A stretch of 64,000 nt of DNA, taken from assembly GCA_964036045.1 (NCBI GenBank), contig OZ038382.1:109948578-110012577 (forward strand), in the 5' to 3' direction. The notes under the pieces were generated by a model. The model did no database searches. It worked only from the letters and a program-made list of their open reading frames with translations, and had not been told where the DNA came from. The translations under genes were made by a program, and so were the position numbers. The stretch's first letter is position 1, and the number at the start of each line of letters is the position of its first letter. The DNA is from Eutreptiella sp. 'Long Island Sound 2002'. Taxonomy: Eukaryota; Euglenozoa; Euglenophyceae; Eutreptiales; Eutreptiaceae. Positions 1 to 64,000 of this stretch are shown here, in pieces.

Positions 1-360
1 GTCCATCACGGAAAAGGAGGGGGGGGTGGAGAGGAAGACCAACCTCTAACTCAAAAGAGCACTTTGCCCCCCCCCCCCCCTAGAAACAACCCCTACGATG
101 AGGGTTGCTTGGGGAAAGAAATGGGATGGGGGTTTTTGAGGGTGCCGAATCCATTTTTTTAGGTGGTTTGCCCCAAAATTGAGGCTAGGTGGGGGTTCTG
201 CACCACGCCCTAGAACGCCACATCCCATCGTGGAGTTGGAACAAAGTGTTGGGCTCGCTTGAAACTCTTGACAAGTCCTAAAAGGAGAACAGGACCTGTC
301 ACAGGCCGTCGCCAACTCATTTCTCACAAAAACGGCATCTTTGGTGGTCAATATTAGGGA
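1..360 (-). pseudogene. Fragment of an unrecognised repeat-family protein, N-terminal exon
   Basis: A minus-strand open frame starts near 351 and runs toward the left edge. Its first residues carry the pattern LAxxCDRSxxPFRxC. A second copy with LAYDRSSYPFRIC lies at about 16570-16680, and the nucleotide block around CCTAAAAGGA...AGGACCTGTCA is also shared. I do not recognise the family. The rest of the frame crosses G and C homopolymers and is probably not coding. The gene continues outside the window. Confidence 0.3.
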
Positions 361-699
361 AAATTAGAGGTATGTTTTGCATACCCTCCCACATCCAAAC
401 ATATACCTGTCGGCACGTAGTCGGGTAGGAAGCACATAATTCAACGCTTGCACAGAGCAGGCACGAAACAAATCCTCAGTGGTCGGCCATAGGCTAAAAC
501 GCAACAAAGATAGTGACTGAGAGTGGGAAGTGTCCCCGCATGGGTCACAGATTGAAGGCATACCAATGTCTAGTCACCGGTTATCCCCACCTTTTTCACT
601 ACGGTTCACAGGTTAAACCGGGGCAAATCAGTGGCACCCTGCATGGGGTGTCAATCGCTGGCACACTATACACTTGGTTGGGGCATAAACATTGTGCAT
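361..699. other. Spacer left of transposon B
   Basis: No coding exon, tRNA or structured repeat is convincing here. Short open frames exist on both strands but have no recognisable features. The segment ends in GCAT just before the TIR of transposon B. Confidence 0.4.
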
Positions 700-701
700 T
701 G

Positions 702-727
702 GGGTGCGTCGCTAGAAGGTGTGCGCA
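702..727 (+). repeat. Left TIR of transposon B
   Basis: A perfect 26-bp inverted match to 14447-14472, beginning GGGTGCGTCGCTAGAAGGTG. Similarity continues with mismatches into a run of C. Confidence 0.85.
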
Positions 728-884
728 AGAACCCCCGCCTTCTAGCGCCCTTTTTGCATGATTACCCAAGCCACACCACCTTGTGTGGTTGGAAAGTGGT
801 TAGGGGCCAATGACCACATGTTTACGCCCCTTTTGGTGGCTGATTTTCACTTTTGTCCGAAACGGTCCGTTTTGCCGGATTTTC

Positions 885-1065
885 TACACCCCCCCGTTTT
901 GCTGGAAGGGGGGTTCTAGCACCCTTTCTGCACCCTTTCTGCACCCTTTGTGCGCCCTTTGTGCACCCCCCTTTCTGCGCTAGAACCCCCTTCCTGCACC
1001 CTTTCTGCACACCCTTTGTGCGCTGGAACCCCCTTTCTGCACCCTTTCTGCGGGGGGGTTTCTGC
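885..1065. repeat. GGAACCCC / CTTTCTGCRC repeat cluster, left subterminal region of B
   Basis: Many imperfect copies of GCACCCTTTCTGC, GCGCTGGAACCCC and CTAGAACCCCC. Open frames through this block only translate the repeat, so it is treated as non-coding. The same motif recurs at 2812-2990, 11735-11960 and 14168-14335, all inside element B. Confidence 0.8.
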
Positions 1066-2797
1066 GCCAAGGATTTTTGCAAGAAGGGCACCAAATGCAT
1101 CCACCGGGTTCAAATTTGGTTTCTCAAGCGTACATGCGATGCCTTTTTCTTCGGTCCTTTGTGGCCTCGCCAAGGGCAAGCCTTTGCCGGGCCGCTCGGT
1201 GTCGTAACCCCACGTCAAGGGTCTCCATGTTGAATACATGGGTGAAACGCGTGGGCGGCGGAGGCACCACCCACACATGCTGTTTTTGACAGCAAGTTTG
1301 AAAGGCTTATGCCTGTGTTCCGCAGGTATACTGCTGAACACATAAAGGTTACGATACTTTTGGAGCAACGCTCCACAATGCACCACTGTCCAGTGGACCC
1401 ATGGGGTTGACTTCCAACCCAATCGGAGCCATGCCTCACCGATTTTACGGCAGTGAGTCTTGGCCTCTTGCACCTGACCATTGGTCAATGGTGTCTTTTG
1501 CCTCCACAAGGCATATAGGCTACGCATATTGCGCAGCAACACTTCAATAAGTGTCCACAAGAGGACACCACCAAACATGGTGTTAGGAAAATGGTTCCTG
1601 AGGCCATGTACAATTCGAACATAGTACTTGGGGTACTCAAGAACAACATAGAGGTGCTGATATCAAATTGCCCTGCCTTAGTGGTCTTTTAGAAAAGCCT
1701 GTCAGCAGGAGCCACATGCTTTACATCTGCTAAAAGGGTAGACAATATATCGGCAAACTCACTAGCGATTCGCCGCACTCCAACAAAACCCACTGCTAAC
1801 GTGGTAATATTTTCTGTTAGGGGCTTCTTGAAAACATTGGGTACCCTACAACCTGCGTGTGCATAGTCTCCAATGCGAATACACACACTTCGAAGAAATG
1901 CCCCCCATTGAATTTTGTTTACCGTGCCCTCTATCGGCACCAAGCCGGTGGCATCGGGGCAGCCCCACCAACACTCCCCCCCCCCCCCCGTTCGTCACCA
2001 TCATGAGTTACCCATCCCCGGTCAGTTTACATTGAAACTTTTTGGTTTCGTTTTTGACACGGAATGTACAACTTCCCTGTAGATGGAGGATTTGGGCATT
2101 TAGGCCCGCATCCTCATCTAAAGCCTGCAGCCATGCGGCGTCATCGGGCCCATCCATGCACACCCACATCACTCATTTGTGGATGTCCCCCGCAACAGAA
2201 AAACCCCGAGGCCCAGCGGTTTACAAAAACATCCATCTTAGTGACCAATGTGTGCCACAATGACGTTGCATCGGGGCATATTAAAATCCAAATCTTCTCA
2301 GTCTCCACTTCAGGCTCCCCTAGGGTCTCGGCTATCCTCAACTGCGTAAAAAAGGGGTCTTCTAGGGTTGCTGTCGCTGTGCGCCGCCGCTCGATCATGT
2401 TGGGGCCATTGATAGCGTAGGTTGTGGTGGAGTACGGGGCTAGCCTTGTGCGCGCTTCGCCAAGATCGCGGCGCGTGCATTCGCGCGGGAGGGCCAACAT
2501 CTGCCGTATTGATAACTTCAATCTCCTATCGTTGGCCCATAGTCCGATTGCGCGCACTACACGAGGGTCCTCATCGTCGTCGTGCCCGGCGAAACGGATG
2601 TACAAGCCCCCACCACCCTCAACGAAAGCTGCCTCCGGATCCACTAAAAGTTCCCGCATGATGGTCTGTATGTGGTGCCGCCGCTCTGCTCAGGCTTTCC
2701 CCTCAATGGCCGTGTATGGCTTGAGCTGTGGGATGCTACCCACAAGTGCGGCAACCGCCTTTTCCATGGTTTCTGTGACAAACGGGAAAGGTGTGAC
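910..2797 (-). pseudogene. ORF2 of transposon B: transposase-like protein, broken
   Basis: Reading down from an acceptor-like CAG at about 2798, coding passes through 2797-2141, 1943-1689 and 1578-1070 in different frames. The first part contains CPDATSLWHTLVTK, matching the DGT motif of the A and C transposases (VDGTLRHEASYVH, FDGTKLWEASFVH). The last part has VHCGALLQKYRNLYVF followed by EHRHKPFKL, corresponding to the ExxH..LK block of the other two. In transposase terms these could be the first acidic residue and the glutamate of a DDE-type active site. An in-frame TGA near 2661 and several frame changes break the gene. The family cannot be named with certainty. Confidence 0.55.
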
Positions 2798-2811
2798 TGC
2801 TGGAACCCCTG

Positions 2812-2990
2812 CTGGAACCCCATGCTGAAACCCCTTTCTGCGCCGGAACCCCTGCTGGAACCCTTTGCTGGAACCCCTTCCAGCGCTGGAACCCCCTTCT
2901 AGCGGACCCTTCCAGCGAACCCTTCCAGCGCTCGAACCCCTTCCAGCACCCCTTCCAGCACCCCCTTCCAGCACTGCCCCCCCCCCCCTT
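2812..2990. repeat. GGAACCCC repeat cluster, probable intron of B ORF2
   Basis: Tandem-like CTGGAACCCC units with CCTTCCAGCG variants. On the minus strand the left border ends in CCAGCAG before the exon at 2797, a plausible 3' splice site. The donor side is not clear, near a run of C at about 2985. Confidence 0.6.
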
Positions 2991-3396
2991 GTTTTGCCTT
3001 TCCCTCTCATTGAGCCAAAGGTACAGGCACAGGCACAGTGCAATGTCATGGTCAACACTTTGCAATGTCGTACAATGTATTCATGTGTTCCACCCCATGG
3101 TACCGACCCCTTCAGTCCAGAATCAAACAGGCTACAATAATATATCGGAACTTTGAATGAATGCATGCATATAGGGCGCAAATCTTGGTGACGTCCCCAA
3201 GGGGTAGGCTATGTGAAGCCTCCCACTCGTGACACCACCTTAGGCACTTCGTGCACATCGCAACTACTGTCCTACGCGAGGTAACGCGCAACCTAGGGGC
3301 TAAAACGAAAAAAGGTTTCCGTTCAAGGTGGCGCAATGCTGTCAGCACAATCGCAGCGCACCCCGTACATGCACATGCACATGCAGGTGTTATCTC
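2991..3396. other. Spacer between the two genes of B
   Basis: Minus-strand open frames exist (for example about 3181-2990), but no motif or homologue within the window supports them. It may hold the 5' exon of ORF2. Confidence 0.3.
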
Positions 3397-3578
3397 AGGT
3401 CCCAACAAGTCTGCTCTCCAGGTCCCAAAAGGTCTGCTCTCCAGGTCCCAACAGGTCTGCTCTCCCGGTCCCAACAGGTCTGCTCTCCAGGTCCCAACAG
3501 GTCTGCTCTCGAGGTCCCAACCGGTCTCATCATGAGGTCCCAACAAGTGCCGACAGGTCTCCTCTCCAAGTCCCAAAA
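3397..3578. repeat. 23-bp tandem repeat, about 7-8 copies
   Basis: The unit is AGGTCCCAACAGGTCTGCTC plus TCC, with copies diverging toward the right. It is open in several frames on both strands purely because of the repeat. It lies just downstream of the end of B ORF1. Confidence 0.9.
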
Positions 3579-3595
3579 CAATTCGTCTCCAATGC

Positions 3596-4211
3596 CTACG
3601 CCTTCTTGTAATTGCCCGCCATCACCGCCAATAGCTGCTCTGCCTGTTGCTTTACTTCAGCCGTCTTGGTGTTGCTCTCCACCGGCTGCTTCTTCATGCT
3701 CTCATTCTCCAGCTCCAACTCCCTGACCCGTTTCCGCTCGTTGTCCAACTGGGCCTCGGCGCTCGCCCGTCCCACGTGCTCCGTCTCAAGCTGCTTGGTC
3801 AGCCGGCCACTCAGTGTCTCTGCCTTGCTCTTGGAGGCCTCGGACATCGCCTTTGCCACTGCCCAAGGAGAAAACTACAATCTCTCAGGGTCACACTCAT
3901 CTGCTGCGTCAGGGAGTCCTTGCACCGCTGTACCACCTTGTCAGCCATAGCCCGAGCGTCGACCATTTGCTAGGACTGCTCGGATTGCTGGGACTGCGAC
4001 TGCGATGACTGAGATGCCCGGGTTGTCTTGTCCTTGTCCTTGTCCTTGTCCTTGTCCTTGTCCTTGTCCTTGCGCTGGCCTTTGGCCTTGCCTTTCTCCT
4101 TCGGCTCGTCCTTGGCTTTGTCCTTGCCTTTGTCTTTGTCTTTGTCCTTCGGCTGCTCCTTGTCCTCGGCATCATCGTCGTCTCCTTCCACCTCAATCGC
4201 AGCGCCCCTTG
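3596..4211 (-). pseudogene. B ORF1, 3' part: acidic/lysine-rich tail and coiled coil
   Basis: This is the continuation of the dioxygenase gene at 11187-14133, split by transposon A. Removing A and one CA dinucleotide joins the frames exactly (VGGRGHT on one side, RGAAIEVEGDDDD on the other). It reads an acidic stretch, then about ten KD dipeptides encoded by a CTTGTC hexamer repeat (4028-4075), then a glutamine-rich part with an in-frame TAG near 3970. After a frame change or small intron it ends in a coiled coil with heptad-like charge pattern (3859-3596, ending in GNYKKA). A similar coiled coil ends ORF1 of A and C. Confidence 0.6.
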
Positions 4212-4600
4212 TGTACCCTTCGTGAACGGCCGTTAAGTGGCCGTTTGAATAATTGCGTGAATTTCACGTGAATTTACCCAAATTTTGAGGTTTTTGGGGG
4301 AAAATGCCATATTCTTGGTTCATTCCGAGGGCTTTGAGGGGCCAAAATTCCTCCCCCAGCTTTGTTACGCATCATCCTATGAAAGTCCCGCACCAAAAGC
4401 ATCCATCATGTCCGAACCGTGCCCAAAACGAGAGATGCCGAAACCCGGCAATCCTGTAGCCGATTCACAGCCGTGAATTCACGTGAATTCGTACGAAATT
4501 CGCACGAATTTCGCACCAATTTCGTACGAATTTCACGTGAATTCACGTGATTTTACACAAATGTTACCGGTGTGCACCCCCTGATTTGTCCTCACACCCC
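4212..4600. repeat. Left terminal and subterminal region of A
   Basis: The TIR is followed by a short stem (GGCCGTTAAGTGGCC) and, at about 4470-4560, by dense ACGTGAATT and TTCGTACGAA palindromes. The whole 390 bp is nearly identical to 32830-33220, the left end of D, which defines it as a shared terminus. Confidence 0.85.
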
Positions 4601-4661
4601 TAGTAGGCCCCCCAGCATGCATCGGTCACAGGCAACAATGGTCTGGGTTTGTAAGGTGATC

Positions 4662-6500
4662 TCATGTCCGTCTCTTGCAGCACCGGAACTGCCGCTGCAG
4701 AGTCTGAAGGTGCTGCATGTCGGTTAGAAGCCGTCTTCTTGTGCGGCTTGCATACGTTTGTACACTTATGGGCCCTTGCCCATTTTGTGCCCTTTTGGTC
4801 ACATCCCACCCATGCAACCAAAGGCTATCGTCAATGGTGTGGTTGTCCACAACCACTTGCACCCCTAGTCTCCCCCGGAGGAGGCTTAGGGCCCCGCTGT
4901 TGCGCAACATGCGCTTCAGCCTCTGGTGACTTCCCTCCATGGCAAAGCAGGAGAACTTTGACAAGATTCTCCACTTCTTTGCAAAATAATACATGTGGTC
5001 GATCCAAAGATGCGTCCACAGAAGTTGGCCCCACTGGAGCTCATTGTGGGCAGCGCCCATGGCTATGCTATGGTTCCGGAGCCGCCCCAAGTCGGCCCCG
5101 GAGAACCATGCGGAACGCCACGCGTATACACACATGCCTGCAAAATTCTCCCACCACGTTTTGGACGCCGACTCCCAACTTTTTCCCCCTACTTGATGCT
5201 GCCTCACACTAGGCTGCTGTAGGCAAGCATCTATTATTTTCTCCCAACCCCTATTCCGCATGAAATGGATGGCAGCAGCACACTCCATCCTCACCTTCCC
5301 CTTGCTGTTTGCCTTGTCATTATTTAATGAGGCACGGGTGCAAGTTCGTGCAGCAAGCCGTGCCTCATCTAGAACCGGTTGCAGCATGGTGCGTGCCAGA
5401 TTGGCCGGTGCCTTCCCTGTCAATTGTACAACTAGGTCCCGTGTCCCGTTGATTGCACACAACGGGACACAAAGGACCCCATGGAGGCCATAATCAGGCA
5501 CTCGCCTATCACTCGTAATGGTCCTATATATAGCATTTATGGCAACGGCCGGTTCCCAGTTGCCGTCTATCGCACTTGCTGTGCCAAAGTTAGCAAGGCA
5601 CAGAGCACGGTTACGCATGCAGACCCAACACACAGTGGCACCAGGGGATTCTGCCTTCCAGTTTTGGCCGCCCGCCATCAGCACCTGTGCTTTACCATCT
5701 GCACACAGAAGAAAAAGGGACTGTCTATTTTCCCCTCCCGTATCCTTAAAACTTACGGTTGCGGCCTTGCGCAACTCATCATCAAAATCAATTTCTTGGG
5801 AGGCCGCGTAGAGGGTCTCCCACTTTTCACTGCCCCCTAGTAGCCACCAACTAGATAGTTGGTTGGGGCTAGCGGTGCCACCAAGCGTGCAATGGACGTA
5901 CGAGGCCTCATGCCTCAATGTACCGTCCACCGCAATAGGCAACCAATGCAGCCGTCGGTCCCCGGGCTGCATGATGTCCAAGGGTGGGGGTGGTCGACAC
6001 TTGAATAGGTGGCCGATGCGGTTAGGTAGGAAGCAGGCCGCACCATTGATGGCCGTGTCGTCTCCCGTATAGGCGGTGAACGCCCGGGACTCCGGCAACG
6101 CTAGCTGCCGAAGCATGCCGTACACCTGGTCCCATACCACACCGTACGTCATGCTCCCCACTAGGTACCGGGACTCCGTCCTAGAGAGGTGCAATGACCG
6201 GATCCTCCAGACGGCCATAATCAACCTGTCCTCCATGTTGGGCTCAGGCTGGACGGTGGCTACAACTCTTCTTTCGGGGGTAAGCACTATTTGCCCCGTG
6301 TCGGGCAGGTACTTGACGGTGTAGGGTGCTGCAAGCTCCTTGGTAACAACTTGCTGGAGCTCTTGTAGGCGCCTCCGTTGTGTACGACCCGTTAGCAAAT
6401 GGAATGGCTCCTTGGGCCGCGGCATGGTGTGAGATACAAGACCTGTGGAATGGGGGAGGCATTCATCGCAAGGTTTGTACCATCCCCCTCCCGCAGACAA
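4662..6500 (-). CDS. Transposase-like protein of transposon A (ORF2)
   Basis: A 612-residue open frame, the longest intact gene of its family here. Near residues 190-200 it has AVDGTLRHEASYVH, aligned with FDGTKLWEASFVH in C and PDATSLWHT in B. It then has a cysteine pair in CWVCMRNRA, a PDYGLHG motif, and near the end LWIDHMYYFAKKW plus MEGSHQRLKR, aligned with LWIDHLFGWARRW and GEGRHKALK in C. The spacing of conserved D, D and E/H suggests an RNase-H-fold DDE transposase, but I cannot assign a named superfamily. It should act on the TGTACCC ends. The likely start is the methionine before PRPKEPF, about 25 residues inside. The frame ends at TGA. Confidence 0.65.
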   Translation of the reverse strand: MSAGGGWYKPCDECLPHSTGLVSHTMPRPKEPFHLLTGRTQRRRLQELQQVVTKELAAPYTVKYLPDTGQIVLTPERRVVATVQPEPNMEDRLIMAVWRIRSLHLSRTESRYLVGSMTYGVVWDQVYGMLRQLALPESRAFTAYTGDDTAINGAACFLPNRIGHLFKCRPPPPLDIMQPGDRRLHWLPIAVDGTLRHEASYVHCTLGGTASPNQLSSWWLLGGSEKWETLYAASQEIDFDDELRKAATVSFKDTGGENRQSLFLLCADGKAQVLMAGGQNWKAESPGATVCWVCMRNRALCLANFGTASAIDGNWEPAVAINAIYRTITSDRRVPDYGLHGVLCVPLCAINGTRDLVVQLTGKAPANLARTMLQPVLDEARLAARTCTRASLNNDKANSKGKVRMECAAAIHFMRNRGWEKIIDACLQQPSVRQHQVGGKSWESASKTWWENFAGMCVYAWRSAWFSGADLGRLRNHSIAMGAAHNELQWGQLLWTHLWIDHMYYFAKKWRILSKFSCFAMEGSHQRLKRMLRNSGALSLLRGRLGVQVVVDNHTIDDSLWLHGWDVTKRAQNGQGPISVQTYASRTRRRLLTDMQHLQTLQRQFRCCKRRT

Positions 6501-6539
6501 CTAAATTTTGTGGGTCTCTAGCGTGGTTCGCATGCAATT

Positions 6540-6720
6540 TGAAGAAATTCACATAAATTCGCAAGAAACTCGTACGAATTTCGTGCGAAGTTCACGTGAA
6601 TACATTGGTGTGAATATTCTGGAAATGTGAAATTCGCGAGAAATTCGTCCAAATCTCGTACGAATTTCGTGCGAATTTCGTGCGAATTTCACGTGACTGT
6701 CACAGAATTTCTGTCGAAGC
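6540..6720. repeat. TTCGTACGAA palindrome cluster between the two genes of A
   Basis: Repeated TCGTACGAATTTCG and ACGTGAA units just upstream of the transposase gene, where its promoter should lie. The same units occur near both ends of A and in the ORF1 intron. Confidence 0.8.
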
Positions 6721-7021
6721 GTCATCCTGTTGCCCTCGTTGACCCTCACAAAGCAAGCAAAGGATGGTGTTCATTGGTTACCACACACCCAGTCCAATGG
6801 TTGTCATTCCGTGTGACACTCAGTCAGCAGTGCAACAGGTCGCGGGGCATAGCATACCCCGAATAAAATACAAACAGTGCTGCAGAAAATATCGCAAACA
6901 GGTCAGGGGGGCATAGCATAGTGCTGCGGAAAATTTCGCAAAGTGGGGGGGGAGTGCCCCACATGTCGGTCAAACTGCCCATGACTGGGGAGGGGGGGGG
7001 GCAGGATAACATTTGTGGAGG
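6721..7021. other. Intergenic spacer of transposon A
   Basis: No supported exon. It holds a short direct repeat (GCATAGCATA / GTGCTGCRGAAAATWTCGCAAA at 6845-6945) and a G-rich run before the end of ORF1. Confidence 0.4.
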
Positions 7022-10000
7022 TTAGAAGGGACAGGTGGTTCCGAGGTTAAAGGGTGAGCTACACCCCCCCCCTTGGAGCAGAGCTCCGGCTAGCGGAGCC
7101 CTGGGAGCTCTGCTGCCCCACCGCCTCCACAAAGGAGGGGTCCATGGCCGCCGACGTGAGGCGGTGGGGGGGGTACTGCCGGCGCACTTCCTCCAGTGCG
7201 GCACTCACCCTGAGGGCGTCGGGGGCCACGTTGTCCACATCGGCCTGCTGGCCACTGCCCATCATGGCCATCCGCAGGCCGGTGGACACTGCCGACATCT
7301 GGCCGGCGCACGCCTCGGCCTGGGCATGCCGCGCCTGTGCGCCGGCCAGGAGGTACCGGACACCGGCGGCACTGCCCCCCCCCCCCCCTGTCACCCGGGG
7401 GGGCCTAAGCACCCGAAGGCCTCTCCACTGCCTGTGCTGCCTGTGCCGCTGGCTTTGCCTTGCGCGACGTCGCCAGGTCGCGCTCCAGAGTTTTCACCTT
7501 GGCGGCCAACCGGTCACGCTCCTTGGTGACGTCCGCCAACCGCGACTCGACGTCCCGCCTGTCCTCGTTGGCCCTGGACAGACGGGCCTCGAGGTCGCGG
7601 TCGGCGGCCTCCGCGCTGATCGCGCGTGCCTCCCACGCCCCCGCCCGCTGCTGCTACACCCACTCGTGCACCGCCCCCCTCTGCCCCCGCCCCGCCACCG
7701 GCTCCGCCTGCTCCGCCCGCTCCGCCCGCACCGCCCGCTCCGCCGGGGTGGCCGTACGCGGGGCTTTGGGGGGGGGGGCTCCGTGTCCCCTTGGGGGCGC
7801 CCTTTCCGCTTGCGGGTGGGGGGTTCGTCCGGCTCCTCGACGTCAATGACGGCAGCCACCCCCATCTTCCGCTGCCTCCCCACATGGACGCGCATGGCAA
7901 GCCATGCCACGTCTGCCCACTCCGGCCTCCGTTGGTCCCAACCCGTGAGCACATTCAGCCCAAAGACCCCAGCCGTGGTCACCGTCCCCTCCTCCCCAAT
8001 CCGCGACACCCCGGTCTGCACCCGCCAGTGCCCATTCACAAGCCTGTAGGCAAACATGCCCACAAGCTCCTACCCCGCGGGCAGGTTGGCCCCCCCCCTG
8101 ACCACAATGGGGCAGGGGAAGGAGATGCGGAAGGTGCCCTGCACCCCCCAGGACTCCAAGACCATGTCCCACTTGGCAGTAAGATGCCGCTGCCGCCCAT
8201 CGGGCCCGGGCGGCACCTGCTGAGTTCAGGCCGGATCGGGCTGCGTGGCGGCCAGGGTGACCCGGTCCAGGGGGGGTCGATGTGGGCCTCGCCCAAGTCG
8301 ACGCGGGACGGCATGGGCACCACCACCTCGCGCGCCACATGCCCCGTGGCGGTGCTGGCCTCGCTGCCGGTGCCTCCCGAACGTCCAGAGCGCCGCGATC
8401 CCTCACTGCGCACACTGCCGGCCTCGCTTGGCGGCCGTCCACCACCGGTGCCTGCGGGCTGGTCGCCACCGGTGCCTCCGGGCGGCTCGGCGTGCTCCTC
8501 GGGCAATCGGGGCCGGGGATTGTACTTGCGCTTGGCGTGGTGCCGAATATCCGGCGACCACGCGGTGAACGGGACCTGCAGATGTGGGGAAGTGTGCAAG
8601 GCACAAATTGAGAGAGGAGGAGTGGAGACGAGGCAATGCAAGAACAAAAGGAACAAATTGGACGAAATTCACAGAAATCCGTACGAAATTCGTACGAAAT
8701 CCGTACGAATTTCGTACGAATTTCGTGCAAATTTCACATTTCCAGATTATTCACACAAATTTATTCACGTGCAATTCGTACGAAATTCGTACGAATTTCA
8801 TACGAATTTCGTACGAATTTCACGTGAATTTCGTCCAATTTGCCAAAAAACAAAGGAAACACACAAGCAAGCACACCTTGCACTCACCTGGGCATGTGAT
8901 GCTCCATGCCCCGGTCTTCGCGCACTTGGGCGACCGCCACGCTGGGGCTGTGTTCGCCAGATGCCACAGCGTGGTCGGCCGCTCATGGGGGGGGCAATGC
9001 CGGTCATGGCGAAGTGGATCTCCGACTCCGCATCGGCATTGTCCACCTTGCACACCTCTAGTTGGTGCACGCTGCCCACGAAGAACAGCATGCACTGCTC
9101 GCCGACCTCGATGACCGAGAGGTCGGAGGCCGGGGCCGACCGGGAGAGGAAGGTGGGGTGGAAGGGGCAGGTGGGGGGGCCTGCCGGGACCGACTCGGGG
9201 GGTTGTCGAAGAGGGCCTGGGCAGCATCCCCCTCCCACAACCGTACCCTCCCAACCACCCCCTTCCCCACACACAACACCTGGTCCACGCTGGGGAAGTC
9301 CCAGCTGGACAAATCCCCCGCAACCTCCAGGGCCTCCTTGGGGGGGGTGAGGTCCGGGTGTGTGGTGTTGGGCTGGTGGTGTTTGTGTCGGGGGTCGGGG
9401 GTCCACAAGTGAAAAACAGCCCCCTGCAGCCCATCCTTGGAGTCGGGGAGGGCAGGCAACCCATGGTGGCGGCTGGTGGCCACCATCAGCAGCATGTCCC
9501 CCCGCTGCAGCTCAACGGTGTCCAAGCGCGCCTCCGCAGCCTCCCCCAGGGCCGTCCCCGCCTGCACCGCCACCTTGTAGTCCTCTGACAAGCAGAGGAA
9601 GCTACTCAGGTGGCACCCCGAGATGTCCCTGCTGTTGGGGGGGAGCACCTCGGGGTGGGTGGCGACATTGGTGTGGGGGAGCTGCGGCCCACTCCCCACA
9701 CTTGCCACGATGACGCTGCCCGGCGTCATTGGGTGGAGGTCCCCAACCCCAGGGGACACTTTCGGTGAGGTGGGGGTGGAAATTCTTGAAGAGAGGCCCC
9801 CCCACCCCCGACCCCAGGTTGCTCTTGCTTTGCCAACGCCGGGGGAGCTCAGGATCCTTGGCCTGATCTTCACTCCGCGCGGCGTTGAAAAGGAGCTCAA
9901 AAATTTTTGCGACGACTTTTTCGTCACCGCTGCCCCACGCCTTCATCACCTTGTTCCACCCCACCTCACAATCCCGTGCTTCCGCAAGCCCCCGAAGCAC

Positions 10001-10808
10001 AACGTAGCCGTTCCCATCAACAAAGTTGAGGGGCGGTTGGGAGGGGCCAACCCTGTCGGGGGCGGGGTCGGGGTTGCCCATCACCCCATGAGGGGGGTCG
10101 GGAAGGGATTTGGTGCGGAGGGGGGGTTCACTTGAAATGAAGGGGGGGGGGCATTGAGGCACCACGGTACCATTGCAAAGAAATTGTGCTGTAGAAGGTG
10201 GGGTGGGTGACGTCGGGGATGTGCACCTTGCGGGGGATGGTGGGATCGAAAGGGGCGATGCCCGAATCATCCCACCACCGGGGGTTGGCAAGGTGCCAAG
10301 AGAAGGGGAAAAAAGAATGGTCTGCCGGTGCACCTGCAGCAAGATCCTGTAGGCACACCATGTCGCAGTGGGGGGGGGGGGTATGGACGAGGTTAGTGGT
10401 GGGGTACACCTGGACGTGGGCGTCCTTAGGCTTCCCCGCACGGTTAGTGCGCATGGAATTGAGGAGCTGGTCAACACTGGAAGGGAGAGGGGTTGGATGC
10501 AGAAATTTAAGGGAGGGGAGTGGGCGGCGCAGTTCCCTCCACAGGGTTGTGGCCCAGGCCCTCCCCCCAAGGTAGGAGTTGCGGGTGGGGCTGCGCAGGT
10601 CGATGTGGATGACCTCGGGAAAGAGGTCGAGGGATGCTGCGCAGCCCACAACATCATCCACCCCCAGTGCCCCCGACTGGTACGTCGCCTCCTCCAATTG
10701 ATGGTGGGCGACGGGGAGGGCTTGGTAATGGGCGACGGTGTCGGCTGCGGGGTCGGGGCGAGAGGCCAGGCTGGCGAGCTGGGACATAGTCTGCTGGGAC
10801 ATTGTCAA
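7022..10808 (-). pseudogene. ORF1 of transposon A: 2OG-Fe(II) dioxygenase-like protein with coiled-coil tail
   Basis: The start is the methionine at 10808. The N-terminal part (10808-10128) ends in HIPDVTHPTFYST, a motif shared with HIPDITHPTLHST in C'. Coding continues through shifted frames to 8888. The putative double-stranded beta-helix has PHTN at about 9670 (an HxD site with N for D), then SRHHGLP at about 9465 (second histidine); the arginine seen in the B and C copies (TRII, GRAL) is replaced by glycine. After the intron at 8576-8887 it reads VPFTAWSPDIRHHAKRK, a proline/glycine-rich stretch, a VLESWGV/FPCPIVV/GMFAYRL block that resembles B, and a coiled coil at 7640-7440. Frame changes at about 10.0, 9.75, 9.19 and 8.1 kb fall mostly in G/C runs. 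This copy may be inactive. Confidence 0.55.
8576..8887 (-). other. Spliceosomal intron of A ORF1 carrying TTCGTACGAA palindromes
   Basis: On the minus strand the donor is CCCAG|GTGAGTGC and the acceptor CTGCAG|GTCCC; length 312 bp. It contains a dense run of TTCGTACGAA units (8660-8830). C ORF1 has an intron at the matching place with the same CAG|GTCCC acceptor (62209-62542), and B has one at 11734-12016. The intron sequences differ, each carrying its own family palindrome. Confidence 0.75.
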
Positions 10809-10859
10809 AAGAGAATGCGAAGAGAGTTCGAGAGCTGTGAGAAAGCGAAACAGTGGAAA

Positions 10860-11186
10860 TGAGGGTAAATTCGTGCGAAATTCGTACGAATTTCGTACGA
10901 AAGTCGTGCGAATTTCACATTCTCGTGAATATGTGAATCTAGCGTGAATTTGTGCGTGAATTTGGGTGCGTGAATTTCACATTCACGCGAATCTTACCAA
11001 ATGTGTTGAACCATGCGGGGACTTCAAAACTGTAAATTGCACATATTTGTTGGATCTTACTTTGGGCGAAGGTAGCACGAGAAAAGCACACCATAGCACG
11101 AAGTTACGAGCAAAACACAGCAACATTGGGTGAAATTCACGGTACCGTGAATCTCGGATTCAAACGGCCGGTTCACGAAGGGTACA
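10860..11186. repeat. Right terminal and subterminal region of A
   Basis: Palindromes such as TTCGTACGAATTTCG at 10867-10920, then AT-rich sequence and the hairpin TTCACGGTACCGTGAA, ending in the right TIR. It is nearly identical to 37035-37341, the right end of D. Confidence 0.85.
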
Positions 11187-14133
11187 TGTGTGCCCTCGGC
11201 CACCAACGTAACTCTCCTTGCGCTCGTTCACCCATGCAGCGAACACCTTCATGACGGACTCCAGAACCTCATCTCCTCCAACGCCTTGCAGCCCCCGCAC
11301 CATACCACACGCTCCGCCCATCTTCCTCATGGTACATCTGGTACGACCAAGATCGGTGCAACCCTTTTCCAACGCCAAACATGTACTTGGCTCGCTTCTT
11401 GCCCTGCAGACCCTTCACTCGCACCGGAAACGTGCACACCACCTTCATGCCGCTCGTTGTCGCCACATTGAGCTCCAGAACCTTGTACCACGGCGTTTGA
11501 CCAAATTGGAACATGAGCTCGGCCACGGCCCCCGGCTTCGCTGCTGCACTCGTTGGCCAAGTCACCACCTCGCGGGCCTGCCACGCGACCGACACGCTGT
11601 CCACCACAGATACTGCAATGTCCCCTCGCGCCTGCGGCTCGGCCACCGACTCGTCCCGCTGTACCAGTTGCGGCCAAACATCCACTGTAGCCAGAAAGAG
11701 GGCGAAATGTAGGTGAAACGGGTGATACGATACCTGCTGGAACCCCTGCTGGAACCCCTTTCTGCGCTGGAACCCCTTTCTGCGCTGGAACCCCGCTGGA
11801 ACCCCCCTTCGAGCGCTCAAACCCCTTCCAACGGACCCTTCCAGCGGACCCTTCCAGCGCCGGAACCCCTTCCAGCACCTTTTTGGCACCCTTCCGGCGG
11901 ACGGTTCCAGCGCTGGAACCCCTTCTAGTGACCCTTCCAGCGACCTTCCAGCACCCCCCGCCCCCCGAGGCCTGTTTTGCCTAAAGCCTTAGCCCCACCA
12001 CGTTGCAGGCTCATACCTGGAAAGGGCACCAGTACTCCTTCGGGCGCTCAGGGTTGGCCACCGGAATCCCCGATTGGACCAGGACAAACGTGTCAACGAC
12101 GCGCGGGTCGGTGCCGGCAACATCCCATCGAAGTACTTGGGCGACCGGGGGGTCCGACGTGTCCTCCACCACTGCCATCCCACCCACGTGGCCTTCGCGC
12201 ACCACCATGAGGCTGCCCGGCTGCGTGGCGATGACAGGGAACTTGCTTGGGGTCGGGGCCGCCAACTCCTCCTCCTCGTGGACAAAGGGGCCAAGGGGGC
12301 AATCTTCGGGGGCGCAGGGCTGGGCCTCGGCGTCGATCACCGGCCCGGCAGAAATCTTTGCCGCCAGTGGCCCTGGGCGATGGGTGGTGTACAGCACCGT
12401 CTGGTCCAAGGGCATCATCACCGGAGCGGCAAACCCGCACAGATCCTCCTCCACGATCTTCTGTGTCGCCAGGTCCTCATCGACTTCCTCTGCTCCCTCG
12501 ACTGACATCGCCACTGCCTCCACAGAAGGTCCACGGGCGACCTCCACAGCAAGTCCAGGGGCGGCCTCCACAGCAGGTCCAGGGGCGGCCTCCACAGCAG
12601 GATCCCCAGAATCCCGCTGACAGTCCTCACACAGTTGCCCGACATGTAGAGCACAAAGGGGACGTTCGTCACAGGCGAAACACTTCGCTGGCGGGTCGGC
12701 CTTCACCACGCGGTTGCACTGCGTTGCTGTACAGTGCACTACCTTCGGGGACGACGGCGACGGTTGTTGCGCGGGGGCTTCAGTCCAGGGTGGCGGGATG
12801 ATCGGCACAGTGGTCTCGTAGTCGACGCGGCGTGTGGCAATGGCGGCAAAGGCAATGATACGGGTTGATCCAGGCGGCGCATCTGTCGGGACAACCCCAC
12901 CACGGTGAATGACGTAACTGCTCAGGATCCACAGGTCGCCCGCCAGCACACTCATCAAGACCTCCTGCCACGGATAGGGAACACCGGAGCCAGAACCCTA
13001 CACGAACATGTTCTCGCGTCCGTCCATGGGGCAGTCCAGATTCACCGGCATGGAGCAGGAGAAGGCGTGCTCCAACCCGACAGTTTGCAACTCCAACGGC
13101 AGATCCCGATGCCATAGTTGTGGCTGATCCGACGTTGCCCGGACGTACCCAACCTTCACCAAGAATAGATTCGGGTACTTCGTAGAGAGGCCTTGCAGAA
13201 CTCTTTGTGCCCAAAGTACAACGTGAGGAAGCGGAAGACCTTCTTGACCCCCATTGCCTGTCGGAATCACCGCGTACACCGCAGCCCTGTCGCCTGGATC
13301 GGGTGGCCGGTTTAGGCTTGGCCATGCCACGTTGAAGATGCCGCCCCACCTCTGACCCACGTTGTCCGCCTGGATCTTCATGTTCGCCAGCATGTCACCA
13401 TCCCTTGCCAGGAACTCCTCCTTGAACACGTGCCCCGTCCGACCCAACTGCGAGAGCTCCACGTTCGCTTCCCGGAAGATGTCCACCTGCTTCACCGGTT
13501 CGCTTGTCCCAATGAGCGGCAAGGCGTGGCACATGGGGAGGGGCAAGACCGCGTCCTCGCTCTCCATCAGCACCGGCGTAGTCAACCCCACGAGCTCCGG
13601 CTTCCAACGGTAGGGGGAGTGGCTGGTGAGGGAGTAGTTGGGCAGGGCCAAGGCGGGCTTGCTGTCCACCACGTACCGCAGGGTGTCGAGGTGGGGGTGC
13701 TTGAAGGGGTACTTGTCCTTCCCGGCCTTCTTGGTGGTGGGCTTGTGGGCGGCGAAGAGGAGTGTGGTGCCCTCCGTCCCCACATGACGCCGTTGCGTCT
13801 TGTTGACGGTGGGGTTCGCCGTCCCGTTGCAGGCTCATCCACGTCGTCGGCATGCAGCCGGCCGGACCTGCAGGATCGGCACATCGGGGTTGTCCTCCAA
13901 GACCCCCTGCAGCCAGTCGGTGAGGGCGCAAGGCGGCTTGTCGGCGGCGAGGAGGGGGCGGGTGAGGCGGGTGCGGGCAATGGTGGTGCCCGAGGGGATG
14001 GCCACCTTGGTGTCGGGGTGGGCGGCGAGGTCGGTGCAGCCCAACCCATCAGGGCCAGCATAGCCCCAAGTGCCCGCGGCAGCCCGGGCAGCCTTGGCCC
14101 AGTCGACCAAGGGGGCCAACAAAGGCATCTGGG
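11187..14133 (-). pseudogene. ORF1 of transposon B, 5' part: 2OG-Fe(II) dioxygenase-like with Cys-rich domain
   Basis: One frame runs 14133-12017 except for in-frame TGA at 13835 and TAG at 12998. The catalytic core is visible: QLWHRDLPLE (HxD; about 13100-13120), then SSYVIHRGG (second histidine; about 12900) and GSTRIIAF (2-oxoglutarate-type arginine). This layout fits the 2OG-Fe(II) dioxygenase fold, and of the three copies here this one keeps all the expected metal and co-substrate residues. A cysteine-rich stretch follows (CTATQCNRV...CFACDERPLCALH...CEDC; about 12745-12620). After an intron at 11734-12016 it has WYKVLELNV/FPVRVKG/GKGLHRSW, matching a block in A. The frame meets transposon A at VGGRGHT. 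A TET/JBP-type role on modified cytosine or thymine is inference. Confidence 0.6.
11734..12016 (-). other. Intron of B ORF1 filled with GGAACCCC repeats
   Basis: The minus-strand donor is TTCCAG|GTATGAGC. The acceptor is best read as CCAGCAG|GTATCG at 11733/11734; an alternative CTACAG lies at 11684/11685. The body is a tandem of CTGGAACCCCTTTCTGCG and CCTTCCAGCG units (11735-11960). Confidence 0.65.
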
Positions 14134-14340
14134 CTGAAATGCAAAGCAACAATGGTGAAACAAAGGTGCTGAAACCCCTGCTGGAACCCCTTGCTGGAAC
14201 CCCTTTCTGCGCTGGAACCCTTTGCTGGAACCTTGCTGGAACCCCCTTCCTGCGCTACAACCCCTGCTGCAACCCCTGCTGGAACCCCCTTTATGCGCTG
14301 GAACCCCTGCTGGAACCCACCTTTGTGCGCTTTTGGTCAT
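14134..14340. repeat. GGAACCCC cluster at the right subterminal region of B, probable first intron or 5' UTR
   Basis: Starts at a good 3' splice site on the minus strand (TTGCATTTCAG|CCCAG). About ten CTGGAACCCC units follow. The donor or transcription start further right is not visible. Confidence 0.6.
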
Positions 14341-14446
14341 TTTTGGGAATTCGGCGGACACTTATAGGAACTCCTACAGTGACTCTTAGGCATTGTAAAC
14401 GCGTGCACATCGTGGTTCTAGTGGTACCCAAAAGGGGGGGGGTTTC

Positions 14447-14472
14447 TGCGCACACCTTCTAGCGACGCACCC
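14447..14472 (-). repeat. Right TIR of transposon B
   Basis: Reverse complement of the left TIR (702-727) over 26 bp, followed outward by CAAATGACG. Confidence 0.85.
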
Positions 14473-14479
14473 AAATGAC

Positions 14480-14765
14480 GAAAGCAGGTTCACACCCCGT
14501 CGCTGTCCCTGGCGCCTCATGCTCTGCCTTTCATTGTTTCGCTTTGATGCACTAAAATAACAATAGATCATGGACACATTGGATCACATGCTGCTTCAAG
14601 TACGCAAACTATGATAAAAACAAAGCTGCCGTTCGGAGGCAGTGGCAAACAAAAAGGGAAAGCCCACCCATTGACCTGTGTGGGGGCGACAGGCATCTCA
14701 AGGTTGCGACCAGGGGCAGCTCTCTGAGTTGCCTTGCCATGTGCCCGGTCAGATAATTGCACATA
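14480..14765. other. Spacer right of transposon B
   Basis: No exon is firmly supported. A minus-strand donor (GCCAG|GTATGTGC at about 14766) suggests that the gene to the right continues into this segment after an intron. Confidence 0.35.
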
Positions 14766-15236
14766 CCTGGCGGCGGCTTAAGGACCCAGGCAGACCACAC
14801 CTACCCTGCTTTCCCTCACGAATCCAGGCATGGAGCAGGTGGAGGGGGAACACTCGTTGTAACCGGTACTTGTCCCAACACCGCAAAAACTGCGGCTTCC
14901 ACCAGCCCACCGGATAGCCTTTCAGGATCAGGTTAGTAATTAAATCGTCAGTCGACCACGCATAGTAGATACTTGTTGTGAAAAGTCCTGGGAGTTGTGA
15001 TCGCCACACATACCGCGCATTGGGGGACGTAGGATAAATCCACTTCAGGTGTTCTCCACGGATGGCCTCCTCGAATGTGCGGGAGGTGCCTTTCCGGAGG
15101 AGGGAGAGGAGGCGCCCCTGGAGGGGACAAGAAATCGCGCCCTCCCCCCACACCACAACGGAATCGTGGACTTCCCACTTCAGCGCAATGCCGTAAGTGC
15201 TGCGCAGAAGGGCAGCAACACAGAAACGCACAGTGG
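14766..15236 (-). CDS. Exon of an unrecognised mobile-element protein
   Basis: An open stretch of about 155 residues ending at the donor GCCAG|GTATGTGC. It contains YPTSPNARYVWRSQLPG; the next gene contains MTSPNARLFTEHDL, so the two may be related repeats or parts of one protein. It also has WWKPQFLRCWDKYR and HLLHAWIREG. No family is recognised. The unit has its own repeat type (GGGGTCAATT), as the transposons here do. Confidence 0.45.
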
Positions 15237-15294
15237 GCAGAATATCCCCAGGAATATTCGCAAAAAATATATACAGGTTGTCTTGGTACCTACC

Positions 15295-15390
15295 ACCACC
15301 ACCCCCCTAATTGACCCCCCCCCCGGAAGGCCCAAACCCCCAGGGGGGTCAATTAGGGGGGGGGGGTCAATTGGGGGGGGGGGTCAAATC
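15295..15390. repeat. GGGGTCAATTAGGGGG repeats (copy 1)
   Basis: Alternating CCCCCCTAATTGACCCCCC and GGGGGGTCAATTAGGGGG blocks form long inverted repeats around an AATT core. A second group lies at 15788-15832. Positions between exons suggest intronic or intergenic repeats. Confidence 0.75.
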
Positions 15391-15493
15391 CTCACCCCGG
15401 CCGCTGGCCCTACATGGGGCCTGGACCCCAATGGGCGAGCCACGTACAATAGTGCAGAACACCGGTTTCAATTAATTGCGGTACAAATAGGTC

Positions 15494-16380
15494 CTAGCAG
15501 AAAGGACATTTGCTAGTGGAAGTGTGAGACATGCAACCGGGATGCAGCCACACTTTGCAACTACTACATTGCTCGGCAGAGGGACGCAACAAGCGGTCAC
15601 ATTTCAAACAAATGAGAGGTCGTGGCTCCGCCTCTCGCTCCTCTTCATTGGGTTCCATTTCATTTGGTGTTTCCTCATTCCCTTCCTCTTCATCATTTTC
15701 AGGTAGCACGGCCCGTGGGCCAAAGGCGAGAATGCCCTGTCTCATAGCAAAACCCTATGTGGCAGAGGGGAGTTGGGAAATCCCAAGGGGGTCAATTAGG
15801 GGGGGGGGGGTTAGTTAGGGGGGGGGGTGCTACTTAGCAGGAGAAAGGAAAGATTTTCATCATCGGATGACGAAGCATCCACCGGTGCGTCCCACGGCGG
15901 GGGATGCAGGATTTCGCCAACCACCCCGGAAACCGGGTTGTAACACTTGAGAAAATCACCCACCCTCCCTCGCTGTAGTGCTGGGGTATGGCGCACAATA
16001 GTACACAGACGCCCACACGGGGCGCCGTCCCAGGGGGCGGTATTTGCTAACAGGACCACGTGGGAGTCAATCTGAATGGTGCCCAGAAGATGGTCTACAG
16101 GAGCCCACAAGCCCCGAAAGCCCCGTTCATTCAAGTCGTGCTCAGTGAAAAGCCGCGCATTGGGGGATGTCATGAGCAACCCGTGGTGTAGCATAGACGA
16201 GGCCACAGAAGGGGCCATAGTCCGGTCGCAGGGCCCTGTGAGAACCACTTGAGCCAGGGGCCGCGCGGGGAGGTAGGGGGGGCAAAGCTCGCTCCAAGCA
16301 GGGGGGGGGGGGTTATCAACAACCGACTGCCATGCCAGGCCCTCAACAAGGAATATTGAAGTTTTTCGGACGTGGAACAA
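15494..16380 (-). CDS. Unrecognised protein ending in a Cys/His zinc-binding domain (two exons)
   Basis: The first part (16380-15833) contains LTGPCDRTMAPS, TSPNARLFTEHDL and GRLCTIVRHTP. A short repeat-filled gap, probably an intron, follows at about 15788-15832. The second part (15745-15494) is acidic and ends with CLKCDRLL...CSSCKVWLHPGCM...CPFC, a C2-C2-HC-C2 pattern like PHD or RING-type fingers, then a TAG stop. The protein is likely nuclear and part of a mobile unit; its function is unknown. Confidence 0.45.
15788..15832. repeat. GGGGTCAATTAGGGGG repeats (copy 2)
   Basis: Same family as 15295-15390; lies between two coding segments, so probably an intron. Confidence 0.6.
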
Positions 16381-16421
16381 TGCAAAAGGTCAATTGTTTG
16401 CCCGTTGAAGCCCCGTTGGCC

Positions 16422-16690
16422 CTAAGTTATAAGCGTTGGGGGCTTTGCAATTTTATGAAAAGTGGCAATTTGGAGTTCATGCTTCCATTTGTCGGAGGTG
16501 GTTCTCCGACATACCGAACGAACCGTTTGGCTCGTTTGAAGGCTAGCGTAGTTCGGAAAGCCCCCTCTCTCTTGGACAACCTGAAGACATATCCTAAAAG
16601 GATATGAGGACCTGTCATAGGCGAGCTTGCACCCCTTTTCCGTGAAAATCAGGCTTTTAGTCATCAATAAATTTTGGCTAAAGTCGGACA
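16422..16690 (-). CDS. N-terminal exon of an unrecognised repeat-family protein
   Basis: Similar to the fragment at 1-360: IFTEKGCKLAYDRSSYPFRIC against VFVRNELATACDRSCSPFRTC, with shared nucleotide blocks. It lies upstream of the zinc-finger gene at 15494-16380 and may be its first exon. Confidence 0.35.
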
Positions 16691-16790
16691 TGCTGAACTC
16701 AGAACATGGCGTATTCAAACTGTGCCGGGCACGTTGCAAAACTTCTGAAACTTTCGGCATTTCCATGCTTGGGCAGGAGGAGCATTGCAA

Positions 16791-17044
16791 TCCTTCCCAA
16801 GCCTAGTCACATAGCTAATGGCATCAATTGGGTTATGCTTTATTTTCTTGTCTTTTTTTTATTGTCCTTGTTGTTGTTTGTGTAAGATGGGTGAACTATT
16901 GTTGCTGGATACGTTTTTCTGCTGTACTTTTTTTTCAATCCTCGATCGCAAAGAGGTAAAAGGAGACGTTGTGGGTAGCTATAGTAGCATGTATTGATGT
17001 TCTTTGTGCGGCAAAATATTGTTGTTGTGATAATAGAATGTGAT
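16791..17044. other. AT-rich spacer
   Basis: T-rich sequence with runs of T and TTGTTG; no exon, repeat or RNA gene seen. Confidence 0.5.
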
Positions 17045-17289
17045 TGTAACTACGAAGCCAAAAGACATTCGCCAACTTGCTTCGGAATGCAGCCAAATCA
17101 TGGCGGGTGTCTATTATGTTGTTACACTGGCTACCTAGGGATTTTCCCTCGTTTTTGGTGTAAATAGAAACTTTTTAGCCTGAAGAACCCCGGGTTTCAT
17201 GCCCCTCTCCTGCTGAAAACACTCCTACACGGTAAAAAAGTCCCAAAGTTGGCTTCCCGGGCCTGGGCTCGCGCAAATTCACAAGTTGG

Positions 17290-17340
17290 CGCGCCAAGTC
17301 GCAAGTTGGCGCGCCAAGTCCGGACTTGGCGCGCGCCAAA
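17290..17340. repeat. TTGGCGCGCC palindromes, left side of C'
   Basis: Three units of TTGGCGCGCCAAGT or GGCGCGCGCC, identical in layout to 41440-41550. Confidence 0.85.
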
Positions 17341-17480
17341 TGTCCCCCGACCGATCCAACCATCAACTTGCACACTATTGTTGTCACTGGAAATTCCGTC
17401 CCTCACCTACCCTTGCACACTTGGCACGAAGAAAGCATTGTTCCACCTTTTTTCGAGGAATGTGCAAAAGAATGTGTAAA

Positions 17481-18227
17481 TCAATGTGCAAGAGATGTGC
17501 TTCCCGATGTAGTATACATTGTGGAGGGGGCGTTGGTGCTGTGGAGGGTGGGGTGGGTGATGTCGGGGATGTGGGTGCGCAGGCGACGGTTGGTGGAGAA
17601 CTCTGTGGGACCTACTGCATCCCACGCCTGCACCTTCACCGTCTGGTACCGCACGACGGCGTCAGTGGCCGTGCGGTGCGTCCAGCCACTTTTTTTGACT
17701 GGATCCACCCACAGCCAGTGCTCCTCGGGGTCGAGACCCTTAGGCGGCTTCTCCTGCAGCTCGAGAACGTTGACGAACTCTTTTGACGCTGCAGCAGTGC
17801 ACAGCTTCAGGGTCTTGTTGAGGCCCCCAAGGGTATCTTGAGAAAGCTTCAACTCGACCGCGAGCGTCGTGGGGTACCGCCCCATCACGGCACAGCAGAA
17901 CCTGCTAAGAACCCCCCTGGTCAGGGCGAAGTTGACGCGGGTGGCGTCAATTCGCAAGACCAAGTAGGGATTGCCCGGCTGGTCCCACTTGCCGAAGAGG
18001 GCGGCCTCCAGGGGTTCGCGGAGGGGGGGGAGCCTGGGGAAGGATTCGGCATCCGGGGGGGTGAGGGTGTAGGGGATGAGAAAATAGCCCGCGGGGAAGT
18101 GCTCGGAGCCGACGTTGGCGATGTGGGCGTCAAGCACCGCCTGCACCTCGGGGTTGGCGGGGGCAGACGTGGGGTCAGTGACTGTCACCTTCTTCCCCTT
18201 GCCCTTCTTGGTTTGCTTTGCAGGCAT
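17481..18227 (-). CDS. N-terminal part of C-family ORF1
   Basis: A 248-residue frame starting MPAKQTKKGKGKKVTV with a lysine-rich N-terminus. Near the end it has HIPDITHPTLHST, which matches HIPDVTHPTFYST in the N-terminal section of A ORF1. This links C' to the dioxygenase-carrying transposons even though no metal-binding motif remains. Later residues (TMYTTSGSTSLAH) look like readthrough into the terminal repeat, so the protein is truncated by the internal deletion. Confidence 0.55.
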   Translation of the reverse strand: MPAKQTKKGKGKKVTVTDPTSAPANPEVQAVLDAHIANVGSEHFPAGYFLIPYTLTPPDAESFPRLPPLREPLEAALFGKWDQPGNPYLVLRIDATRVNFALTRGVLSRFCCAVMGRYPTTLAVELKLSQDTLGGLNKTLKLCTAAASKEFVNVLELQEKPPKGLDPEEHWLWVDPVKKSGWTHRTATDAVVRYQTVKVQAWDAVGPTEFSTNRRLRTHIPDITHPTLHSTNAPSTMYTTSGSTSLAH

Positions 18228-18309
18228 AATAAAGTGATGAGATGCCTAGAAGGCAAAGAAAATGCATGAAGGGTGTAAATGAAACACGGGGTGCAAACGA
18301 ACAGGAAGA

Positions 18310-18420
18310 ATGGGGCAGTTGGCGCGCGCCAAAACCGGACTTGGCGCGCGCCAACTCAAGAGTTGGCGCGCCAAATTGGCGCGCCAACTTTGCAGTTGGC
18401 GCGCCAACTTTGACTTGGCT
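18310..18420. repeat. TTGGCGCGCGCCAA palindromes, right side of C'
   Basis: Six units within about 110 bp, just upstream of the ORF1 start on the minus strand, where a promoter would lie. Confidence 0.85.
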
Positions 18421-18640
18421 TCCAAAAAGGTGGCTTCGACCCAAAAAACCCACATATTGCAACATATCAACAAAGCAACGCAAGGCATCCGCTGTAAAAT
18501 ATAGATAGTTTCTCACGTTTCATGCACAAGGCATAGCAACAACACAGTGCACAAGTACAAGCAGGTTGAATGCTCTCGACATGGAGTTGACCAGGAGTTG
18601 GCGAATGTACAGTATCTGGGGTTGGCTTCGTAGTTACAAT

Positions 18641-19194
18641 GTGCAGTGAAATTCATTCATGCTGCAAAGTGTCATTTGATAGCATCAGGTACACCCCATG
18701 AACGAGACTCATGAATTGAGTATCCGTTTCCGTCGATTGTGGTGATTAGGTACCGTCAAACAATAGGACGTAGGTCTATTAAATGGTGTTAGCGGTTTAG
18801 AAAATGAAACAAGGTGGACAGTGAAGCAGCAACTGACATGGAAGCATTGAGGTGAGATCGACAGCATCCCTAGACCCCGCCTCCATTCCATCCCATATGC
18901 GGGTGTGGACCACATGCAACCACGAACAATTTCCCCTATGACAAACGAGTGTATGTAAAGGAGCAACATAAAACATAGGTAGGGCACTTGTGCACATAGT
19001 GCAGCTGCATGTGTCGAAGCATATTCGTGATGAAAAACACTGGCAGTGGCAAATGACATCAGCAAGGGAGAGACTTTCACTGTTAACAGTGAAACACAGT
19101 TTTATATATACTGCACTCCGAGGTGCCACGTGGAAACAACAGACCAAATGTGTGACCCTGTTGGTGAAATTGAGATTGTACAAGAAACGCTACA
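18641..19194. other. Spacer without supported genes
   Basis: Short open frames only. No motif, repeat or RNA gene recognised. Confidence 0.45.
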
Positions 19195-19283
19195 TAATAG
19201 CAATGCTATCATGATAGCGTTTCTTTATATCCGCTATCTGAGTCTCACAATTTCTCAATGAAGAAACGCTGTCACCGACCTTG
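19195..19283. repeat. GAAAYGCTATC / TTTATATCCGCTA inverted repeat, left member
   Basis: Contains the palindrome GCTATCATGATAGC and a block (19224-19283) matching 27280-27338 in inverted orientation with about 90% identity by eye. It probably marks the end of a short mobile unit that hosts transposon E. Confidence 0.65.
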
Positions 19284-19336
19284 GATGGCAAAACCCACAT
19301 GCATAACAGGGTGGCATCAAGAGGGGTCAACAATTC

Positions 19337-19575
19337 AAATGAGCTGCGAAACGTCACTTTGTTGAGTATGGTACCCCGGCGGAAATGGCTACCATTGTGA
19401 TTCCCCTGAATCAACATCATGCAGAAAAAGGAACATTTACGGCATCATGGCGCAGCTTTCACAAATCCATGAACCATGCCGAGAAAGTCGAGCCAACTTG
19501 GCACACCGAAGGTGGTAGGTTGCTCTGCAAGCAGCTGATGATGACATGAATCACATGACACCGGTTTAAGAGCTA
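19337..19575. repeat. Internally deleted copy of the reverse-transcriptase unit
   Basis: 19337-19510 matches 27336-27500, including GAGCTGCGAAACGTCACTTT. It is followed directly by a match to 30672-30705 (GGTTGCTCTGCAAGCAGC, ACATGACACCGGTTTTA), so the 3.2 kb holding the RT gene is missing. Confidence 0.7.
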
Positions 19576-19912
19576 TAGTGTCACGTTTTCGGGGAATCGG
19601 CTCATCACACATATGGCATACACCAGGTTCATCCTTTGCCTTACATGGGGCTACCTTGGCACCTTGGCACCTATGAAGGGCCTGGGCATGTCCTTGATTG
19701 TTGGACGCACCCTCCTCCCTAGGTGGGGCTGCAAAAGCCGCTTCACGGTACGCATTGTGGCCTTCTTTCTGCAAGTGAAGTAAACACATCCCCCCTTTCA
19801 GACAATTGGGTGGGAGGAAACTCTTCATAATCATCCTCCTCATCATGCAAAGATGAATCCACTGAAATATTCAACACATCAGCTGAGTGTGAGCTTAGCA
19901 AATCTTCATCAA
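19445..19912 (-). pseudogene. Unit-G protein, 3' part: acidic motif and zinc-binding pairs, split by transposon E
   Basis: Contains DEEDDYEEFPPTQLSER, then a CxxC...CxxC region (CHMCDEPIP, CDSCHHQ). A second copy lies at 40431-40700 and a third trace at 31460-31500 (EEEYASFPLTQLSERE). The 5' part is at 26872-26990 on the other side of E. Function unknown. Confidence 0.5.
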
Positions 19913-20400
19913 ACTTAGGCCACGCAAACTGCCCACCTTCACGGAAGCATAGGTGGCAGACCAGCATCTTCGTCTGGTGCTGGTGCCAGCACCAGATGGG
20001 GGGGTTTGTGGGCTCATTTTGATGGTGTCTTATTGTAGGCACAAAAACAGGGCCTTTTTGGGGGGTCTCAAACACGTTTCTTTCATTTTCATCTATTGAA
20101 CCCAGTTCCCATTTCCTGGATTGAAGGTGTGATATCGGAGGATAAGCACATGTAGGGCTTATTGGACCATGTAAATAGGAAGCTGTAAAATCACGCTGTT
20201 CTGGACCCCCCCTCAACTGTGGACACGAACAAGCACGCTGACACAATGTCTCTATTTCCACATTGGGAACTTCGAATCGTATGCTTTGTAATACACTAGT
20301 AGTATCATATGCACATACACAACCATACATAGGAGTCACCGCTGCGAAGTATATGCAAAATTCACCTGTACATTGTTGTACCTGAAAGACAGGGCTGTTT
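19913..20400 (-). CDS. Last exon(s) of transposon E gene 2, Cys-rich
   Basis: Open on the minus strand with several cysteine pairs (CTGEFC, CVCAYD, CQRACSCPQ, CHLCFREGG). It starts near an acceptor-like CAG at about 20395 and runs into the TIR. It may belong to gene 2 upstream or be a separate small gene. Confidence 0.35.
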
Positions 20401-20661
20401 ACATGAAAATCCAGCTGAGCAGCTGGGGCCAGCACCAACACCTGGAAAAATGACAATGAAGACAAGCAATTGGGCAAAGAGTAGCTGGTGTCAGCACTTC
20501 CTCAGGAAAACAAAGAAATAGTAGGTGCAAACCAAGCAGAGGTATTGTGAGTGCTGTGTAACAACAAAACCAACGGACAAGTGCATGACTGTGCAAGACG
20601 AAAACTGACAGCGCTGTAGTGCAAAGCACTGGACCAGTCTTTATGGGATCAAGAAACATGA

Positions 20662-23487
20662 TTACTTCTTTGCTGCAGTAGCCCTGTTGATCCGGGCAGT
20701 CCAATTGGTAAATCCAAGTCGTTTGGGTTTCACAGTGTCAGCAGGATCACCAGCGGCGCCTTCACTGTTGGACTTCTGCCCGCAAGTCGCAGACTGCTGT
20801 GCCCCATTGCTCGTAGCCTTCCCTGGAGTTGCACGTTTCGAACTACTGCTCTCCTCATCTTGCTTCCACTTGGCACCGGTTTTTTTGGGCTTCGGCTTTT
20901 GGGCCAACGGCTCTGCTTCATGCTCGGCCACTTCCTCTCCATCCTCATCCTCGTCCCCCTGTTCTACGTCCTCAAGCTTGCGGAATTTTCCCCTGCAATC
21001 AATGGGTACCCCATGGAGCATCTGATTTGTCACCCCAGTCCAGTCAATATTCGGCAGGCCATCAGCTTCCTTGCATCCAGCAACAGCATGTGTGACAAAA
21101 TCCTGAATTGCCGTATCCCCAAGGATACCAACCACCACATTGACAGGAATATGAAATCGAACTGTGAGGGCCCCGGGCAATGCGTGGGAGGAGGACAATA
21201 GCAGCATCCATATTTCTTGGTACACCACCATTTCACCGGCCAGTGTCAGCAAGTAACCAACAATCTCCACGGGCAGGTACCCCCCACTTGGGAAATCCGT
21301 CACAGTAATGTATCGAGGCACCTTAAAGGGGGGGAAAAAGCAATTCTTCAATGAAAGGAGCTGGCCCCAGCTGCAACGAGGTGAAACGACCATTTTGTTG
21401 TGATTTTTGAGCGCGTGTCCGAACAACCAGGGTCGCAGTGTGGTCTAGATACCTTTTGTGGCAGCGGATGTTTCGAGAGAAGATTCACTTCAGTACACCC
21501 CATAGTAAATTGTGGTGACTTCTTGTTGAGGTGGTACACTAACAGCTTAATAGCACAGAACCCCGTATCTTGGTGCTGTTCACGAAGACTGTCCACAATG
21601 CCACGACAATCACCAGGCTCGCCAACAACAATTGGTGTTCAAGAACGCCACGCTGCAGCACTGTACTGACCAATGCATGGATGCCCGGGGTAAAGCCACG
21701 GGGGGCTCAATGTACACCATTGTAAAAGAGATACCAGCCACTGCTGCTGGGATGGCCGAGCCAATTGCAGCTGGCAGCACCAGTAGTTTTCCGTCCGAGT
21801 CCCCTTCCAACTGCAACACATTCATGTTCCAAGTGAAGTTCCGAGTGAAGGCCATGCAGTGACGTCAGTGAATCGCTTTGCAACCTGGGTAGCACACAGA
21901 CCTGTGAAATCTCCTCAGTGGCACCCATGTGCAGGTCGACGGTGAAGAAATTGTCCTGATTCGCCAACATAGCTGACATCCTTCCAAATCGGCGCACTGA
22001 CAACGTATGTCCACGGTGGAAAAGGGTCCTCTTCTGTCCAACGCCACGTGTATGTCTTGAAATACAAGTCACTTCGGCTTGCCAGGAGGGATTCACACTT
22101 TTCTCGTTCACCCAGTCCACCTTAGCAATCATAGTACAAACTTTGAGACCCCAGTGTTTGCAGGCACCAAAACGGCATTTCCGAACGATGGGTGCTGGCC
22201 CCAGCACCTCTCACAACAAATTGCAATCGAACAGCCACCGCAGATGCATCCTTATGGGAGGGCAAACATACGGCGAGATTCATGGATGAGATTGTTCTCA
22301 GGATGACACAGATGCCAACTCCATAACCGATCCAGTTTCAATCGCTTTCCCATCTTCTTGAGCTGTGGTCCACCATTGGCCGTGTCAGCCATAAACTTGC
22401 AAATTGTCCGGATATCGGGGGGCACCTGTCCTTCCAAGCAACGCATTTGATTCACAGTCATGCTATGACCGCGGGCCTCCAGCATCTGCACTGCAAACGC
22501 TGCTTCACGTCAACAAGTACTCACCAACAGAGCCACAGGAGACCACTGCTTTATCATATTGGCCTACAAGGGGTACCACAGGATTCACACCGGGCAACAG
22601 ATGGCGGAGTACGTTGACACGGCGATGAAACCACAAACAAACGGACGTGCTGACGGGCAGGCACACACCAGTGTGCCATCTTGAGCGCTGAATCCACCTT
22701 TCACCCACAAATTCGTCAGGTGCTCTCTGGCAGTCAAGTTCCCCTCGGTATCCCTTTCGTATTCCACCACCAGTCGCTGAACTCTCTCACACAAAGTTGG
22801 TGCTCGTGCTGTCTGGTTGGCTTGACTGATTCCTGCCAGGGACTCACGAATGGTCAACGGGTCTCAGGCCGCACAACAGTCGCCAAGAAATGGGAACGCC
22901 ATCGGGGAGGGGGCAAGTTTCGCTTCTCCAGCTCCAGTTTCACGCGCCGAGCAGCCTCCACTATGTGCTGGCCAGACAGTATCCAGTAGATCCCACCTGA
23001 TATTGCACCCGGTCACAAATGATCAAAGTCAACGGCAATTTTGGACAAGCGATGCTGGCACCAGCACCGACGAACGTTATTGGTAGCGAAACAGCAAACT
23101 GTGCGCACAGAAGGCAGCATACTTCCATCACCCCATATTAATTACATATTAATTACAATCCGGATAAGGGTAGTCGGCGGTCGCTCCTTCAGGTCCTTGA
23201 CCTTGTTCAGTACCTCATCCTCAAAGCACTTTCGTATCTGCCCAAACTGCATCTTCTCGTCCCATCGCAGTTTCTCCAAGGGTATTTCCACCTCCTTTTT
23301 TTCACAGTGGTCCGCGAGCTTGATCTTCAGTGCACTGTCTTTCTTGCCTCCTTTACCACCTGGCGCTGGAACTGGCTGTGATGCTATCACATCCTGAGAC
23401 TGGCTTAGGAATCCCCCATTCGTTGACGGTGTCATTGGTAGAGGTGACATTGCACCAGCACCCTCAGCAGGGGTTGCATCTGACATT
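20662..23487 (-). CDS. Transposon E gene 2: multi-exon protein with a ParB/sulfiredoxin-like GQH motif
   Basis: The start is MSDATPAEGAGAMSPL at 23487. The first exon is charged and runs to about 23158, where GTAATTAAT is a possible donor; an acceptor GGTGCCAG follows at about 23057. The next exon has YWILSGQHIVEAARRV and WRSHFLATVV, resembling the GxHRxxA nucleotide-binding signature of ParB and sulfiredoxin folds. Later exons (22585-22857, 22252-22491, 21610-22207) change frame at palindromes GGTGCTGGSSCCAGC, which end in CAG and may act as splice acceptors. The last exon (about 21426-20662) has an acidic, then lysine-rich tail (KPKPKKTGAKWK) and ends INRATAAKK with TAA. Exon borders are approximate. 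Confidence 0.45.
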
Positions 23488-23936
23488 ATGATGAAGAGTC
23501 TCATTTGAAGGGAAATGGTGTGGCAAATCGACAGAAATCGGTAATGGAACAGCAGTTTCAGCAAAAAATGGCGCAAATTGAGCGGTGTGTCAGTGGCTCT
23601 GTCCATACGAAGGGCAGCGCACATCGCAGTCAATTAATCCCCGACAGCGGCATCCGCTTCGCTACTAATGACATGGCACTGGTGAATTGCGCACTTGTTC
23701 CAAAGCCCTGGAAGGAGACGGCCGTCTCAAATGATCATGTTTCCGTGACTGGTCAGTACACGTGCCAGACTTTGATTCCATTGCATCCAGACCAAACAGA
23801 CCGAACAGAAAACAGTGCGACAGACAACAGACAACGGTGCGTGTGCAATGTGCAGCGAGGAAAGCAGGAACAATAGGAGGGAATGCTGGCACCAGCTACT
23901 CATGCAGACAAGCGTAACCCTACCCTATAGTTAGGC

Positions 23937-26233
23937 AGGGGGGCGGGGGGTTATTCTTGGAACACTGCCCCCTCCTCCTCGTCACTGGGAGGCAAACTGA
24001 ATTCGTCTTCCTCTTGAAGCAAAACCAAGGGGGGGGGGGGGGGGCATCACTCATGGTATCCACATCAACTACCAGATGCCCCAGGTAGCCAAGGGAATCA
24101 GCACTGGACACGGATATGTGGTCATCCTCTACCCCCACAAACCGATCTGGTGCATTAGCATCATCAGCATCAGGGGCACCCTTACCCTTGCCCTTCCCCC
24201 CCCCTTTCCCGCGCCTGTTCCGTGTGCGGAACCGTTCCATTAGGCTAGTGGGCTGTGCAACCTCTGCAGGGTCTCTCCTAAAATTGCATTGATCCAAGTA
24301 CTCAGTAACACCTTCCGGAGGGGACCGGTTGGATAATAATAACAGCACACTGCTGCGAAAAACCTTTCGCAGAGCAGCCTCATTAACAGAATCAGGGATG
24401 GGCTTTGGAAACGTGTGTCCTTCAGGTAGAAGGCCAACAAAAGCAGTGGTTTTAGCTGTAGTAAATGGGGCAAACAAAAGCTGGGGACTGGTACACCAGG
24501 CGATAAAGCGACGGAAGCGTGCTCGAAAAAGATCGCACAGACCAGTGCGTAGCTTGCATGCCGCGAAGGGTTTTGGTGCCCATGCGCGGGTGTGGCATGC
24601 TGAGGAACAAGTCCATTAGAGCGGGTTGCGATAATGCAGTTGGATGGAGCTTGACCCGGGCGGACAGCCGGGACAACAGGGCCTCACCAATCTCTTCAGC
24701 AAAGAGACAACCTAGGGTATTACTCATCCACTCCTGCCACACTGCAAGTGTGACACTCAAACTGCGAACGTATTCTGTTTTGGCGTCCCAATCGCCAGTA
24801 AGAAACAGATGTAGCAACAGGCTCCATTGCAAAACTGTGTGGGCTGCCTGACCAGTGCCTGGCTGTCGCCCTGACCAGTTGCAGTTGCGTACCTGTACGC
24901 CTAACGCAAAAAGCGCAGGGACATAACTAAACAGCAAGGACTGCAGTCCTTGCAACCAACGGGTAGCTGTATCCACTTGAACTGATGAGAGAGATGCTGG
25001 TGCCAGCTGCAACCACTCCAATTTGCGTTGAATACGTACACGTACAGAGTTACCTACAAGTAGTAGTGCTGCTACCACTTTCTCAATGTGGAGCAGCTTA
25101 CGGTGGTGGTACACCATGGCACCCACGTGCAAATTACAGTTTTCCAAGGCGGCAAAGACAGGAAAGAAGGCCTTGTATACCTCAAGGGCAGTGTGTTTGT
25201 AAGGGTGCCACGCACCGTACATACAAGGCAACATGGACAGATGCTCATGGAAATTGTACTGCACATATGACTCCCCGTACAAAAAACGCAGTAAATAAAA
25301 ATGTATTTTCATATCAATTATTAGGGGCATGGGGCGCCGGGTGTGCCGCTGTATGTCCTGGATCTCTTGTAGAATGTGTAGCAAATCAAGGATCCCACCG
25401 GTAGTCAAATCGGTCAACAACAGTGGCCGGAATTGTAGTGACCTAACGTTGTCCCGTTTAATATCGAGGGGAACACGAATAAACTCAGGCTCCGCATCAA
25501 GCGAAACCCGTGTAACATCGTTCAAGGAGCGAAGTGCAGTAGCAGTGGAATGCACAGCTCAGTCCACCTGTCCCAACACGGTTACCAAAGACGGATGCCC
25601 AGGGAAGGGACATAGGTCTGTAGTGTGCAACATTGCAAACACTGTCAGGTTCATCCTGGGATTGGGATGCTCTGGGTCAGTAGTAGACCTCTTCCACCAC
25701 CAGTTATCAAACCACATAGCCGTTTGGTGGTTTGACATGGACGACCACAGTTGTTGTGCGGCCGAGGTAGCCTTGGCAGTTAGTGGTACAGGGCGATTGG
25801 TAACAACACCACAGTTTGCTAAAACACGGCGAACACCCTGCGTCAAAGGTTGACCTGTAAGTGTGTCTTTCCGTGATACCTTACTAGTTGGACGTGCAGC
25901 CTTGTGCAGGACAGACCATAGCATATATAACTGTTTCGTGAAAACGGACAACCAACGAGGCTTCCTATTTTGCTTACTTGCAACAACAATTTGAGGTACA
26001 GTCTTACGAGTACGACGGTTGCAGCGGACCTGTGCCAATAGGTGCACTAACATCAGAACCCCCGGCTCGCCAGCATGGGCATCACGTAATAAAGAAGACC
26101 CATTTGAATAATGTCCAGTACGTAGTAGATGCCGAACAACGGAGTAGGAAAATTTCATTACAAAAGTCTGGTGATGCAAGTAAAAGACACAATGCACATG
26201 GTGGCAAAACACAGCACACTCCCTATCCTTCAA
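23937..26233 (-). pseudogene. Transposase-like protein of transposon E, broken
   Basis: One frame runs from about 26233 to about 24570 with a single in-frame TGA at 25559, then shifts by one base and continues to 23937. Motifs in order: AMWFDNWWWKR, LCPFPGHPSL, PLIIDMKIHFYLLRFLYG, LPCMYGAWHPYKH, AEEIGEALLSRL, a basic RFRTRNRRGKGGGKGKGK near the end, and an acidic tail. The aspartates in FDNW and IIDMK and a later glutamate could form a DDE site, but this is inference. It differs clearly from the A/B/C type. Confidence 0.5.
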
Positions 26234-26309
26234 TGAGATGCACGTACCTTATGAAGATAAACATCGGTGGAATGGATATGGGAATGGTACTAACCAGGTT
26301 GCTCACTGG

Positions 26310-26670
26310 AGTTGGTGCTGGTGCCAGCACTCATAGTCCGGAACATCATCTCAGAGACTCGATTGCATTGAAAGGTGCTAGCACCAGCTACTTTGAGCCA
26401 AAGGGGGATTCGAGAAGACCATTTGAGTCAGCAGGTGCTGGCACCCGCACCTTTCTGCCAAAGAGAACCAAGGAAAGGTGAAATTGCTTGCAAAGGTGCT
26501 GGCCCCAGCTGCTTCAATGATAAACTTGATACCAAAGATACAAAGTAACAAGACATGTCCAATACGCGGTGACTATAGTAACCAACATGTGCACGATTGA
26601 ATATCACCAACAAATGTAATTGCGGGACATCCCACAAGTACTTTTCGTCAAGGAAGGTGCTGGCCCCAGC
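26310..26670. repeat. GGTGCTGGCACCAGC palindromes, right subterminal region of E
   Basis: Five palindromes (AGGTGCTGGCACCAGCACCT variants) at about 26315, 26373, 26433, 26493 and 26651, spaced about 60 bp apart for the first four. They lie upstream of the transposase gene. Others occur at about 19975, 20425, 20490, 21360, 22195, 23050, 23885 and 24990. Confidence 0.8.
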
Positions 26671-26871
26671 TGCAATCATGGGAAACATACTTTTGAGATC
26701 AGCATTTTCAATCATCATGAAGTAATAGTGTAGAAAGGGTGTTTTGAACCCCTAACTTCATCGGCCGCGAAAATACACGTTCAAAAAAGGGGAGGTTTTT
26801 ACAGTGCTCTTTTTGGGTATAGAACCGGGCAGAAGTGTGGCACGGGGGTGGGCAGTTTGCGTGGCCTAAGT

Positions 26872-26990
26872 CAAAGATGGTAACTACACTTGCTTCTCGA
26901 GGTGCAAAATTTGGTGGTGAATTAGGTTCCACTTTCATTGCTTGCTTTGCCGGTGGTTGACAAGGTTCTGCTTTCACTAGTGGCTTGGGG
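26872..26990 (-). pseudogene. Unit-G protein, 5' part, split by transposon E
   Basis: Reads VKAEPCQPPAKQAMKVE and ends SVVTIFD at the E insertion. The intact order is seen at 40690-41050, where VKTEPCQSLAKQAMKVE and the acidic motif lie in one unit apart from a small MITE. Confidence 0.5.
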
Positions 26991-27179
26991 CAAGCCTTTT
27001 GATTTCGCTCTTGTCTATAGGATTCTCCACATTGTACCTACTTAACAGCATAGCTGCTTGTGTTTTCATCTTTTTACCCTTTCGATGATACACCGCAAGG
27101 GTTTGGGGTACAACATGTATTGGGGTACAACCTACGTGTTTCTTTTTTGGACGTTTTGTGAGGATACTAAAAGTGGATG

Positions 27180-27338
27180 AGGTAGCGTTTCTTGGGGAAG
27201 AAATGTTATCACCAATCAGGAAATGCTATCATGAAATGCTATCAAGTAGCATTTCTTTGGGAAGAAATGCTATCTGCCACTAGGGTCGGTGATAGCGTTT
27301 CGTCATTGAGAAATTGTGAGACAGGTAGCGGATATAAA
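27180..27338. repeat. GAAATGCTATC repeats and right member of the inverted repeat
   Basis: Several GAAATGCTATC / GATAGCATTTC units, then a block inverted to 19224-19283. It forms the right end of the short unit that contains E, and directly abuts the RT unit. Confidence 0.65.
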
Positions 27339-27704
27339 TGAGCTGCGAAACGTCACTTTGTTGAGTATGGTGTGATTCCCCTTAATCAACAACATGCAGA
27401 AAAAGGAACATTTACGGCATCATGGCGCAGCTTTCACAAATCCATGAACCATGCCGAGGAAATCGAGCCAACTTGGCAACCCGAAGGTCATAGGTTCACA
27501 AAACAACCGAGCAAAGCACCCGAAATGCAACACGCCCAACCGTCGTCAGGTGGACTTGCACGACACAAGAAAAAGTGCCACAAGGACCTTTCTGGAAAGA
27601 GCGAGTGACAGGCAAATGTGGGGCGTGATGTTCCACAAGTGTACGTCAAAGCACGGGTGAACATAGGCGCAAATTGGAAAAACAGCAAATAAATACAGCG
27701 TATT

Positions 27705-30700
27705 TCAGACCTCAAGGACATCCGACGAGGGCAGGGAGAAACCACCTTGGAGTAGGAGTGTGTGAAAATTGGAATTTAGCTTATGAAGCACTTTGGGAAC
27801 AAAATAGAGAACCGGTTCAAAATGCTCAATCCATACCTGGTGGTACTTGCCAGCCTCCAACAAAGTGCACATGAAAGTGAAAGAGGTACAGCAACATGCA
27901 ATGAGGGAAGGTGTAGGTAAATGAAAAGCAATGAGTCGCCACACTTCAGCGGGGAACCGGCAAACAAAATCACGGGACGGCACGTTGGTGGGCTGGGGAG
28001 ATACAGGCGGACTAAAACAGGAACCAGTCAAAGCGACGGGGATATTGGGGTTGATATCATTGAGAAACCTTTCAAGCGCTGGCGTGGATGGGTTGGTATC
28101 AAAAACCTGCTTACAAAGGGAGTAAGCCGGTGAGGCGACATGCAAAAGGTCCCATTTATTGGCGCTGCGGAAAAGTGTACTTTTCCACAGTGATGGTGGG
28201 TATTTCAGTAGCAGGCTGAGGACTAGCACGGCAAAACTCCGAAAAACAGCACGGTGGTTGGTACGCAAATGCTGTGCTTTCTTCACCACATTGGGAACCA
28301 TAGAGCGAAGCATAGGCGGGACATTTGGGGCCCAATCATCCAACCACCTGGAGGGGGTAGCTGGGGAGCGGTCTGTGGATTGGAGCTGGGGTTGTTTCAG
28401 TGACACGGGGCCCCAACTGCAGGTGCAGTTAAGGTCCACTTCCAGAAAACTGATGTGTGAGCCGCTTTGTTCAAACTGTGCTTTCAGGAGTGTGGTTTTT
28501 TCGATGTGGTTGCAAAGGAAATCAGAGATGAGAGGGATAAACTTAGGTAGGTTCGCTGCGACAAAAGGATGCATTGAAATCAGAAATTCAGTGAACTTTG
28601 CCTACTGGTTTCGGTGGTAGAAGGCGCTGGAACGCACGGGTTCGTCCAAGGACCCGGACAGCCCATTCCGCGCAAATGTAGAACAAAGTATTGTCTCTAT
28701 AACGCAGGAAGGGGAGGAGATGATGGCAGGGCGCGGGTTTACCAAACTTATATGCAAGGAGGAAGAGGGAAGCCAATTGGGCACTCAAAGAACCACCAGT
28801 TGGGACACCAGTGAGTTGGCAGAAAACACTGGATCCGCCGACAAATAAAACGTCAATGGTCAGCGAGATATGAATAAAATGGTATAGGTCATCCGAGGAA
28901 TATACATTGAAAAATTCACGTGATTTGAACCCAACACCATCTCGTTTACGATTGCCATCCATGCTGACAGAGAACCACAGTGGCCGTTTTTGATTGTCAG
29001 GGAAAAGCCGTGTGAACAACCACTTCAGGGCCGGAAGAAGGCGATCGCGTGGGATACTCATGAACATTTCGCAGAGGTCTAATTCAAGGAAAACACCATG
29101 AGAGTGGAATGCGGTAGAGTTACGGCGGCTCCAATGCAAAATATCAGACATACTAATAAGTTCATGTGAGTCCAGGCCTTTTACACAGTGTTTCCAGAAA
29201 ATTGTAAGAGCGCGGCCCATTTTTCGGCTAAGTGTGCGCCAAGGGTGCTTATGGTGAGTGGCAAGTTCACGCTGTTTGTACAGGCCCTCGTAGATCAAAG
29301 ATTTATATTTAATCAGGAGGTCTGATGAGGGACAGGGAATGGATACAGGCTGCAGGGGGTTGTCTCGGTCAGCGTCAAAAAACACTAGTGGTGGGCACAG
29401 ATTTGCATGGGGGTCGGAGGCACAAAGTCGAAGGCGCATGGAGTCAAACGGGCGTGAGCGAAAGGTGGTCCACTTGGCATTAGCTCGGAAAACTTCGTCC
29501 CAGGCATGCAGGTACTCACCCGAAAGTGATCTGGGTACATCAGGAGGGAGGGAAAGGCAGGTCACGAATCCAGGTTGGTACAGGGGGTGGTATCGGGCCC
29601 AGACCTTGCGGTTACAAGCAGGCAGTTTACCGAGTATCGCCTGGACCGAGAACAGCAGGTGTGTGACAAGGAGGAATCGTGCCTCCGTATGTGTATGGCA
29701 TCTCAGCAACTCCTTTTTTCGAGTGTCCGCAAGGAAACATCCGACCCATAAAGACATAGCCAAAACCGAGCATGAGATCCACGCACACTGTGTGGCTTTA
29801 TCAAAAATGCCAGCGCAAAGGTTTTGCTTGCAGACCGCAGAGCGTTGGGCTTTCACAGCATCAACACGAATGCGTTTGTCTGAGTCACTGTATGTAGCGA
29901 GAAATGCAGATTGGCATTCGTCAACAAAAGCATCAACAATGTTATTGAACTGGAAAGCTCCGTGGCTGGACTGTGTAGGCAGGTCTTTGAGGGCGACGAA
30001 CAATTTGCGGCGTATTTGGTCTTCTATGGTGTTCCAATCGGGTATGGTTGCATTTTTCATATTCTGGTTCCAGTACACCGGATCAATGCCAAGCTGGGCA
30101 AAATCAGAGCGATCAAGTGTGTGGAAATCTCTAATGAAAACATGAGACCGGGATCTAGGTAGGGAGTCAGGCAGTGAGCTACAGTTACAGTCCGAATGTG
30201 ACAGGTGCAGAACATAAGCCGTAGGCATTTTCATTGCACCATCGAGCAGTAAAGAGCCGATAGTGGGGGTGCGGCATCCAACGATGCGTAATGCAGATAT
30301 AATATACTCCTTCACAGGTAGCGGAAGAGGGGCATTGCGTACGAGGTCGGAGAAAACGGTTTGCAGGCGGTTTTTCAGTGGGGGCGTAAGCAGGGGAATT
30401 GCAAAACATATTTGATAGGGCAGCTTCACATCATAATGCAGCCACATGCGTGGTGACACATGGTCGAAAACATCACGGAATTCGGAGGGGGGTAGCACAG
30501 CTCGAGCAGATATAAGAAAATGGAGTAAGTCCGATAGATTGTGTGTGAGCCGGCGTGAGTGCTTCAGTGTAGTTGCTTGCAACCGCATCTCGGAGACCGC
30601 TGACACAGTCCTCTCATGTTTCCACGCAGAGCGGCGTAAAAGCCACAGCCAGCGCTGGGAACGGGCACAGGTTGCTCTGCAAGCAGCACATGACACCGGT

Positions 30701-30846
30701 TTTATACAGTATTTGTGCCTATAACACGGATATCTGTGTTGTATCCTGTGGCATATACCACGGATATCGACCGGATATATCGACCGGTCGATATCCGTGG
30801 TATATGCCACATGATACAACGCAGATATCCGTGTTGTTGGGCACAA
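27705..30846 (-). CDS. Reverse-transcriptase-like protein with YRDN at motif C
   Basis: The long frame (30846-28588) carries polymerase blocks: LELDLCEMFMSIPRDRL (motif A), QLTGVPTGGSLSAQLASL (motif B) and LPFLRYRDNTLFYI (motif C, YRDN instead of YxDD). A one-frame change at about 28580 leads to 28574-27705, which has SHISFLEVDLNC (motif E-like) and a C-terminal domain. The true start is probably MRLQATTLKHSRR at about 30600, because upstream residues translate GATATCC palindromes. The order and the GGSLSAQLA motif B recall Penelope-like and related reverse transcriptases, but no endonuclease domain is recognised. The second catalytic aspartate is replaced by asparagine. Confidence 0.6.
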
Positions 30847-30905
30847 ATATTATATCGGTGGCATTAAGGCACGAGGATATCCGCAGATATCCGTGGTATA
30901 TAACC
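30717..30905. repeat. GATATCCGTGGTATAT palindrome cluster
   Basis: Nested inverted repeats such as CCACGGATATCGACCGG with matching complements. It lies upstream of the RT gene. The same units recur at 31612-31684 and 40207-40310. Confidence 0.85.
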
Positions 30906-30977
30906 ACAGGATATTAGCGCGCATCCTTGCACACTCCCCATGAACACCCTTGCATAGGAGACACATGCAAAACACAT

Positions 30978-31587
30978 TTAATTTGTGAACACCACTTGGA
31001 GTAGAACAAATCCGAAACGAGCTTTCTTTCGTAGAGCTTCAAGCAAGCTCTCTACAACCATGGAACAGTTAGGCACACATAGATGCTCTACTGGGAGCCA
31101 ATCATTTCGGTGACACAAGATTCGCAGGCCCAGGAACCATGCTTCGGAGGAAACCTGAGCTTGGCACAAGACATATGATACACATCATGGCAAATGTCAC
31201 ATGTGAAAGGTCGTTAGCAACCACATGCATTCTTTTTGATGGGATAATCAAAACGGTAGCATTGCATTTCCTTTTTCATGTGCACTTCCTTTTTCACCTT
31301 TTTTTTGGGTTCCTCTTCAAACATGCCCTGAGCAAATGGTGATGGAACAGCTCACAAATCCTGACTGATTGGGGCCTTGGTAGGTGTTGCCGGGCTGCCC
31401 ATACACGAGAGCGGTACATCTCACGTTCATATACAACGCTCTCCTTCTCATTGAGCTCATATGTAGATGGTTCCCTCTCACTCAATTGTGTCAAAGGGAA
31501 GGAGGCATATTCCTCCTCCGCAGTGAGATCAATGGTAATCCTTGCACAGGATGGAGAGGGTGTTTGTTCCTTGGCTATTACAAACAC
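30978..31587 (-). CDS. Small exons of an unrecognised repeat-unit protein
   Basis: Two open stretches, 31169-30978 and 31587-31294. The second has EEEYASFPLTQLSERE, related to EDDYEEFPPTQLSER of unit G at 19.8 and 40.6 kb, suggesting a third divergent member. It lies between two GATATCC clusters. Function unknown. Confidence 0.3.
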
Positions 31588-31611
31588 TTTTCAGCTTTGG
31601 GGAGTTGAGCC

Positions 31612-31684
31612 GGGATATCCGCAGATATCCGTGGTATATAACCCGGGATATCCGCAGATATCCGTGGTATATTCCATTGTCTAC
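31612..31684. repeat. GATATCC palindromes, left inverted border of unit F
   Basis: GTGGTATATTCCATTGTCTA (31664-31683) is inverted, with one mismatch, at 40211-40230. The pair brackets the piggyBac unit. Confidence 0.7.
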
Positions 31685-31920
31685 TGAGGGGACGTTTCTG
31701 TCCGGAAGCGCTCCGCGCGGCACAATACGTGCTGCGCGTGTTGCTTCATAACGCGCAGCACGCGCAGCACGTGCAGAACGCAAACAACACACGCATCACG
31801 CGCAGAACGCGCAGCACGGCGCTCTAGAGGCAGACTTAGAAGCAGACTTCCGGCACGCGCAAAACACGTAGCACGCGGAGCACGTCACCATTGCACACGC
31901 GCGCACTTTTGGGGGGCCGC
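31685..31920. repeat. CGCGCAGCACG-type repeat cluster, left side of unit F
   Basis: Dense GCGCAGCACGCGCAGCACG and AACGCGCAG units. The same type fills introns at 38.9-40.0 kb of the same unit. Confidence 0.8.
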
Positions 31921-32049
31921 GTCCTCACAGTTTGGGTATCCAGCCTACGCGGTTGTCCCCAAGCGTTCGCACTGGTCCCATGGGTAGGGATGGCAGAGGC
32001 TTGGCGGCCATGAAGTTCACGATTCCACCACGCCCGCCCTCCACCACCT

Positions 32050-32829
32050 TCTCCTTCCTAATCTTCGTCATCCTCCATGTGCTCGTCCTCTTCCCCGTCA
32101 CTCTCCTCCTCCTCCTCACTCTCTTCCTCCCCATCCTCCTCCCCCTCCTCCTCACTCTCCTCCTCCGCGTCATCCTCACTCTCCTCCCTCTCGCTTCCAT
32201 CCTCCTCGGCCACGTCGCCCTCCTCCTCCACATCCGCCTCTACCACCCCGGTCACCCCATGTGCCACGGCAAAGCACCCCACATGGTACCACTTGCCGCA
32301 CCCACAACAAACGTAGTGGGTCTTGCCCCGGGTCGCAATGGGCGCACACCCGGCGGCCCGGCATCCGCACCGGCACGTGGATGGGCTTGGCCACTGCCAC
32401 TGTACAAAAGCGGCGCCGGATAAGGTCCCACTGCCAGTCAAACATGGTACCCGTTCGGGCCACCCCGAGGGACCGGCAGGTCGCGTATGCGTTGACCACG
32501 GCATACCGGAGGACAAACGTACGCACCGCATTCGACCAAGTTATCTGACGTCCCATATGGCGCATCTGGAGCGCCATCTGGTTGACGCCCTCCACCCCAC
32601 GCGATAGCTAGCGGTAGCTGGCGACCACCGGGTTCACCTCATTCCCGCTGCGTCGATGCACGGGTCCGGCTTGTTGGAAGTGGACATTCATGAGCATTGG
32701 CACTACGCGGGGCGGCTTGTGACCCACCTTTGGGTTCTTGAAGACCACCATGGCGTACCTCGCGTCGTCCACAGTGCACGTGGCGGTTTGTCCTTCACCT
32801 AGAAGCTCTCCTGCCCTGTCCACCCCGTA
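32050..32829 (-). pseudogene. piggyBac-type transposase, 3' part
   Basis: Continues the gene at 37342-38120 after removal of element D: the frame runs from KRSTY into GVDRAGELLGEGQ. It contains VVFKNPKVG, then SYR-TAG-LSRGVEGVNQMA, which aligns with the GVDxxDQ block of piggyBac transposases; the aspartate is replaced (GVE). A premature TAG lies at 32608 and a frame change at about 32390. The C-terminus has a Cys-rich segment (CRCGCRAAGC...CCGCGKWYHVGC), as in other piggyBac proteins, then an unusually long glutamate-rich tail. Confidence 0.65.
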
Positions 32830-33259
32830 TGTACCCTTTGTGAACGGCCGTTAAGTGGCCGTTTGAATAATTGCGTGAATTTCACGTGAATTTACCCAAA
32901 TTTTGAGGTTTTTGGGGGAAAATGCCATATTATTGGTTCATTCCGAGGGATTTGAGGGGCCAAAATTCCTCCCCTAGGTTCGTTACGCATCATCCAATGA
33001 AGGTCCCGCCCCAAAAGCATCCATCATGTCCGAACCGTGCCCAAAACGAGAGGTGCCGAAACCCGGCAAGCATGTAGCCGATTCACGGCCGTGAATTCAC
33101 GTGAATTCGTACGAAATTCGTACGAAATTCGCACGAATTTCTTACGAATTTCGTACGAATTCACGTGAATTCACGTGAATTCATACAAATTTCACCCTTG
33201 TGCACCCCCTCATTTGTCCAAACACCCGGGGTACCTCCCCCCCAAACACCCCTGCAGGC

Positions 33260-33569
33260 ACCCTAGCTACAGGCAACATGTGCACATGTGTGTGGGTGTG
33301 CCTTTGTGTGGGGTGTGTGGGTTTGTGTGGGTTTGTGTATGGTTGTATGGTTGGGTTTGCATGTGGGTGGATGCGTGACTTCCTGTTTGCTTCTACGTGC
33401 GGGCGTGCGTGTGTGTGTTGGTGTGTGTGAGGATGTGGGGGCCACCCGACCTCATACGCACACAAACCCGTCCCAAACCTCACACCAACACCCACACACC
33501 CACACACACAACCACAGAGCCATGGATACACACCCACACACAAACACGCTCCCACGCGCACAAACCAAT

Positions 33570-33627
<58 letters not shown>

Positions 33628-34680
33628 AGACACACCCACAATGATCCCGCCCCACACACCTAACCACGACACATCCACTATGCAGGTGTGTGTGTGTATG
33701 TGTGGCTGGGCAGTGTGTGGGTGTGGGTGGGGTGGCAGGGCGGTTTGATTCCACTGATGGCATGTGGGTGTGTGTGTGTGGGGGGGGGGTACATGTACGA
33801 CTGTCTGTGAGGATGTGAGGAGCACCAAACCATGCACATATACGCACAAGCCTTACACACACACAAGCACACACGCACACCCTTCCCGCACCTCACACCA
33901 ACACGCGCGCACACACAAACACACACAACCACACACCCAAGTACACATGGACACACCGACCCACATACACGCATCCGCACAAACCATACGCATACACACA
34001 TACAGAATCACCCCCCTAAACATTTAACCGTGACACATCCACTGTCCAGGTACGTATGAGGGTGTGCGGGCGGGCGCTGTGTGGGTGTGGGTCGAGTGGG
34101 GGGCTCTTTGCTTTTATTGATGGTAGGTGGCAGGGGGGGGGGGTGTATGACTGTCTTTTTGGTTATGGGTGTGGGTGTGCGCCTGTGTGTGTGGGGAGGG
34201 TGAGGATGTGAGGGGCACCAAACCAGATATACGCACAAGCCATACACACACATGTGCACACACACACACACACACACACATACAGACACACCCTTCCTGC
34301 ACCTCATACCAACACGCGCATACACACAAACACACACAACCGGACACCCAACTACACATGGACACAACGACCCACCCACCCACACCCACACACACACTTC
34401 CGCAGAAACCCATCCACACACACAGGCAGACACACATACACACACACACACACACACAGAACCCCCCCCCCCCTAAATGTCTAACCGTGACACATCCACT
34501 GTCCAGGTACGTATGAGGGTGTGTGGGCGGGCAGTGTGTGGGTGTGGGTCGAGTTGGGGGCTGTTTGCTTTCATTGAGGGTATGTGTGTGTTTGTGCATG
34601 GGTGTGTGTGTGTCTGTGTGTGTGTGTGTGTTTCCGTGTGTGCGTGTGTGTCCGGGGGGGGGGGGGGCAGGTAGAGGGAA
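33260..34680. repeat. CA/TG-rich region with a duplicated ~460-bp unit
   Basis: Blocks rich in TGTGTGGG alternate with blocks of CACACA, so the region can fold on itself. A unit containing CACATCCACTGTCCAGGTAC starts at about 34034 and again at 34493; a more diverged copy is at about 33668. Long open frames here are products of the dinucleotide repeat. Confidence 0.8.
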
Positions 34681-34969
34681 ATGTGTGTGGGTGTGGGGAC
34701 TTCGTCATTGCATAGCTCGTGTTGGTGTGGCTCTTCTGCCAGTGTCCTGCAAAAATGGTACAAAATTCGTACGAAATTCGTGCGAAATGCGTACGAAATT
34801 CGTGCGAATTTCGTACGAAATTCGTCCCCAAAGTGTACCGTGAATGTGGTTGTTACGAATTTCGTGTGAAATTTGCACGAATTTCGTACGAATTTCGTAC
34901 GAAGTTCGACCAATTTGCATGAATTTGTATCCTTTTTGTGCAGAACAAACACACATAGCACCCATAGCA

Positions 34970-35520
34970 CACAGCACAGCAACGCAACAACAACACAGAA
35001 GAACAACACCGTCAGCCCATATCACACAGCACAGCAACACAAAACACAGAAGAACAACACAGTCAGGTCATCAGCAACAGTCACCAAGCAGCAGACAGAC
35101 GAAGCACAACAAGTGGCGAACAAAACAACGGTACCAACCGAAAAGCAGGCATTAAACACACATCATGACAATCAGCAGCAAACACAAACTACAAACAGCA
35201 CAAAAGTATTGTCCCATATGATTCAACAACAGGCAGCCACCCATCCAACCATCCACACCCACTCATAGCACACAGCACAGCAACACAACAACAACACACA
35301 AGAACAACACAGTCAGGTCATCAGCAACAGTCACCAAAGAGGAGCAGCAGACAGACAAAGCACAACAAGCAGCAAGCAAAACAGCGATACCAACACAGTC
35401 GAAAAGTAGGCATTACACACACATAATGACCATCAGCAGCACCAAACACAAACAAAAGACAGTCACAAACTACAAACAACACAAAAGTATTGTCCCACAT
35501 GATTCAACAAAACCACCCAA
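34970..35520. repeat. G-poor tandem duplication of ~280 bp
   Basis: Two copies (about 34970-35245 and 35268-35515) share AGAACAACACAGTCAGGTCA and GTATTGTCCCAYATGATTCA. The plus strand has very little G. No coding function is supported. Confidence 0.7.
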
Positions 35521-36115
35521 GAACCCAAGAACCACCAATGCATGCACATATCACCCAGGCATGCACACCATGCACCCACGCCCACACAAACAACAACCCC
35601 TCCGACCAGGCACACCCACACACACACAAAAATGACACAAATTCATGCAAATTGTTTGAACTTCGTGCGAAATTCATACGAAATTCGTACAAAATTCGTA
35701 ACAACCACATTCACGGTACGTATTCACGGTACTTGAGGGACGAAATTCGTACGAACTTCGTACGAAATTTGCACGAATTCCGTACGAATTTTGTGCGAAC
35801 TTCGTACGAATTTCGTACCATTTTTGCAGGACACTGGCAGAAGAGCCACACCAACGCCACCTATGCATGTACCGAAGTCCCCACACCCACACACATTTCC
35901 CTATACCTGCCCCCCCGGCACCCACACACACATACAGTGCAGCAATGTACACACACACACACACCGCACAGACACACACACACACACACAGGAGGAGGGG
36001 GCCACCCCTTCTTTCATGTACCGCAATGTCCAAAGAAGCTCCCGGGGGGGCTGGCGCCCCCCCTGGTCGGTCACTGGGGGGCCACCCCTTATTTCATGCA
36101 CCACAGTTCCCGAGG

Positions 36116-36117
<2 letters not shown>

Positions 36118-36188
<71 letters not shown>
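36118..36188. repeat. (CA)n microsatellite, about 35 units
   Basis: An almost pure CA run ending in CACACACGG. A shorter pure run is at 33566-33624. Confidence 0.95.
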
Positions 36189-36190
<2 letters not shown>

Positions 36191-36556
36191 TATGTGGCAG
36201 CACGAAACAACTACACGCAACATACCTCAGTCTGGATGCACCCAATCGCACGGAGCCATGAACACGGATGCTGCTAGCCCATGGCCTGTGAACACGTGTC
36301 ACGATCCCTGTTGGTGGGTGAACAATCCAACTCTTCTACCCAGCTGCAGGTGAGAAGCTTGGAAGAGCCGACATCGAAGAATCAAACAGTAGAAAAAACC
36401 TGTGAAGAGAAAAGGAGTACCCTCCCTAACCTTAACCGCACTGCAACAAGCAAGACACCCTCCTAACCCCACACCCAGACAGTCAGGTGTAAGTGGGGGT
36501 CTCTTTCCCCCCCCCCCCTCCCTCCCAACCCTCGACGTGGTTGATTACACTCCTAT

Positions 36557-36745
36557 GGTTTGACCCAATGGACCCCCCCACCCCACCCTCATGCATCTAC
36601 TAGCAACTATCACCTTTGCCCTTCCCAACAACTGTGTGAGCAATGCAACAATGGTTTGACCCCAATGGACCTCCCACCACTGCATCCACTATCACCTATA
36701 ACCTATGCCCTTCCCAACAAATTTGTGAGCAACGCAACAAACCAT
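36557..36745. repeat. Two direct copies of a ~95-bp unit
   Basis: Each copy begins ATGGTTTGACCC and contains CCTATGCCCTTCCCAACAA or a variant, then GTGAGCAAYGCAACAA. GTTCTAG/CTAGAAC palindromes follow at 36785-36895. Confidence 0.7.
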
Positions 36746-37341
36746 AAGAAATGTAATGTGTATAATGGTTTGATTTGTCATTTGTGTTCTAGTGTAGAAC
36801 AAATCTAGGCTAGAATGATTCCTGTTCTAGTCTATGTTCTAGCTAGATGTTGTAGGCTAGAACGCCCTCGCGATGTCGTTTTAGGCTAGAACGAAATTGT
36901 GCGTGCTAGCGTGTATCTAGGGATCTACAAAACAAATTGTTCAATATCCAAATTGTGCAACAAATAGCAGTGACAAGACAAAATTGGGGCCGATTCGTAC
37001 GAATTCGGGCGAATTTCGCAGGAGATTCGTACGAAATTCGTACGAATTCGTACGAAATTTGTGCGAATTTCACATTCTCGTGAATCTGTGAATCTAGCGT
37101 GAATTTATGCGTGAATTTGGGTGCGTGAATTTCACATTCACGGCGATCTCACCAAATGTGTTGAACCATGCGGCTACTTCAAAACTGTAAATTGCACACA
37201 TTTGTTGCATCTTACTTTGGGCGAAGATAGCACGACAAAAGCACACGATAGCACCAAGTTACGAGCAAAACACAGCAAAAATAGGTGAAATTCACGGTAC
37301 CGTGAATCTCGGATTCAAACGGCCGGTTCACGAAGGGTACA

Positions 37342-38120
37342 TACGTGGAGCGCTTGGTCATCATCAAGAATGCGTGCCCCTCGGCAGCGAGGTCACGCGC
37401 TAGCTCGTGCACGCGATCCAAAAAAGGAATCCGCACAGAGGATGCCCCCGGAAGGGAGGAGACCTGCCCACATGGTCATGATCTGCTGGGCATTGTAGTT
37501 GCTCGCACTGTTGCCGAACCGCCGCAGGTGCCCGCGTCTAGCCGTGTACAGGTACATGTCCACCACGTACCCACTACTGGCGTCGGCAAGGCAATAGAGC
37601 TTGATGCCGGTGGAGTGGGGCTTGCGGGCGATGAACATCCGTAGTGGGCCGGCACGTATGCCTTTGTGCGGCACCACGGACTCATCCCCACAAGCCGCAC
37701 CACCCAACCGCCATGCACCAGCCCACTGCCCATTGCACTCCTCCAGTAGTTCAACAACGTCGGGCCGGATGTTACGGCGCAAGACGTAGTACTGCTTGCG
37801 GCTTAGCAATTGTGCCATGGAGGGGTTGTACAGTAACCCGTCCCGTTCCCAGATGCCGTCTACTTGCATGGGCCGTACCATGCCTAGTAGGAGGATGAAG
37901 GCGTTGTACCTACGGAAATGGATGCCACTGCTACCATCGATTGGGGCAAACACTACCATCGATTGGCCGACCCGCTAGAATCAAGTGGGACACACCTTGG
38001 TACTAGGGGGATCAAGTGGGAGAGGTTCGCCTTCCGGAGGGATGCCCGCTGTAATTCCTGGATGGGAGCCAACATGTGGTCCCACACCTCATCCTTGGTG
38101 TACCCGACTAGTTAAGTTTG
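37342..38120 (-). pseudogene. piggyBac-type transposase, 5' part with two catalytic aspartates
   Basis: Contains DESVVPHKGIRAGPLRMF and KPHSTGIKLYCLADASSGYV, the conserved block around the first catalytic aspartate of piggyBac enzymes, then GGILCADSFFGS for the second. A frame change at about 37400 separates ADSFFGS from VHELARDLAAEGHAF. The frame reaches KRSTY at the D insertion. More N-terminal residues are visible up to about 38120 (DEVWDHMLAPIQEL) in another frame. Gene 2 of the same unit lies upstream at 38824-39981. Confidence 0.65.
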
Positions 38121-38269
38121 GCCTGGCAGGACTCCATGCATGATATTTGCTGCACAGTCCTCCAGGGGGAGTGAACCCGCCCAAAGATTCGTGGGAAATG
38201 GCATTTTTGAAGAGCGGTGTGTCTGCGCAACACGGAACACGGACTTTTAGGCTCCAGAGGCAGAACCGG

Positions 38270-38510
38270 AGGCAACGCCGAGAAAACGCAACACGCGCAG
38301 AACGCGCCACAGGCAGTCCAGAGGCACAGTCAGAGGCAACACGCAGCACACGTAGCACAGGGCACTGTGGGCCTTTTTTTCATGGGTGGCGTGGTTTGAG
38401 CCTCAATTCCCCTACCACACAGCAATCTGCAGCGGAGGGGGGGGGTTTCAACCTCGATTCCCCGACCACAGAGCAATAGGCAACAGGTGTGGTATCTTTT
38501 TTTGCGGGAG
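38270..38510. repeat. CGCGCAGAACGCG repeats and a 65-bp tandem duplication
   Basis: AACACGCGCAGAACGCG units at 38275-38360. Then two similar copies containing CTCAATTCCCCTACCACACA and CTCGATTCCCCGACCACAGA at 38398-38482. Confidence 0.6.
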
Positions 38511-38823
38511 ACCACCAGTTCGCTTGTGCTGGGCGCCGGGCACTACATGTCCGATCGCCATAATACTCCATTATTGTACAGCTAAGAAACCGAGTATAGC
38601 TACCACATATTACGACGCCACCAGTCCGGCGCCTCTTCAGAAAAAGCGCCTGTCTGCGCTGAAACTTCCCAAGGGGGGACCTGCAAAGCGGGCTGCGAAC
38701 TCTGCCGCCCCCGGGACTTGTCGGGGTCCGGCCATCGCGGACTCGGTTCCCCAAGCGGGGAGAAAAACCCCTGGGACCCCTCCCCCTCCCACCCCTCCTC
38801 CCCCTCCCAGCCCTCCCAACCCT

Positions 38824-39981
38824 CTACACTTCTTGGATTTGGCCGTCCGTCATCTTGCCCTCGGCTGCCGTCTCCGTATCTGGATCCCCCTCTGGTTCGG
38901 CATGGCGTTCCGGGGAGTCGGTAGGCTCCTCCTTCACTCGCACAGGCGCCTGCAGAACGCGGAAAACGGGGTGCTGTCCCCTAGAGGAAGGCCGGAATCG
39001 AGACACCTGTAACGCGTAACACGCGCAGAACGCGCAACACACGCCAGGGCGGAATCCGGAGGCACAACAGAACCGTATGGGCATGACGCGCAAACAGCAG
39101 TGACCCCGCAACGCGCACCTGCTCACCTGCCGGACCACCATCGCCCCCTGCTGAGACCTCCGCACGTGCGGCAGCGCCTTCTGCAGCGCCTTCTGCGGGC
39201 TCCTTGGGTCCTTCTTTGGCCCCCTGACCTTCCGTCTCCGGGGGAGGCTTCTTCAGAACGCGAACGACGTGACATTTGTCCTCCAGAGGCACGGGGGAGG
39301 CAAGACATGTAGAACGCGGAGAACGCGCAACACGCGCAACACGGAACGCACCGGCCTCTAGAGGCGACAAAGAAGCACGCGTGGAGAACACGCAGCACAG
39401 CGACCTGCTTCTCCCTCATCCCAACGGCGCCAGATCCTTCTGTTTTGATGCTCTGGGATCGTTCCGCGTCTCGCCCGTCTCCTGCGGGTCCTGTGGAAAC
39501 AGAAGGGGGACAACCAAGTGGCAGAACATTGGGCAGACGAGACCGGGGCTCCACATACATGTGACTCACGGCTCCGTACAAACCACGCATTGAAAGCCGC
39601 AACGGAGGACGTACGATCGGGTTGGTTCCGCAGCCGCCCACGCAACTTCTTGCGACATCCAAAGGCACAACACCCGTACTCCACCCCATTGAACAATCAC
39701 ATACATGTGTGTTGTTTGATCTGGAACACCATGAACGCGTTGTGCTTCAGCGTGGCCGCGTTCCCCAAACTGCCCAGGTGGCCCCCCTTGGCCAGCCACT
39801 GCTTGTGGCTGTCCGGGAAAAGCGGTGTGGGCATAAAGAAAGGGCTGAGGTACAGGAGGACGCGCAGCTCGCGCAAAACGTGGGTTCCGGCCTCCAGAAG
39901 CGTGATGTCGGTTACGTGCGGAACGCGGAACACGCCTTGCACGGATATGCGACACGAGTTATTCGAGTTCCAGAGGCACAC
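38824..39981 (-). CDS. Unit F gene 2: multi-exon protein, introns with CGCGCAGAACGCG repeats
   Basis: Exons are supported by splice sites on the minus strand: an exon with FFMPTPLFPDSHKQWLAKGG and KHNAFMVFQIKQHTC, then FNGVEYGCCAFGCRKK, ending at AGCC|GTGAGTCA (about 39562); a small exon from TTTCCACAG (about 39506); an exon from CGTTCTGAAG| (39261) rich in glutamate and alanine, ending GGCAG|GTGAGCAGG (about 39126); and a last exon from CGTTCTGCAG| (38951) with VRVKEEPTDSPE, ending QIQEV and TAG at 38824. A TGA interrupts the first exon at 39697. Function unknown; an acidic nuclear protein is plausible. Confidence 0.5.
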
Positions 39982-40206
39982 CTAGAAGCGAACCCTTAGA
40001 ACACGTAACACGCGTAACACGCACGGCACACGGAGCACGAAAGCCAAGGTAGAGGCAACGGCGCGATACGCTTCTCACATGGAAAACGGTGGAAATGAAC
40101 AAAACGGATGGTTCCATGACGTCCGGCACGTTCGAAAACCCCCCGGACCAACAAAACTTTATTGATTCATTTTTGACGAACAAAAAAAGTTGATTCCGCT
40201 CCGCGC

Positions 40207-40310
40207 GTGGTAGACAAAGGAATATACCACAGGATATCACCGCTGCGATATCCCGTGGTATATGCCACGGATATCTGCATATATCCTCGTGCCTATGCCA
40301 CGGATATAAA
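40207..40310. repeat. GATATCC palindromes, right inverted border of unit F
   Basis: GTAGACAAAGGAATATACCAC is the inverse of 31664-31684. Followed by CCACGGATATC-type units. Confidence 0.7.
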
Positions 40311-40316
40311 AGCAAC

Positions 40317-41050
40317 AGTGCCACGTTTTCGGGGAATTGGCTCATCACACATATAGCATAAACCTGGTTCAGCCTTTGGCCGTCTCTCCTATATGCAGAC
40401 CCTCAGCAAAACCTCTTCAGCTTGATCCACTTACATGGGGCTACCTTGGCACCGTTGGTACCTATGAAGGGGCTGGGCATGTCCTTGATTGTTGGCCGCA
40501 CCCTCCTCCCTAGGTGGGGCTGCAAAAGCAACTTCACGGTATGCATTGTGGCCTTCTGCAAGTGAAGTAAACACATCCCCCCTTTCAGAATTGGGTGGGA
40601 GAAAACTCTTCATAATCATCCTCCTCATCATGCAAAGATGATTCCAATGAAATATTAAACACATCAGCCAAGTGTGAGCTTAGCGAATCTTCATCAAAGA
40701 TGGTAACTACACTTCCTTCTCAAGGTGCAAAATTTGGTGGGGAATTACGGAGTGTCCCACAGTAAGGGGGTCAGATACCAGCTTGATCCTACTAGTTTTG
40801 CCCGACTTGTGCCCCCTTTTTGGCTTAGATACAATGTGATGTGGGTCAAAATGCATTCGTCAACACCCAAATTGAGGGGGTATAGGGAGTGAGACACAAT
40901 CTCCCACAAAAAGTGCTCCCTAGTAAGGGGGGCTCACATAAGGATACCTTACTATGCACCCCCTTACTGTGGGACACCCCATACATTCCACTTTCATTGC
41001 TTGCTTTGCCAGTGATTGACAAGGTTCTGTTTTCACTGGTGGTCTGGGGG
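40317..41050 (-). pseudogene. Second copy of unit-G gene, lacking transposon E
   Basis: 40317-40700 matches 19580-19912, including DEEDDYEEFSPTQ and the CATCAAAGATGG junction that is the empty site of transposon E. 40981-41050 matches 26925-26980 (VKTEPCQSLAKQAMKVE). The small MITE at 40749-40981 separates the two parts. Confidence 0.55.
40749..40981. mobile_element. MITE, 233 bp
   Basis: The ends are GGAGTGTCCCACAGTAAGGG and the complement of GGGGTGTCCCACAGTAAGGG (22 bp, one mismatch). TAC lies on both sides, and the paralogous empty site GAATTAGGTTCCAC is at about 26919-26932. No coding content. Confidence 0.8.
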
Positions 41051-41436
41051 AGCTACGCCTAGCCGCGGCTGGGTGGCTGGGAGGCTTTGGAACCCCCCCG
41101 CCCCCCTGGCTTGCTGGCTGGCTGGCGCGCCCCTGGAAAAAAGGCAAAATACGTAGTGCACCATTGTACCGCCTCTTCTCATGCATGGTTGTAACTACGA
41201 AGCCAAGAGACATTCGCCAACTTGCTTCGGAATGCAGCCAAATCATGGCGGGTGTCTCTTATGTTGTTGGACTGGCTACCTAGGGATTTGTTCCTCCTTT
41301 TTGGTGTAAATGTAAACTTTTTACCCTAAAAAACCCCGGGTTTCATGCCCCTCTCGTGCTGAAAACACTCCTACACGGTACAAAAGTCCCAAAGTTGGCT
41401 TCCCGGGCCTGGGCTCGCGAAAATTCACAAGTTGGC

Positions 41437-41550
41437 GCGCCAAGTCGCAAGTTGGCGCGCCAAGTCCGGACTTGGCGCGCGCCAACTGGGAAGTTGGCGC
41501 GCGCCAGGTCCGGACTTGGCGTGCCAACTTGCGACTTGGCGTGCGCCAAA
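41437..41550. repeat. TTGGCGCGCGCCAA palindromes, left subterminal region of C
   Basis: Six units of TTGGCGCGCC or TTGGCGCGCGCCAA separated by short spacers such as AGTCCGGACT. Downstream of the transposase gene. Confidence 0.85.
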
Positions 41551-41652
41551 TGTCCCCCCACCGATCAAACCATCGACTTGCATACCATTGGTGTCACTGG
41601 AAATTCCGTCCCTCACCTGCCCTTGGCAACTTGGCACGAAGAAAGCATTGTT

Positions 41653-42835
41653 CTATCTTTTTTTGATTAATGTGCAAAAGACTGTGAATGTGCAGGAAGC
41701 TGTCATATCAATCATATAAATCATATATAGAGGCCACATGCCTTGTTCAGCCTGGACGAAAACCCCCTTATGCTCTATGTACCCCCTTTGCTTCGTCAAC
41801 GACGACTCCCAAACCGAAAATTTTTTATTATACAACCCGCAGTCCAGATTATCTGAGCGGATCACTTCCCCCCACCCCTTCCGCGTGCGATCCCCCTTGC
41901 CCCCCTTCACCCGCACTCTGGCCCCCCGCAGTATGGACACCCGGCCGCCTTTACTTCCACCTCGAAAGCCGCGCTTTGAGATTTCACATTTCAGGGCTTT
42001 GTGCCGCCCCTCTCCTTTGAAGGCGGCAAAAAGGGCAATGTGCCCCCACCTGCGGGCCCATCCGAACAGGTGGTCAATCCACAGATGGGCCCACAGGGTG
42101 AAGTTCATTTCACAGGCCTTATGGGCCTCCCCCATTTTTTTCAATTCTGCTCGCAGAATTCTCATGTCGGGCAACTGCAATGGTCCGGATTTCCAGACGA
42201 CATCGCTTGTTGCCAACAGGGATTTTCCCCATTGCCGGAAGGCGTCCGTCCAGGACACCTGGACCCCCCCCATGTCAACGACATGCTGCAGGAGGCCCTC
42301 CCCCTCCATATGGTCACACATGGTGTCCCATCCCTCACTCTTCACCAACTCTGCAGCCGCCGTCTGCTCGATTTTCAGGGGCACCTTCTTCTTATCCTTC
42401 CTCTCCTCTTCCAACGCCAACCCGGTGGCGGTCCGTGCCTGGATCCGAATGGGATCCAGGAACCATTGCACCCACCTCACGGCCTTTCCCCTTTTCCACC
42501 GATGCACCGTGTGAATGCTGTTCACAAGGGCTAAAAGCCCATTGTGCACTTGCCGGTGCACACCATGCAGCCCATAATCGGGGGGCCGCTGGGCGGGGCG
42601 CACGATCGGGCAGATCATCCCCGCCCACGGCCACTCCTCGACAATCACCCCCATCCCGCAACCAAATTCGTGCAGAATGGTTGCCCGATTTTTCCCACAC
42701 AGCCAACAAACGGTGGCTGCGGGGTTTTTGGCCATGAAGGAGGAGCAACCCCCCAAAATGACCTGCGCCTTGGTGTCTGCTATAAAAAAAGAAATCACCT
42801 TACGCAGGTAACCCCCTTTATCGCGGATTTGCTGC
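41653..42835 (-). pseudogene. Transposase-like ORF2 of transposon C, 3' part
   Basis: Begins with QQIRDKGG at the LTR insertion point and aligns with the second half of the A transposase: VCWLCGKNRA against VCWVCMRNRA, PDYGLHGVHRQVHN against PDYGLHGVLCVPLC, LWIDHLFGWARRW against LWIDHMYYFAKKW, and GEGRHKALK against MEGSHQRLK. It is open to a TAG at 41653, before the palindrome cluster. The 5' half lies at 59936-60600. The reading phase on both sides is compatible with a 5-bp duplication, although the flanking bases do not match. Confidence 0.65.
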
Positions 42836-45800
42836 TGAAGCGGTACCCAGAACCCCATGGCTAGGGCAGGGCATACAACAGGTCTCCGGTCCACTAACCC
42901 CATGCACGGAAGGGAAGACCGGTCTCCGGTCCACTAACCCCATGTACGGAAGGCGCCCGTTGACGCCCGGTGCGAGCCCGGCGGGAGCATGTTCCGTGCC
43001 GTAAAGCCCCGCATCGGCAACCGATGCACCGCCAGCGGAGATTTATATATCAGAATATCAGGAATCAAAAGGGTTTTATTTTCATATTGTTTCCGTCAAT
43101 TTTTACGCTTCCGTTCTGTTATTCACTGTTTTGACAGCTGGCGGTTAGCTCGCGACTTTAGCGTAACCGCCAGTTTAACTGTTATTAATGGAAATTTTAA
43201 CGCAATCCGTGACGAAGGCTCTAAAGTCTTCAGGAATTGCGTTGATGCATCCGCAATTTTCACATCTTACACTCGCAACCTTAATCCGAATTTTTCAGGA
43301 TGTCGAAATCGGATTTTCGACTTCGACATCCCCGCACTTGATTTGACCTCTTTCGAGTGGACCTACGTGCTTCCCTATGCACGAATCAACTTTCCTTTTA
43401 TCTTGCCCTCCATTTGTCTTAGAGATATGGGCAAAACAAAGTTGATTCGTGAGGCCACTTGTGAGGGTCATATCTCGTGCTGCTTGCGAGGAATGACAAT
43501 AAGGAAACGTGGGATGTATTCACAATACTCCCGACGTAATTTAGGAAGCTTTATATGCCTTGCGTCTCCACACGTGCGCGCTAGTGTAATGGATCATGGT
43601 CAAGAGGGTAGAGTTTGCGTTATAACTCTTTGGCCATGATATTGCGTGCGTTAAGATAACTTTCGAGTGTAGCGCGCGAGTGCTGGTGTTGCATAGGAAC
43701 TCTCCTTGAGTTCCTATGAGCGATTGACACAAAGTTCTGCCCCTGGAGGGGCATGACATATCGTGGGGGGAGCTACCTTTTTGGGCAATATGTGGTATGT
43801 GCCATGTGTTGTGTTGCGTGCCCATTTGGCGGGTCCATCGCTCCAAGCCAAACCCGCCAATGGACCTCATATTGCGCAAGCCCCTTCTCCATACTCCCCA
43901 CGATCAATTGCAAGCCTAACCTTCGTGGAGGGAAGCTTGTGTGGCGATCCCAAAGCGATGCGTTGGGAGCAAGGTGTGTGTTTTGAAATTTTCCATATTT
44001 TCATGTGCCCACTTGGGAAGTAGCGCTCGTGACCTTTCAAGGCGCCCCAAGTGGAGCACATATGTGGAATCGAAGGTCATTGGTGTCAAGTCATTGTTTT
44101 TAGAAGGATTAGTTGATTGCACGATCCAAGCCGAAGATATTATAATATAATTGTGCGCCTTTCAAGGCACTTTTGTGTGTCTTTGTGCCAATTTTGCCGT
44201 TTTTGGCCCGTCATGATGTCAAGTGGCGACCGTGTATCTCAACGTTGCGCTCAATTGACATCATGACTCAAGTGTGTTATGAGGGTACATACTTCGGTGC
44301 CCAACATATCTTGGACCCGGCGAATAACTCCTCTTGGGCTTGGCATACCGTGGCCGCCATGTTGGCGATTTGGGACTATCCCAAATCATGGGCTCACTTG
44401 GCGACCCTGCCATTCCCAATACCGGAGGAGTTGGGCGACGCCCAAAAGATATATTGGACACATATGACTTGATACCAATCCTATGGCACACTCCGGTCCA
44501 AGTCGGGCATGTGCCTCATTTGCCTGAACCACAAGTGTGCGCATTTTTGGCCATTTTGAGCATTTTTCCACTTTTGCTGCCCGCCCTGCCCCATGTTCTA
44601 ACCCTCGTGCACGCCGGACGCATGGACCAATGGACCATATATGACATGGGTGATATGGATATTGCTCCCCATGGTTCACACACCACGTGGGCGAAGCGGA
44701 GCAACCTTCGTTAAGGTGCTAGCCCAAAATGAGTGTGGGCAATTTTGCCATTTTGGCATTTGTGGACCCAATTGGGATCGTCACCACGCCGAGTGGCATG
44801 GGGATCTTTGAGAGCCAAGGGCATGGGAGTCTCTGTTGGACTCCCAGTTGATTGCGTATGGAATGGCGGATCCGATCTCCAAGCCGGCGTAGAGATATAC
44901 TATTGGGAGCACCCCGAATTTTGGCTCATTTCGAGCAGCCAAAATGACCCCACTTTGGGACCCCAACTTCACCCCTCCGTGTGGTCAATTGGCGGCCCCA
45001 TTACTCTATGCCCACAGCGAGCTTGGACCCAATTCCAGGTTGTACACTCAGATATAAGTCCTAGGTCCTGCCTCCTAACCTGTGAGTCATTGGCCTTGCC
45101 CTGGCCGGGCGAGCCACGCGTGGGAATGACGCCAATTTTGGTGATTTTGGCATCATGACCCCACTTGACGAATCCGTGTTGCCCTGATGCCGGGACCTCA
45201 GAGGGAATCAGGTTGGGTGAGGGCTCCAGAGAGTTCGTACTCGAAGGGCACAGGGTCAGTTGCCTCGTCCCTACCTCTGGCGGGTCCAAACGAGGGGTCA
45301 ATTTTGGAGATTTTGGAGCTAATATCAGTTTGGGCTGAAACAGCCCATTTTCAGCTACCAACTCCTGGGCGATAATGGCGGAGCCATATCTCTGCCTCGG
45401 AGGGAAGTTGGGACCTGCCGTTGAGGGATCATGGGGAGCTACTGTCAGTTGGCCTTGGAGCCATTGGGTTCGCAGGAACTCCGCTGTGGCGGGGCGGAAC
45501 ACCCCCCTATTGGCAGGGTTTCAGGGTCCGGACTGAGCAGGGCAGGGGTTGTATTTGAGCCCTCGCCCCCACCAGCCACTGAGAGGGTCGGACCTGGGAT
45601 CGGGATACGAGTTAGGACTGAGTGTCTATTGTCCTGTAATGCCCTTAACCCAGTCCAGTCTTAACCCCATGTGTACATATCCTGATGTGTTGGTGTACAT
45701 ACTTTCGTTCCCTTGTTGCAGAGTGGCAAGGATCCTGAAACGCTTTGTCACATGACATGAGCGCATTGATGCCCCTGTGAGCGTAGTGCTTTGCCTGCCT

Positions 45801-45860
45801 GCTCACCTGCGCGTGTCCACCGCAGCGTCCCGGGGCCAGGCCCCCCACGGGAACGCGTCA
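42836..45860 (+). repeat. 5' LTR (by polypurine-tract orientation)
   Basis: 3025 bp, starting TGAAGCGGTACCCAG and ending ACGCGTCA. Near the start it has a 40-bp direct duplication (GGTCTCCGGTCCACTAACCC). A TTTATATATC box lies at about 43040, and several hairpins are present (TAGGAACTC/GAGTTCCTA at 43696; TTGGCGGGT/ACCCGCCAA at 43826; TCATGATGTCAA/TTGACATCATGA at 44211-44265). Confidence 0.9.
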
Positions 45861-46101
45861 AAAGTGTTTCACCGCCGCGGGGTTACCCAGCCCTCGCGTG
45901 CCACTCGGGGCCACCAACCCCGAGCAGCGCGGCGCAGCTCGCAGCTCGCAGCGCAGCGCAGCGACTCGCAGCGCAGCGCAGCGGCTCGCAGCGCCACCCA
46001 GCGACAGCACCGAGTTCGTCACGGAGCCAGCAGCGCCGTCCAGAGCATCGCCCTGACCGCGCCGCGACCGTGAAGGAAGTGGACTGACCAGGACTCCTGC
46101 A
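45861..46101. other. Leader after the 5' LTR
   Basis: GC-rich with GCAGCGCAGCGCA repeats at 45930-46000. No sequence complementary to a tRNA 3' end (TGG...) follows the LTR. Its right end merges with the tail of the minus-strand RT frame, so one inversion breakpoint should lie near 46.1-46.24 kb. Confidence 0.5.
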
Positions 46102-48249
46102 TCAGCGAGTCCCATCGGCCGACCAGCAAGGCCGCGTCAACCACCTCCACAACCACCGGCTGACCAGCACCAGCCGCACTCCCAGCCCAGTGACCGCTCT
46201 GCTCACCCTCGACGCGAGGGGGGCATCCGCAGCCATGACGACGAAGCATTTAACACCCTCCTCCTCCATCAGGCGCTCGATTTCGATGATCTTCTTGGCT
46301 TCAGCGGTCTCAGCCTCATCGCCATGGGCAGAGATATCCGTCATGCCCTTGCTGGCGGGATAGGCCCACCTACTGAGACAGTCCGCCACGGTGTTATCCT
46401 TTCCAGGAATATAAACAACCGTGAGGTCGAACTTGGCCAAGGTCTCATGCCATCTTGCCCGTTGGGAGGCGGGACCAGAGGGGGTGTCCACGTGCTCCTT
46501 GTGCCACGACTGCAGACTCTGATGGTCGGTGCAGACGGTGACGGGATGGAGGGCTATGTACCCAGCCCATTTCCTGAGACCCATGACGATGGCATACGCC
46601 TCCTTTTCACGGGGCGTCCACGTCCGTCTCTGGCCTTCCGCCAGGACTCGGCTCCAGAATTCCACGGGCACGTGCCTCCCATCGTCAAGCACTTGCTCCA
46701 ACACAGCGCCAACGGCGTAGTCGGAAGCGTCGGTGCGTAGGACGAACCCTCGGTCCGGATCCACGAGGTGCAGACCCACTGCGGATAGCAGCGCCTGCTT
46801 CATCCCCTCAAAGGCTCGGTCGGACTCAGCATCCCAGACCAGAGCCTTCTTGGACCCCTTTTTGGTCTCCTCTCGGTTGCCCTTGAGCATGGTCGTCATG
46901 GGGGCTGCATACTCGGCATACATCTTGATATACCCCGAGTAGTAGTTGCAGAACCCCAGATACGCCCGTAGCTCAGAGACCGTTTTGGGCTTTTCCCAGT
47001 GCTCAATCGCAGCCACCTTGCCAGGTATGGGCTTTCGCTGCCCGTTCCCGACTACGTGGCCAGCAAAGACCACCTCGCTTACCGCAATGGTGGCCTTGTC
47101 ACTGCTGTTCGTGAGTTTGTGCCGAACCAGAAGGTCCAGCACTCGAGTGACGTCCCTCTCATGTGCCTCTAGGAGCTCCTCGTAGCTCATGCTGGGGTCC
47201 CCGGACGCGATGATCACGTCGTCCACGAAGGGGTCCGCACAGTCACGCACCGGCATCCGCTGAAAAGCCGCATTGCCGTTGGTACCGCCCATGGGCATCA
47301 CCTTCCAGTGGAGAGGTCCAAGTGGGGTGCTCATGGCTGTGCAGGCACGGGACTCCTCGGCGAGAGGCATCTGATGATAACCATGTCTCAGGTCAATCAC
47401 CGTGAAGATCCTCCGCCGGTGTTGCTTTTGCAGCATGTCCTCAATGAGGGGCAGCGTATAGCTGTCGTGCTGCGTTTGGGCGTTCAGGCCGCGGTAGTCG
47501 ACCACGAGCCGCCACTCACCGGCAACCTTCTTGGGGACGACGAAGCACGGAGAGGCCCATTCGGAGTGGCACGGCTCGAGCCAGCCTCTCTGGATGAAGT
47601 CACGGAGGATCTTCTCCATGGCATCTTTCCTCTCGCCCCTCAGGGCAAACTCCCGGTGCCGATACACACGGGGGTCCTGCTTCAGTCGTATCTTGGCCTC
47701 GCCATACGGTCCACGCACCGGTGGGGGAAACACAGGCTTTCCGCTGAAGAAGGTATCCCCATACTTCTGCTTCAGCGTGGCCCTCAATGCCTGAATCTTG
47801 GGGCAATCGTCGGACTCCGCCTTGGCTTTTCCGGGCACTTGAACCACGGAGCTTACTTGAGGGGTAGCTACTCCGCTCGTATTCGGCTCAGGCGGTCTTC
47901 CCAGGTGGCCCAAGGGGCCATCTCTGGTCTTGCCTCGGAATAGATCGCCGTAGGTGGGTGGGTTACCCCCGATTGGCTCGTCCTGGCTGGACAGGTGGTC
48001 CAGTACCCTCCTTACGAAGGTATCTCCATCGTAGGAACCAGAGACGATCGAGTCCACTTCCCACCAGGCTTTGTCCTGGCCTTTGCCCTCACGCTGGTCT
48101 CCCCAGTCGTGAAAGGGCTGATCCATATACCCCTGAACCAGATCCCACTCCTCTTCAGTGAGGGGGTCTTCCGATTCTGATTCTTCCATGTCAACAGGGG
48201 AACCGCAAAGCATTGCCGCCATGGCTCCGCTATGATGCGGTTGACACAC
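46102..48249 (-). pseudogene. Reverse transcriptase and RNase H of the LTR element
   Basis: 715-residue frame. RT: LVVDYRGLNAQT (about 249-259), FTVIDLRHGYHQM (about 282-294, first catalytic D), MPMGGTNGNAAFQRM (about 318-332) and FVDDVII (341-347), with F for the usual Y. The distance from AFQRM to FVDD is about 8-10 residues shorter than in typical Ty3/Gypsy RTs, suggesting a small deletion. RNase H: LRTDASDYAVGA (about 504-515), the ExxA block EKEAYAIVMGLRKW, TDHQSL and a terminal YIPGKDNTVADCLSRW. The last about 45 residues (after VVMAADAPLAS) run through the inversion boundary and are not typical. It overlaps the protease frame by 238 bp in another frame. Confidence 0.75.
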
Positions 48250-49538
48250 ACGAAGTCCGTGGCGTCAGCCTGATCAAGGCCCCCATCCACATAGTGGAAT
48301 TCCGTCCGCCATCTCTGGGGTGGCATGGGCTGTCCCTTAGCGTCCTGATAGACACTCTCTCCAGCCGGTAGGACGACCTTGTTTAAGGTCATGTTGGTCA
48401 ATGAGGCTACCCAATGTCGGGTACTTTCCTCCTCGGTGCATCCCATAGGAACAACCAGCACTGCCTTGGAGCGGTCCTTGCGAATCTTCGCTATCGCTCT
48501 TGGAATGTCCCAGCGGGGGCAATGGATCCACATCAATCCCTGATGCGGACCCCAGTGCTTCTTCCACGCGGAGTCCTGGGCGCTCCAGTACTTCTCACAA
48601 ACCCGAAGATGGGCGGAGGTTCCTGAAGAGAACGCATCCAGGGCCAGATCCGAAGCTCCCAAGTCCGCGACAACTCGGCTCGCCACTTCCGGCATTACGC
48701 CGTACTCCTGGTTTGCAGGACCAGTTGGCTCAGTGTCCGGCGCGGCCACTTCGAGCTGATTGCGTTCGGGGTGGATCCATTGGCATTCCACATGGTGCTC
48801 AGGTGACGAAAGCCACGAGAGCTGGTCGTCCTGGTACAGGGTCATGGAGGCCTTGGCCGGGAGAACGCCGGAGTCCGTCTCCATCATGAAGTCGTACCCA
48901 ACGATCATGTCCCAGTCCATCTCGGCCTCGTAGAAGCGACCGTGCAGGAGGATTTCCTTGCCGAGGTCTGCGCGGCTCAGCTCACGATGGTTCACGAACT
49001 GCAGCCCGATGGCCGCTTCCTTCGTGCCTCCCACCATGTACTGGCCGTTCGCCACCTTCAGCCTGACAGGCTTCCGACTGTCGGTCAGACACTCTGGTGG
49101 AAGTAGGCCAGCCTTGACCAAGCTGACTTGAGCTCCCGTGTCGACCAACACGTCGAAAACCTTTTCCACTTCGCCGCATAGGGCACGGACCTTAAGATGC
49201 AACTGCCGCTCGCGACCGACACGGCGCACGGCGTGCAAACTCAGGATCTCCGGCCGTTCCAGAAGCTCAACAAGCGACTGGTGCAGGTCGTGGACAATGG
49301 GCTCAGGCTGCCCATCTGCAGCATCCAGCTGCGGTCCGGGTGATCCTCCGATACTCTCGGATAGATCTTGAAGTACATCAAACACATTCTTGGTCGCGAA
49401 GGACGGACGGGTGCAAGGGTTCGTGCCTTCACTTGCCCTCACCCCGCCTCCGCGACTGGGTGCCGGACCGGGCCTTCCGCCCGCGGCAGTCCCTTTGTGC
49501 TTATCGACTCCCGACTGGGATGGTTCGGCGCTTCCCAC
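48012..49538 (-). pseudogene. Aspartic protease region of the LTR element
   Basis: 508-residue frame. VLVDTGAQVSL at about residues 129-139 is the retropepsin active site (DTG), followed by LKVANGQYMVGG and DWDMIVGYDFM, which fit a flap and the second conserved block. After residue 230 comes a linker toward RT. It is in the same frame as the gag part upstream, separated by an in-frame TAG at 49590. Confidence 0.7.
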
Positions 49539-49589
49539 GTCACCATCCTGCGACCGCCCTAGCTGGGGCCCTTGGCTGCAGGGGCTCCG

Positions 49590-50663
49590 CTAGGGGGCGT
49601 CGGTTGTGGAAGTAGGGGAAGTCTCCTCGGCATCAGACTCGTTGACGCCCTTCTTCCTTTCCATTCTTTCCTTTCTAGTCGTCTTGTTCTTGTCCATGTT
49701 CTGGTCGTTCTGGTTGTTCTTCTTGTTCTTGTTGTCCGACCTGGGGACCCAGTTCCTCTTGATCTCCTGGATCTCCTTGGCCAACTCGGTCCCCTGCGAC
49801 ACCAGCTTGGAGAGCTCGTCCCTGTCCACCTCCAGCTTGGCTTCCCGGATACCCGCGGGCGCACGCTTCTTCGACCCGTGCGCCTTCTTGTAAGCCTCCG
49901 TGTCGGCCTTGTGGACGGGGCATGTTCGGTGGTCATGGTTGAAGCCTCGCTTCCTCCCATAACACACGAAACAGCCCTGAGGGTGGGCTCGTATGAACTC
50001 CCCAAAGGACAGCGGAGGGTCGCCAATGCGGCGAGGGTCCCTCTTCTCCTGCTTCCTCCAACCCTGCTGCAGGGGCTTCCAGTTTCCCGGTTTGCTCCCC
50101 GCGCTCAGGTTCTTGGCCACGAAGGCACAAACGGCCACCTCGGCGGGCTCATCGTCGTTGTCATCGTCGACGAGAGTCTGATCGCCGTCGGCTTCCGCTG
50201 GGTCCATGGCAGCTTCCCCGCCAGGTCCCTCGCCAACGTAGTTGACGTCGCGGTCGCCGGGCCTCAACCCACGGGTGTGGTGGAGGTTTCGGTACTCCTT
50301 GAGTACTTCCTCGCCAACCCACTCCAGGATCTCGTCGCAGCTCATCCGCGCCGGGATGACCTGCAGACGGATGGTCTGGCCGCTCAACTCACACTCGTCA
50401 AGGCGCCACATCGCGGTCTTCTCGCAATCGCCCGAGACGGTGATGAGGAGAGCGTTCCGCAGGGAGTGCCGTTTGACATCCCGGGCCACGTTCTTCCTCG
50501 TCCAAGCCACCACATTCGTATGATACTCTTTGGGGAGCATCATCTTGACCGTGTGGTTGGACTTGGCCCTCTTGGATTCCTCCTTGGTGACCCTCTTGAT
50601 CCATGCTTCCGGCAGCATTAAGAGCAGGCGAGCCTGCGCGTCACCCTCGTTCCAATCCTCCAC
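49590..50663 (-). pseudogene. gag, C-terminal part with zinc knuckle
   Basis: 357 residues. CFVCYGRKRGFNHDHRTC fits C-x2-C-x8-H-x4-C, a stretched zinc knuckle for RNA binding. A coiled-coil-like segment (KLEVDRDELSKLVSQGTEL) and an asparagine/lysine-rich tail follow. The frame continues upstream into 50691-51908 through a TGA and downstream into protease through a TAG. Confidence 0.65.
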
Positions 50664-50690
50664 GTTGCGGCGGAAGAGGGTGTATTTCCC

Positions 50691-51908
50691 TCAAAAGTCA
50701 CGCCAGTCCCGTAGGCGGATCTCCCGTCCATCATGCTCAAGCTTGATGGACTTCCACCGCTTGGCAGCCACCTGCGGAGCGTCCACCCGCTCCTGCTCGT
50801 TGAGCCACTTCTTGGCTTCCTTGAAGGTCTTGATTCTCCCCTCCTTGGTCGCCACGAAGTATAGCTCTCCGAGCACTTCCGGCAGGCGGTACCTGAACCG
50901 TCTGAAGACATACTTCTCCGCATCAGCGGGATGCATGTCCTCAGTAACGGTTACCCCCGAATCGTCCAGCTTCTCCAAGAAGCGGTCGAGGTTGAGGGGG
51001 TTGCCGTCGTACATGGGGGGCTTGATGTCCTTCAAGTCTTCCCACACGGCGGCATCCGCGTCCTTAGAGACCATGAACGCCGGCCGCGAGGTCGACCGAG
51101 GTTCCCATCGGCCTCTCCCACGGACTCCCACAGCCGCCACGTCCATCTCTTCCATGGAATCCCTGTGGCTACGCCGCGGTTCCTCCATGTACGCTGAACC
51201 CAGATGTTCACGCCGTACTCCTTCCATGTATGCCTCCTCATCACGGCGCCGGCGGCTGCGTTCAGCGGCCTCCCGTCGTACACCACGCGGCGGGCTGATG
51301 TTGAACTCCTCCAGGTCCAGGTCCAGGTCCTCACCTTCGCCGACATCCCACTCCACGTCTCCTCTGGGGACCTCATCCCTGAGTCCGCCATAACGTCCAC
51401 CAGCCATTGGGATTGGCTCAGGGGCTGGTGTGGCGCGCCGGGGACGTACTGGTGTCCGCGGTGGAGCACGGCGGTTGCGGTACTCCGCGCTGAGCCACTC
51501 ATCACGCCAATCCTCACTGCCACTGCCGGGCGGCACGCGCTCGTTGCGGCGGCCCGCGCTGTGGTGAGAGGGGGCGGTGAGAGAGGGGGCACTGGCGCTG
51601 GGGCGACTCCTGGGGGCTCCGCCGGGGGCGTGGGGTCTGCCTGGACCTGGTCCGGGTCCCCAGCCGTCGTCCGACGAGCCAGACTCCAGGGGTGGGTGGT
51701 CGCTGCCGACGCTCCCACGGGCTTCCAGCGCGTCCAGCCTCTGCTGCAGGCCGCTGATAACCGTGTTCAGCGACCTGGTCTCGGCCCTGGCGATGTCCAG
51801 CTCTTTCTGCGCGCGCGCGGCGACCCAAAGATGCGAGTCATCCCGCCCTTGCCCGTGTCTACCTCGCGCTCGAGGAACTGGCCCCTCCTGCGGAGGTAGA
51901 CAATCCAC
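50691..51908 (-). pseudogene. gag, capsid-like part
   Basis: 405 residues. A short coiled coil (ARAETRSLNTVISGLQQRL) and an arginine/proline-rich linker precede PPMYDGNPLNLDRFLEKLDD and the following 90 residues, which look like the start of a Ty3/Gypsy gag capsid domain. It ends at a TGA inside the domain. It overlaps the ORF to the right by 142 bp in another frame, indicating a frameshift at about 51.85 kb. Confidence 0.6.
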
Positions 51909-53875
51909 CGCCAGGTGGTATCCGGGTCGCCGTTCCCTGGTGGGTCGTCGGGGTCCCCAGGGGGTCCTCCAGGAGGGCCTCCGCCGGGTCCGCCCGGTCC
52001 AGGGGGTCCTCTGCCGCCCGGTGGTCCGCCTCCAGGGGGTCCACTTGGTGGGCGTCCTCCAGGGGGTCCTGATGGTCCTCCGCCAGGGGGTCCCGGTGGG
52101 TCTCCGCCAGGTCGCCTCGGTGGGTCCGAGGATGGGCGCTTCTTCGTGATGCCGAAGTCCATGTCGTCATCCTCGTCCATGTCGCCCCATCTGGGCGTCT
52201 CGGTCTCGGAAGACTCCCAGCTCCGGTAGGGAGGAGGGAGATCCTCATGCTCACCTTCCGGCTCCATGGGGACGTCTCCGCCTCCTCCGCCCGTCCGAGC
52301 CACCACTTGGCGATGTCGGCGGCCTCGTTCATCCCCTGTCGCTGGACCGTCGCTGGCGGTGAAGAAGGGGTCACTGTCGTGGGGGTGTCCGCCCGCTGGC
52401 CTCCGTGGCCTCTCGGGGGTCTTCCCCTTACCCTTCCTCCGTCGGTGGGCGGTGGGGCCACTGCTCCCACTGCTGCCCGTGTCGGCCTCGTCCAGCGCCA
52501 TCTTGGAGGAGGCGTCCCCTTCGAAAAGCTTTCGAAGGGTCTCCACTCGTGATCCTCCCGGGGGACTCTCGCGGCGGAGTTTGGCTTCTGCCTCCTCCAT
52601 TGCGGCGGCGGTGGCTGCGGCAGCTCGCCCTTCGGCCTGCTCCCGGGCACGAGCCGCCTCGGCTTCCCGGGTCCGCTGCAGCCGCGCCTTCTCCGCTTCC
52701 AACGCCGCCAGCTCCGCCTCCGTCTTGGCCCTGTCCTCAGCGACCTTCCGTCGCGCGGCCTCGATGGCGTCCTTCTTGGCGGCGTCCGCCTGGGCCTTAG
52801 CCGTCGCTTCGGCGTGGGCCCTTTCCTCTGCTTCCTTCTTTGCCCTCTCTTGGGCAAGCGCCTCTTCCAGCGCCCTCACCTCGGCCTCCTTGCAGGCAAT
52901 GGCCTCCTGCGTCAGGCGGGCTTCCTCGTCGGCTGCCGCCAACTCACCGTTGACCTGGGCAGTCACTGCCCCATGGGCGGCTACGGCCGTGAGTCCGGCG
53001 GCAATGGCCGCCACGGTCTGGGCGTGGATGGCCATGCCATGTGCCCACTCCGCAGCCTCCTCCTCGGCGATGCCGACGGCGCCCTCCACAGCAGCGCTGT
53101 GCTGCCTGGCCCGTTGCCGGGCAACCCGAAGGTTGCAGGGCACCTCACAGGCGCGCTCACAGGCGCGCGCCACGTCCCTGTCGGGAGCGACGCTGCTGCT
53201 GGAGCTGGCCTGGTCGGCCGGCATCCTCCCGCGGTGGGCCGACTCCACGTCGCTGCTGGGGCCTGCTGGGGCCTGCTGGGGCCTCAGGAGCAGCGGACGG
53301 GGCTTGGCCTTGGTCTGCTTGGCGACTTCCATGAAGTCACCAAGGGTGGCGTGGCCGGGGTGGTGACCACCATTGGCCCGTCGGGGACTGGGGGCCGGGG
53401 TTCCGCCCTTGGCGCCTTGGGCGGCTTCGGCGGCCAGGGACTCCTGGTACTCCCGCCACTTCCGGTCCCGCTTCCTGTCCCCGGCGGACCGCTTCTCCTT
53501 CCCCGGAGACGCGCTGCTGCTGCCCTGCAGCCTGCGCTCGCTCCCCGGTTCCGGGAAGTTCTTTTCGATCATGTCCCGCATGGAGACATTGATCGTGGCC
53601 CCCGACGGGTACGCGTTGGAGTCCTCGTCCTCCTCAATCCCGTCGGGACGCAGCCCTTCGCCGGGCCTGTCCGGCCGGGTCCAGGTCCTCCAGCGCCTCT
53701 GCTGGAAGCGGAAGGCAAACCCTTCCGCCCGCAGCCAGTCCTCCACGGCCTGCAGGCGGTCGGGGGCCATGTCCGTGCGGAGCTCGAAGCTCCGGGGCAT
53801 GCCGCCTTCGCACTGAGGTCTGGCTGTGGCGGTAGTGCTGGTCCCAAACCAACCCACGCAGTAGGTGCGCTGCAT
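51767..53875 (-). pseudogene. gag, N-terminal part: alanine-rich coiled coil and Pro/Gly-rich segment
   Basis: 702 residues. The first 100 residues are globular (ELRTDMAPDRLQAVEDWLRA). Residues about 300-440 are a long alanine/glutamate/lysine-rich coiled coil, and about 590-660 a GGPP repeat. The coiled coil could drive particle assembly; that is inference. Unusually long for a Ty3/Gypsy gag N-terminus. The gene start near the right inversion breakpoint (53.9-54.0 kb) is uncertain. Confidence 0.55.
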
Positions 53876-53987
53876 GGGGGTGGGGCCGCGGCCACGTCCT
53901 GCCCGCTTCTTGCCAGTTTACCATGGCAGCGGGGGGCGTACTTGGTCTTGAGGTCCTTGGTGTGCACTCGTTCCACTTAACGAACTG

Positions 53988-54914
53988 GTGGTGGTTGTTG
54001 AGGCAGGTGCTGCAGCACTCAGTGTACTCGCCCCTGAGGGAGCTGAGTCCCACAAGCACCTCTTCCCAGAGTCCCGCCTCCAGGACGACTGGACCGACGA
54101 TTACGCCAAGTCTGAGGCCTTTGCGGCCGAGTATAGGGCTGTGACCGACCCTGACGACGGGCAGAAGTGGCCAAAGGGGCTGACCGAGGAAGATGGCAAG
54201 CTCTACCGGAATGGTAAGCTGCTAGTGGCGGAGTCCCGGGTGCTCGAGCCTTGTGAAGCTTGGCACCACCACATGCTGCACACAGGGGTCAAGAAGCAAG
54301 CTCTTGACATGCAGCGTCGGTTCGAGATCGACCATATCGTTCTGTACACCGCCATCAAGAAGGTCAGGAACGGTTGCTCGGTCTGCCAGGCCTGCAATCC
54401 CCATAACCGGAACGTCAAGGGGGAAGCCCAATGGACCCCGGTTCCTGACCAGCCCATGGAGAGCGTGGCCATGGACGTCTTCTCCATGCCCGAAGTGCAC
54501 ATTGGCAAGGAGACCTTTGACTGTGTGGTTCTCTGTGTGGATCGCCACAGTGGCTACGTAGTAGCCGTTCCGGCACGCAAAAAGGGGTTGCTTGCCAAGG
54601 AAGTGGCAGTCATGATGATTCGTCATTGGCTGACTGTCTTTGACATCCCCCGCACCATTTGCAGTGACCGAGGGCCCCAGTTTACTGGTGGCTGGTTCAA
54701 GGCTATGTATTCCCTCATGGGGATACGTCATGCCAAGAGCGTCGCCTATCTCAGCCGGTCTAACGGCCGTGCTGAAGTGGCTGGACGGCAGCTGTTCGAG
54801 AAGCTGCGCAAGATTCACATCACCAATCCACGGCGGAACTGGCTTGAGGAGATGTGGCCTGCTCTGAAGGCCCATCATAACACCCCCACACCGGGTGGTT
54901 TGTCCCCTCACTAG
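53988..54914 (+). pseudogene. Integrase of the LTR element, plus strand, ends at a premature TAG
   Basis: H2C2 zinc finger: HHHMLHTG at about 93-100 and CSVCQAC at 130-136. Catalytic core DDE: AMDVFSM (D163), CSDRGPQFTGG (D227) and SNGRAEVAGR (E263). The frame stops at TAG after GGLSPH (54912), but the same frame continues with ILFGRD and into the next ORF, so the stop is a single-codon break. It begins just right of the inverted gag-RT block; there is no ATG, and upstream residues come from the breakpoint. Confidence 0.8.
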
Positions 54915-54953
54915 ATTCTGTTCGGCAGGGACCCCCTGGGTAGGGGACTTCCC

Positions 54954-55586
54954 TTGTCGGGTGATGGCATGGCTATGGATGCCAAGGAATTCTTCGCGCG
55001 GCAAGAGCAAACGGCGCGGGACATCCGCCAGCAGCCCGAGAAGGAGCATGCTGAGCGTCAGAAGTCCGCCCCGAGCTCGACGGCGCACAAGTTCAGGGTG
55101 GGGGACCCGGTGTGGGTGATCAGACCCCGCCCTATGGGCACCCACCGCACCAAGACCTGGTTCACACCCGGCGAGGTGGTCCGCAGGATTGGTGAGGACA
55201 CCTACCGCATCAAGGTGGGTCACGGACAGTTCCGGGAGCGCCACGAGAGTCAGCTCCGTGTGCGGGAACCCGACCTCCGTGGCCAGCATGTGTCCCTGGA
55301 CTATGCCGCACATGAGGCTGATTCGGACGACGATTATGCTGAGCAGGACGACTACACCGTCGAGAAGATCCTGGCTCAGCGTCCGAAAGCCTCGGCACCT
55401 GGAGGTCTGAAGTTCAAGGTTCGTTGGCGAGGCTATCGGCCGTCCCACGACACCTGGGAACCCGTCTCCTCGTTTGTGCCGCGGGTGAACACTCCCTTCA
55501 TGGAGTACATCCGCAAGCACAAGACCAAGATCCATGTCTCGGACTTGGCAGCACTCACCCGGGCGATTGCAGCCAGGGGTGCCTGA
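54954..55586 (+). CDS. Integrase C-terminal domain and chromodomain
   Basis: Same frame as the integrase, 13 codons after its stop. FRVGDPVWVIRPRP and WFTPGEVVRRIGEDTYRIKV form the GPY/F-like, SH3-type integrase tail. YTVEKILAQRP and LKFKVRWRGYRPSHDTWEP (55350-55470) are a chromodomain, which in chromoviruses steers integration to modified histones. It ends at TGA 55586. Confidence 0.8.
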   Translation: MSGDGMAMDAKEFFARQEQTARDIRQQPEKEHAERQKSAPSSTAHKFRVGDPVWVIRPRPMGTHRTKTWFTPGEVVRRIGEDTYRIKVGHGQFRERHESQLRVREPDLRGQHVSLDYAAHEADSDDDYAEQDDYTVEKILAQRPKASAPGGLKFKVRWRGYRPSHDTWEPVSSFVPRVNTPFMEYIRKHKTKIHVSDLAALTRAIAARGA

Positions 55587-56898
55587 TCAGCGCCCTGAGC
55601 CCTCCCCTGATGCGTTTTGAGGCGCTTGTGAGGCCGACGGATCGTCCCTTACTTGCTTGCTCTCTTCCATCTTTCGGTGACCTGCCATCAGAGTGGCCAT
55701 ATACCCCCCCTGCTATATCCAGAGGAGGATGGCCCCTCTCTTCTTCTATTTGTCACTCCCCCCCCTGCTGAATCCTTGGGAAACCAGGTAGGGCGACTGA
55801 CCTTCATATTTCTGAGCTCTTGGGACCTTGAAGCCCATACGACGTTGCGCAACAGATGCCGCTGTCATCGGCATTGCGATTTTTGAGTGTGTGGTCTGGT
55901 TCCATGGCACTTGCGGAATCCAGACCAGTCGACGTGTGTCTCGAGACTATATGTGGCCTGGACTCAGGCGTTTTCCTGTCCACCCTCCTGCATTTGCCTT
56001 GTCCTGACCGTGGCGTGGTTTGGCGCTCTGTCCAGAGTGTGTTTAAACGCCTATTTACCCGTTTGTTGCTTATTTTTCTACCTCCCAGGATATGTGCATT
56101 TGTATGTTACGATTGTCAGCCCATCACCGACAGATGGACTGTTTTCTCCCCCCCGAGGGGATGCGAATCGAAATACAGAGGCGCCCTGAGTCGCCGTTTA
56201 CATGCTTTTACTTACGGTCCAGCCTGGACCGGTACCTAAGTACATATTCTTCTGTTTGAGTGCTTCTGATACCGTGTGCCCTATTCGCTGTGATGTGGAG
56301 ATCCTGATGGCGCCAGGCGGGAAGCCCAGTTGCCTGACTACACTCCCAGCGGTCCGCCACTGTCAGTCCCAGTGTGAGCCTACCGACTCGCAGACGCACT
56401 TGCAGTCGGATGGCGGCCTCCGGTGCTCCTGACCTCGGTCAGTCTGCCTGGGAAACTGGTGGTTTGAGGAGTCGACGCCTCCGCCCAAACTGCATGAGGA
56501 CTCCCTCATGTATGGCCTTCGTGGTAATAGGGCGAGGGAAAAGACGGCCTGGATGCCCGATCCCTTAAGGAGGAGCTCGTTCGGCTGTACCACTCTGGAC
56601 TCGCGTCGTATGGATATGGACATGGTGGTGACCGTGGCAGCCGGCACCCGGTGCGCCTGGTATGGGTTAACGGGTCCTTTGGATGCCGAACAATCGCCGC
56701 CAGGACCCGGGACTTGATACTTGATACTATACTTGCAGTTACAAGACCTTACAGCACTATACCTGTCATACTGTGGAGTTTGGAGCCTAACCGGCGAATC
56801 AACCTGAAGTGAGGATGTGACACCCCCCCTTCAGGGAATGGTCCTGGGTACCCGCTGCCAGGCTTGGGGGTTATCGAGCCCCCCCCGGGGCTTCCTCT
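55587..56898 (+). other. 3' untranslated region of the LTR element
   Basis: 1.3 kb without a supported gene. Near the right end it has CTGGGTACCCGCT at about 56846, an inverted match (one extra base) to the first bases of the LTR (AGCGGTACCCAG), and the hairpin GAGCCCCCCCCGGGGCTT. Confidence 0.55.
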
Positions 56899-56909
56899 AA
56901 GGAGGGGGG
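56899..56909 (+). promoter_or_regulatory. Polypurine tract
   Basis: AAGGAGGGGGG directly before the TG of the right LTR, the expected plus-strand primer for reverse transcription. It fixes the element's orientation as plus. Confidence 0.75.
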
Positions 56910-59900
56910 TGAAGCGGTACCCAGAACCCCATGGCTAGGGCAGGGCATACAACCGGTCTCCGGTCCACTAACCCCATGCACGGAAGGAAAGACCGGTCTC
57001 CGGTCCACTAACCCCATGTACGGAAGGCGCCCGTTGACGCCCGGTGGGAGCCCGGCGGGAGCATGTTCCGTGCCGTAAAGCTTCGCATCGGCAACCGATG
57101 CACCGCCAGCGGAGATTTATATATCAGAATATCAGGAATCAACAGGGTTTTATTTTCATATTGTTTCCGTCAATTTTTACGCTTCCGTTCTGTTATTCAC
57201 TGTTTTGACAGCTGGCGGTTAGCTCGCGACTTTAGCGTAACCGCCAGTTTAACTGTTATTAATGGAAATTTTAACGCAATCCGTGACGAAGGCTCTAAAG
57301 TCTTCAGGAATTGCGTTGATGCATCCGCAATTTTCACATCTTACACTCGCAACCTTAATCCGAATTTTCCAGGATGTCGAAATCGGATTTTCGACTTCGA
57401 CATCCCCGCACTTGATTTGACCTCTTTCGAGTGGACCTACGTGCTTCCCTATGCACGAATCAACTTTCCTTTTATCTTGCCCTCCATTTGTCTTAGAGAT
57501 ATGGGCAAAACAAAGTTGATTCGTGAAGCCACTTGTGAGGGTCATATCTCGTGCTGCTTGCGAGGAATGACAATAAGGAAACGTGGGATGTATTCACAAT
57601 ACTCCGGACGTAATTTAGGAAGCTTTATATGCCTTGCGTCTCCACACGTGCGCGCTAGTGTAATGGATCATGGTCAAGAGGGTAGAGTTTGCGTTATAAC
57701 TCTTTGGCCATGATATTGCGTGCGTTAAGATAACTTTCGAGTGTAGCGCGCGAGTGCTGGTGTTGCATAGGAACTCTCCTTGAGTTCCTATGAGCGATTG
57801 ACACAAATTTATGCCCCTGGAGGGGCATGACATATCGTGGGGGGAGCTACCTTTTTGGGCAATATGTGGTATGTGCCATGTGTTGTGTTGCGTGCCCATT
57901 TGGCGGGTCCATCGCTCCAAGCCAAACCCGCCAACGGACCTCATATTGCGCAAGCCCCTTCTCCATACTCCCCACGATCAATTGCAAGCCTAACCTTCCT
58001 GGAGGGAAGCTTGTGTGGCGATCCCAAAGCGATGCGTTGGGAGCAAGGTGTGTGTTTTGCAATTTTCCATATTTTCATGTGCCCACTTGGGAAGTAGCGC
58101 TCGTGACCTTTCAAGGCGCCTGAAGTGGAGCACATATGTGAAATCGAAGGTCATTGGTGTCAAGTCATTGTGTTTAGAAGGATTAGTTGATTGCACGATC
58201 CAAGCCGAAGATATTATAATATAATTGTGCGCCTTTCAAGGCACTTTTGTGTGTCTTTGTGCCAATTTTGCCGTTTTTGGCCCGTCATGATGTCAAGTGG
58301 CGACCGTGTATCTCAACGTTGCGCTCAATTGACATCATGACCCAAGTGTGTGATGAGGGTACATACTTCGGTGCCCAACATATCTTGGACCCGGCGAATA
58401 ACTCCTCTTGGGCTTGGCATACCGTGGCCGCCATGTTGGCGATTTGGGACTATTCCAAATCATGGGCTCACTTGGCGACCCTGCCATTCCCAATACCGGA
58501 GGAGTTGGGCGACGCCCAAAAGATATATTGGACACATATGACTTGATACCAATCCTATGGCACCCTCCGGTCCAAGTCAGGCATGTGCCTCATTTGCCCC
58601 AACCATAAGTGTGCGTATTTTTGGCCATTTTGAGCAATTTTCCACTTTTGCTGCCCACCGTGCCCCATTTTCTAACCCTCGTGCACGCCGGACGCATTGA
58701 CCAATGGACCATATATGACATGGGTGATATGGATATTGGTCCCCATGGTTCACACACCACGTGGGCGAATCGGAGCAACCTTCGTTAAGGTGCTAGGCCA
58801 AAATGAGTGTGGGCAATTTTGCCATTTTGGCATTTGTGGACCCAATTGGGATCGTCACCACGCCAAGTGGCATGGGGATCTTTGAGAACCAAGTGCATGG
58901 GAGTCTCTGTTGGACTCCCGGTGGATCGCGTATGGAATGGCGGATTGGATCTCCAAGCCGGCGTGGAGATATACTATTGGGAGCACCCCGAATTTTGGCT
59001 CATTTCGAGCAGCCAAAATGACCCCATTTTGGGACCCCAACTTCACCCCTCCGTGTGGTCAATTGGCGGCCGCATTTCTCTGTGCCCACAAGGAGCTTGG
59101 ACCTAATTCCAAGTTGTACACTCAAATATAAGTCCTAGGTCCTGCCTCCTAACCTGTGAGCCATTGGCCCTGCCTTGGCCGGGCGAGCCACGTGTGGGAA
59201 TGACGCCAATTTTGGTGATTTTGGCATCATGACCCCACTTGACGAATCCGTGTTGCCCTGATGCCGGGACCTCAGAGGGAACCAGGTTGGGTGAGGGCTC
59301 CAAGGAATTCGTACTCGAAGGGCATAGGGTCAGTTGCCTCGTCCCTACCTCTGGCGGGTCCGCACGAGGGGTCAATTTTGGAGATTTTGGAGCTAATATC
59401 AGTTTGGGCTGAAACAGCCCATTTTCAGATACCAACTCCTGGGCGATAATGGCGGGGCCATATCTCTCGCTCAGAGAGGAGTTGAGACCTGCCGTTAAGG
59501 GAGCATAGGGAGCTACTGTCGATCGGCCTTGGAGCCCCTTGGTTTCCAGGAACTCGCCTGTGGCTGGGCGGAACACCCCCCCTATTGGCAGGGTTTCAGG
59601 GTCCGGACTGAGCAGGGCATGGGTTGTATTTGAGCCCCCGCCCCCACCAGCCACTGAGAGGGTCGGACCTGGGATTGGGATACGAGTTACGACTGAGTGT
59701 CTATTGTCCTGTAATGCCCTTACCCCAGTCCAGTCTTAACCCCATGTGTACATATCCTGATGTGTTGCTGTACATACTTTCGTTCCCTTGTTGCAGAGTG
59801 GCAAGGATCCTGAAACGCTTTGTCACATGACATGAGCGCATTGATGCCCCTGTGAGCGTAGTGCTTTGCCTGCCTGCTCACTTGCGCGTGTCCACCGCAG

Positions 59901-59935
59901 CGTCCCGTGGCCAGGCCCCCCACGGGAACGCGCCA
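56910..59935 (+). repeat. 3' LTR
   Basis: 3026 bp, direct copy of 42836-45860, TGAAGC...GCGCCA. About 20-25 substitutions were seen by eye in the first 1.7 kb. Confidence 0.9.
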
Positions 59936-60600
59936 CCTCGGTGAGGTCCGCGTTCAGGTCATAGACCTCGGCCAATTGGGAAACGATGGCCTTCTTCTCG
60001 GATCCGCGCAGCAAGATCCAAGAGCCCAAGGGCATTTGACTCCCCAGGTCGCCAACGGCAAAATGCACGAAGGAGGCCTCCCAGAGCTTTGTCCCGTCGA
60101 AGGAGATGCCCACCCACACGTTGTCCGTCAGGAATGTGGGGCCGTCACGGTGCCACATCACCTGTGCCAGAAAACAGGCCGTGTGTACCGGGTCACCGTG
60201 TACGGTCGCCGGGAAACGCTTTGGTGCAGGGTGAAAATACCTGCAGTTTCTGCCACAGATTGCATGCGGCCCCAAAAATGTCATTTTCCTCGTCCGTCTG
60301 AAAATGGACCTCCGTGACACGGGGGGCGGACAATGCCTTTCGCACCTGCATCAGGGTTCCCCTTGGGCACTTCCATTGGCTGTGTGCCCGGCTGTACTGC
60401 AGTTTGCGGAAGCTGTCGCCATTTTTGCGGCTCCCCCACAGAATGGCCGCGGCCAACAGCTCCAAATCGGGGGTGGGGGGTTAGCTCTCCCCGCAAACGA
60501 GGTGGATGCGGCGGCGGCCGGGCTCGACGTGTACTTCCCAATGTGGCCCCAAAATTTCTGCCGAGACTTCGCGAAGGCGTGCCAGCCGCGCGCGCCTGTC
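59936..60600 (-). pseudogene. Transposase-like ORF2 of transposon C, 5' part
   Basis: From about 60600 the reading RRARLARLREVSAEI, then WGSRKNGDSFRKLQYSRAH and EENDIFGAACNLWQKL, aligns with the N-terminal third of the A transposase. After a frame change at about 60225 it continues with VWVGISFDGTKLWEASFVH (putative first catalytic D) and ILLRGSEKKAIVSQL, and stops at the LTR retrotransposon. The second half is at 41653-42835. Confidence 0.6.
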
Positions 60601-60734
60601 GCGGTAGTTTGAGGGTGCCAGCTGCTCAAAGGGCCGGTGAATGGTGCACAAACAAAGACCTGCAGCACGTGAGGAGGTGGCAGGCGGGTTGGATCATACA
60701 ACGGAACGTTGTTGCACGTTCGCACACAGATGGC

Positions 60735-60945
60735 ACACAGTTGGCACGCGGTTGGCGCGCGCCAAATCGGGGTTTGGCGCGCGCCAACTCGTCAGTTGGC
60801 GCGCGCCAAGTGCTGAGTTGGCGCGCGCCAAGTGGTAAGTTGGCACGCCAACTTCTCATTTGGCGCGCGCCAACTCCTCTGTTGGCGCACGCCAAATCAG
60901 GATTTGGCGCGCCAACTTATCACTTGGCGCGCGCCAAAACCATGC
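60735..60945. repeat. TTGGCGCGCGCCAA palindromes between the two genes of C
   Basis: About nine units in 210 bp, each 14 bp or a one-base variant, separated by short varied spacers. Open frames through it read (W)RAPxxxLARA and are repeat artefacts. Confidence 0.9.
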
Positions 60946-62208
60946 CCAGCCAGTGCCTGCACATTTCTTCGACCGCTTGCTGCCCTGACTCTGACTCCCC
61001 TCGCTCTCTTCCGCCTGCCTGCGCTTGGGGTAAACCAGGTGCGCAACCAGGTGCTTGTCAAGCAGGCCCTTCAGCTCCGTGAGGGTGGCCTCGTTGACCC
61101 CCATGTTGATGGCCACATGGCGTTGGGCGCTGAGTGCAGAGTGCAACTCCACCGCCGCCGCCTGCAGGTCCAGCACATGGTCGGGGTCGGCACTACCCTC
61201 TCCCCCCCCCCCACTGCACGCACCTGCGCCGTGGCGGTCACCTGCTGCTGCAACTCCCTCCTCTGCTTTTCCCACCCCTTCTCCCGCCGCTCCCACAAGG
61301 CGCGCTCACCGGTGAGCGCGTCCTGTGCCGTCTTGCGGGCGGCCTCCGCCGCCCTCAGCTGCTCGCGCAGCAGCTTGTTCTCCGCCTCCAGGCGGAGAAT
61401 CTCCGCCTTCTCCAGTGCCCCCCCCCCCCCCGTCTCCCACTGCCCGCGCTGCCTGTGCTGGCTGCCGGGGGGTGGTCGTGGGGCGAGGGCGCCTGGAGCC
61501 CCTAGCCTGCTGCTCCGGCGGCCCTTGCTCTGCAGGGATGGGTCCCCAGACGCGTCAGATGCGGCCGTGCCCCCCTTCTCCCCCTTCGGCCCATTCCCCA
61601 CGAGCTGCTTCTGGAAGCGGAGCAGAAACGCCTGCGTTGCCTCCTTCAAGTGGGGGGCGGGGGCAATGGCCCGCACGTCGCTCCACTCACACTGCTTCCA
61701 ATTCTGCAGCTGTCCCAGAACATCAATGCTGCAGAGGAGGAGCCGGTTGTGCGTGGAGGGGGGGCGCACGTGCACGAAGGGCACAACGGAGACAACCCAT
61801 GGTTGCAACCCCCCCTTCCCCTGCACCACTGCCAGGAACGGGCACACCACCACCCTATTGTGTCCCGAACCCCGCCTATTCACCTGCGCTTGGAACAGGC
61901 GGCTGATGATCGTCCCCCCCCCCATCGACGACGTCCACCTCCGTCGCCTCGGCAGACGTCACCTTCAGAAATTTGTCCGGGCTGTGGAAGGCGTCCCCGA
62001 AGTCCGCCGGTTCCGGGACCTCCGGAACTTCCCAATCCACCTCCACGTCCACATCCACCTCCACCCCCTCCTGCTGCTCCTGCCGCTGCTCCTGCCGCTG
62101 CTCCTGCCGCTGCTCCTGCGGCTGCCCCTCCACCTCCTCCGCCCCGGCCGGCACGGGCACCGGACGCGGGTCCACTTCCAATTGAAAATTGGCGTAGTGG
62201 ACGGGGAC
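60946..62208 (-). pseudogene. ORF1 of transposon C, 3' part: variable region and coiled coil
   Basis: Starts after the intron at VPVHYANFQLEV, has QEQRQEQRQEQ repeats and an acidic valine/aspartate-rich stretch (61.9-62.15 kb), then LCSIDVLGQLQNWKQCEW, and a long coiled coil (about 61.45-61.25 kb: RLEAENKLLREQLRAAE). After a frame change at a C run (about 61205) it ends with LHSALSAQRHVAIN and a basic KRRQAEESEG/SKRSKKC tail. Coiled-coil endings are shared with ORF1 of A and B. Confidence 0.5.
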
Positions 62209-62542
62209 CTGCGAATGCGCAACAACACAAGCATAAAACAATGCACACAACGACACCACTGCAACAGCCAAGACAACGCGAAAACCAGCAACAGAACAAC
62301 GTTTCGGATAAAGCCCAACGAATTAAATTCAGGCGCCAAAACGGCACTTGGCGCGCGCCAACTAGCTATTTGGCGCGCCAAAACTCGCCTTGGCGCGCGC
62401 CAAAACTGGACTTGGCGCACGCCAATCGACCACTTGGCGCGCCAACCGGTCACTTGGCGCGCGCCAAGATGGAAGTTGGCGCGCGCCAACTGCGAAGTTG
62501 GCGCGCCAATCTGCTATTTGGCGCGCGGCAAATTCGTGTCAC
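62209..62542 (-). other. Intron of C ORF1 carrying TTGGCGCGCGCCAA palindromes
   Basis: Minus-strand donor TCACAG|GTGACACG, acceptor TTCGCAG|GTCCCCG; 334 bp. Holds ten TTGGCGCGCC-type units (62340-62530). Same place and same acceptor style as the intron of A ORF1 at 8576-8887. Confidence 0.75.
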
Positions 62543-64000
62543 CTGTGACAACATCGCATGCATGCAAGGCACCGCGCGGGCACACCTTCTCGCTGCAGGA
62601 GCAGATGGTGCGACGGGCCTTGTCCATGCGGACGAGGTCCAACATCTCGGCGTCCTGGGAGCTCAGGGGCGGGGTGAAGTGGGCCATGGCCATCCAGGCC
62701 ATGCGGCCGGCCCCTGGCTCCCGCACGAACGCGGCGCCCAGTGCGGCGAACGAGTACACCACCGTGCCGGCCGTGCAGCGCATGCGGCAGAAGTCGGTGG
62801 CCTCGGGGGGGGAAGCCACCACCTGTGGATGTGCGGAGTGGGGCAGCCATCCGCTCTGGCCGCCTCGGCGGTGGGCCCCACGTGCGCGTGGTCGGTGGGG
62901 GTCAGAAACAGACCTGCAGACACCCCCTCTTGCAAGAGGAGGACGTCCCCCATGTAGGGCACCAGGGGGTCCAACGGCTGCTCAGCTTGCGACACGAAGC
63001 AGACTGGCTGGGGGTTCGCGTCGGGAGTGAGGAAGTCCTCCTCTGCCGGGGGGGGGGGGGGGGGGGCGGCCTCTCCTCCGCTTCCGCCGGCGCCTCTGCA
63101 TCCGCCGGCGCCTCCGCATCCGCTGGCGCCGCCGGCATCTCCTCCTCCTCCTCTGCCGCACTCTGTGGGGGGGAGTCGGCATCCGCATCCACAGGCGCCT
63201 CCGGCATGTCCACCTGGTCGAGGGGGCTGTAGTTCACACTGGCCTCTGTGCCCAGAGGAGACGCGACTGCAGCACCCTCGGCCAGAAGCTCGGAGGGCAT
63301 CACCGGAACACTGTTCATCAGCTCAGTTACACTCTCAGGCTCTACGGTCAGCATGCGCCACCGGTAGCCGACGGGTGCAAACGGGATGAACAGTGCCCGG
63401 CCAGGCCCTCCCGCACCACGGTGGATCACCGTCCCGCGGAGGAGCGTCACGCTGCGAAGCGGTTGGATAACAATATCCCACCGATGCGCAGCGTGATAGC
63501 CCCCCTGCGTGCCCGGGCACACCTGGAGGGACTTGGACGGAGGGGAGGCGGTGAGGGGGATGAACACAACCATGCACTGCACTGACTGTTTCACAGACAG
63601 TGCAAAATTGCGGTGGGGGATCTGGAAACCCTTCCAGGGTTCTGCCTCCCACCGCTTGATGATCTTGGGGCACAAGGCCTCAAGTCCCTGCAGCGGCGGA
63701 AGGGAGAAACCCAGCAGGCCCAGAACAGCCTGCCAGGGGTCGTCCGTGAGCCAGTGGAGGACGCTGGAGACCGTCGTCGGATAGCGCCCCCCACCTTCCC
63801 CGGGGGCCTGGAGGTCCACCTCCTCCAGCATCGACGGGTTGAGTTCCACCGTGGCGAGTTCCGCCAGTCTGGCCCACAAATCCTCGGGGATGATGCGGTC
63901 ATACTGGCGGTAGCCCGCCGCAGCAAAACCCTCCTCCGTGACGATGGGGGGGTTGGTGATGTCGTGGTTGGCGACGGGGCAGGAGTTGTGGAAGGAGGGG
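62543..64000 (-). pseudogene. ORF1 of transposon C, 5' part: 2OG-Fe(II) dioxygenase-like
   Basis: Frame 63879-62902 and beyond the right edge. IPHRNFALSVKQ (about 63610) sits where HxD is expected but has N for D. CMVVFIPLT and VCPGTQGG follow, then LLRGTVIHRGAGGPGRAL (about 63420) with the second histidine and the arginine. A proline/alanine/glutamate-rich linker follows (63.2-63.05 kb, repeats of ADAEAPADAEAP). A frame change at a G run (63050) leads to a Cys-containing segment near 62.6-62.7 kb. It resembles A and B ORF1 in order of parts. Confidence 0.5.

Follow-up and report, generated by a model that had tools for sequence, protein, structure and literature searches.

The window (the whole stretch of 64,000 nucleotides that was analyzed) carries three families of multi-copy DNA transposons, A, B, and C, which measure ∼6.8–7.0 kb each when nested insertions are discounted. 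In all three, ORF1 is followed by ORF2 on the minus strand; the original prediction had described this shared plan, with its order and orientation, for three strongly diverged families, and it was seen in A, B, and C alike, all of them high-copy families. In our view, the balance tips slightly toward A, B, and C forming one CMC(T)-type lineage of euglenophytes, with ORF1 most likely encoding a 2OG-Fe(II)-type oxygenase that probably counters silencing.

Element A (4212–11186, minus strand) is complete and nested inside B. Its predicted borders proved exact to the base, defined by the termini TGTACCC..GGGTACA (terminal inverted repeat TGTACCCTTCGTGAAC..) and a 2-bp target site duplication (TSD; TG). 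Element B, an old and damaged copy on the same strand, is ∼6.8 kb long without the nested A. That A lies within it had been recognized correctly, but its span had been given as 700–14474, and the 26-bp inverted repeats (GGGTGCGTCGCTAGAAGGTGTGCGCA) were found at 702 and 14472, with an uncertainty of 1–2 bases on the exact ends. Element C starts at 41190, as predicted, and occupies the window to 64000 (minus strand); its right end lies at 65151, 1.15 kb past the window, and the whole element (41190–65151; terminal inverted repeat TGTAACTACGAAG..) is flanked by a duplication of GT. Its ORF2 is split by an LTR retrotransposon of ∼17 kb (∼42836 to ∼59932), the LTRs of which (∼42836–45857 and ∼56910–59932) are 96.9% identical. 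Two non-autonomous elements were also found, a short relative of C (17045–18638, minus strand; TSD AT) containing the N-terminal part of ORF1 at 17481–18245, and a relative of A (32830–37341; TSD TA) with ends 90% and 94% identical to those of A. Among 22 A-type insertions examined (2 in the window and 20 fetched loci), 12 could be scored, that is, both ends were found exactly (the 2 in the window and 10 of the 20 fetched), and all 12 carried a 2-bp TSD, as did both C-type insertions with both ends seen (GT for C and AT for its short relative). For B, a TSD (AT) emerged only when the terminus was chosen to fit; with GGGTGCG as the terminus, there was none. The termini of A and C have the form TGT..ACA.

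ORF2 of A is an open frame of 612 codons (4662–6500, minus strand) with the motifs of a CMC-type DDE transposase, namely DGT, ADGK, CxxC, HxxxxH, and a glutamate at +20 (motif positions taken from P0002, which is 92% identical). ORF2 of C, also on the minus strand, consists of an N-terminal part (59823–60350) with the first aspartate (FDGTKLWEAS) and a C-terminal part (41653–42933) with the second aspartate, CxxC, HxxxxH, and the glutamate at +20. ORF2 of B (1279–2776, minus strand) is spread across several broken frames and is recognizable via a related frame just beyond the window edge; HxxxxH and the glutamate at +20 are retained (HWTVVH..E). The window copies are thus damaged, B ORF2 by its broken frames, C ORF2 by the interruption, and B ORF1 by an in-frame TAG. 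A and C have homologous ORF2s (33% identity, 2e-36), and A ORF2 aligned with the B-like frame just outside the window over ∼300 residues (21% identity, 5e-9). The glutamate that follows HxxxxH sits at exactly +20 in A and C as well as in two copies of B, and CxxC lies 23 residues past the second aspartate in A and C. The cysteine pair reads CWVC in A, CWLC in C, and CWIC in the B-like frame, which is C(2)C in each case; because the B copy read has CWWGC, that is, C(3)C, B itself falls short of C(2)C to the letter. The B-like frame contains HWTCAH and stops ahead of the glutamate.

The CMC(T) group comprises CACTA/EnSpm, Mirage, Chapaev, and Transib, is the origin of RAG1, and typically has a short TSD of 2–4 bp. 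According to Kojima (2025; PMC12730594), RAG1 conserves C(2)C and H(3–4)H between the second aspartate and the last glutamate, two features common to EnSpm, Mirage, Chapaev, and Transib; TSDs measure 2–3 bp in EnSpm and Plavaka, 8 bp in Zisupton and Dileera, and 7 bp in Kyakuja. A, B, and C resemble CACTA/EnSpm, Mirage, Chapaev, Transib, and RAG1 in the cysteine pair and HxxxxH at this place and, for A and C, in the short TSD, but sequence similarity is undetectable by Pfam or PDB profile. No transposase, Plavaka/EnSpm, or KDZ match was obtained for ORF2 in Pfam; matches below the cut-off were to other families (DUF4315, 0.0012; KaiB, 0.11; COX6B, 0.18). Its AlphaFold model (pLDDT 43) was too poor to show an RNase H core, being confident mainly in a helical stretch at residues ∼340–491, and Foldseek with this model yielded no match at E ≤ 0.001 and no transposase among the 50 listed of 294. 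Because the CMC(T) motif occurs together with 2-bp duplications and TGT..ACA ends in A and C, the ORF2 sequences point away from KDZ and toward a divergent CMC-type lineage. Membership in KDZ (Kyakuja, Dileera, Zisupton) was rejected on the grounds of the TSD of 2 bp, instead of 7–8 bp, and of the CMC motifs of ORF2, in agreement with the earlier impression of a transposase unlike KDZ. The proposal of a new transposon lineage needs qualifying because the CMC(T) signature is a known one and CMCT elements with TET/JBP genes inside them (EnSpm, ESTA, and Plavaka) have been described in fungi (Kojima, 2025; PMC12730594).

In A and C, ORF1 and ORF2 are linked beyond the window, as the proposed count of paired loci made evident. 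ORF1 was found at 17 of the 20 A loci picked by ORF2; at the other three, there was none within the fetched stretch of ∼10 kb, at odds with the claim that the enzyme is part of every full element. For C, an ORF1 from the list lay no more than 30 kb upstream, in the same orientation, at 46 of 98 ORF2 places, compared with 2, 2, and 0 of 98 in controls on the wrong side or strand. Three protein searches listed 40 matches, 62 matches, and the 120 best of 559, respectively; all of those listed are unnamed 'ena' proteins and apparently stem from this or a near-identical genome. Viral contigs scanned with the A terminus and an ORF2 alignment contained no relatives, in a scan from which records near this genome were possibly left out.

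ORF1 of A (minus strand) has an N-terminal part (10128–10976), which has a HIPD[VI]THPT segment in common with C, and a dioxygenase-like part (9058–9942). Both are under constraint, with synonymous shares of 110/226 and 64/167, respectively, versus ∼0.28 expected; in the tail (41/159), constraint was absent. ORF1 of B (12011–13834, minus strand) contains HRD..H..R and the TAG at 12998–13000, a site with no stop codon in any of the three fetched copies spanning it. The dioxygenase-like part of C ORF1 (62902–63999, minus strand) belongs to a frame that extends past the window edge to 64548. Segments that look like coiled coils on visual inspection occupy separate frames downstream of ORF1 (in C, 61071–61958, minus strand) and not, as had been thought, the end of ORF1 itself.

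Residues of the HxD..H..R type are present in ORF1 of B and C, as predicted. In A, HxD and the histidine are present, but a clear 2OG-binding arginine was not found at the usual place. HxN, noted earlier in A and C, was discarded as a family motif: HTN and HRN in the respective window copies reflect decay, and relatives mostly have HxD (HTD in 11 of 13 aligned rows of A, kept amid decaying copies). In the pattern-scorable rows among 62 C-family proteins, HxD was present in 20/28, the distal histidine in 31/33, and the arginine in 24/28, and the family reads PHRD...VVFIPL...VCPGTQGG...LLRGTVIHRG...GRALFI. The B and C proteins aligned in register across VIHRG..R, albeit weakly (hhalign E 0.062). 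Because the HxD/H residues are conserved, there are fair grounds for suspecting a 2OG-Fe(II) dioxygenase.

ORF1 had no Pfam match above the cut-off, PhyH and AlkB included, nothing better than E 0.04 in PHROG, and zero matches in a PDB profile search; PDB profile searches with A1, A2, and A5 returned two chance matches of A2 to interleukin-16 and nothing else. Although TET/JBP and the TET-like enzymes of giant viruses and phages have the same HxD..H..R order, the TET/JBP profile PF12851 matched none of the ORF1 sequences scanned, and hhalign detected no relation of B or C ORF1 with a small, shallow TET/JBP alignment (L034 and three phage proteins). The predicted TET/JBP likeness was therefore not borne out, nor was a dioxygenase fold, since the AlphaFold model of ORF1 (pLDDT 39) is too poor to show one. 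Because library, PDB, and profile searches were unsupportive and both AlphaFold models failed, the view of ORF1 as a putative oxidase is drawn from its motifs, and no named oxygenase family has support.

In the model we prefer, A, B, and C would be anciently diverged families of one cut-and-paste lineage in a euglenophyte alga. ORF2 would be a CMC(T)-type DDE transposase that binds the terminal inverted repeats, cuts, and inserts with a 2-bp stagger; we infer this chemistry, and the 2-bp duplications were observed for A and C. ORF1, which accompanies it, would most likely be a 2OG-Fe(II)-type oxygenase, as HxD..H..R across diverged families suggests, and its probable job would be to oxidize a silencing mark on element DNA or chromatin, so that the element escapes repression. 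Such a counter-silencing role is probable by analogy with the TET/JBP-carrying transposons of fungi.

Possible, though we doubt it, is that ORF1 is not an enzyme but serves an accessory role in DNA binding or assembly, as TnpA does, with HxD/H/R structural or coincidental and the transposons still of the CMC type. TnpA is an accessory protein of plant CACTA elements, among which two-gene plans are usual; such a role would also fit the coiled-coil-like segments nearby, the lack of an oxygenase match in the libraries searched, and the poor ORF1 model. It would not readily explain why HxD, the distal histidine, and the arginine recur in this order across families whose ORF1s can hardly be aligned, why B and C share a register, or why these residues persist among decaying copies. 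A 2OG oxygenase acting on protein or RNA instead of DNA bases, for example, PhyH- or AlkB-like, appears quite improbable: by eye, the C-family sequence is nearer to the PhyH layout than to TET/JBP, and the TET/JBP profile and hhalign tests were negative, but PhyH and AlkB matches in Pfam were equally absent, and the benefit to a transposon is not evident. A true TET/JBP dioxygenase in a KDZ-related transposon, which would share the idea of a transposase plus a dioxygenase with KDZ and fungal TET-bearing elements, is very improbable given the TSDs of 2 bp versus 7–8 bp (PMC12730594), the CMC motifs of ORF2, and a genome-wide PF12851 search that missed all transposon copies and had its one match on an AT-rich, virus-like contig.

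The closest parallel to the preferred model is provided by the fungal TET-bearing EnSpm, ESTA, and Plavaka elements, which combine a CMCT transposase with a second gene proposed as a DNA-base dioxygenase (PMC12730594). A, B, and C differ from them in the euglenophyte host, in an ORF2 without a Pfam transposase match, and in an ORF1 not recognizably TET/JBP. In their 2-bp TSDs and TGT..ACA ends, A and C are like PlavakaA; according to the same source, however, TET-bearing Plavaka are all PlavakaB (CATCA ends) and none PlavakaA (PMC12730594).

As to the mark that might be erased, CpG decay in A copies was only mild (transitions 1.7% versus 0.8–2.0% in other C contexts); a strong methylation footprint was therefore rejected, and methylation of A, B, and C elements is unsupported. 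Base J and JBP are known from Euglenozoa. For E. gracilis, cytosine methylation and base J have been reported (PMC12455990), which would speak for the preferred model if this species is the host. We regard it as unlikely, if conceivable, that ORF1 represents an unrecognized family of transposon-borne DNA-base oxygenases with no recognizable TET/JBP descent, acquired once by a CMC-type ancestor in euglenophytes and kept through the deep divergence of at least three families; in a host with both 5mC and base J, such an enzyme could serve in counter-silencing or even supply oxidized thymine for base J. If the preferred model is true, the pairing of a transposase with a mark-erasing oxygenase reaches beyond fungi into Euglenozoa, and the question of whether transposons became linked to DNA-base oxidation on more than one occasion can be put to the test. 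Of the repeat elements in the published assembly of E. gracilis, 32.73% are unclassified (PMC11252322); A, B, and C, for which borders and class are now given, may belong to this large unclassified fraction of a Euglena-type genome.

The window (C5:109948578-110012577 of a 2.28-Gb eukaryotic genome) contains three families of mobile, repeated elements with inverted ends. Element A (4212-11186; inverted termini TGTACCCTTCGTGAAC) is nested inside element B, which is marked by an inverted repeat of 26 bp at 702 and 14472. Element C extends from 41190 to 65151, its right end just past the window, and has the termini TGTAACTACGAAG and a GT duplication. For A and C, the target-site duplication is 2 bp long: among 22 A-type insertions inspected (20 at fetched loci plus the window's own two), it was found in all 12 with both ends fitting the exact end pattern, 10 fetched loci being left unscored for want of one or both end patterns. 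When nested insertions are subtracted, 6975 bp remain for A, 6794 bp for B, and (by arithmetic) ∼6.9 kb for C, a notable agreement in unit length. Non-autonomous relatives of A and of C are also present in the window; a short relative of C (17045-18638) carries an AT duplication. Beyond the window, at 65218 on its scale, lies a second C-type left end.

ORF1, the gene with dioxygenase-like motifs, and ORF2, the transposase-like gene, are linked and diverged across the families. For A, 20 loci selected by ORF2 alone from among the higher entries of the list of 72 were sampled, and ORF1 was also present in 17; both parts were complete in 15 of these, and the N-terminal part amounted to 59% in one and 93% in another. 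For C, 98 ORF2 places were compared with 112 listed ORF1 places, and in 46 cases a listed ORF1 lay on the same strand no more than 30 kb upstream (no more than 5 kb in 32 of these), a count that is a floor because the ORF1 list is a best-scoring subset. The corresponding controls yielded 2/98 (same strand, downstream), 2/98 (opposite strand, upstream), and 0/98 (opposite strand, downstream). The pairing put forward in the original prediction is thus upheld by the count of paired loci, but not its claim that every full element carries ORF1, as the gene was absent from the fetched stretch in three of the 20 A loci (L017, L019, and L024). Two of four fetched B copies (L030 and L031) contain parts of ORF1 and ORF2, in order; in the other two (L032 and L033), the match to B is found, within the fetched stretch, around ORF1 only, and in L032 it is adjoined by an A-type element.

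Genome counts are lower bounds, as only the best candidates were scored: at least 72 scored matches were obtained for ORF2 of A (from 8470 first-look candidates), at least 98 for ORF2 of C (from 13329), at least 178 for ORF1 of C (from 112 scored candidates of 52380), and at least 134 for ORF1 of B (from 122 of 3714). Many A copies of ORF2 are open over ∼600 codons; judging from frame lengths, the TGA counted in most of the listed copies appears to be upstream of the likely start. The B copies are more diverged and damaged.

ORF2 of A and that of C share 33% identity over ∼290 residues. B ORF2 is broken, and four pieces of it align at 25-38% with a B-like frame of 511 codons just past C (L029:3013-4545; 66935-68467 on the window scale), which matches A ORF2 at 5e-9 with 21% identity. 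A, C, and two copies of B each have a Glu exactly 20 residues past the second His of HxxxxH (the B-like frame stops ahead of it). This H..H..E spacing equals that of RAG1 (H937, H942, and E962). A CxxC lies 23 residues past the second Asp in A and C, from which the Cys pair of the B copy read deviates as CxxxC. According to PMC12730594, EnSpm, Mirage, Chapaev, and Transib have in common a C(2)C and an H(3-4)H that lie between the second D and the last E, and RAG1 retains them. The AlphaFold model of ORF2 (27 sequences; pLDDT 43) was confident mainly in a helical stretch from the Cys pair to just past HxxxxH, and Foldseek returned no match to it at E ≤ 0.001. ORF2 is therefore assigned to the CACTA(EnSpm)-Mirage-Chapaev-Transib/RAG1 (CMC) group by its motifs, the length of the duplication, and the termini rather than by fold, and CMC-type DDE chemistry is suggested.

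The majority sequence of the A copies gives ORF1 as a single frame of 658 codons beginning MSQQ. Synonymous changes are favored among its substitutions in the N-terminal part and the dioxygenase-like part but not in the tail; since the rows are related, this is a lean and no test. ORF1 of A and C have a segment around HIPD[IV]THPT in common (hhalign 1.8e-6, 42 columns), and that of C aligns weakly with that of B around VIHRG..R (E 0.062). The Asp of HxD is missing from the copies of A and C that lie in the window, but persists in 11 of the 13 rows for A and in 20 of the 28 scorable C proteins (of 62). As to the predicted dioxygenase-like motifs, the order HxD..H..R is found in B copies (L030, L032, and L033) and in C proteins (P0043 and P0048; P0073 has HRD, then ends), whereas ORF1 was recognized by none of the family library or PDB searches run. 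Comparison of B and C ORF1 with a TET/JBP alignment (L034, a TET/JBP-matching locus, plus three phage proteins) by hhalign was likewise negative, which is weak evidence given very shallow alignments, and the AlphaFold model of one ORF1 protein (P0042) had a pLDDT of 39. Because of these negative searches and the low-pLDDT model, the dioxygenase reading stays at the level of motifs, from which ORF1 is a putative oxygenase. It may counter silencing by DNA marks. The TET-carrying transposons of fungi are a precedent for the ORF1 plus ORF2 plan of A, B, and C, and this kind of transposon is therefore already known; new here are the host group, an ORF1 that is not recognizable, and the divergence of ORF2.

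Regarding such marks, PMC12455990 reports heavy cytosine methylation in Euglena gracilis and names base J as a euglenoid base. A search of the genome for PF12851 (TET/JBP) gave a single match, L034 (G000:C2034:19243-19665): on a giant-virus-like contig rich in AT, one frame unites a TET/JBP part with a glycosyltransferase-like one, and there are phage relatives. The AT-rich contig fits the giant endogenous viral elements that the same source reports in E. gracilis (PMC12455990). Elsewhere in the genome, the light-harvesting polyprotein genes L038 and L040 contain tandem chlorophyll a/b-binding (LHC) domains, and frames with such tandem domains reach 6122 codons among those listed. Green-type LHC polyproteins are a euglenophyte trait, in line with a probable euglenophyte host. 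For two LHC domains tested, the best PDB match was the 620-residue “LHCI-2” chain of entry 9vfj.

Other mobile elements were also observed. Nested in C is an LTR retrotransposon with a reverse-transcriptase frame (46102-48264) and upstream frames on the minus strand, and integrase- and chromodomain-like frames (53952-55586) on the plus strand; judged by eye, this opposed orientation (46102-55586) is unusual. A 753-codon frame with reverse-transcriptase-like motifs (28588-30849, minus strand) had no match in Pfam; a similar frame in L031, adjoined by a GIY-YIG-like frame, looks Penelope-like by eye. At 37393-37974, a transposase fragment matches DDE_Tnp_1_7 (PF13843; 9.7e-15), which is of the PiggyBac type.
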